Source: an uncultured Eubacteriales bacterium
GTDB lineage: Bacteria; Bacillota; Clostridia; UBA1381; UBA9506
DNA: 34,319 bases
NCBI GenBank assembly: GCA_949299615.1
Contig: CASGBM010000006.1
Location: forward strand, 1-34,319
Reading direction: 5' to 3'
Under the pieces are notes generated by a model. That model saw only the letters and a program-made list of their open reading frames with translations, had not been told where the DNA came from and ran no database searches. Shown one piece after another: positions 1-34,319 of the stretch (position 1 is the first letter of the stretch; each line of letters opens with the position of its first letter). Made by a program: the position numbers and the translations under genes.

Positions 1-83
1 GAACCTAAAAATAGCATTTTAATGCTGTTTTTAGGTGTGAAATTGTAAATTTCACACAAATGGTTTCGCAAAACCATTTGTTC
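1..83. repeat. Three abutting palindromes closed by GAAC/GTTC
   Basis: Three hairpins lie end to end. The first (4-35) has 15-bp arms beginning CCTAAAAA with one mismatch. The second (35-57) is GTGTGAAATT-GTA-AATTTCACAC, perfect. The third (57-80) is CAAATGGTTT-CGCA-AAACCATTTG, perfect. GAAC at 1-4 is complementary to GTTC at 80-83, so a single strand could fold into a cloverleaf-like three-arm structure. The left boundary is cut by the window edge. It lies inside the reading frame of the Imm-5-like gene. Confidence 0.75.
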
Positions 84-536
84 AGTAGACATTAAATAGG
101 GTGTGCATTCTTCTATTCCATAATCTCTGACAATTGCTGTTAATTCGTATATAGGCAGACCAATTGCGTGTGTTTCCGTGTGTACTGTTGCGCAGGCTTG
201 CCCTACGGCGTGGCATAGAGCAGCATCTGTGAGGGAAGTAACTTCTTTAGCCATGGCATGTACCTGTAAAATGGCGGCTCTTGCATCGGGCATTTTAATT
301 TTGCCGCTGGCCCATTGTTTACTTTGATCGAGAGCGGTTTGGGGCCTTTTGTCAAAAGGATATTGAACTGCAAGAGCTTGAAGCGGATCTTGGGCACACA
401 TAAAAGCCCATAAAACCAGTGTGCGATGTTTTTGAAGCGCTATTTTATTCAGCAGTTCTGCCAGGCATGGACTGGTTCTGGAAAACAATATTGCATTTTT
501 ACGCTGAATCCTGATTTTGACATCGTCTAAATTCAT
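1..536 (-). CDS. Imm-5-like putative immunity protein, 3' end outside window
   Basis: An open frame runs from an ATG at 534-536 off the left edge, with 178 codons visible and no stop. An AGAAGGA ribosome binding site lies at 544-550. The translation carries the pattern I associate with the Imm-5-like putative immunity family: YPFDKRPQTALDQSKQWASG around residues 55-75, then KIKMPDARAAILQVHAMAKE, then an Ala/His-rich stretch ending ACATVHTETHAIGLPIYE. Members are thought to protect against toxins, but their function is largely unproven. No toxin gene lies beside it. The last 28 or so codons (about 1-83) are built from three abutting palindromes and do not look like the usual family C-terminus, so the gene may be read-through, extended or broken by a repeat insertion. 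Family assignment rests on recalled motifs. Confidence 0.6.
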   Translation of the reverse strand, partial: MNLDDVKIRIQRKNAILFSRTSPCLAELLNKIALQKHRTLVLWAFMCAQDPLQALAVQYPFDKRPQTALDQSKQWASGKIKMPDARAAILQVHAMAKEVTSLTDAALCHAVGQACATVHTETHAIGLPIYELTAIVRDYGIEECTPYLMSTEQMVLRNHLCEIYNFTPKNSIKMLFLG

Positions 537-575
537 TAAAAATTCCTTCTTTTATCCATTTCTATTATGAGGCAG

Positions 576-600
576 TTTGACTGCAATTTTAGCAGTCAAA
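576..600. promoter_or_regulatory. Inverted repeat upstream of the Imm-5-like gene
   Basis: TTTGACTGC and GCAGTCAAA flank a 7-nt loop in the 127-bp gap between the Imm-5-like start and the terminator of the lipoprotein gene. No U-tract follows on either strand, so it is more likely an operator or 5' UTR hairpin than a terminator. TAATAG (rc at 563-568) is a possible -10 for the minus-strand gene. Confidence 0.4.
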
Positions 601-662
601 AAACCGGATTTAAGATAAGATGCCATCCATTCATATTTTTCAATGATTGAAGAATTGCTTAT

Positions 663-695
663 AAAAAAAGGAACAAACCATTTGGTTTGTTCCTT
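663..695 (-). terminator. Intrinsic terminator of the lipoprotein / pckG transcript
   Basis: Perfect 12-bp stem AAGGAACAAACC (668-679) with GGTTTGTTCCTT (684-695) and a 4-nt loop, followed on the minus strand by a run of T. It lies just after the stop codon of the small lipoprotein gene. Confidence 0.9.
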
Positions 696-715
696 AATAT
701 TTTACTATGCTTTGA

Positions 716-922
716 TTATTCTGCAGCAGCAGCGGAAGCACTCGGAGCAGCAGAAGCGCTAGCAGCAGCACTTGCGGAAGCCGGAGCTTTAGAAGCAGCA
801 GTAGAAGCTTTTGCAGAAGCGCTCGGAGCAGCAGAAGAAGCTGCATCATCGCTTGCACAGCCAGCGAAAGCGCCAGCGACAACCATCAAAGATAATACGC
901 CAAGTAAAATTTTGTTTTTCAT
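716..922 (-). CDS. Small Ala/Ser-rich predicted lipoprotein
   Basis: A 68-residue protein. A basic start (MKNK) is followed by a hydrophobic segment (residues 5-19) and AGAFAGC, giving a plausible lipobox with lipidated Cys at residue 21. The mature part is about 47 residues of almost only Ala, Ser, Pro and a few Lys, with repeated ASA/APSASA motifs and no predicted fold. AGGAGG lies about 8 nt before the ATG. It sits 68 nt downstream of pckG on the same strand, and a strong terminator follows its stop, so co-transcription with pckG is possible. No family recognised. It may be a surface tether or cell-wall spacer, which is inference. The opposite strand also has open frames here, but only this one has signal peptide, RBS and terminator in register. 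Confidence 0.72.
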   Translation of the reverse strand: MKNKILLGVLSLMVVAGAFAGCASDDAASSAAPSASAKASTAASKAPASASAAASASAAPSASAAAAE

Positions 923-963
923 TGAAATTTCCTCCTCATAATTTATAATCCCATAATATTAAC

Positions 964-979
964 AGACGCTTTTGCGTCT
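964..979 (-). promoter_or_regulatory. Hairpin between pckG and the lipoprotein gene
   Basis: AGACGC-TTTT-GCGTCT, a 6-bp perfect stem just after the pckG stop. On the minus strand it is followed by a mixed AT sequence rather than a clean U-run. It may be a weak, leaky terminator or an RNA-processing or stabilising hairpin that sets the ratio of the two messages. Confidence 0.4.
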
Positions 980-990
980 ATTTAACGCAA

Positions 991-2745
991 TTATTTGGAA
1001 AGACGGTTTTCCAGTTTTTCCAATTCTTCTTTGATTTCCTTCGGAAGGGTATCACCAAATTTTGCAAAGAACTCTTTTTGACCTTCTACGTCTTCCAGCC
1101 AAACTTTTTTGTCAACAGACAAAAGCTGGTCTAAAACATCGGCATCAATGTCAAGTCCTTCAATGTTGATGTCTTTTGGATTCGGCAGATAACCGATCTC
1201 CGTTTCTTTCGCATCGGCTTTTCCTTCACAACGGTCTAAAATCCAGTTCAGAACGCGCAGGTTATCGCCAAAGCCCGGCCACATAAAGTGTCCTTCTTCA
1301 TCTTGGCGGAACCAGTTAACATGGAAAATTTTCGGCGGATTCGGAATTTTTTTGCCCATTTCCAGCCAGTGTGCAAAATAATCAGCCATGTTATAGCCGC
1401 AGAACGGGATCATAGCCATCGGATCACGGCGTACAACGCCGACTTTGCCGGCAGCGGCTGCCGTTGTTTCCGAAGCCATGGTAGCGCCGACAAAAACGCC
1501 GTGCTGCCAATCAAAAGATTCATATACCAGCGGAGCGGTTTTCGCACGTCTTCCGCCAAAGATAATAGCGGAAATCGGAACGCCCTGCGGATTTTCAAAC
1601 TCGCTTGAAATACATGGACATTGTTTTGCCGGAGCAGTGAAGCGGCTGTTTGGATGTGCGCCCTTTTCGCCGTTGTCCGGAGTCCATGGACGACCCTGCC
1701 AATCAATGCCTTGTTTCGGCGGCTCGCCGTCTAAACCTTCCCACCAAACGGTGTTGTCTTCCGTGTTCAAAAGCACATTGGTAAAGATAGTATTGCTCAT
1801 CGTTGTAGCGAGAGCATTCGGATTCGTTTTTGTGGAAGTTCCCGGAGCAACCCCAAAGAAACCTGCTTCCGGATTGACTGCCCACAATCTTCCGTCTTCG
1901 CCGATTCTCATCCAGGCAATGTCATCTCCGACTGTCCAGACTTTGTAACCTTTGAGCATTTCCGGCGGAATCAGCATAGCCAGGTTGGTTTTACCACAGG
2001 CACTTGGGAACGCAGCAGCAACATATTTCACTTCTCCCTGCGGATTCTCAAGACCTAAAATCAGCATATGCTCTGCCATCCAGCCCTCTTTGTGTCCCAT
2101 GTAGCTGGCAATTCTCAAGGCAAAACATTTTTTCCCCAGAAGAACGTTTCCGCCGTAACCGGAGTTTACGGACATAATGGTATTGTCTTCCGGGAAATGA
2201 ACGATATATCTGTTTTCTGGATCAATATCTTTTTTTGCGTGCAGGCAGCGGACAAAATCGTCGCTGTCGCCCAATTCTTCCATAACTTTTGTGCCAACGC
2301 GGGTCATAATTTCCATGTTGAGCACTACGTAACGGGAATCGGTCAGTTCAATCCCAATTTTAGAAAACGGGGAACCATAAGGTCCCATCATATAAGGGAT
2401 TACATACATGGTACGACCCTTCATGCTGCCTTTAAACAGCTTATTAAGCTTTTCATACATAACAGCAGGTGCTTCCCAGTTGTTTGTCGGACCGGCATCT
2501 TCTTTCTTTGTGGTGCAGATGAAAGTCCTGTCTTCTACACGGGCAACATCATTCGGCGCAGTTCTGTGCAAATAACAGCCCGGAAGTTTTTCCTGGTTCA
2601 GTTCAAACATTTCACCGTCGGCAACTGCTTCTTGATACAATTGTTTTTTTTGCTCTTCGCTTCCGTCAATCCAAACGACCTTGTCCGGTGTTGTCAAAGC
2701 AATCATTTCATCCAGCCAAGATTGAACGGCTTTGTTGTTTGTCAT
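991..2745 (-). CDS. pckG: Phosphoenolpyruvate carboxykinase (GTP)
   Basis: Interconverts oxaloacetate + GTP and PEP + CO2 + GDP in the cytosol. In fermentative anaerobes it may run in the PEP-carboxylating direction. The 584-residue length fits the GTP-dependent family (about 600). The kinase-1a P-loop FPSACGKTN lies near residue 250, and family blocks include [19 protein letters not shown] near residue 140 and [15 protein letters not shown] near 290. [12 protein letters not shown] with Arg/Lys substrate residues lies near 390. The start at 2745 has GAAAGGAGATCACC before it. A promoter at 2857-2884 gives a leader of about 105 nt containing a tandem TGTAATCA repeat (2783-2798). The small lipoprotein gene follows on the same strand. 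Confidence 0.97.
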
Positions 2746-2856
2746 GGTGATCTCCTTTCAAAACTCTCAAATATTTATCAGATGTAATCATGTAATCAGT
2801 AGATAGTTTATGTACAATCCCAATGGATTATGACCCTAATTTTCAATTCGTAACAT

Positions 2857-2884
2857 ATTATACTCCATTCTTATGAAAATTCAA
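2857..2884 (-). promoter_or_regulatory. Predicted pckG promoter
   Basis: Minus-strand TTGAAT, a 16-bp spacer, then TATAAT (or TTTGAA with 17 bp). It lies about 110 bp upstream of the pckG start and just downstream of the ksgA stop. No clear terminator separates it from ksgA. Confidence 0.7.
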
Positions 2885-2910
2885 AGCTTTTTAAAACAAA
2901 AAAATATCGT

Positions 2911-3786
2911 CTATTTATACAAACTTAATTGCAACAATTCGTTTGAAAATTGTGCAAATTGCACCAAATCTAATGATTCGCCCCGAATATTTTCCGAAAT
3001 GCCAAATTTATTTAATACTTTTTTAATATCTTCTTTACAAGTCCCAAGGGCAGGATAATTCCCGGCGCTGTTTAAAAAAGTTTTGCGCCGCTGTCCAAAA
3101 GCAGCTCGAATTAAATGAAAAAAATGCTTTTCATTAACTACGGAAACAGGAGGTTTTTCTAAAATGTCCAATTTCAAAACTGCAGACCAAACTTTTGGCG
3201 CGGGAACAAAGGCATCGGGAGGCACGAGACACACCAAGCTGGGATGCGCATAATAATTCACAGCGAGTGTAATGGCGCCATATTGTTTTGTGCCCGGTTT
3301 TGCACTCAAGCGTTCGGCAACTTCCTTTTGAATCATAATTACAATTCCCGAAAGTCCCGGCTTCTCTTCTAAAAGCTTCATAATAATTGGGGTTGTAATA
3401 TAATAAGGAAGATTTGCAACTACTTTCACCGGTTTTCCATCAAATTCTTCTAAAAACAGCCTCTTTAAGTCCAGCTTTAAAATATCGGCATTTATAATAG
3501 TAACATTATCAAATTCCGCCGTATTTTCTGATAAAAGCGGTATGAGTTTTGTGTCTATTTCAACTGCCGCAACTTTGCTTGCTTTTTTTGCCAGCTCACA
3601 AGTCAGCGCACCGGCTCCCGGACCGATTTCCAGCACACAGCAGTCAGAATCCAATTCCGCAGCAGAAATTATTTTTTCCAGTATAGAAGTGTCAGTAAGG
3701 AAGTTCTGCCCCAAAGACTTTTGAAAGCGGAGCCCGTGCTGCTGCATAGCTTTGCGCACCTGCCCGGATGAGTGATGGCGATCCAT
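2911..3786 (-). CDS. rsmA: 16S rRNA (adenine1518-N6/adenine1519-N6)-dimethyltransferase
   Basis: RsmA/KsgA dimethylates two adjacent adenosines near the 3' end of 16S rRNA using SAM, a late step in 30S assembly. 291 residues, normal for the family. Visible motifs: KSLGQNFLTD near residues 23-32 at the N-terminus, SAM-binding LEIGPGAGALT near 52-62, acidic VEID near 75, and catalytic NLPYYITTPI near 125. The C-terminal helical domain contains FGQRRKT. The start at 3786 has AGAGGGGAAA 5 nt upstream. It has its own promoter at 3862-3870, so it is probably independent of the MATE gene upstream. Confidence 0.97.
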   Translation of the reverse strand: MDRHHSSGQVRKAMQQHGLRFQKSLGQNFLTDTSILEKIISAAELDSDCCVLEIGPGAGALTCELAKKASKVAAVEIDTKLIPLLSENTAEFDNVTIINADILKLDLKRLFLEEFDGKPVKVVANLPYYITTPIIMKLLEEKPGLSGIVIMIQKEVAERLSAKPGTKQYGAITLAVNYYAHPSLVCLVPPDAFVPAPKVWSAVLKLDILEKPPVSVVNEKHFFHLIRAAFGQRRKTFLNSAGNYPALGTCKEDIKKVLNKFGISENIRGESLDLVQFAQFSNELLQLSLYK

Positions 3787-3861
3787 AAATTTCCCCTCTC
3801 GATCTACTGCGTCTCAAAGACTGTGCAAATCCCATGAGATATTTTATTCACAACGTATCCT

Positions 3862-3870
3862 ATTATATCA
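3862..3870 (-). promoter_or_regulatory. Extended -10 promoter of rsmA
   Basis: Minus-strand TGATATAAT, a perfect extended -10 (TGnTATAAT), lies about 75 bp upstream of the rsmA start. The -35 region is weak, as is common for extended -10 promoters. Confidence 0.65.
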
Positions 3871-3927
3871 TATTTTTGGTAAAAGTATATAGAAAAATAT
3901 AAAATTTTTTATTAATAATTTCTTAAA

Positions 3928-5262
3928 TCATAATTTTTTACCTTTTTTAGGAAAAATATAATTTTTAGCGAACCCTCCCGCAATGATGCAGACAATAATT
4001 TCTGTTACGGTAAAAGACAGCCATATTCCATTCATTTGCAGCAGCGCAGATAAAAGCAGGGCGCAGGGGAGGATAATTAGAAAACCGCGCAGCATAGAAA
4101 GCAGAAACGCGGGTATAGGTCTTGCCATTGCGCTTAGCAGGGCGGCTGTAATAATGTTAAAGCCGGCAAATAAAAAACCCGCAAAATAAATTTTCAAGCC
4201 ATTGACGGCCATTTCCTGTAAAAGTGCATTGTTCCCGCGGTTAAACCATGCACATAAATTTTGCGCATAGATCCAGGCAAAGGAATAAACCACCAAAGAC
4301 AGGGCGCACGAGACAATCAGAGCAAGCCGGTAAACTTGATTGGCATATTCGCTGTTCCCTTTGCCAAAATTAGAACTTATAATTGGCTGGATCCCCTGAC
4401 CAATCCCTGTCATAATAGCAAGGACAACCAAAGAGAGGTTGGCAATAATGCTGTATGCGGCAACGGCCGTGTTTCCTTCCAATTTTAAGAGAATCATATT
4501 GAACACGATAATGACGATTCCGGAGGATAGCTCCGTAACGAGAGAAGAAAGCCCCAGAGAGGATATGTCTGTTAAGGCAGAAAAAGACAGTTTTGTTTTT
4601 ACCGGTTTAAAATGATTTTTTCTTTGGAAAAATAAAACACTAAGCGTGCCTATACTGATGACGGGCGCAAGCCCGGTTGCCAAGGCAGCTCCGAACATTC
4701 CCATGTTTGCAGGGAAAATAAAAAGGTAATCGAGAAGAATGTTGGAAAAGCTTCCCAAAAGCATTGCCGCCATAGCCAGCCTCGGATATCCGTCATTTCG
4801 GACAAAGCAGAGCAGGACGTTGTTTAGCAGAAAAAAAGGCGCGTATAAAAGTATGGTTTTCAAATAAACAGTTGTCATAGAAACTGCCGCGCCTTCTGCG
4901 CCGAGCAGGCGGCTGATCGGTTCGGCGAAAAAGAGCCCCAGCAGTACAAAAATAGCAGAAATGAACAGGGCGAGCGCTGCCGTCAAGGTAAAAATTTGAT
5001 TCGCATTTTGCGTCTGGTTTTGGCTTTTTAATATGGAATAGCGGGTTGCGCCGCCCATGCCTGCCATGAGCCCCAGACCATGAATAAAGCTGTATACTGG
5101 GACTGCCAGGTTTAATGCTGTTAAACCGTCGGCGCCAAGCCCTTGTGCAATAAAAAAAGTATCTGCCAAAATATAGCAGGACAATCCCATCATGCCTAAA
5201 ACGCTGAAAGAGACATAACGAAAAAAAGTTTTAAAAATAGGTGCTTGTTGCCTAGTTTCCAT
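3928..5262 (-). CDS. MATE family multidrug/cation antiporter
   Basis: Integral membrane exporter of the MATE family, which pumps cationic drugs or metabolites in exchange for Na+ or H+. 444 residues with about 12 hydrophobic segments in two related halves. Family-like stretches are GMMGLSCYILADTFFIAQGLG (residues about 18-38; positions 5150-5210) and ALNLAVPVYSFIHGLGLMAG just after, with an equivalent Gln/Pro element IGQGIQPIISSNFGKG in the second half. AAGGAGG lies 13 nt before the ATG. It has a consensus promoter and, unusually, a strong intrinsic terminator hairpin directly before the RBS, which suggests transcription attenuation. Substrate cannot be told from sequence. Confidence 0.92.
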   Translation of the reverse strand: METRQQAPIFKTFFRYVSFSVLGMMGLSCYILADTFFIAQGLGADGLTALNLAVPVYSFIHGLGLMAGMGGATRYSILKSQNQTQNANQIFTLTAALALFISAIFVLLGLFFAEPISRLLGAEGAAVSMTTVYLKTILLYAPFFLLNNVLLCFVRNDGYPRLAMAAMLLGSFSNILLDYLFIFPANMGMFGAALATGLAPVISIGTLSVLFFQRKNHFKPVKTKLSFSALTDISSLGLSSLVTELSSGIVIIVFNMILLKLEGNTAVAAYSIIANLSLVVLAIMTGIGQGIQPIISSNFGKGNSEYANQVYRLALIVSCALSLVVYSFAWIYAQNLCAWFNRGNNALLQEMAVNGLKIYFAGFLFAGFNIITAALLSAMARPIPAFLLSMLRGFLIILPCALLLSALLQMNGIWLSFTVTEIIVCIIAGGFAKNYIFPKKGKKL

Positions 5263-5280
5263 AGACGCCCCGTTTCCTCC

Positions 5281-5341
5281 TTAAAAAAATACGTCTGAAT
5301 TTTCATGCCTTCTAAGGCCTAACGGCATGAAATTCAAACGT
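5281..5341 (-). terminator. Leader terminator / attenuator of the MATE gene
   Basis: On the minus strand a stem of about 18 bp (arms 5292-5309 and 5324-5340, one bulge and one G-U pair) is followed by seven T (5283-5289) and then at once by the AAGGAGG of the MATE gene. A 15-residue open frame (5281-5328, no obvious SD) starts in the loop-side arm and stops at the TAA overlapping the SD. A terminator between a perfect promoter and its own gene is the hallmark of riboswitch or leader-peptide attenuation. A second small hairpin (CTTTGCC/GGTAAAG) lies upstream in the leader. No known riboswitch consensus recognised. Confidence 0.75.
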
Positions 5342-5411
5342 TTCGTTAACTTTACCCGGCGGCAAAGCGGATATTATACTTACAAAAAATGCAAGCGGTT
5401 GTTTTAAAAAC

Positions 5412-5440
5412 ATTATATCAAAGGATAACAGGAGTGTCAA
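5412..5440 (-). promoter_or_regulatory. Consensus sigma-A promoter of the MATE gene
   Basis: Minus-strand TTGACA, 17-bp spacer ending TTTGA, then TATAAT: full consensus plus extended -10. It gives a leader of about 140 nt before the MATE start. Confidence 0.92.
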
Positions 5441-5534
5441 CAAAAATATGGGGAAAATATGGAAAAGGAGATATGTATGAGCAGGAGGCGCTTATGTTTC
5501 CATTTAGCGTCCTTCGGCTCAAGTTGGCGGTTAA

Positions 5535-6080
5535 TTACTGCTCCATATGTCTGCCGAGGAAACCTGCGGCTGACTGGGCAAGTTTTTCTTCGATCTCTCC
5601 CATCTTCGGGCTGCTTTCATTGCTGAAAAAGACAACAGAGCCAATGGTGTCCCCTTCTGCGATGATGGGTACCACAACGCCGGCGGTATATTTTTCATTT
5701 CCCTCAATGACACTGACTTTTTTGGATTCATTTGGGCGGCAAACAAACGTTGATTTTTCTTCCATAAATTGTTCCAGTTCGGTGCTGATTTTCTTTTCAC
5801 TCAGTTCACGCTTTGGCACGCCGGAAACAGCAATGACATTGTCTTTATCGGTGATACAGGTTGGATGGCCGCTGGTTTTTGACAGAGTTTCTGCGTATTC
5901 ACTCGCAAAATCACCCAGCTCGCCGATGGGTGAGTATTTTTTGAAAATTACTTCGCCGTCGCGGTCAGTGTAGATTTCTAGCGGGTCGCCTTCACGGATC
6001 CGCATGGTACGCCGGATTTCTTTCGGGATGACCACACGGCCGAGGTCGTCGATTCTTCTTACGATTCCTGTCGCTTTCAT
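5535..6080 (-). CDS. spoVT: Stage V sporulation protein T, AbrB-family regulator
   Basis: Forespore transcription factor that tunes sigma-G-dependent genes in endospore formers. 181 residues. The N-terminal swapped-hairpin AbrB domain (residues 1-50) reads GIVRRIDDLGRVVIPKEIRR. A C-terminal GAF-like domain (about 55-180) includes VVVPIIAEGDTIGSVVFFS. I chose the ATG at 6078-6080, where AGGAGG lies 9-14 nt upstream; the frame stays open further upstream, but that extension overlaps the promoter-like region. TATAAT on the minus strand near 6145 is a possible -10. No clear sigma-G motif was seen. It is divergent from the small RHH gene. Confidence 0.95.
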   Translation of the reverse strand: MKATGIVRRIDDLGRVVIPKEIRRTMRIREGDPLEIYTDRDGEVIFKKYSPIGELGDFASEYAETLSKTSGHPTCITDKDNVIAVSGVPKRELSEKKISTELEQFMEEKSTFVCRPNESKKVSVIEGNEKYTAGVVVPIIAEGDTIGSVVFFSNESSPKMGEIEEKLAQSAAGFLGRHMEQ

Positions 6081-6208
6081 ATTCAAAATTCCTCCTGTTA
6101 TTAAAATCAAGCTTACAGGAATATTATTTACAAGGTGTGCAATTATATCCATATTTTTAAAAATTTGCGTGTTTCTTTGCGAAAAATGCGGCGTCATGAT
6201 TGCGTCGT

Positions 6209-6237
6209 TTGCATGTCAAATTATTTTTATTTATACT
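6209..6237 (+). promoter_or_regulatory. Predicted promoter of the RHH gene
   Basis: TTGCAT, 17-bp spacer, TATACT on the plus strand, about 90 bp upstream of the GTG start. It lies back to back with the spoVT promoter region. Confidence 0.65.
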
Positions 6238-6329
6238 TTTGAGCTATAATTTAATTCGGACGTTCTTCGGGATAAAAATTTGTGCATAATTGATAGTTCA
6301 GGAGAAATATTTATAAGGAGCGGATAAAA

Positions 6330-6533
6330 GTGAGTGAATTAAGTGAAAGACAGAACATAATTAACAAGGTGTACAAAAAAGGTAACAATGACAGTTACCG
6401 TGTAATTTCAGTTAGGTTAAAAAAAGAAATGGTGGAATCGCTTGACAAAATAGCTACAGCAAATAACCGTTCGCGTAATAAACTGATTAGTCTTTTGTTA
6501 AAAAATGCGCTGAAACAAGATGATAGACAATAA
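6330..6533 (+). CDS. Small ribbon-helix-helix DNA-binding protein
   Basis: 67 residues, GTG start, with AAGGAG 10-15 nt upstream. Residues 23-60 fit the Arc/CopG ribbon-helix-helix pattern: a beta strand YRVISVRL, helix KEMVESLDKIATAN, then NRSRNKLISLLLKNALK. Such proteins dimerise and bind operators through the paired strands. They are often antitoxins, but no toxin-like frame follows here; downstream is only repeat DNA. The only plus-strand gene in the left half of the window. Divergent transcription from spoVT with a shared 250-bp spacer suggests autoregulation and perhaps control of spoVT, which is inference. Confidence 0.85.
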   Translation: MSELSERQNIINKVYKKGNNDSYRVISVRLKKEMVESLDKIATANNRSRNKLISLLLKNALKQDDRQ

Positions 6534-6643
6534 GATTTTCAATGATATCCATAAATTTATGCAGTATTTGGGGTAAGGTTATAAAAATTAATTTAAAATT
6601 ATTTGTTTGGAATTTTTTCTCATTTTCGTTTTGCATAAACTCT

Positions 6644-6896
6644 GTAGGGTGCGGCCCCTGGACGCACCGTGAGTTTTGCACAAATCTGCGGATATGTACA
6701 ACGGGACGTCTATGAGCCGTCCCCTACGGCATACCCGTTTGATTGTGCAAAATTAATTTCATTTGCACATACGATTCGGTTTCGCACTAATCTATAAATT
6801 GGCACGAACTCCGTAGGGTGCGGCCCCCGGACGCACCGTGAGTTTTGCACAAAGCCGCGGATATGTACAGCGGGACGTCGAGGCGCCGTCCCCTAC
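6644..6896. repeat. REP/BIME-like locus I: two tandem composites
   Basis: Four 26-nt units: A-type at 6644-6669 (+), B-type at 6702-6727 (-), A at 6813-6838 (+), B at 6871-6896 (-). Each inverted A/B pair spans 84 bp with GTAG at both outer 5' ends; the two composites are 169 bp apart and share their 32-bp centres. They fill the convergent gap between the RHH gene and PFOR. This 511-bp gap (6534-7044) otherwise holds only the PFOR terminator. Confidence 0.9.
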
Positions 6897-6982
6897 GGCA
6901 TATCCATTTTATTTGTGTGAATTTTTTTGAAAAAGCGCCGTTCCCTTGCGGGTATGCTATGGTTTGGTTGAGTGCAGGATAA

Positions 6983-7023
6983 TAAAAAATCCCCTGTTGC
7001 GCCTATTTTGCGCAACAGGGGAT
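6983..7023 (-). terminator. Intrinsic terminator of PFOR
   Basis: A 14-bp perfect stem (6989-7002 with 7010-7023, core CCCCTGTTGCGC) with a 7-nt loop, followed on the minus strand by six T. It lies 22 nt past the PFOR stop. Confidence 0.95.
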
Positions 7024-7044
7024 GAAACAGGAATCCAAACAAGA

Positions 7045-10000
7045 TTAGTTGTTTGCCATTCTCTTATAGTTTTCGTAACGTTCGAGCAGATCTTTCTCCG
7101 CTTTGTCAAACAGCTCTCCGGCAACTTCCGGGAATGCGCGCTGCAGGAGGAGATAACGGTTTTCGCCTTCCATAAAGTCGCGGATTTTGCCCGTCGGCTC
7201 TTTGGAATCCAGCGTAAACGGATTCTTGCCCTCGTCCTTGAGCTGCGGATTGTATCTCCACAGATGCCAGTAACCGGCTTCTACGGCTTTCTTCTCTTCG
7301 TTGATGGTGTTCGACATACCAACTTTAATACCATGGTTGATACACGGAGCGTAAGCGATCACCAAAGACGGACCCGGATAAGCTTCTGCTTCTTTGATTG
7401 CTTTAATCGCCTGAGCCATGTTTGCGCCCAGAGCAATCTGTGCGACATAAACATAACCATAGGTGGTAGCAATCATGCCCAGGTCTTTCTTCTTCGTTCT
7501 CTTACCGGAAGCAGCAAATTTTGCAACTGCTGCGGTCGGGGTAGCTTTTGAGGACTGTCCGCCGGTGTTGGAGTAAACCTCGGTATCCACAACAAAGATG
7601 TTAATATCTTCGCCGGAAGCGATTACATGATCCAAGCCGCCGTAACCAATATCGTATGCCCAGCCGTCACCGCCGAATGCCCACTGAGAACGTTTGATCA
7701 AGAAGTCTTGACGGTCGTTGATTTCTTTCATTGCAGGGCTTGACAGGTCAGCATCTTTCAAAAGTGCGCTGATTTCTGCAGCTGCTTTCTTCGAAGCTTC
7801 TGCATCGTCCATACCGGCAATCCAAGCCTTAAACGCGTCTGCCAGTTTTGCATCCACGCCAGCTTCCATTGCTTCTTCCATACGTGCTTTTAAAGTCTTT
7901 CTCACTTTCTTAACAGCCAAAACCATACCAAGACCGTATTCTGCGTTATCTTCAAAGAGGGAGTTTGCCCAAGCCGGACCTTTGCCTTCCTTGTTCTTGC
8001 AGTATGGCATGCTCGGTGCGCTGCCGCCCCAGATAGAAGTACATCCGGTTGCGTTAGCGATCATCATTCTATCGCCGAACAGCTGTGTGATCAGTTTAAT
8101 ATACGGGGTTTCACCGCAGCCTGCACATGCGCCGGAGAACTCAAGCATCGGCTGTGCAAACTGAGAACCTTTTACGTTTCCTTTATCCATCAGGTTGTCG
8201 CGGATATCAAGCTCAGAAGCGTAATCCCAGTTAGCAGATTCTTTTTCAACCATTTCATCAACCGGTTTCATAACCAGAGCTTTTTCTTTTGCCGGGCAGG
8301 TCTGTACACAAACGCCGCAGCCTGCGCAGTCGCGCGGGCTGACCTGGATGCGGAATTTAAGACCCTTGAGCTGCGGGCCGGTAGCGTCTTTGACCACAAA
8401 ACCTTCCGGAGCATTCGCAGCTTCTTCTTCCGTCAAAAGGAACGGACGGATCGTCGCGTGCGGACAGACCAGCGAGCACTGGTTACACTGGATACAATTT
8501 TCCGGGATCCACTGCGGTACATTGATCGCGATCGTACGTTTTTCATAGCGTGCGGTGCCCTGTTCAAACGTACCGTCCTCGATGCCGACAAACGTGCTGA
8601 CCGGCAGCTTGTTGCCCTGCTGCGCGTTCACCGGGTCCGCAATCTTCTTCACGAAGTCCGGACGGTCGCCCTGCGCTTCTTTTACATCGTCTTTTGCATC
8701 TTTCCAGCTGGCCGGAACATCAATTTTTACCAAGGCGTCGAGCGCTTTGTCCACAGCCTGGCAGTTCATGTCAACAATCTTCTGGCCTTTCTTGCCGTAG
8801 GTGCGGTTAATCGCTTCTTTCAGGAGCGGAACGGCTTCGTCAATCGGGATAACGTTCGCGAGCTTAAAGAACGCCGCCTGCGTTACCATGTTGATTCTGC
8901 CGCCCAGGCCGATGCTGGACGCGATGTCAACCGCATTGATGGTGTAGAAATGGATGTCGTTTTCCGCAATGTATTTTTTCATATGGCCCGGGAGCTTTTC
9001 TTCCAGCTCTTCCGGCGACCATACGCAGTTCAGCAGGAACGTGCCGCCCTTTCTCAGGCCTTCCAGCACGTCGTACTGATAAATGTATGCCGGTTTGTGG
9101 CAGGCGATGTAGTCTGCTTCGTCCAAAAGGTAAGTGGATTTGATCGGCTTTTTCCCAAAGCGCAGGTGAGACATGGTTACGCCGCCGGATTTTTTGGAGT
9201 CGTAATCAAAGTAAGCCTGTGCATAAAGGTCGGTGTTATCACCGATAATTTTGATCGCGTCTTTGTTTGCACCAACCGTACCGTCGGAACCGAAGCCCCA
9301 GAATTTGCAGCGGGTGGTTCCTTCCGGAGCGGCATTGATTTTTTCGCCCAGCGGCAGAGAAAGATTGGTAACATCATCAACAATACCGATGGTAAAGCCG
9401 TTTTTCGGAGTATCGGAAGCAAGATTTGTGTAAACAGCAGCGATCTGTGTCGGTGTAGTGTCTTTGGAACCCAGACCGAAACGTCCGCCCACGATAACCG
9501 GAGCATTCTCTTTGCCGTAGAATAGGTTGCATACGTCAAGATACAGCGGTTCGCCCAGAGAACCAGGTTCTTTTGTTCTGTCCAAAACAGCAATTTTCTT
9601 TACGGTTTTCGGCAGAACGTCGAAGAAGTATTTTGCAGAGAACGGACGGTACAGGTGAACTTTTACGACACCGACTTTTTCGCCTCTTGCATTTAAGTAA
9701 TCCACAGTTTCTTCAATTGCTTCGCAAACAGAACCAATTGCAATAATCACGCGTTCTGCGTCCGGTGCACCGTAGTAATTAAACGGCTTGTATTCGCGGC
9801 CGGTGATCTTGCTGATTTCCTTCATGTAGTCAGCAACAATGTCCGGGATCGCTTCGTAATATTTGTTCGCAGCTTCTCTGCCCTGGAAGTAAATGTCCGG
9901 GTTCTGAGCTGTTCCGCGCAGTACCGGATGTTCCGGGTTCAGCGCCCTGTCTTTGAATTCTTTGATTGCATCGTAGTCAACCAATTTCGCCAGGTCTGCA

Positions 10001-10563
10001 TAGTCCATGACTTCAACTTTCTGAACTTCGTGAGAGGTACGGAACCCGTCAAAGAAGTGCAAAAATGGTACGCGGCCTTTGATAGCAGCCAGGTGAGCGA
10101 TTCCGCCCAGATCCATGGTTTCCTGTACACTGCCGGAAGCAAGCATAGCAAAACCAGTCTGGCGGCAAGCCATAACGTCCTGATGGTCGCCGAAGATGGA
10201 AAGAGCGTGTGCTGCAATAGCACGAGCGCTGACGTGGAATACTGCCGGAAGCAGTTCGCCGGCCATTTTGTACATATTCGGGATCATCAGAAGAAGTCCC
10301 TGAGAAGCCGTAAAGGTAGTCGTCAGCGCGCCGGCCTGCAGAGAGCCGTGAACCGCACCGGCAGCACCTGCTTCAGACTGCATTTCGCAGACGTCGACTG
10401 TTTGGCCGAAAATGTTTTTCTGACCCTTTGCGCTCCATTCGTCCACATATTCCGCCATGGTAGACGAAGGCGTAATCGGATAGATGGATGCCACTTCTGT
10501 AAACGCATAGGCGTTATGGGCAGCGGCAAAGTTACCATCCATGGTTTTCATTTTTTTTGCCAT
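7045..10563 (-). CDS. nifJ: Pyruvate:ferredoxin (flavodoxin) oxidoreductase
   Basis: Oxidatively decarboxylates pyruvate with CoA to acetyl-CoA and CO2, reducing ferredoxin; the central fermentation enzyme of strict anaerobes. The single-chain 1172-residue form matches homodimeric clostridial PFOR. Domains in order: N-terminal pyrimidine-binding domain with YPITPSSTMAE near residue 30, then the transketolase C-terminal-like domain. A ferredoxin domain follows with CIQCNQCSLVCPHA near 692 and CAGCGVCVQTCP near 747. The TPP domain starts at FSGACAGCGETPY near 815 and carries GDGWAYDIGYGGLDH near 967 with VDTEVYSNTGGQ. The start has AGGAGG about 9 nt upstream. It has its own consensus promoter and a strong terminator, so it is monocistronic. 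The reduced ferredoxin would feed the hydrogenase whose maturases lie at 28.5-32.5 kb. Confidence 0.98.
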   Translation of the reverse strand: MAKKMKTMDGNFAAAHNAYAFTEVASIYPITPSSTMAEYVDEWSAKGQKNIFGQTVDVCEMQSEAGAAGAVHGSLQAGALTTTFTASQGLLLMIPNMYKMAGELLPAVFHVSARAIAAHALSIFGDHQDVMACRQTGFAMLASGSVQETMDLGGIAHLAAIKGRVPFLHFFDGFRTSHEVQKVEVMDYADLAKLVDYDAIKEFKDRALNPEHPVLRGTAQNPDIYFQGREAANKYYEAIPDIVADYMKEISKITGREYKPFNYYGAPDAERVIIAIGSVCEAIEETVDYLNARGEKVGVVKVHLYRPFSAKYFFDVLPKTVKKIAVLDRTKEPGSLGEPLYLDVCNLFYGKENAPVIVGGRFGLGSKDTTPTQIAAVYTNLASDTPKNGFTIGIVDDVTNLSLPLGEKINAAPEGTTRCKFWGFGSDGTVGANKDAIKIIGDNTDLYAQAYFDYDSKKSGGVTMSHLRFGKKPIKSTYLLDEADYIACHKPAYIYQYDVLEGLRKGGTFLLNCVWSPEELEEKLPGHMKKYIAENDIHFYTINAVDIASSIGLGGRINMVTQAAFFKLANVIPIDEAVPLLKEAINRTYGKKGQKIVDMNCQAVDKALDALVKIDVPASWKDAKDDVKEAQGDRPDFVKKIADPVNAQQGNKLPVSTFVGIEDGTFEQGTARYEKRTIAINVPQWIPENCIQCNQCSLVCPHATIRPFLLTEEEAANAPEGFVVKDATGPQLKGLKFRIQVSPRDCAGCGVCVQTCPAKEKALVMKPVDEMVEKESANWDYASELDIRDNLMDKGNVKGSQFAQPMLEFSGACAGCGETPYIKLITQLFGDRMMIANATGCTSIWGGSAPSMPYCKNKEGKGPAWANSLFEDNAEYGLGMVLAVKKVRKTLKARMEEAMEAGVDAKLADAFKAWIAGMDDAEASKKAAAEISALLKDADLSSPAMKEINDRQDFLIKRSQWAFGGDGWAYDIGYGGLDHVIASGEDINIFVVDTEVYSNTGGQSSKATPTAAVAKFAASGKRTKKKDLGMIATTYGYVYVAQIALGANMAQAIKAIKEAEAYPGPSLVIAYAPCINHGIKVGMSNTINEEKKAVEAGYWHLWRYNPQLKDEGKNPFTLDSKEPTGKIRDFMEGENRYLLLQRAFPEVAGELFDKAEKDLLERYENYKRMANN

Positions 10564-10645
10564 TTTATGATCCTCCTCATTTCAATTGCGTAATTATTTA
10601 GGATATTATAAACCTGTAAAATTATCCATGAACACAACAAATTTT

Positions 10646-10674
10646 ATTATACCATATTTTACTGAAAATTTCAA
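10646..10674 (-). promoter_or_regulatory. Predicted PFOR promoter
   Basis: Minus-strand TTGAAA, 17-bp spacer, TATAAT, about 85 bp upstream of the PFOR start. Confidence 0.9.
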
Positions 10675-10776
10675 ATAATATTTAAAAAAAAGCAAATTCG
10701 GAAGATTGCTGAAAAGAAATGACTGTTTTCGTTCAAAACTTATGAAATACTGATAAGAAAAAATACAAATTAACAC

Positions 10777-10942
10777 AAAAAAACAGACTGTCCGGCAAAA
10801 AAATGCGGACAGTCTGAACGGCCGGTTATGATATTCAAAGGGCAGGGAAGATCCGGCTGCATCCTCCTGCTGATTAAGGGAGGTTGTCAAATAAAATGAT
10901 GTTACTAATTCCCCCTGAAAATACAAATCGCGCTATTTTCAC
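10777..10942 (-). ncRNA. Predicted structured small RNA upstream of PFOR
   Basis: A transcription unit without a credible gene: promoter P2 (10949-10977), about 166 nt of RNA, then a very strong terminator (CAGACTGTCCG at 10784-10794 with CGGACAGTCTG at 10806-10816, then T7). Visible hairpins from 5': TGAAAATA/TATTTTCA, then AGGGGG with CCTCCCT. A third hairpin, GCAGGAGGAT with ATCTTCCCTGC, has one bulge. CCTCC can pair either with GGGGG or with GGAGG, so two exclusive folds exist. It could be a free sRNA (a 6S-like RNA cannot be excluded) or an attenuated leader of PFOR, though PFOR has its own promoter beyond the terminator. No known Rfam class recognised. Confidence 0.55.
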
Positions 10943-10948
10943 ATTCTT

Positions 10949-11029
10949 ATTATACCAATTTTTAAAAAAGCCTTCAAGTAAATCGCAGAAATGATACAGA
11001 ATTGTAACCGGAGTGTAACATTACGTCAA
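10949..11029 (-). promoter_or_regulatory. Tandem promoters of the small RNA
   Basis: Two minus-strand promoters: upstream TTGACG-N17-TACAAT (11001-11029) and downstream TTGAAG-N17-TATAAT (10949-10977). Both have exact 17-bp spacers, and no coding gene starts before the terminator at 10784-10816. Confidence 0.75.
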
Positions 11030-11061
11030 AAGAGGAGAGGAGAATGAGAAAAAAATCCCGG

Positions 11062-11154
11062 GAAAAACAATACCGACATTGCAGTCGCAACGCCGGCACG
11101 GTTTATGGTACTATATGAAAGGGGGGGTAGGTAAACTTATAAGCATAATGCTCA
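11062..11154 (-). ncRNA. Predicted C-rich small RNA downstream of the mug-like gene
   Basis: Promoter TTTACA-N17-TACAAT at 11161-11189 is followed by about 93 nt ending in an 11-bp hairpin (11072-11082 with 11087-11097, loop GACT, G-U pairs included) and a U-rich tail (TATTGTTTTT). Between them is an unpaired CTACCCCCCC tract (11121-11130). C-rich loops in Firmicutes small RNAs such as RsaE pair with Shine-Dalgarno sequences; that role here is inference. A 24-codon plus-strand frame with a purine-rich RBS-like tract (11044-11118) overlaps it but is more simply the complement of the pyrimidine-rich tail. Confidence 0.55.
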
Positions 11155-11160
11155 GTATCT

Positions 11161-11189
11161 ATTGTACTATAAAAATACGAATTTGTAAA
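11161..11189 (-). promoter_or_regulatory. Promoter of the C-rich small RNA
   Basis: Minus-strand TTTACA, 17-bp spacer, TACAAT, starting about 50 bp past the stop of the mug-like gene. Confidence 0.75.
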
Positions 11190-11238
11190 TAGTTTATTCA
11201 AAAAAAATAAAAAAATACGGGAAATCTTTTTTTTATGC

Positions 11239-11733
11239 TCAAAACATTAAAATTGGCTGCAAAATAGCGGACCATTCCTCACACAATTGTTCTAAACGGT
11301 ACTGTGCATTTGCCGGACTGGTGGATGGGAGCGTATGGCGGGCAACAGAGTAGTGGTGTTTGCCGTATTTTCTGTAAATTTCTTCCGATTTTTTCCCATT
11401 AAAGCATAAAAGCTGAATATCTGCGGCTTGGAAAATGGGTGACAGGTCATTTGCAACCGGGTTTTTAATGGAAGCGTCAGAAGAACCGGTAATGTCACAG
11501 CTGGCGAGAGAATCCCAAAGAGCGATGTGGTGAGCAAGAAGCATCGTCCGCTTTTCTTCAATTGTCACGGGCACGGGGCAGGACAGCACATAGGCCATCA
11601 CTTTCCAAAACCGGTTTTGCGGATGCCCGTAAAAAAAATTTGCTTCGCGCGATTTTACAGAGGGAAAAGAACCTAAAATAAGAACCCAGCTATGCGCGTC
11701 GTAGAGCGGACCAAACGGATGGGCAAGCGGCAT
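11239..11733 (-). CDS. DNA glycosylase, hypoxanthine/uracil type (Mug/UDG superfamily)
   Basis: A 164-residue uracil-DNA glycosylase-superfamily protein, of the kind annotated as DNA-deoxyinosine glycosylase. It would excise deaminated bases to start base-excision repair. Motif I is VLILGSFPSVKSREANFFYG near residues 15-34, followed by HPQNRFWKVM. The segment IALWDSLASCDITGSSDASI near 75-95 matches the middle motif, and the C-terminal motif is LPSTSPANAQ near 140. I chose ATG 11733 (AGGAAG 8 nt upstream) because the longer frame adds 34 residues encoded by repeat and intergenic DNA. It lies 278 bp downstream of leuS on the same strand, separated by a repeat composite. Confidence 0.85.
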   Translation of the reverse strand: MPLAHPFGPLYDAHSWVLILGSFPSVKSREANFFYGHPQNRFWKVMAYVLSCPVPVTIEEKRTMLLAHHIALWDSLASCDITGSSDASIKNPVANDLSPIFQAADIQLLCFNGKKSEEIYRKYGKHHYSVARHTLPSTSPANAQYRLEQLCEEWSAILQPILMF

Positions 11734-11795
11734 GGTATCACTTCCTGCAAGAAATCTATTTTTAAATGCAATTCCACAAGCAAAGGATTTTGCTT

Positions 11796-11941
11796 GTAGG
11801 GAACGGCGCCACGACGTCCCGAAACGAAGTGCCACGGCGTCCTAAAATCAAGTACCGCAAGGGGCCTTCTGCCCCCATGGGGGCGTCCCGCTCCCATGGA
11901 AAAACTCAAGCCTTGCGGTGCGTCGCCTCGCCGCACCCTAC
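11796..11941. repeat. REP/BIME-like locus II with a central palindromic module
   Basis: B-type unit 11796-11821 (+) and A-type unit 11916-11941 (-) enclose 94 bp. The centre holds a perfect palindrome GCCCCCATGGGGGC (11871-11884) followed by GTCCCGCT, and CCGCAAGG/CCTTGCGG arms (11855-11862, 11911-11918). A related centre recurs in locus IV (28381-28404). It occupies the leuS to mug-like gap. Confidence 0.85.
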
Positions 11942-12011
11942 GAAGGAATTGCAAAAAAGAGAAGGGATCTGCAAAGCTGTATTTATGGAAAAAATACAGA
12001 TATAAGCAGAT

Positions 12012-14423
12012 TTATTTTACTACAATGTTAACCAATTTGCCAGGAACGCAAATCACTTTCACAATAGTTTTTCCTTCTGTTAATTCCTTAATTCGATCAT
12101 TTTCCAGCGCTGCTTTTTCCATTTCTTCTTTGGACAGGTCAGCGGAAATCATGATACGGTCTTTGACTTTGCCGTTGATCTGCGCAACAATTTCAATCGT
12201 GTCATCCACCGTTTTTGCTTCATCATACTGCGGCCAGCTGGCTTCGTGCAAAAAGCCGTCAAAGCCAGCAATCTGCCACATTTCTTCTGTCATATGCGGC
12301 GCGGTCGGATTTAAAAGCAGCAAAAACGTACGCAGTTCGCCGCGGGTAATTGCGCCTTTTTTATAAAATTCGTTTGTCAAAGACATTAAAGCCGCAATTG
12401 CGGTATTAAACTTCATGCGTTCTGTATCTTCCGACACTTTTTTTATGGTTTTGTGCATTAGGCCTTCCAATTCGGCGCTGTATCCTTCTTCATCCGTCAA
12501 AAAGTCCTGCATGTTCCAAACGCGTTCAATAAACCGGTAGCAGCCGCGCACGCCGTTAATGGACCACGGGGTGGACTGGTCAAACGCGCCGATGAACATC
12601 TCGTAGGTACGGAAGGTATCCGCGCCGAAGGTTTCTACCATGTCGTCCGGATTCACCACATTGCCGCGGGATTTGGACATTTTTTCGTTGTTTTCGCCGA
12701 GGATCATCCCATGCGAGGTGCGCTTTTGGTACGGCTCGGGCGTGTTTACGACGCCAAGGTCAAAGAGCACCTTGTGCCAGAACCGGGAGTAGAGCAAATG
12801 CAGCGTGGTGTGCTCCATACCTCCGTTATACCAATCCACGGGCATCCAGTAATCAATGTTTTCCTTCGATGCCAAAGCTTCGCTGTTATGCGGGTCAATA
12901 TAGCGCAAATAATACCACGAAGAGCCCGCCCATTGCGGCATGGTATCGGTTTCACGCTTTGCCGGCGCGCCGCATTTCGGACAGGTGGTATTGACCCAGT
13001 CGGTCATTTTAGCAAGCGGGGATTCGCCGTTATCCGTCGGCTCGTAGTTATCCGTTTCCGGCAAAGTCAGCGGGAGCTCGCTTTCATCGAGCGGCACCCA
13101 ACCGCAGTGTTCGCACCATACCAGCGGAATCGGTTCGCCCCAGTAGCGCTGGCGGGAGAAGACCCAGTCGCGCAGTTTGTAGTTTACTTTTTTCGTCCCA
13201 ATATGGTTTTTTTCTAAATAATCAATCATAGCGGGAATGGCGGCTTTTACTTCCATACCGTCTAAAAACCCGGAATTGATCATTTTGCCGCTGGCGGTAT
13301 CGGTATAGGCGGCTTCCTGCACATTTTCGCCGCCGGCAACTACCTCGATAATCGGCATGCCAAATTTTTTTGCAAATTCCCAGTCACGGTCATCATGCGC
13401 CGGAACAGCCATAATCGCGCCCGTTCCATAGCTCATTAAAACATAGTCGGACAGCCAGATCGGAATCTCTTTGCCGTTCACCGGATTGACGGCGCTAAGG
13501 CCATCGAGCATGACGCCGGTTTTTTCTTTCGCCATTTCCGTGCGTTCAAACTCTGATTTTCGAGCGGCGGCGGCGCGGTATTGCATTGCCTCATCATAGT
13601 TTTTAATTTTATCTTTATACTTATCCACAAACGGATGCTCCGGGCTCAACACCATATATGTTGCGCCAAACAGCGTATCCGGGCGCGTGGTATATACGCG
13701 GATACAGTCGTCCGTTCCGGCAATTTTAAAGTCCACCTCAGCGCCTTCTGATCTGCCGATCCAGTTTTTCTGCTGGATTTTCACCTTTTCTATGTAGTCT
13801 AAGCCGTCCAAATCATCAATGAGCCGCTGGGCGTATTCTGTGATTTTCAGCATCCACTGGCTTTTGTTGCGCTGCACAACTTCGCTGCCGCAGCGTTCGC
13901 ACACACCGTTTACGACCTCTTCGTTCGCAAGGCCCACCTTGCAGGATGTACACCAGTTAATCGGCATTTCCTGTTTATATGCCAAGCCTTTTTTAAAGAG
14001 CTGGAGGAAAATCCACTGCGTCCATTTATAGTAATTTTCATCCGTGGTGTTGATTTCGCGCGACCAGTCAAAAGAAAAGCCGATGCTTTTCAGCTGGCGC
14101 TTAAAATTGGCGATATTGTCCGCGGTCACTTTTTTCGGATGAATTTTGTTTTTGATTGCAAAATTTTCTGTCGGCAGACCGAATGCGTCCCAGCCGATGG
14201 GGTAAAGGACGTTATAGCCCTCCAGGCGCCGTTTGCGCGCAATAATATCCAGCGCGGTATAGCTTCGCGGATGGCCGACATGCAGCCCGTGCCCCGATGG
14301 GTAAGGAAACTCGACCAGAGCATAATATTTCGGCAGAGTTTTGTCCTCTTTTGCCCGAAAGGTTTCTTCCGAATACCATTTGTCCTGCCATTTTTTTTCT
14401 ATCTTGTGAAAATCATAATCCAT
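12012..14423 (-). CDS. leuS: Leucyl-tRNA synthetase
   Basis: Class I synthetase that charges tRNA-Leu. 803 residues, typical for the bacterial form. The HIGH-type motif [20 protein letters not shown] is near residues 40-59. A zinc-binding Cys insert ([21 protein letters not shown]) is near 160-180, and the CP1 editing domain holds the threonine-rich [19 protein letters not shown] near 245. The KMSKS motif [14 protein letters not shown] is near 583, followed by the anticodon-binding domain. AAAGGAG lies 11-17 nt before ATG 14423. It follows rsfS by about 40 nt in the same direction, the last housekeeping gene of the trxA-to-leuS run. Confidence 0.98.
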
Positions 14424-14464
14424 TCCTGTGTAACTCCTTTATATCAAATAATTCATGATTTATT

Positions 14465-14839
14465 TTATTCTTCATCAGAAACAGCAGACCCCAGTATTTC
14501 AGACAGCTCTATTTCCTGTGCGTCGGACCAAAGTTTCTCCAGAGCATAAAAATCGCGGGTCTCCTGATAAAAGATGTGGCAAATAACATCGCCGTAGTCC
14601 ATTAAAATCCAGTTCAGCCCCTGTTTTCCTTCTTTTTTCAGCAAAGGTTCTTTTGCAAGGTCCATCTCTTCTTCCACCGAATCTGCAAGGGCTTTTACCT
14701 GCGTGGTAGAGGGAGCAGAACAAATAATAAAGTAATCCGCCAAAATTGTGAGGTCAGAAACCTTGAGCACCTGAATGTTGCTTGCTTTTTTTCGGTCTAA
14801 GAGTTTTACAATCCGTTCCATTTTTTCTTTTGCTGTCAT
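14465..14839 (-). CDS. rsfS: Ribosomal silencing factor RsfS
   Basis: Binds uL14 on the 50S subunit and blocks 30S joining under nutrient stress. 124 residues of the Iojap/RsfS family. Diagnostic stretch ADYFIICSAPSTTQVKALAD near residues 34-53, and WILMDYGDVICHIFYQETRDFYALEKLW near 75-104. Its ATG overlaps the yqeK stop (ATGA, 14836-14839), so the two are translationally coupled. The nadD-yqeK-rsfS-leuS order is widely conserved in Bacillota. Confidence 0.97.
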   Translation of the reverse strand: MTAKEKMERIVKLLDRKKASNIQVLKVSDLTILADYFIICSAPSTTQVKALADSVEEEMDLAKEPLLKKEGKQGLNWILMDYGDVICHIFYQETRDFYALEKLWSDAQEIELSEILGSAVSDEE

Positions 14840-15432
14840 GCCATCACCTTTTCTTTCTTTTTTGCTGCTGCAATTTTACTGTAATAAGCCTGCGTGAGCA
14901 AGGATTGCTCATGCAGAACCTTCCCTTGGCTTCTGACGTAGGAGATGGAGGAATCCAGCGCCTTTAGCATGGCAAAATCCAAATCCAGCTCGGATAGTTC
15001 CCGAAGCTCGTCAAGCCCGATAAAGCTTTTCCGGTTAGGCTCGATAAAATCCGCTATGTACAGAATTTTTTCCAGAGTGGTCATCTCCGGTCTGCCCAAT
15101 GTGTGATACCGAATTGCGCTGATAATATCCGGATCCGTAACGCCGAATTCTGTCTGCGCCAGTTTTGCGCCGAGATCCGCATGGATTAAAGAGCGCTGTT
15201 CCCGCTTTACGGGGTCGAGCTCAACTCCCAGCCTATCACAGAGCGCAGGCATTTCACTTTTGTCCATGTCTTTTGCGCAATCATGTAAAAGACCGGCAAT
15301 CCGCGCCTTTTCTACCGGCGCGCCGTGAATTTCTGCAAGGTGGACCGCCGCCTCCATCACGCCCAGCGAGTGCCGAAAGCGGGACTCCGTCAGCATGGTT
15401 TTTAATTTTTCCTGCATGTGTGAGAGTTCCAT
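14836..15432 (-). CDS. yqeK: HD-domain Ap4A hydrolase YqeK
   Basis: Bis(5'-nucleosyl)-tetraphosphatase (symmetrical), which hydrolyses the alarmone Ap4A to ADP. 198 residues. The HD metal site is visible: RHSLGV near residue 20, LLHDCAKD near 48-55 (His50-Asp51), IHADLGAKLA near 82 and AIRYHTLG near 105. ATG 15432 is preceded by AAGGAGATAGACGG. It overlaps the nadD 3' end by 31 nt in another frame, an unusually long overlap. An internal ATG at 15417 is an alternative with a poorer RBS. Confidence 0.95.
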   Translation of the reverse strand: MELSHMQEKLKTMLTESRFRHSLGVMEAAVHLAEIHGAPVEKARIAGLLHDCAKDMDKSEMPALCDRLGVELDPVKREQRSLIHADLGAKLAQTEFGVTDPDIISAIRYHTLGRPEMTTLEKILYIADFIEPNRKSFIGLDELRELSELDLDFAMLKALDSSISYVRSQGKVLHEQSLLTQAYYSKIAAAKKKEKVMA

Positions 15433-16058
15433 CCGTCTATCTCCTTAGTAAAAGATTCTTGTTCTTTATACAGCCGATTTTCCTGAATATAGCGGCAAAC
15501 GGTTTCCGGTACGAAAGCGGTGACATCCTGCCCGTGATAAACCATAGCGCGGATTTGGGTGGAGGAGATGTCCATATGAAGGTTATCGAGAAAAAATACG
15601 CGCGGAGCCTCTTCATCGCCGGAAAAATCAGCAAGCAAATCCGATTTTTCTGTGTCGGGGCGGGAGACGACAATGATGCTGCAAAGAGAAAGCAGCTCCC
15701 GGTAATGCCACCAGGAAGGCAGATCGGCAAACGAATCTGCACCAATGATAAAAAACAGTTCGCTGCCGGCAAAGGTCTCGTGAAAATGCCGGATCATATC
15801 AACAGAATAACTCGGCGTATTTTTCCGGATTTCGTAATCGGAGATTTCATAGCCGTCAAAGGGTTCAAAAGCAAGCTCAGTCATCCGCAGGCGGTGCTGC
15901 TTTTGTGTCACTTTTTTCTGCGTTTTATGCGGCGGGTCGCCCGCCGGGATTAGGATGATTTTATCCAGGCAGAGCCGTTTTTTTGCCTCCTGTGCCACGG
16001 CGATATGACCGTTATGCACCGGATCAAACGTACCGCCGAACAGCCCGATTTTCCCCAT
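15402..16058 (-). CDS. nadD: Nicotinate-nucleotide adenylyltransferase
   Basis: Transfers AMP from ATP to nicotinate mononucleotide, making deamido-NAD+. 218 residues. GGTFDPVHNGH near residues 8-18 gives the nucleotidyltransferase T/HxGH site. PAGDPPHK is near 38 and FIIGADSFADLPSWWHYREL near 103-122. ISSTQIR near 170 is the second nucleotide-binding motif. The start has AAGGAGCAGG upstream. The last ten codons overlap yqeK and are not conserved-looking. Confidence 0.96.
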   Translation of the reverse strand: MGKIGLFGGTFDPVHNGHIAVAQEAKKRLCLDKIILIPAGDPPHKTQKKVTQKQHRLRMTELAFEPFDGYEISDYEIRKNTPSYSVDMIRHFHETFAGSELFFIIGADSFADLPSWWHYRELLSLCSIIVVSRPDTEKSDLLADFSGDEEAPRVFFLDNLHMDISSTQIRAMVYHGQDVTAFVPETVCRYIQENRLYKEQESFTKEIDGWNSHTCRKN

Positions 16059-16072
16059 AAAGCACCTGCTCC

Positions 16073-16360
16073 TTAGATTGTAATGGTTTTATTCTCTTTG
16101 GATTCGCGGTACAGCACGATGCGCGAGCCAATGGCTTGTACCGCCTCGGCGCCCAGAATTTGCGCCAGTTCGTTTAACGTATCTTTTGGGTTTAAAAAAG
16201 AGGTTTCCAAAACCCGGATTTTAACCAGCTCTCTTGCCTCGAGCGCATCGTCTAGCTGCCGGATTAGGTTGTCGTTTATGCCCCCTTTTCCAATTTGAAA
16301 AATAGTTGGAACCGGGTTTGCAAGTGCGCGCAAAGCGGCACGCTGTTTACTGGTGATCAT
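16073..16360 (-). CDS. yhbY: YhbY/CRM-domain RNA-binding protein (YqeI)
   Basis: 95-residue CRM-domain protein that associates with pre-50S ribosomal particles. It starts LTSKQR-like (MITSKQRAALRALAN), has the GxxG-type loop QIGKGGIN near residues 22-29, and ends IGSRIVLYRES. It overlaps the upstream DivIVA-like gene by 14 nt and is followed by nadD after 14 nt, so it belongs to a tightly packed operon. Confidence 0.93.
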   Translation of the reverse strand: MITSKQRAALRALANPVPTIFQIGKGGINDNLIRQLDDALEARELVKIRVLETSFLNPKDTLNELAQILGAEAVQAIGSRIVLYRESKENKTITI

Positions 16361-16559
16361 AATGCTTGTTTCCGTCCTTTTTCATTTGTCTTAATTCTTT
16401 TAGTTTTTGTTTTAATTCTCTGTTTTTAGCGCGCAAAGTTTCAATTTCTTCATCTTTTTCCGCTATGGTTTGCGCATAATGTTCCGAGAGTTTTTCTATG
16501 TAGCTGAGCACATCCTGCTTGCGAAAACCCATCAGGCTGTTTTTAAAACCTTCTGCCAA
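16347..16559 (-). CDS. Small DivIVA/GpsB-like coiled-coil protein
   Basis: 70 residues from a TTG start at 16557-16559, chosen because AGGAGG lies at suitable spacing and no ATG fits. Residues 1-25 (FKNSLMGFRKQDVLSYIEKL) resemble the N-terminal membrane- or partner-binding segment of DivIVA/GpsB, followed by a heptad coiled coil rich in E, K and L to about residue 60. It lacks the rest of DivIVA. It may link cell division or polarity to the ribosome/NAD operon behind it, which is inference. Its SD sits directly on the U-tract of the upstream trxA terminator. Confidence 0.75.
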   Translation of the reverse strand: MAEGFKNSLMGFRKQDVLSYIEKLSEHYAQTIAEKDEEIETLRAKNRELKQKLKELRQMKKDGNKHYDHQ

Positions 16560-16573
16560 GAGCGATCCCTCCT

Positions 16574-16607
16574 AAAAATAAAACCATCCGGCGGGCAAAG
16601 CCCGCCG
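16574..16607 (-). terminator. Intrinsic terminator after trxA
   Basis: CGGCGGGC-AAA-GCCCGCCG (16589-16607), a perfect 8-bp GC-rich stem, followed on the minus strand by GATGGTTTTATTTTT and then the AGGAGG of the next gene. It separates trxA from the yhbY operon unless read-through is used; no other clear promoter for the downstream operon was found between 16560 and 16628. Confidence 0.8.
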
Positions 16608-16628
16608 TCAATATGAAAAACAGCCAAA

Positions 16629-16958
16629 TTAGAGCGCCCGACGCAGCATTTCTTCAAAATGTGCTTTCGGGTACGCACCGGTTACCTGTTCTTGAATTTT
16701 TCCGTTTTTAAAAACAAAAACGGTGGGGATCGTCATCACGCCATATTTAGCGGCAAGCGCGCTTTCGTCATCCACGTTGACTTTGCAGACCTTTGCTTTG
16801 CCGGCAAATTCGTCGGCGAGCTGCTCCATGATCGGCACGACCATACGGCAGGGACCGCACCACGGCGCCCAAAAATCAACCATGACGGGAAGATCAGACG
16901 CAAGGACAGCGGCGTCAAATTCGGCGGCTGTCAGTTCTGTTAAATTTGCATTTGCCAT
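16629..16958 (-). CDS. trxA: Thioredoxin
   Basis: Cytosolic dithiol-disulfide oxidoreductase. 109 residues with the active site WAPWCGPC (Cys34 and Cys37) and the conserved cis-Pro loop MTIPTVFVFKNG near residue 75. AAGGAGG precedes the ATG. It has a consensus promoter and its own terminator. No thioredoxin reductase gene lies in the window. Confidence 0.97.
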   Translation of the reverse strand: MANANLTELTAAEFDAAVLASDLPVMVDFWAPWCGPCRMVVPIMEQLADEFAGKAKVCKVNVDDESALAAKYGVMTIPTVFVFKNGKIQEQVTGAYPKAHFEEMLRRAL

Positions 16959-17016
16959 TTTATTGCCTCCTTTTTACACCTATCTATCCATAGTATGAAC
17001 CAATTTATCTTATATT

Positions 17017-17045
17017 ATTATACCGTTCCCCAAAGAAAAAGTCAA
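17017..17045 (-). promoter_or_regulatory. trxA promoter
   Basis: Minus-strand TTGACT, 17-bp spacer, TATAAT, about 60 bp upstream of trxA. Confidence 0.9.
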
Positions 17046-17076
17046 ACACATTCCCGGCTTTGGGTGTAGAAAAATA

Positions 17077-17105
17077 TTGCTTTTTTTTGTGCAACAATAT
17101 ACAAT
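17077..17105 (+). promoter_or_regulatory. dnaE promoter
   Basis: Plus-strand TTGCTT, 17-bp spacer, TACAAT, about 100 bp upstream of dnaE and back to back with the trxA promoter. The leader contains a 6-bp GGGATG/CATCCC inverted repeat. Confidence 0.6.
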
Positions 17106-17205
17106 ATAACTAGATCGGGTAAAAGTTTTCAAACAAGGGATGGTATTTATATAGAAAATGGAGGATTACATCCCATAAAATAAGCAGAATCGAGGGGGAA
17201 CGGTT

Positions 17206-20200
17206 ATGGGTTTTGCACATTTGCATGTCCACACAGAATTCAGCTTTTTAGACGGTGCATGCCGGATCGGTGCGCTCATTGACAGAGCCAAAGAGCTGGG
17301 GATGAACGCGATAGCGATTACCGATCACGGCGGGATGTATGGTGTGATCGATTTTTATAAAAAAGCCAAAGAAGCAGGAATTAAGCCGATTATCGGCTGT
17401 GAGGTATACACGGCCGGACGGGATATGCTGGACACTACCTTTGAGCGCGGGAACCGCACGGGACATTTGGTGCTTTTGGCAAAAAACCAGACCGGCTACC
17501 GCAATCTGATTAAAATGGTTTCCCGCGGATATATCGAAGGGTTTTATTATAAGCCGAGAATTGATTTTGAGGAAATCAAAAGGCACAGTGAGGGGTTAAT
17601 CTGCCTGTCTGCGTGCCTTGCGGGGGATATTCCGAATGCGATTATGGAGGATGACCTTCCGGCGGCGCGTAAAAAAATAGAGGACTATATTGCCGTGTTC
17701 GGAAAAGAAGATTTTTATCTGGAAATTCAGGATCATGGCATTGCGGAGCAAAAAAAAGTAAACAAAGCCTTAATTGAACTGGCGGCAGAATACGGCTTGG
17801 GGCTGGTTGCAACCAATGACGTACATTATATCTTGCGCGAAGACGCAAAATTTCAGGATTTAATGCTTTGTATCCAGACAAACAGCAAGGTGGCGGATAC
17901 CGACCGGATGCGCTTTGAAAGCGATGAGTTTTATTTAAAGAGCGAAATGGAAATGCGGCAGCTGTTTTCCGCCGTGCCGGAGAGTTTGGACAATACGGAA
18001 AAAATTGCGGAAAAATGCAACGTGGAGTTTGAGTTTGGAAAGCTTTTGCTGCCAAAATTTCCTGTCCCGGGCGGGGAAGATTCCTACGCTTATTTAAAAA
18101 GCCTGGCAGAAGAAGGTTTAAAAGCGCGTTATGGGACGGAAAACGAGGAAGCAAGCCAGCGGCTTAGCTACGAGCTGGACGTGATCCGCTCTATGGGCTA
18201 TGTGGATTATTTTCTAATTGTTTGGGATTTTATTAAGTTTGCCAAAGACCACGATATCCCGGTAGGACCGGGCAGAGGAAGCGCGGCAGGCAGCATTGTG
18301 GCATACTGCCTGCGGATTACGGATATTGACCCTTTGCGCTTTGCGCTTCTGTTCGAACGGTTTTTAAACCCGGAGCGAATCAGCATGCCGGATATTGACG
18401 TGGATATCTGCAATGAAAACCGTCAGAGGGTGATTGACTACGTGGTGGAAAAATACGGGCGCGACCGAGTGACCCAGATTATCACCTACAATACGATGAA
18501 AGCAAAGGCGGCGGTGCGCGATGTTGGGCGCGTGCTGGATATACCGTATGCCGAGACGGACGCGATTGCAAAAATGATTCCGTTTGACCTGAAAATGACC
18601 ATTGACAAGGCGCTCTCAATTAACCCGGAGCTAGCCGAGCGCTACGAAAAGGAACCACAGGTAAAGGAGCTGATTGACGACGCAAAAGCCTTAGAGGGGC
18701 TCACGCGAAATGCCGGGACACACGCGGCTGGCGTGGTGATTGCAAAAGATCCGCTCACGGACTACATTCCGCTTCAGAAAAACGATGATGTGGTGACGAC
18801 GCAGTTCCCGATGGGAACGGTGGAGGAACTCGGGCTTTTGAAGATGGATTTTTTAGGGCTTCGTAATTTGTCGATTATCCACGAGGCGGTCAAAATTATT
18901 GAAGCTTCTACCGGCGAGAAAATCAAGCTGGACGAGATTAACTTGGCAGAGCCGGGCGTTTATCAGATGCTGTCGCGCGGAGAGACCGAGGGTGTGTTCC
19001 AGCTCGAAAGCAGCGGAATGAAGCTGTTTATCAAAGAACTTAAGCCGCAGAGCATTGAGGACATTATCGCAGGAATTTCGCTGTACCGCCCGGGGCCGAT
19101 GGAGCAGATTCCGCGCTATATTGAGAACAAAAACCATCCGGAAAACGTGAAATATAAGCATCCGCTCCTGGAGCCGATTTTAGATACTACCTACGGCTGT
19201 ATGGTGTATCAGGAGCAGGTTATGCAGATCGTGCGCGACCTAGGCGGCTACTCCATGGGGCGAGCCGATCTGGTGCGCCGCGCCATGGCGAAAAAAAAGC
19301 ACGATGTGATGACGAAGGAACGTAAAAATTTCATCTATGGGCAAACGGATGAAGCCGGAAATGTCGTGATTGAGGGGGCAATCCGGCGAGGGGTGCCGGA
19401 AGAGGTAGCCAACGCGATCTTTGATGAAATGATGGATTTTGCCAGCTATGCGTTTAATAAGTCGCACGCGGCGGCGTATGCGATGGTGGCATATCAGACG
19501 GCGTACCTTAAGTATTTTTATCCGGCGCAGTATATGGCGGCGCTCTTGTCGAGCGTGTTGGATTCGCCGGATAAAGTGGCGCGCTATACCTTAGAGTGCA
19601 CACGTATGGGGATCCGGATCCTGCCGCCGGATATCAACCAAAGCTGCAGCGGGTTTACCGTTTCCGGCAAAGATGTGCGCTTTGGGCTTGCGGTCATTAA
19701 AAATATCGGTGTTTCCTGTGTGGACTTGATCGTCGCAGAGCGCGAGCGCGGCGGCGTGTTCCAAAGCTACGACGATTTTGTAAAACGCTGCTCGGGTCTT
19801 AGCGTGTCCAAACGGGTGCATGAAAACCTGATTAAAGCTGGTGCATTTGATGCGCTGGGAGAAAAACGCTCGCAGCTGCTTGCAGCATATGAAGGGATGA
19901 TCGACGCGGCGGCAGACGACCGCAAGCGCAATTTGGACGGGCAGCTGTCTTTGTTTGGGGAAGAAGACACGAAGGTGCCCGAAGCGTCGTATCCGCAGAT
20001 TCCGGAGTTTCCTTTAAAGCGGCTTTTGGCGATGGAAAAAGAGTGTATCGGTTTTTATATATCCGGCCATCCGCTGAATGAATATGCGGAGGATGTAAAA
20101 AGGCTGTCTACGGCTAGCGTAATGGAGATTTTGCAATATGCGTCCGAGGACGGCGGCGAAGAGACGAGTTTTTCTGAACAGATTTATGACGGTGCCGAGG

Positions 20201-20679
20201 TGTCTCTTTGCGGCATTGTTTCTGAGGTGCGAAGCAAGCTGACGCGAAACAACCAGATGATGGCGTTTGTTACGCTGGAAGATTTAACCGGGAAAATAGA
20301 ATCGATTGTGTTTCCGAAAGTATATACCCAGTGTAAACCGTATTTGGTAGAGGACGCAGTCGTAAAGATGGACGGCAGGCTGAGTTTTCGGGAGGATGAA
20401 GATCCGAAAATTTTGTGCAATACGGTGATTCCGATTCAAGAAGCAAAAAAGGAAGCGAGAAAACTGTATCTGCGTTTTCCGCTGGGAAAAGATTATTTGC
20501 TGGAGCATTTAAAGCCGATTTTAGCAGAGCAAAAGGGTTCTGTGCCGGTGTATATCCATGTGGAAGAAACCCAGAAGACAGCCGTGGCGCCGAGGGATTT
20601 GTGGGTGGATTTGTCGGAGGAATTCATGGAAAAAATCCGAGCGGTGATCGGTGCAGAAAATGTGGCGGTGAAAGGATAA
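17206..20679 (+). CDS. dnaE: DNA polymerase III alpha subunit, DnaE type
   Basis: Replicative polymerase subunit of the C family. 1157 residues. The N-terminal PHP domain has HLHVHTEFSFLDGA (residues 5-18) and ITDHGGMYG near 39-47. The palm carries GPGRGSAAGSIVAYCLRITD near 355 and the catalytic Asp pair in MPDIDVDICNENRQ near 395-405. The finger/tau regions include LYRPGPMEQIPRYIENK near 627 and a helix-hairpin-helix. A C-terminal OB fold spans about 1000-1080 (VSLCGIVSEVRSKLTRNNQMM nearby). No exonuclease insert, so it is DnaE rather than PolC. AGGGGG precedes the ATG. Confidence 0.98.
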   Translation: MGFAHLHVHTEFSFLDGACRIGALIDRAKELGMNAIAITDHGGMYGVIDFYKKAKEAGIKPIIGCEVYTAGRDMLDTTFERGNRTGHLVLLAKNQTGYRNLIKMVSRGYIEGFYYKPRIDFEEIKRHSEGLICLSACLAGDIPNAIMEDDLPAARKKIEDYIAVFGKEDFYLEIQDHGIAEQKKVNKALIELAAEYGLGLVATNDVHYILREDAKFQDLMLCIQTNSKVADTDRMRFESDEFYLKSEMEMRQLFSAVPESLDNTEKIAEKCNVEFEFGKLLLPKFPVPGGEDSYAYLKSLAEEGLKARYGTENEEASQRLSYELDVIRSMGYVDYFLIVWDFIKFAKDHDIPVGPGRGSAAGSIVAYCLRITDIDPLRFALLFERFLNPERISMPDIDVDICNENRQRVIDYVVEKYGRDRVTQIITYNTMKAKAAVRDVGRVLDIPYAETDAIAKMIPFDLKMTIDKALSINPELAERYEKEPQVKELIDDAKALEGLTRNAGTHAAGVVIAKDPLTDYIPLQKNDDVVTTQFPMGTVEELGLLKMDFLGLRNLSIIHEAVKIIEASTGEKIKLDEINLAEPGVYQMLSRGETEGVFQLESSGMKLFIKELKPQSIEDIIAGISLYRPGPMEQIPRYIENKNHPENVKYKHPLLEPILDTTYGCMVYQEQVMQIVRDLGGYSMGRADLVRRAMAKKKHDVMTKERKNFIYGQTDEAGNVVIEGAIRRGVPEEVANAIFDEMMDFASYAFNKSHAAAYAMVAYQTAYLKYFYPAQYMAALLSSVLDSPDKVARYTLECTRMGIRILPPDINQSCSGFTVSGKDVRFGLAVIKNIGVSCVDLIVAERERGGVFQSYDDFVKRCSGLSVSKRVHENLIKAGAFDALGEKRSQLLAAYEGMIDAAADDRKRNLDGQLSLFGEEDTKVPEASYPQIPEFPLKRLLAMEKECIGFYISGHPLNEYAEDVKRLSTASVMEILQYASEDGGEETSFSEQIYDGAEVSLCGIVSEVRSKLTRNNQMMAFVTLEDLTGKIESIVFPKVYTQCKPYLVEDAVVKMDGRLSFREDEDPKILCNTVIPIQEAKKEARKLYLRFPLGKDYLLEHLKPILAEQKGSVPVYIHVEETQKTAVAPRDLWVDLSEEFMEKIRAVIGAENVAVKG

Positions 20680-20745
20680 TTGAAAATTGTATTGATGGTA
20701 TGTACAATTCGGTTTAGCACAATGATGTAAATTTGCACAAACATC

Positions 20746-20941
20746 GTAGGGTGCGGCTCCCAGACGCACCGCAAAATGATGCACTATATTGCGTTTATCA
20801 TACGGGACGTCGGGGCGCCGTCCCCTACAGCGCATATCCATATTGGTTGCACATAATTGTATGGATTGCGCATACAATTCGGTTTAGCACAATGAGGAAA
20901 TTTCGCACAAACATCGTAGGGTGCGGCTCCCAGACGCACCG
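20746..20941. repeat. REP/BIME-like locus III: one composite plus a solo A unit
   Basis: A unit 20746-20771 (+) with B unit 20803-20828 (-), then a second A unit at 20916-20941 (+) 170 bp after the first and without a B partner. The 60 bp before each A unit is a near-identical direct repeat (GGTTTAGCACAATGA and TCGTAGG in both). It fills the dnaE to ymdB gap (20680-21077), which otherwise holds only the ymdB promoter. Confidence 0.9.
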
Positions 20942-20981
20942 TTGATTTACGCACTAGGCTGCGGATATAAAATGGAAATGA

Positions 20982-21010
20982 TTGACTTTTCCCTTTTAAA
21001 AACGTATAAT
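20982..21010 (+). promoter_or_regulatory. ymdB promoter
   Basis: TTGACT, 17-bp spacer, TATAAT, about 68 bp upstream of the gene. Confidence 0.9.
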
Positions 21011-21077
21011 GAAAGCATAGAAATTAGCCTTAAAAAATGAAACATATGAAAAAAATACCGGCTGGAAAGGGTTTTTC

Positions 21078-21869
21078 ATGAATATTTTAGCAGTAGGAGA
21101 TGTTGTAGGGGATTCCGGTACGAATCTTTTGATAGAACGCCTGGAGGAATTAAAACAAAAATATGAGATTGGTTTTTGTGTGGTAAACGGGGAAAACGCC
21201 TGTACCAATAACGGGATTACGCGTAAAAAAGCGGAAATGCTGTTTTCTGCCGGTGCGGATGTGATCACGCTTGGGAACCACACGTTTCGTCAAAAAGAGG
21301 CGGCCGCCCTTCTGCTTCACAACGACAGGGTGATTCGCCCCATCAATTATCCCCCGGGAACACCCGGAAACGGAATGACCGTGATGGAAAAAAACGGGAA
21401 AAAAATTGCGGTGATCAATGCCATGGGGCGGATCTACATGGATTATATGGATTGTCCGTTCCGCAAAACGGAGCAGGCGGTGAAGAATTGCGGTGCGGAC
21501 ATTATCTTGGTCGATTTTCACGCGGAAGCGACCAGCGAAAAAATTTCCATGGGCTGGTATTTGGACGGAAAGGTAACTGCTGTTTTTGGAACGCACACCC
21601 ATGTGCAGACCGCAGATGCGCGCGTGCTCCCGAAGGGGACGGGCTATATTACGGATGTGGGAATGACAGGGCCGTATTATTCCTGCCTCGGTGTGCGCAA
21701 GGAGATTACCCTGGAACGGTTTTTAAGCTGTGTGCCGCAGCGCTTTGAGTTTGCCGACGGACCGTCGCAGCTGGATGCGGTTGTTTTTCGAGTCAACGAG
21801 GAAACGAACCGTGCGGAGGAGACCATTCCGATCCGCGTTTTGCCGCAGGCAAACAGGCAATTTTCATAA
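21078..21869 (+). CDS. ymdB: YmdB-family metallophosphoesterase
   Basis: Dinuclear-metal phosphodiesterase family; in Bacillus, YmdB acts on 2',3'-cyclic nucleotides and affects biofilm and motility decisions. 263 residues, normal length. Metal ligands are visible in GDVVGDSG (residues 7-14), VVNGEN near 36, GNHTF near 65 and FHAEATSEK near 150, with GTHTHVQTAD near 172. It leads a run with the 5-formyl-THF cyclo-ligase and the larC-like gene. It is preceded by GGAAAGG. Confidence 0.95.
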   Translation: MNILAVGDVVGDSGTNLLIERLEELKQKYEIGFCVVNGENACTNNGITRKKAEMLFSAGADVITLGNHTFRQKEAAALLLHNDRVIRPINYPPGTPGNGMTVMEKNGKKIAVINAMGRIYMDYMDCPFRKTEQAVKNCGADIILVDFHAEATSEKISMGWYLDGKVTAVFGTHTHVQTADARVLPKGTGYITDVGMTGPYYSCLGVRKEITLERFLSCVPQRFEFADGPSQLDAVVFRVNEETNRAEETIPIRVLPQANRQFS

Positions 21870-21923
21870 ATTTTAGATATATTCGGCGGACGGATGCGGG
21901 ATTTTGTGAAAAGGTGGAGTAGC

Positions 21924-22499
21924 ATGGACAAAACCCAATGGAGAAAACAATATTTAAAAATGCGCCAAAGCAGATCTTGCGATGAATTGTCAGCGGCAAG
22001 CGAGCAGATATGCAGACATTTACTGGAACTGGACGAAATTAAAAACAGCAAAACCGTCATGCTCTATATCAGTTTTAACAAGGAGCCGGATACGCACCGA
22101 TTGGCGGAAGAACTGCTTTCTTTGGGGAAAACGGTCTGCGCGCCGCTGTGCGACCCTGAGCGGCTTTCTATGTCGGCGTACCGTTTTGATGCGTTTTCTT
22201 CCCTTATAAAAGGTACGTATGGAATTTTAGAGCCGAAGCCGGAATTGCCTGTGCCGGCGGAAGATATGGACTGCGTTTTGGTTCCCGGCTGTGTTTTTGG
22301 GAGAAATTTTCACCGAATCGGATACGGGAAAGGGTATTATGACCGATTTTTGCCGCAAGTTCCCCATGCGGTGAAAATTGGGCTTTGTTATGATTTTTGC
22401 TTGGCAGAGCAGGTTGAGGCAGGGGAGTATGACGTTGCTGTTGATCTGATTGTTACGGATAAAGGAGTGCTGAGGCAAAATGAATATCCTGTATTTTGA
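21924..22499 (+). CDS. 5-formyltetrahydrofolate cyclo-ligase
   Basis: Converts 5-formyl-THF to 5,10-methenyl-THF with ATP, returning the stored folate to C1 metabolism. 191 residues from ATG 21924, which has AAGGTGGAG 5 nt upstream; the longer frame has no RBS. N-terminal KTQWRKQYLKMRQ helix with basic nucleotide-binding residues; MLYISFNKEPDT near 49 holds the folate site; VPGCVFGRNFHRIGYGKGYYD near 120-140 is the phosphate-binding signature. Its end overlaps the larC-like start by 20 nt, so the two are translationally coupled. Confidence 0.95.
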   Translation: MDKTQWRKQYLKMRQSRSCDELSAASEQICRHLLELDEIKNSKTVMLYISFNKEPDTHRLAEELLSLGKTVCAPLCDPERLSMSAYRFDAFSSLIKGTYGILEPKPELPVPAEDMDCVLVPGCVFGRNFHRIGYGKGYYDRFLPQVPHAVKIGLCYDFCLAEQVEAGEYDVAVDLIVTDKGVLRQNEYPVF

Positions 22500-23289
22500 C
22501 TGTATGTCCGGGATCAGCGGCGATATGGCAGTCGGTGCATTTTTAGATATGGGAATAGAACCGGCGGCTTTGGCAAAAGAGCTTTCGAAAGTGCCGATCC
22601 CTGCTGTTTATGATATTGAATCTGAAAAAACAGAGAAAAATCATGTCATGGCAACGGCGTTTCGTGTCATTCCGTCAAAAGTCCAGCAGGAATATGTATG
22701 GGAAGAACTGCGGCAGACTGTTGCGGTAAGCGGACTCTCTGAGGAAGCGAAAAAAACGGTGCTGCGGATTATGAGGATTTATGGAGAAGCGGTTGCGCGC
22801 ATTGCCGGATGTGATGCGAAAAATTTGGTTTTTCCGGGAAAAGAGGCAATGGTTACACTTGTCAATGTTCTTTCCGTGTCCGTTTGTGTGGACTGGCTGA
22901 GTCCCGATGCGGTTGTCTGTTCGCCGCTTACAGAGGGAGCCGGATTTGCGGAAACGCATTTTGGCATGATGCGGGTGCCGGTTCCGGCGGTGCTGGAAAT
23001 GATGCGGAAGACAGGCGCACCTTTGGAAATTTGCGGCGAAAAGACGCAATTGATCACCCCGACAGGAGCGGCGATTGCCTGTGGTCTTGCTCAGCGGTTT
23101 GACGAACTGCCGTCCATGACGGTGAGCGCAGTTGGGTTCGGAGCCGGGACAAAGGATTTGGATACGCGCGCCAATGTGCTGCGGGCAATCCTGGGGAGAA
23201 ATGAGAGCCGTTTTTTTGAGGAAAGCGTGTGCGTGATTGATACGCAAATACCATGGTATGCGGGAGGCTTTTTGTCATCCTGTGAATAA
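22480..23289 (+). CDS. Truncated, degenerate LarC-like protein
   Basis: Resembles the N-terminal (LarC1) half of LarC, the nickel-inserting enzyme that makes the nickel-pincer cofactor of lactate racemase. 269 residues against about 400 for full LarC. Matches: YFDCMSGISGDMAVGAFLDMG at the start (residues 5-25), SPLTEGAGFAETHFGMMRVPVP near 148-169, LITPTGAA near 188, and GFGAGTKDLDTRANVLRAILG near 217-237. The usual HFHEVG-type motif is replaced by LVFPGKEAM near 127, and the protein stops just after the LarC1 boundary. No LarC2, LarB or LarE lies nearby. In Lactobacillus LarC1/LarC2 are joined by frameshifting, but no LarC2 frame follows here. Likely a decayed or repurposed paralogue. Confidence 0.7.
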   Translation: MNILYFDCMSGISGDMAVGAFLDMGIEPAALAKELSKVPIPAVYDIESEKTEKNHVMATAFRVIPSKVQQEYVWEELRQTVAVSGLSEEAKKTVLRIMRIYGEAVARIAGCDAKNLVFPGKEAMVTLVNVLSVSVCVDWLSPDAVVCSPLTEGAGFAETHFGMMRVPVPAVLEMMRKTGAPLEICGEKTQLITPTGAAIACGLAQRFDELPSMTVSAVGFGAGTKDLDTRANVLRAILGRNESRFFEESVCVIDTQIPWYAGGFLSSCE

Positions 23290-23312
23290 AATGTAAAATT
23301 TTAAGCGGCGCA

Positions 23313-23341
23313 TTGCTTTTGGGCACCGCTTATGTTATACT
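23313..23341 (+). promoter_or_regulatory. Promoter of the small membrane protein
   Basis: TTGCTT, 17-bp spacer, TATACT, inside an AAGCGG/CCGCTT inverted repeat after the larC-like stop. The -10 covers an upstream ATG of the next frame, supporting the later GTG start. Confidence 0.65.
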
Positions 23342-23370
23342 GGTTACAGAATATAAGGGGAGGGTCTTTT

Positions 23371-23904
23371 GTGGACGTATTTTTAGAATATTTATTGGAT
23401 AAAAAAAGCACATCTGCGGACATATTAAAAAAAGTAGGGATTGTTATCGCCGCATTTGTGGTCATGCTGATTGTTATTAACGTTTTTGCTTTGTTTGGGC
23501 AGTTTATGCTGACGTATGTGCCGCTGGCCTTGGCGGCAATTGTGTATGGAGCCTATGTTTTAATGCGTAATTTTAATATAGAATATGAGTATATTTTCAC
23601 AAACGGCGAACTGGACATTGATGTGATCAAAAGCCGCAAGGTGCGCAAACGCCTGACGAGCCTGTCTACAAAGAATATTGAGCTTATGGCGCGCAAGGAA
23701 AACAGCATCTACAAGCGCGATTTTGAAAGCGAGGCCATTGCTAAAAAATATGATGCGGTTTTTGACCCGGCAAAGGGCGGAATTTTCTGTGCCATTTATA
23801 ATGTAGACGGTGTCCGTACCATGCTTACGTTTCAGCCGCCGGAAAAGCTGGCGGAAGCCATGAAAAAAATGAATCCGCGGGCAGTTATTTTAGAAGAACA
23901 ATAA
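23371..23904 (+). CDS. Small membrane protein of unknown function
   Basis: 177 residues from GTG 23371 (AAGGGGAGGG upstream). Two adjacent transmembrane segments lie near residues 20-40 (VGIVIAAFVVMLIVINVFALF) and 45-66. A soluble C-terminal part of about 110 residues is rich in charged residues, with the stretch YEYIFTNGELDIDVIKSRKV just after the membrane region. That layout resembles PH-like or YcxB-type clostridial membrane proteins (perhaps DUF6106, from memory and not certain). It has its own promoter and terminator, so it is monocistronic. Function unknown. Confidence 0.8.
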   Translation: MDVFLEYLLDKKSTSADILKKVGIVIAAFVVMLIVINVFALFGQFMLTYVPLALAAIVYGAYVLMRNFNIEYEYIFTNGELDIDVIKSRKVRKRLTSLSTKNIELMARKENSIYKRDFESEAIAKKYDAVFDPAKGGIFCAIYNVDGVRTMLTFQPPEKLAEAMKKMNPRAVILEEQ

Positions 23905-23905
23905 T

Positions 23906-23941
23906 GGGACAATCATCGGGGGTTGTCCCTCTTTCTATTTT
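23906..23941 (+). terminator. Intrinsic terminator of the membrane protein gene
   Basis: GGGACAA (23906-23912) pairs with TTGTCCC (23923-23929), followed by TCTTTCTATTTT. It starts one nucleotide after the stop. Confidence 0.85.
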
Positions 23942-24044
23942 GAACCATTGCGGCAAGCCTAGTGAGTAGGAAAATCCTGCGGCGAGGGATATTCGTTTCC
24001 TTTCGAGTATGGCTGCACATGGTGATTCGAGGGAGGAAATGGAA

Positions 24045-25268
24045 TTGAAAGCAGAAATTATTGCTGTTGGGACAGAACTTTTGTTAGGAGATATTTTAAA
24101 TACAAACGCCCGTTTTTTATCACAGCAGCTATCCCTTTTAGGGCTTGATGTTTATTATCAGGAAGTTGTCGGGGACAACCCGGATCGGATGAAAGAGGTG
24201 ATTTGCCGTGCGGTGGACCGCTCTGATGTAGTGGTGCTTTCCGGCGGCCTTGGACCTACGGACGACGATTTGACCAAGGAGATGGTGGCGCAATATTTTG
24301 AACTGCCGCTGATTTTCCACGAAGAAATTATGGAGGAAATGACGCAGTATCTTCACGGCAACGTGCCGCCTGCCAACAAAAAACAAGCGTATATCCCCGA
24401 GGGGGCAAAGATTATCCATAATTCATACGGTACCGCTCCGGGAATCCTTTTAGAACGCGGCGGGAAAATTGTGATTCTGCTTCCCGGTCCGCCGCGAGAA
24501 TTAGAGCCGCTCTTTTTAGAGCAGGTAAAGCCTTATCTTCGGGCGAAATCGGATTTTGTGATGAAATCCAAGGTGATTCGCCTGTTCGGCTCGGGGGAAT
24601 CCGCCATAGCGCAAAAGGTCAAAGACCTCATGGAAAGCGCAAACCCAACGCTTGCACCGTATGCCAAAGACAGCGAGGTCACGCTGCGTATCACCGCCAA
24701 GGCGCATACCGAAGAGGAAGCGGACGGCTGCATCGCCAAGATGTATGAACAGGTGGCGGATCGGGTAGGAGAGTATATCTACGGTTTTGATGATGACGAA
24801 ATGAAAATTGTGGTCTGCCGCATGCTCAAAGAAAGAGGACTGACAATTGCAACGGCAGAATCGTGCACAGCAGGAATGCTGTCATCAATGATTGCGGACA
24901 TTCCCGGCGCTTCGGCTGTGCTTTTTGAAAGTGTGGTTACGTATTCCAACGAGGCAAAGGAAAAATACCTCGGAGTTCGGCACGAAACGCTGGAACAATT
25001 TGGTGCGGTGAGCCCGCAGACTGCGCAGGAAATGGCGGAAGGGATCCGGCGCGCATCCGGCGCAGATTTTGGCATCGGGATCACAGGGATTGCCGGACCG
25101 GACGGGGGCACGCCGGAAAAACCGGTTGGGTTGGTTTATCTTGCGGTGGCGTATGCCGGTAAAACAGTGGTGAAAGAACTGAACCTTTACGGCTCCCGGC
25201 GCAAGGTGCGTTATGCATCTTGCCTGCATGCGCTCAACGAGGTTAGAAAAATACTAAAATCTGCTTGA
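24045..25268 (+). CDS. cinA: CinA family nicotinamide-nucleotide amidase / competence-damage protein
   Basis: Two-domain CinA, 407 residues. The N-terminal MoaB-like (COG1058) domain begins AEIIAVGTELLLGDILNTNA and has VLSGGLGPTDDDLTKE near 63. The C-terminal CinA domain (deamidates nicotinamide mononucleotide) has TAESCTAGMLSSM near 270 and GITGIAGPDGGTPEKPVGLVY near 345-365. I favour TTG 24045, 8 nt after GGGAGG and giving the usual MKAEIIAVG start; the ATG at 24039 is in frame but only 2 nt from the SD. It is followed by recA, a gene order common in Gram-positive bacteria; recA's promoter overlaps the cinA stop. Confidence 0.95.
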   Translation: MKAEIIAVGTELLLGDILNTNARFLSQQLSLLGLDVYYQEVVGDNPDRMKEVICRAVDRSDVVVLSGGLGPTDDDLTKEMVAQYFELPLIFHEEIMEEMTQYLHGNVPPANKKQAYIPEGAKIIHNSYGTAPGILLERGGKIVILLPGPPRELEPLFLEQVKPYLRAKSDFVMKSKVIRLFGSGESAIAQKVKDLMESANPTLAPYAKDSEVTLRITAKAHTEEEADGCIAKMYEQVADRVGEYIYGFDDDEMKIVVCRMLKERGLTIATAESCTAGMLSSMIADIPGASAVLFESVVTYSNEAKEKYLGVRHETLEQFGAVSPQTAQEMAEGIRRASGADFGIGITGIAGPDGGTPEKPVGLVYLAVAYAGKTVVKELNLYGSRRKVRYASCLHALNEVRKILKSA

Positions 25269-25293
25269 CGAATCGAACGGGATACGGTATAAT
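25265..25293 (+). promoter_or_regulatory. recA promoter
   Basis: TTGACG, 17-bp spacer, TATAAT. The -35 overlaps the cinA stop codon. Confidence 0.9.
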
Positions 25294-25299
25294 AAAACA

Positions 25300-25311
25300 G
25301 AACAGATGTTC
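25300..25311 (+). promoter_or_regulatory. LexA (DinR) SOS box at recA
   Basis: GAACAGATGTTC fits the Gram-positive SOS consensus GAAC-N4-GTTC and lies just past the -10, where LexA would block transcription until DNA damage. Confidence 0.88.
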
Positions 25312-25338
25312 TAAACGGCAGATAAGGAGAAATTAAAT

Positions 25339-26424
25339 ATGGTGTTAGACAGAAAAATAGGAGCAGGGAAAAAAGCAGATTCGGAAGCTGGCGGAAACCG
25401 GAAAGAAGCGCTGGAGATGGCGATGAGCCAGATTGAAAAAACGTTTGGAAAAGGCGCGGTTATGAAACTGGGCGAAGAAACGCGGATGAATGTGGAGTCC
25501 ATTCCCACCGGTTCGCTCAGTTTGGATTTGGCTCTTGGAATCGGCGGTCTTCCGCGCGGCAGAATTGTGGAGATCTACGGACCGGAATCATCGGGGAAAA
25601 CAACGCTGGCACTGCATGCGATTGCAGAGGCACAGCGGCTTGGCGGCGATGTGGCGTTTATCGACGCTGAGCATGCGCTGGATCCGGTGTATGCGAAAAA
25701 CTTGGGCGTGGATGTGGAAAACCTCATTGTATCTCAGCCGGATACGGGGGAACAGGCGCTTGAGATTGCGGAAATGCTGGTGAGAAGCGGCGCAATTGAC
25801 GTCATTGTTGTCGATTCTGTGGCAGCGCTGGTGCCCAAAGCAGAAATTGAAGGAGAAATGGGAGATTCCCATGTCGGTCTGCACGCCCGTCTGATGAGCC
25901 AGGCGCTGCGCAAGCTTGCCGGCGTAATTAATAAATCTAATACGATTGCAATTTTTTTGAACCAGCTGCGGGAAAAAGTTGGCGTTATGTATGGAAACCC
26001 GGAAGTGACAACCGGCGGCCGCGCGCTGAAGTTTTATGCGTCAGTGCGCCTTGAGGTGCGCAAACAAGAACTGATTAAGCAGGGGACAGAAGTGGTTGGC
26101 GTCCGCACCAAGGTAAAAATTGTGAAAAATAAAGTGGCGCCTCCGTTTAAAGAGGCAGAGTTTGATATTATGTACGGAGAGGGTATTTCCAAAGAAGGGT
26201 CTATTTTGGATGTTGCAACTTCCATGGATATTCTGCAAAAAAGCGGAACGTGGTATAATTACGGCGAAATGCGCTTAGGGCAGGGAAGGGAAAATGCAAA
26301 AAAATTCTTAAAGGAAAATCCACAAATTCGTGATGAAATTGAAGCAAAAGTGCGCAAAGCGCTGGAGCCGAAACACGGCGAAAAAGGACAGGAAGAGGAC
26401 TTGGGAGATGAAAATTCAAATTAA
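25339..26424 (+). CDS. recA: Recombinase RecA
   Basis: Forms ATP-dependent filaments on ssDNA for strand exchange, and triggers LexA self-cleavage. 361 residues. [10 protein letters not shown] near 37, Walker [10 protein letters not shown] near 81-89, Walker [11 protein letters not shown] near 155, loop L1/L2 region with [21 protein letters not shown] (starts near 170; central H-A-R-L-M-S-Q visible), and [20 protein letters not shown] near 215-234. A charged C-terminal tail is present. AAGGAG precedes the ATG. The last 17 nt overlap the deaminase gene. Confidence 0.99.
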
Positions 26425-27694
26425 AAACGCGCAGATTATCACCATGGACGAAGGGCGCGTGATCAAAAATGGCTGCATTCGGATTCATCAAGAGACGATT
26501 GCATATGTAGGGACGGAAACCGCGCCGGAGGAAGAGTTTGACCGCGCGATTGACGCGCGCGGAGCGATTGTGCTGCCAGGCTTGGTTAATGCGCATACTC
26601 ACGCAGCTATGACGCTTTTTCGGGGTTTTGCCGATGACATGACGCTGGAGTCATGGCTGTTTGACCACATTTTTCCGGCGGAAGACAAGCTGGACCAGGA
26701 GGCGGTTTATTGGGGTTCGCTTTTAGCTTGCGCGGAAATGATTCGCAGCGGGACAACACTGTTTGCAGATATGTATTTTATGAATGAAAGCACAATCCGT
26801 GCGGTGATAGAAAGCGGCTTAAATGCTAATGTTGCCCGGTGCGTTACCGGGATGAATACGGAATACCGCAATGGCTTAGAGGAAGCAAAAGAGCTGTATA
26901 CGGAGTACCACGGCGCACAAAGCGGAGCGCTTCGGGTAGATTTTTCAGCACATGCCGTCTATACCTGCGGCCGTGAAACGCTGCGGGCGGTCGCGCAGGC
27001 AGCAGAAAGCCGCGGTGCAGGCGTTCAGATTCACTTGAGTGAAACCATGAAGGAAAACAGGGATTGCTACCGTCAATACGGGAAATCACCGACAGAGGTT
27101 TTCCGTGATATGGGCATGTTTGAAAATCCTACCAACGCGGCGCATTGCGTATATCTGAGTGAAAATGACATGGATATCTTAGCAGAAAACCATGTGGGTG
27201 TATCACACAATCCGATTAGCAACCTAAAACTTGCCAGCGGTGTTGCCAATGTAAAGGAAATGCTGGAAAAAGGAATTTGTGTGGGCATAGGAACAGACGG
27301 GACGGCAAGCAACAATGCGCTCAATGTTTTTGAAGAGATGAAAACAGCGGCGGTTTTGCAAAAAGGGATGCGGCTTGACCCAACGCTGATTGATGCGCAA
27401 AACGCGCTGGAGATGGCAACGGTTCGCGGTGCGCAGATTTTGGGGCGCGGCGGCGAACGCGGGCAGATTAAAAAAGGTCTGCGTGCGGATCTTATCATTT
27501 TGGATAGTGATTCCCCAAATTTGTGGCCGGTGTATCATCCTGCTTCTACGGTAGTATACAGCGCAAATGCAGGGGATGTAGTGACCAGCATTATTAATGG
27601 GAAAATTGTGATGGAAAACCGCGAGATGCTTACTATTGATATGGAGAAAGTGAAAGCCGGCGTAGAAAAATCGCTTGCGAGAATGGATATTTAG
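26408..27694 (+). CDS. mtaD: 5-methylthioadenosine/S-adenosylhomocysteine deaminase
   Basis: Amidohydrolase that deaminates MTA and SAH, feeding recycling of the SAM by-products. 428 residues from ATG 26408, starting [17 protein letters not shown]. Metal-site [21 protein letters not shown] near 60-80, [12 protein letters not shown] near 205, [11 protein letters not shown] near 238, and [20 protein letters not shown] near 297. A longer upstream frame overlaps recA and has no RBS. It overlaps recA by 17 nt, so coupling is likely. The specificity between MTA/SAH and other nucleosides is a family-level inference. Confidence 0.9.
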
Positions 27695-27696
27695 GC

Positions 27697-27725
27697 TTGC
27701 ACTGCTGCTGTTTTTATGATAAAAT
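27697..27725 (+). promoter_or_regulatory. Promoter of the orphan structured transcript
   Basis: TTGCAC, 17-bp spacer, TAAAAT, starting 3 nt after the mtaD stop codon. Confidence 0.65.
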
Positions 27726-27731
27726 ATATAA

Positions 27732-27884
27732 AGCATTACATAATAGATAAAAAAATTTCCAACCTTAAAGAGATTCTGCGAGGAAGGAAAATATAGAAAT
27801 CCATTTTGTTCTGTACCGGAAGAAATTCTGACGGGAAAGGCAGCGAAAAAGAAGATGCGGCTGCCCTTAGCGGGTAGCCTTTTT
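27732..27884 (+). ncRNA. Orphan structured RNA with alternative terminator/antiterminator
   Basis: About 150 nt from the promoter at 27697-27725 to a terminator (GGCTGCCC at 27859-27866 with GGGTAGCC at 27872-27879, then T5). GGCAGC at 27839-27844 can instead pair with GCTGCC at 27860-27865, which is the 5' arm of the terminator, so the two folds exclude each other, as in riboswitches. Near the 5' end UUUCC-AA-CCU and AGG-AA-GGAAA form a stem with a symmetric internal loop. No protein-coding frame. The next gene is 670 bp away behind repeats, so it may be an sRNA, or a leader displaced from the hydrogenase operon by repeat insertion. No known class recognised. Repeats follow to 28460; 28461-28557 holds only a weak promoter-like sequence. 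Confidence 0.5.
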
Positions 27885-27962
27885 GTATAGAAATTATTTG
27901 TGCATAGCCAAATCGGGTGTGTAAATGATATAAATTTCGCGCAATTAAAATGGATATATATC

Positions 27963-28460
27963 GTAGGGGACGGCTCATAGACGTCCCGACGTTTGCATCC
28001 CTAGCAGAGTGCGAAAAATAGCGGTGCGTCCAGGGGCCGCACCCTACGGAGGAAGTGCGAATTTACATCATTGTGCGAAATGAAATGGAGTGTAAAAATG
28101 AAATCAGTTGCGCACAATGAAACCGGATATGCACCTGTAGGGGGCGGCTCATAGACGTCCCGACGTTTGCATCCCTAGCAGAGTGCGAAAAATAGCGGTG
28201 CGTCCAGGCGCCGCACCCTACGGAGGAATTGCGAATTTAAAAATAACAGCTAGGCCAATGGATTTGCAAATGAAATTAATTGAGCACTAACAAGACAGAC
28301 ACGTGTAGGGGACGGCGTTTCGACGTCCCGTAAATTAATTTTGCACGATTTAATGGTTGTATGGAGGCGTCCACGAGGGTCTGCCCCATGGGGTACGTCC
28401 CGCTGTTTTATCCGCAACATAGTGCGCAATTTATCGGTGCGTCTGGGAGCCGCACCCTAC
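27963..28460. repeat. REP/BIME-like locus IV: three tandem composites
   Basis: Six units: B 27963-27988 (+), A 28022-28047 (-), B 28137-28162 (+), A 28196-28221 (-), B 28305-28330 (+), A 28435-28460 (-). Periods are 174 and 168 bp. The first two composites are 85 bp with near-identical centres (CCCTAGCAGAGTGCGAAAAA in both). The third is 156 bp and carries the GCCCCATGGGG module (28383-28393) seen in locus II. It lies between mtaD and the hydrogenase maturation operon. Confidence 0.9.
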
Positions 28461-28557
28461 GGAGAAAGTGCCGATTTATAAATCATTGTTAAAAAAGCGG
28501 ATAAGCGAATACAAATAACTCAAACAACGACAATATAGACTTTAAAAGGAGAGAGTC

Positions 28558-28812
28558 ATGGAACAGGAGAGCAGAATCGCCCTGATTGGGATTATCGTAG
28601 AGGACAGAAACCAGACAGCAGAGCTCAATGCCATCCTGCACGAGTACGCGGAGTTTATCGTGGGGCGCATGGGGATACCGTACCGGGAGAAAAAGATCAG
28701 CGTAATTTCCGTTGTGCTTGACGCACCGCAGGATACAATTAGCGCACTGTCGGGGAAATTGGGGAAAATGCAGGGGATTGGAGTTAAAACGATTTATGCG
28801 AAATCAAAATGA
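28558..28812 (+). CDS. TM1266-type [FeFe]-hydrogenase system regulator
   Basis: 84-residue ferredoxin-fold, ACT/NikR-C-like protein of the family found next to hydE/hydF/hydG (TM1266 family, putative iron-only hydrogenase system regulator). SRIALIGIIVEDRNQTAELN at the start and HEYAEFIVGRMGIPYREKKI near residues 28-47 are characteristic. It has no DNA-binding domain, so a ligand-sensing or accessory role is more likely than direct repression. AAGGAGAG precedes the ATG. It overlaps the hydE start by 17 nt and heads the operon. Confidence 0.88.
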   Translation: MEQESRIALIGIIVEDRNQTAELNAILHEYAEFIVGRMGIPYREKKISVISVVLDAPQDTISALSGKLGKMQGIGVKTIYAKSK

Positions 28813-29788
28813 GTTTGCACAAATGACGATAGAGCAGCTGGCAGACTTTTTGCGAATGCCGCAGGAAGAATTTGAACCGGTACGAAAGATGGCGGATCGG
28901 GTGCGAAAAGAACAAAAGGGCGATGAGGTTTTTATCCGCGGCATTATTGAATTTTCTAATTATTGCCGCCGAAGGTGCCGGTATTGTGGCCTAAATTGCG
29001 AAAACACTTCCTGTGTGCGCTACCGTATGGCGGAAGAGGACGTTGTGGAGACAGCGCAGGAGGGCTTTCGGGCGGGGTACCGAACTGTTGTTTTGCAGTC
29101 GGGAGAAGATCCGTATTTTACTAAGGAAATTCTAGGACAGATCGTAAAAGAAATTAAACGAACAACTAATCTTGCGGTTACGCTCTCGTGCGGTGAGCTT
29201 TCGGACGAAGAGTATGCGTATTTAAAGCAATGCGGCACGGACCGCTACCTGCTCAAGCACGAAACCGCAGACCGTGCGCTCTATGACCGGATGCATCCTT
29301 GCGGAACGCTGGAAAACCGGGTGCACTGTTTGAAAACTTTAAAAAAGTTAGGCTATGAAACCGGCGGCGGTTTTATGGTCGGTTTGCCGGGACAGACAGA
29401 AGAAATTTTAGCTAAGGATTTGCGGCTTTTGGCGGAAATCCCCTGTGATATGGCGGGAATCGGCCCGTTTTTGCCGCATCCCAAGACGCCGCTTGCCCGA
29501 GAAATGGCAGGCAGCGCCGAGCTGGTGGAGCGGTGCGTGGCGCTTGCCAGGCTAATGCTTCCGGCAATCAATCTTCCGGCGACAACAGCGCTTGAAGTGC
29601 TTTTAAAAGGCAGCCAGGAAAGAATTTTCCGCTGTGGCGCCAATGTTATTATGCGCAAGCTGACACCGAAAAATGTCAGAAAATATTATGAAATCTATCC
29701 TGCTGATCTTGAGCAGATGAAAGATATTAAAACCGAAAGAAAAGAACTTGAACAATTTATCAAACATTTGGGCAGAACCCCGAATTAA
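28796..29788 (+). CDS. hydE: [FeFe]-hydrogenase H-cluster radical SAM maturase HydE
   Basis: Radical SAM enzyme of H-cluster assembly; it works on the Fe(CO)2(CN) synthon made by HydG toward the diiron subcluster. 330 residues. The radical SAM cluster motif is CRRRCRYC (Cys57, Cys61, Cys64), with SGEDPYFTKE near 102 and GGGFMVGLPGQTEE near 188-201. DMAGIGPFLPHPKTPLA follows near 220. ATG 28796 is favoured; the longer frame is only the shadow of the TM1266 gene, and ATG 28823 is an alternative. hydG follows after 16 nt. Confidence 0.95.
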   Translation: MRNQNEFAQMTIEQLADFLRMPQEEFEPVRKMADRVRKEQKGDEVFIRGIIEFSNYCRRRCRYCGLNCENTSCVRYRMAEEDVVETAQEGFRAGYRTVVLQSGEDPYFTKEILGQIVKEIKRTTNLAVTLSCGELSDEEYAYLKQCGTDRYLLKHETADRALYDRMHPCGTLENRVHCLKTLKKLGYETGGGFMVGLPGQTEEILAKDLRLLAEIPCDMAGIGPFLPHPKTPLAREMAGSAELVERCVALARLMLPAINLPATTALEVLLKGSQERIFRCGANVIMRKLTPKNVRKYYEIYPADLEQMKDIKTERKELEQFIKHLGRTPN

Positions 29789-29804
29789 ATAAGGAGATGG
29801 CAAG

Positions 29805-31208
29805 ATGAAACGGGCAGAGGAATTTATCAATCATAAAGAAATTATGGCGTCGCTAGCGGACGCCAAAGAAAAGGCAAAAGATCTGGCTTATGTCAACAGT
29901 ATTTTGGACAAGTGTGAAACCTGCACGGTGCTTTCGCACCGCGAAGCCGCAGTTTTATTAGAGTGTGAGGACAAAACCATACGCGAAAGAATGCGCACGG
30001 TGGCAAACAAGATTAAACAGAGTATTTACGGGAACCGTATTGTTTTATTTGCGCCGCTTTACCTTTCTAACTATTGTGTGAATAACTGTAAATACTGCGG
30101 CTTTCAGCATTGCAATGAAAAATTGCCGCGGCGCAAGCTGACGCAGGAAGAAATCCGCCGCGAAGCAATTGCGCTTCAGGATATGGGGCATAAACGGCTG
30201 GCGCTGGAGGTCGGCGAAGACGATGTCAACTGCCCGCTGGAATATGTTTTGGAGTCGATCAAGACGCTTTACAGTATTAAGCATAAAAACGGAGCCATCC
30301 GCCGGGTCAACGTTAACATTGCCGCCACAACGGTAGAAAATTACAGAAGGCTCAAAGAGGCAGGAATCGGAACGTATATCCTGTTTCAGGAGACATATCA
30401 CAAGCCGACGTATGAAGCCATGCATCCGTCCGGCCCGAAGAGCAATTATGCTTATCATACAGAAGCGATGGACCGCGCCATGCAGGGCGGGATTGACGAT
30501 GTCGGCGTAGGTGCGCTGTTCGGGCTTTACGACTACAAATACGAAACCATAGCTTTAATCATGCACGCGGAGCATTTGGAGGAGGAATTTGGCGTGGGAC
30601 CGCACACGATCAGCGTGCCGCGCCTGAAACCGGCTTCCGGCGTGACGCTTGAAAACTATCCGTATCTGGTGGATGATGAATCGTTTAAAAAATTGGTTAC
30701 GGTTCTCCGTTTGAGCGTTCCGTATACAGGGATGATTATATCCACGCGTGAAACCAAAGAAATGCGCAACGAGCTTTTGCATGTTGGAATTTCCCAGATC
30801 AGCGCAGGTTCCTGCACCGGAATCGGCGGCTATGCGGAAGAAAACAGAACCGAGGAAGATACGGCGCAGTTTGAACTGGGCGATCACCGTGACATGGACC
30901 AGGTGCTGACGGAATTAATTGAGGACGGCTATATTCCAAGTTTCTGCACCGCGTGCTACCGGGAGGGAAGAACCGGCGAACGCTTTATGCAGCTTGCCAA
31001 AGCGGGGCAGATTCATAATGTCTGCCAGCCGAATGCGCTCATTACGCTGAAGGAATTTTTGACGGATTACGGCTCGGAGCGGGCGCGGGCCGCCGGAGAA
31101 AAACTGTTTGCACGGGAACTGGAACGGATTGGAAACGAAAAAGTGAAAGAAAAAACCAAAGAATATCTGAAAAAGATTGAAAACGGAGAGCGAGATTTCC
31201 GTTTCTAG
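29805..31208 (+). CDS. hydG: [FeFe]-hydrogenase maturase HydG, tyrosine-cleaving
   Basis: Radical SAM tyrosine lyase that makes the CO and CN- ligands of the H-cluster. 467 residues. N-terminal cluster motif CVNNCKYC (Cys91, Cys95, Cys98); core sequence ALEVGEDDVNCPLEYVL near 130-146, and HTISVPRLKPASGVTLENYP near 267-286. The C-terminal auxiliary cluster motif is an exact CX2CX22C (Cys381, Cys384, Cys407), the site of the cysteine-bound dangler iron, which separates HydG from ThiH. AAGGAG precedes the ATG. Confidence 0.97.
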   Translation: MKRAEEFINHKEIMASLADAKEKAKDLAYVNSILDKCETCTVLSHREAAVLLECEDKTIRERMRTVANKIKQSIYGNRIVLFAPLYLSNYCVNNCKYCGFQHCNEKLPRRKLTQEEIRREAIALQDMGHKRLALEVGEDDVNCPLEYVLESIKTLYSIKHKNGAIRRVNVNIAATTVENYRRLKEAGIGTYILFQETYHKPTYEAMHPSGPKSNYAYHTEAMDRAMQGGIDDVGVGALFGLYDYKYETIALIMHAEHLEEEFGVGPHTISVPRLKPASGVTLENYPYLVDDESFKKLVTVLRLSVPYTGMIISTRETKEMRNELLHVGISQISAGSCTGIGGYAEENRTEEDTAQFELGDHRDMDQVLTELIEDGYIPSFCTACYREGRTGERFMQLAKAGQIHNVCQPNALITLKEFLTDYGSERARAAGEKLFARELERIGNEKVKEKTKEYLKKIENGERDFRF

Positions 31209-31254
31209 TATTTGCAGAAAAGAAAATTTTCGCAAACAGACAGGAGGAAAAAAT

Positions 31255-32463
31255 ATGGCGGCAGACAGTCTGGCACAAACGCCTATGTCCATGCGGCTGA
31301 CGATTACGGTATTCGGAAGAACAAACAGCGGAAAATCGTCTTTGATTAATGCGCTATTGGGACAGCCTGTTTCACTGGTTTCGCCTGTCGGCGGAACCAC
31401 GACAGATCCCGTGCGTAAAACGATGGAGCTGTATCCGGTGGGACCGTGCGTGTTGATCGATACGGCAGGGTTTGACGATCAAACAGAATTGGGAGAACTG
31501 CGCATGGAGCGCACGCGCAAAGTTTTGGATCAAACGGATTTGGCGGTGCTGGTTATAAGTGCGCAGGACGATGACTTAGAGAAGGAAGAAAAATGGCTAT
31601 CTGCCATACAAGAGCGCTCGATTCCTGTTTTTGGAGTGCTGAATAAAAGCGATTTGGTTAAAAATCCGCAGGAGATGGCGAAAGAGCGGAAAAAGCGGCT
31701 TTCGATTCCGTTTGTGTGTGCCAGCGCGGCATGCGGCGAAGGGATTGACGCGATAAAAGCGGCGATTGTGGAACATGCGCCGCAGGATTTTGAGCTGCCG
31801 TCTATCGTGGGGCATTTGGTGGAGGATGGCGACAGCGTGCTTTTGGTCATGCCGCAGGATATTCAGGCGCCGAAAGGGCGCTTGATTCTGCCGCAGGTTC
31901 AGGTGACGCGCGATCTTTTAGATCATGGTGCGGTCATCACGAGTGTGACGGCGGATAAGCTGGAGGCGGCGCTTGCGGCGCTGAAAGAACCGCCCAAGCT
32001 GATCATAACCGATTCGCAAGTGTTTGGGCTGGTGTATGAGAAAAAACCAAAAGAGTCGCTTTTAACTTCTTTTTCGGTGCTTTTGGCGCGCTACAAGGGC
32101 GATATCGGCGCGTTTTTAGACGGCGCGGCGCAAGTTGACCGACTAAAAGAAACCGACCGGGTTTTAATTGCAGAGGCATGCACGCATAATCCGCTTGACG
32201 GCGATATCGGCAGAATAAAAATCCCGAAACTATTGCGGAAGAAAATCGGCGAGGGCTTGATGATTGACGTAGTGGGCGGAAATCAGTTTCCTGAGGATTT
32301 GTCCCAATATGCACTGATTGTGCATTGCGGTGGATGTATGTTTAACCGGCGCTATCTGTTAAACCGCATCCGGGCAGCAAAGGGGCAGAATGTGCCGATT
32401 ACAAACTATGGGATTTTGATTGCGAAACTGAATGGAATTTTAGAGAAAATCACGGTGCAGTAA
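31255..32463 (+). CDS. hydF: [FeFe]-hydrogenase maturation GTPase HydF
   Basis: GTPase and scaffold that assembles the diiron subcluster and delivers it to apo-hydrogenase. 402 residues from ATG 31255 (CAGGAGG upstream). Walker A GRTNSGKSSL at residues 21-30, switch GGTTTDP near 48, DTAGFDD near 69, NKSD near 127. The C-terminal [4Fe-4S] site is CTH (Cys309, His311) with HCGGC (Cys358, Cys361). It lies last in the TM1266-hydE-hydG-hydF operon. No hydrogenase structural gene (hydA) lies in the window. A repeat unit starts 18 nt after its stop, and no U-tract terminator was seen. Confidence 0.97.
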   Translation: MAADSLAQTPMSMRLTITVFGRTNSGKSSLINALLGQPVSLVSPVGGTTTDPVRKTMELYPVGPCVLIDTAGFDDQTELGELRMERTRKVLDQTDLAVLVISAQDDDLEKEEKWLSAIQERSIPVFGVLNKSDLVKNPQEMAKERKKRLSIPFVCASAACGEGIDAIKAAIVEHAPQDFELPSIVGHLVEDGDSVLLVMPQDIQAPKGRLILPQVQVTRDLLDHGAVITSVTADKLEAALAALKEPPKLIITDSQVFGLVYEKKPKESLLTSFSVLLARYKGDIGAFLDGAAQVDRLKETDRVLIAEACTHNPLDGDIGRIKIPKLLRKKIGEGLMIDVVGGNQFPEDLSQYALIVHCGGCMFNRRYLLNRIRAAKGQNVPITNYGILIAKLNGILEKITVQ

Positions 32464-32481
32464 AAAATATGCGATTCTTTC

Positions 32482-32732
32482 GTAGGGTGCGGCCCCTGGA
32501 CGCACCGCGAATTTCGCACCATTCTGCGGCTACGAACAACGGGACATCTATGAGCCGTCCCCTACGGCACGTCCGGCTGGATTGTGCGCAATTTATTGTT
32601 TGCACCGCCCCTTGCGATATGCCTATTTTGTTTGTGCGTAATGGATTTATTTGCATACCCGTTTAGTTTGCAGTTGGTTTTAAATTTGCACTTACTCCGT
32701 AGGGTGCGGCGCCTCGACGCACCGTCCCCTAC
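32482..32732. repeat. REP/BIME-like locus V: one composite plus a fused half
   Basis: A unit 32482-32507 (+) and B unit 32540-32565 (-) form an 84-bp composite. A third A unit 32699-32724 (+) is joined directly to the last 8 nt of a B unit (TCCCCTAC, 32725-32732), as if the centre of a composite had been deleted. It fills most of the 335-bp gap between hydF and the decarboxylase gene; nothing else was seen there. Confidence 0.9.
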
Positions 32733-32798
32733 AATTAGAAATACAGCGCTGGATGAATGGTGACAAAATAATTGGAAAAAACACCGGAGGATTGGGAA

Positions 32799-34157
32799 AT
32801 GGAAATTTTGGACAGCCTAATTCGGCACAGGCAAAAAGAGCGCGCGTCGTTTCATATGCCGGGGCATAAAAACGGCGCGGCATTTTCGGGGACCCGTTTT
32901 GAAAACCGATGGCTGGGGCTTGATGTGACAGAAGTGGAAGGAACAGACTGCCTCTCAAAGCCTAGCGGAGCGATATTAAAATCGCAGGAAACTGCGGCGC
33001 GTCTTTATGGTGCGGCGCGTGCGTTTTATCTGGTCAATGGTGCAAGCGGCGGGATTCTTTCCATGTTTTATGCTTTTTTTCGCGAGGGGGACAGCGTTTT
33101 GGTTGACCGCAGCTGCCACAGGAGCGTGTTCCATGCGCTCGCGATTTGCGGGCTTCGCCCGATCTATCTTGCACCCGAAGTTGATTCTGTCCGCGGTGTG
33201 CCGAAAGGGATCACGGCAGACGCTGTGCGGCGCATGCTGGCAAAGTATCCGCAAGCGGCGGGCGTTTTTCTTACGAGCCCGAATTATTATGGATTTTGCA
33301 GTGAAACGAAAGCCATCGCGCAAGCGGCGCACGAAAAAGGAATCCCGCTTTTGGTAGATGAGGCGCACGGAGCGCATTTTCCGTTTGACAGCCGTTTTCC
33401 GCATGGAGCAATCGAGCAAGGAGCGGACGCCGCTTGCGTCAGCCTGCACAAATCGCTTCCGTGTCCGAATCAGACGGCTCTGCTTTTGCTCCGCACGGAC
33501 GAGCGGGCGGACGAGGTGCAGGAGGAGGTGAACACATTTCAGACGACCAGCCCCTCTTATGTATTTTTAGTTTATATCGAAGCGGCGCTTGAGTATGCCG
33601 TTCGTTTCGGCAAGGAAAAAACGGACCGCCTGCTTTCTTGGATGAAACCGTTTGCGCGTTTTCAGACAGATGATCCGTTTAAACTTTTGATGTCATTTGA
33701 CCGGCAGGGCCTGAGCGGATATGAAGCAGACCGGATTCTTCGCGAAGAGTATGGGATTTATGCAGAGCTTTGCGACAGGAAAAATGTGCTTTTGATGGCA
33801 TCGTGGGGCAACCGGGAAGAAGATTTTACATTGCTTAAAAAAGCAGTAGAGTGTTTAGAATCTGCGCCGGCTATGGCTCAGCCGCACCCACAGCCTCTGT
33901 TTTCCGCTTTTTCAGAGGGCAGACCGGCGATGGAGCCGCGTACTGTGCGAGGGAAAAAAGCACAGTGGGCTGAACTTTCTGCGTGTGTCGGAAAAATCTG
34001 CGCAGGGGCGGTGACGCTCTTTCCGCCCTGTGTTCCAATTCTTTTGCCAGGTGAGGAAATTACACAGGAGCTGGTTTGTGAGCTTGGTTTACTGAGGGAT
34101 AAAGAGATCAAAGTAAGCGGAATGGAACACGGAAAAATCCGCGTGCTTTTACAGTAG
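32799..34157 (+). CDS. Orn/Lys/Arg decarboxylase-family PLP protein
   Basis: Fold-type I PLP enzyme of the short Orn/Lys/Arg decarboxylase group (YaaO/SpeA-like). 452 residues, the usual length for the stand-alone Gram-positive form. Residues near 20-26 read FHMPGHKNG, with GLDVTEVEGTDCL near 45-57 and VNGASGGILSMF near 85. The PLP-site Asp is in LVDEAHGAHFPFD near 195, and the Schiff-base Lys is in SLHKSLPCPNQTALL near 226. ATG 32799 has GGAGG 8 nt upstream; a TTG 27 nt earlier is in frame but without RBS. It would make cadaverine, agmatine or putrescine; which one cannot be told. An intrinsic terminator follows. Confidence 0.9.
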   Translation: MEILDSLIRHRQKERASFHMPGHKNGAAFSGTRFENRWLGLDVTEVEGTDCLSKPSGAILKSQETAARLYGAARAFYLVNGASGGILSMFYAFFREGDSVLVDRSCHRSVFHALAICGLRPIYLAPEVDSVRGVPKGITADAVRRMLAKYPQAAGVFLTSPNYYGFCSETKAIAQAAHEKGIPLLVDEAHGAHFPFDSRFPHGAIEQGADAACVSLHKSLPCPNQTALLLLRTDERADEVQEEVNTFQTTSPSYVFLVYIEAALEYAVRFGKEKTDRLLSWMKPFARFQTDDPFKLLMSFDRQGLSGYEADRILREEYGIYAELCDRKNVLLMASWGNREEDFTLLKKAVECLESAPAMAQPHPQPLFSAFSEGRPAMEPRTVRGKKAQWAELSACVGKICAGAVTLFPPCVPILLPGEEITQELVCELGLLRDKEIKVSGMEHGKIRVLLQ

Positions 34158-34182
34158 CGCAGGAAAAATATATCAAGTAACA

Positions 34183-34227
34183 AAAAGAACGGCGAAATGG
34201 ATAAAAAAAGCCAGCCGTTCTTTTCTT
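34183..34227 (+). terminator. Intrinsic terminator of the decarboxylase gene
   Basis: AAAAGAACGGC (34183-34193) pairs with GCCGTTCTTTT (34214-34224), 11 bp, with the T-run of the 3' arm as tail. Confidence 0.8.
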
Positions 34228-34242
34228 ATTTAATGACTGCTG

Positions 34243-34294
34243 AACAATTCTGAAACGCAGCCGCATAGCGGTTTGTAAGCGTTTCAGAATTGTT
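34243..34294. repeat. Long palindrome at the right edge
   Basis: Perfect 16-bp arms AACAATTCTGAAACGC (34243-34258) and GCGTTTCAGAATTGTT (34279-34294) around a 20-nt loop that holds CCGC-ATA-GCGG (34261-34271). It is led by CTGCTGAACAA, close to the CTACTGAACAA that leads the left-edge palindromes on the minus strand. It is cut off before any further hairpin could be seen. Confidence 0.75.
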
Positions 34295-34319
34295 TAGGTG
34301 CAAGGTTTTTGTGCTTTTT

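Follow-up and report, generated by a model that had tools for sequence, protein, structure and literature searches.

REP/BIME hairpins of the GTAG superfamily and a matching RAYT gene in a gut Clostridia genome

The intergenic hairpins of a gut Clostridia genome described here are REP/BIME elements of the GTAG superfamily, real and present in many copies, and they share that genome with a matching RAYT gene that is flanked on both sides by the same hairpins. The REP/RAYT system, familiar chiefly from Proteobacteria and Cyanobacteria, occurs in Bacillota too. The family was first noticed in a contig stretch of 34,319 nucleotides (the window) from an uncultured Eubacteriales bacterium, and we consider it highly probable that its units are GTAG REPs arranged in heterotypic REPIN/BIME pairs, the substrates of a single cognate RAYT at G000:C84:7704-8198.

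The units are 26 nt long and were scanned for on both strands with a pattern of 21 fixed bases, GTAGGG(TG/GA)CGGC-N5-GACG(CA/TC)CCG. All 18 units of the original prediction were recovered at their positions with 0-1 mismatches, while three shuffled windows yielded 0-3 matches, even when 6 mismatches were allowed. Each unit carries an invariant unpaired 5' GTAG at the foot of the hairpin and a stem with a conserved G.A mismatch, and two stem subtypes exist, type A (TG/CA) and type B (GA/TC). The first cluster consists of an A unit at 6644..6669 (+, apical pair C-G), a B at 6702..6727 (-, T-A), an A at 6813..6838 (+, C-G) and a B at 6871..6896 (-, G-C). The second pairs a B variant (AA/TC) at 11796..11821 (+, G-C) with an A at 11916..11941 (-, G-C), and the third holds an A at 20746..20771 (+, T-A), a B at 20803..20828 (-, G-C) and an A at 20916..20941 (+, T-A). 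The fourth contains a B at 27963..27988 (+, T-A), an A at 28022..28047 (-, C-G), a B variant (GG/TC, with one G-U) at 28137..28162 (+, T-A), an A at 28196..28221 (-) whose apical pair is broken (G-G), a B at 28305..28330 (+, G-C) and an A at 28435..28460 (-, T-A). The last comprises an A at 32482..32507 (+, C-G), a B at 32540..32565 (-, T-A) whose stem carries GATG in place of GACG, and an A at 32699..32724 (+, G-C).

Alignment of the 18 units (13 distinct rows) bore out the predicted covariation in the A/B stem and at the apical pair, 28196-28221 being the sole exception: 98.1% of stem cells were paired, against 83.8% after shuffling, and the covariation score was 0.410, against 0.157 for the shuffles and at most 0.155 throughout when the partner was slid by 1-3 columns. 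From such compensatory change the original prediction had concluded that the fold is selected. Changes on both sides do occur in three pairs (the apical one and both that distinguish A from B), but the A/B part counts for less, as within one genome it is one two-state contrast that many copies have inherited and not many events. The apical pair and the comparison across genomes provide more independent evidence of covariation; over 78 units of the genome the apical pair is G-C in 27, T-A in 26 and C-G in 24, with a mismatch only in the one unit noted above. When folded with DNA parameters, many units regained the stated hairpin, including its G.A mismatch, and some pairs instead formed one long hairpin spanning A and B.

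The units of the window form five intergenic clusters, each bounded by genes on the same strand. A BIME-like array of the form A> <B A> <B, with a period of ~169 bp and assigned to neither strand, extends over 6604..6940 (outer limits approximate) between the 3' end of the PFOR gene (7045, - strand) and spoVT (- strand), and a longer one, B> <A B> <A B> <A, likewise assigned to neither strand, with a first spacing of 174 bp, occupies 27920..28500 (outer limits approximate) between an amidohydrolase gene and the gene of a TM1266-like hydrogenase regulator. The prediction of five loci held, and so did its statement that all units lie outside genes, one unit lying in a 156-aa ORF on the strand opposite to the flanking UDG-family and leuS genes; this ORF is probably spurious. 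Across the genome, ORFs of 150 aa or longer are overlapped by only 3 of 93 units, weak ones counted. The predicted pairing as inverted Y/Z-like subtypes was likewise found genome-wide, 36 of 38 neighbouring pairs being inverted and every inverted pair joining A to B, with spacers between neighbouring units that have modes at 32-35 and 80-89 nt.

Given this placement, we considered whether the units might be selected host elements, acting as transcription terminators or as 3'-end hairpins that stabilise mRNA, with any spread by a RAYT incidental or past. Such roles have been proposed for REPs (PMC3733652), some units stand just after stop codons (22 bp past hydF, 70 bp past dnaE), and covarying hairpins would also be expected from selection on RNA. 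However, the hairpins are followed by no consistent U-tract, a terminator would have no use for the conserved 5' GTAG, which is not part of the stem, termination needs neither strict A/B alternation nor arrays of up to 6 units, and the same units flank a RAYT. We regard this explanation as distinctly unlikely, and favour the reading of the units as RAYT-associated REPs.

The covariance-model search of the complete genome that had been proposed extended the family well beyond the window: 77 exact pattern matches lie in the 2.39-Mb genome, spread over many contigs (reversed control, 0), and 105 matches were returned by the model at E<=0.01. Congeners carry 0-5 units of the same architecture, a distribution that might also be expected had a RAYT-REP pair arrived once, expanded and since become inactive, leaving decaying remnants; the in-gene REPs of the RAYT have apparently decayed, and some units, in the tail of the covariance-model list, are degenerate. 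Against this, the 77 units remain exact over the 21 fixed bases, the frame and catalytic residues of the RAYT are intact, and many units are identical copies, which together suggest recent copying and make a purely relict family unlikely. Recent movement of the units is something that their sequences hint at.

As had also been predicted, the genome contains an intact Y1/RAYT gene flanked by the same units. The gene at G000:C84:7704-8198 encodes an HUH/Y1 transposase of 165 aa and has units of both types, A and B, to either side; at the RAYT locus L034 the gene occupies 1702-2199 (-) and the flanking units lie at 1468-1551 and 2308-2459. The catalytic motifs are intact (HIH at 81-83; Y145 and N149 in YIDTN, a Y-x3-N spacing equal to that of E. 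coli Y115/N119), as are the Q/D/H/R of the GTAG-contact region; W94 of E. coli TnpA-REP is replaced by F, which counts against the favoured explanation. The protein matches PF01797 above its cut-off. A single-sequence search against the PDB gave no match; by sequence profile its closest solved structure is E. coli TnpA-REP (4er8), at 8e-11 where other Y1 transposases reach 1e-3. The model for REP-associated tyrosine transposases, NF047646, recognises all 21 relatives at E<=0.001; on the other side, it scores the RAYT at 64.6 bits, below a curated cut-off of 80 although E is 8.8e-18, this equivalog cut-off being an annotation threshold and not a biological definition.

It was also conceivable that an ordinary insertion sequence, bounded by terminal inverted repeats, gave rise to the units as MITE-like derivatives, since elements of ~170 bp with conserved flanks and inverted ends would fit such an origin. 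However, the A end is unlike the B end, no insertion sequence with A/B ends was found, and the RAYT is the only transposase gene seen with flanking units; the genome's two other Y1 matches (C174, C71) are fragments of IS200 type, and no exact unit is listed for either contig. The genome holds one RAYT match only, not the several whole copies (ends plus tnpA) by which IS200/IS605 elements are recognised. We consider a MITE origin highly improbable, and the units do not appear to be fragments of a known IS or of rRNA, in keeping with the original prediction; no Rfam family was reported in the window.

If the units are RAYT substrates, then by analogy with the E. coli and Stenotrophomonas model the enzyme, an HUH/Y1 single-strand nuclease, would recognise the 5' GTAG and imperfect hairpin in single-stranded DNA, cleave beside the hairpin via its tyrosine and rejoin the strand, by which REP pairs would be copied into intergenic sites. 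What moves or is copied is probably A>...<B, two unlike hairpins tail to tail with a ~33-nt spacer, and with conserved flanks of ~20-40 bp it would give a tandem period of ~170 bp. The data show the family itself, how many copies it has, how these fold and are arranged, the flanked enzyme gene and the co-segregation of REPs with RAYTs on a tree; recognition and cleavage of the units, their transposition and any benefit to the host we infer.

The arrangement resembles E. coli BIME-2, with its alternating Y and Z2 REPs and TnpA-REP (4er8): both have GTAG-tagged imperfect hairpins between genes, two dissimilar subtypes that alternate in opposite orientation at two linker lengths, and a single cognate RAYT flanked by REPs. 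They differ in phylum, in stem sequence and in the regular 170-bp period of the Clostridia arrays, and the two enzymes are only remotely related by sequence. In Pseudomonas fluorescens, REPIN doublets mostly join like REPs. They too are inverted, scattered through intergenic DNA and associated with a RAYT (PMC3116915), and differ from the Clostridia pair, which invariably joins A to B. The units have their tag, size, dimer organisation, heterodimer preference and intergenic position in common with families 1-24 of the GTAG superfamily, whose survey covers Proteobacteria, Cyanobacteria, Chloroflexi and the PVC group, its text being without Firmicutes (PMC3733652); the view in the original prediction that REPs are mainly proteobacterial is refined by this wider range. 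The Clostridia RAYT/REP pair probably belongs to TnpA-REP subclass 2.4 (PMC6006769; Bertels RAYT group 4), with which it has in common a patchy distribution over phyla, the G-C rich foot of its stem and the in-frame REPs in the RAYT genes of relatives, although in the window genome the RAYT has external REPs in place of intact in-gene ones and the type A stem has only two G-C pairs before T-A.

RAYT matches were found in 23 of 41 related genomes, compared with 8 of 150 drawn across the phylum, and REPs and RAYTs co-segregate on the tree: the RAYT tree requires 7 changes of REP architecture, against 20-29 with shuffled labels. Genomes with 4-7 RAYT matches carry divergent RAYTs and not recent copies. 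Pairs 150-180 bp apart in one further genome (G194) were considered as extra RAYT copies, and the four inspected proved to be nested REP pairs lacking RAYT coding. A search for empty sites at dnaE-ymdB in three congeners showed none, meeting synteny that was not conserved in two and a contig end in the third. Plasmid records gave no match to one window locus, and there is no sign of a phage origin for the RAYT, because 50,697 phage records contained a single RAYT match.

Most relatives bear their REPs inside the RAYT gene and not beside it, which makes the flanked layout of the window genome atypical for the clade, a further point against the favoured explanation. Of 80 related RAYT genes from Clostridia, 78 contain GTAG hairpins within the reading frame, with an inverted pair surrounding the HUH codons in 63. 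In-frame hairpins of this kind are a partly known phenomenon. The sister RAYT (L095) has near-identical REPs within the gene, and its genome contains 26 matches to a type-B-like pattern, while the RAYT of the window genome retains only possible traces of in-gene REPs, which appear to have decayed, and its units stand outside the gene. One tentative way to read these observations together is that the RAYT gene of gut Clostridia is self-contained, with an in-frame inverted REP pair kept alike by concerted change, so that the gene or its transcript could be a target of the enzyme it encodes, and that the window genome is derived, its in-gene pair having decayed and external A and B units having taken over. 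Were this so, the in-frame pair (one hairpin near codon 40, one just past the HUH codons) could serve autoregulation or be a master copy that seeds dispersed REPs.

In the open literature that we searched we found no earlier description of REPs or RAYTs in Clostridia or the wider Firmicutes, and a prior account may still exist. The present data extend the complete REP/RAYT system to the Clostridia, which do not figure in the published survey of GTAG REPs. The dozens of RAYT/REP pairs with differing stems constitute a natural test set for the coevolution of a domesticated HUH enzyme with its hairpin, and the in-frame REP pairs raise the testable question of RAYT self-regulation.

A two-template scan of both strands recovered exactly, and at the same coordinates, the 18 units of the original prediction, which had proposed from sequence alone that they are REP/BIME elements moved by a RAYT (TnpA-REP) enzyme; each unit carries 0 or 1 mismatch, and three shuffled windows gave 0-3 matches even with 6 mismatches allowed. 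The units read GTAG, GG-xx-CG, an unpaired G, C-N, three loop bases, N'-G, an unpaired A, CG-x'x'-CC and then G, with a variable stem of TG/CA in type A and GA/TC in type B. The apical pair N-N' is broken in a single window unit (28196-28221), the same sole exception that had been noted before. All five clusters lie between same-strand genes, 3' of PFOR, leuS, dnaE, an amidohydrolase gene and hydF. REP arrays also border both sides of an apparent [FeFe]-hydrogenase maturation cluster at 28558-32463, comprising a TM1266-like hydrogenase regulator, two radical SAM genes and hydF.

In the 18-unit alignment 98.1% of pairing cells are paired, and the covariation score is 0.410, versus 0.157 for shuffled and at most 0.155 for slid versions. 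Three pairs change on both sides, a count to be read with caution, since within one genome the A/B difference amounts to one contrast present in many copies. The fold has more independent support in the apical pair, which over 78 units of the genome is G-C in 27, T-A in 26, C-G in 24 and G-G in 1, and in distinct REPs of the same architecture in other genomes, where four Watson-Crick types occur at both the third and the fourth stem pair and the stem mismatch always sets a purine against a purine (24 of 24). The scanner used for these genomes demands pairing, so their 100% pairing is circular; the pair variety and the purine-purine mismatch are not.

The original prediction had also called for a covariance model of the 18 units, and over the whole genome (2.39 Mb in 208 contigs, the window being contig 6) this model gave 105 matches at E<=0.01; the exact pattern matched 77 times, with 0 matches in the reversed control. 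The units avoid genes, only 3 of 93 overlapping an ORF of 150 aa or more. Of 38 neighbours no more than 400 bp apart, 36 are inverted, always an A with a B, either tail-to-tail (20, spacers mostly 32-35 nt) or head-to-head (16, mostly 80-89 nt); in the two same-strand cases an intervening unit has probably been lost or hidden. Genome-wide, the flank upstream of type A is conserved for about 20-40 bp, with TTTTaaaTTTGCACttcCTcC ahead of GTAG, and that upstream of B more weakly. Because conservation extends beyond the hairpins, we take the repeated unit to be about 170 bp, in agreement with the 169-174-bp array period. The TTTTaaaTTTGCACttcCTcC motif may be bound by a host protein or may belong to the mobile unit. 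GCAC-like motifs occur in the unit spacers as well.

A Y1_Tnp search of the genome gave three matches, of which those on contigs C174 and C71 were set aside as IS200-type fragments. The third, of 165 aa (G000:C84:7704-8198), has A and B units on either side, and is thus the Y1/RAYT gene that had been anticipated beside the units; the arrangement is that of a REPtron. Its product carries HIH, YIDTN and a Q-D-H-R region that lines up with the residues contacting GTAG in E. coli TnpA-REP (residue roles from PMC6006769); it has F where the E. coli protein has W94. Against the NCBIfam model for REP-associated tyrosine transposases it gave an E-value of 8.8e-18 with a score short of the curated cut-off, and a profile of 21 relatives found PDB 4er8 (TnpA-REP) at 8e-11, versus about 1e-3 for other Y1 transposases.

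The TnpA-REP of E. coli and other TnpA-REP enzymes cut REP substrates, when single-stranded, at CT (or CA) dinucleotides, with GTAG apparently as the guide (PMC8266576). By analogy, we infer that the G000:C84 enzyme would recognise the GTAG-hairpins when the DNA is single-stranded, cut the strand next to them and reseal it, and that A/B pairs would thereby be copied between genes. Heterodimers have been suggested to limit long-hairpin formation (PMC3733652), and strict A/B pairing may likewise limit a single long hairpin across the pair, a point on which DNA-parameter folds of tail-to-tail pairs were mixed: many units gave the hairpin described here, including the G.A mismatch, and some pairs folded as one long hairpin instead.

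Among 41 related genomes 23 gave RAYT matches, and in a sample of 150 genomes from the whole phylum 8 did; the GTDB collection holds at least 570 candidate stretches encoding a relative, the best 80 of which (39-59% identity) are nearly all from Clostridia MAGs, mostly of the gut. A RAYT tree was built with the columns of the in-gene REPs left out; its columns are few and many of its forks are weak. On this tree REP architecture (mismatch present or absent) requires 7 changes, versus 20-29 when labels are shuffled, and the four-base stem core requires 31, versus 47-58. The window genome's RAYT clusters with those of loci L095 and L100 (support 81), whose REPs have the architecture of the window units; the L095 genome has 26 copies matching a type-B-like pattern. 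Congeners hold only 0-5 units of the window kind, so the expansion looks lineage-specific. Some Clostridia genomes (G006, G190, G194) have 4-7 divergent RAYT matches, in contrast to the single-copy RAYTs described in PMC8049555. Another genome, G036 (92% complete), has 33 scattered units with the architecture of the window units and no RAYT match; its enzyme may be lost or unassembled. The genome of L117 contains elements of about 200 bp (L204:345-550, L205:313-506, L206:317-516, L207:317-521) in which a REP pair is nested within a pair of another family, the inner family varying by element.

GTAG hairpins also lie within the RAYT frame or at its edge in 78 of the 80 relatives (loci L095-L174, with the RAYT match at 4001 in most), and 63 of the 80 have a unit in each orientation, usually flanking the HUH codons, with one around codon 40 and one directly after those codons. 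Almost all forward units begin in one shared codon phase (66 of 68); they encode V-G and then a peptide that is highly variable. The arms of two hairpins in one gene are 93% alike versus 57.5% between genes (0 of 2000 permutations as high). REP insertions have been described in TnpA-REP subclass 2.4, generally between HUH and Y (PMC6006769); an insertion of 8 aa where helix B ends, also noted in that paper's main text but not termed a REP there, may be the first in-gene site. The window genome's RAYT (L034:1705-2199) has no in-gene hairpin, its A/B units flanking the gene externally; short candidate traces at both sites are possibly decayed hairpins.

In the open-licence papers searched, no account of Clostridia REPs came to light. 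The groups given in the published survey of GTAG REPs are Proteobacteria, Cyanobacteria, Chloroflexi and PVC, its text being without Firmicutes (PMC3733652), and subclass 2.4 is described as scattered over phyla (PMC6006769). On these grounds, and with a literature search limited to open licences, the Clostridia elements are an addition to a known kind, the GTAG REP with its RAYT.
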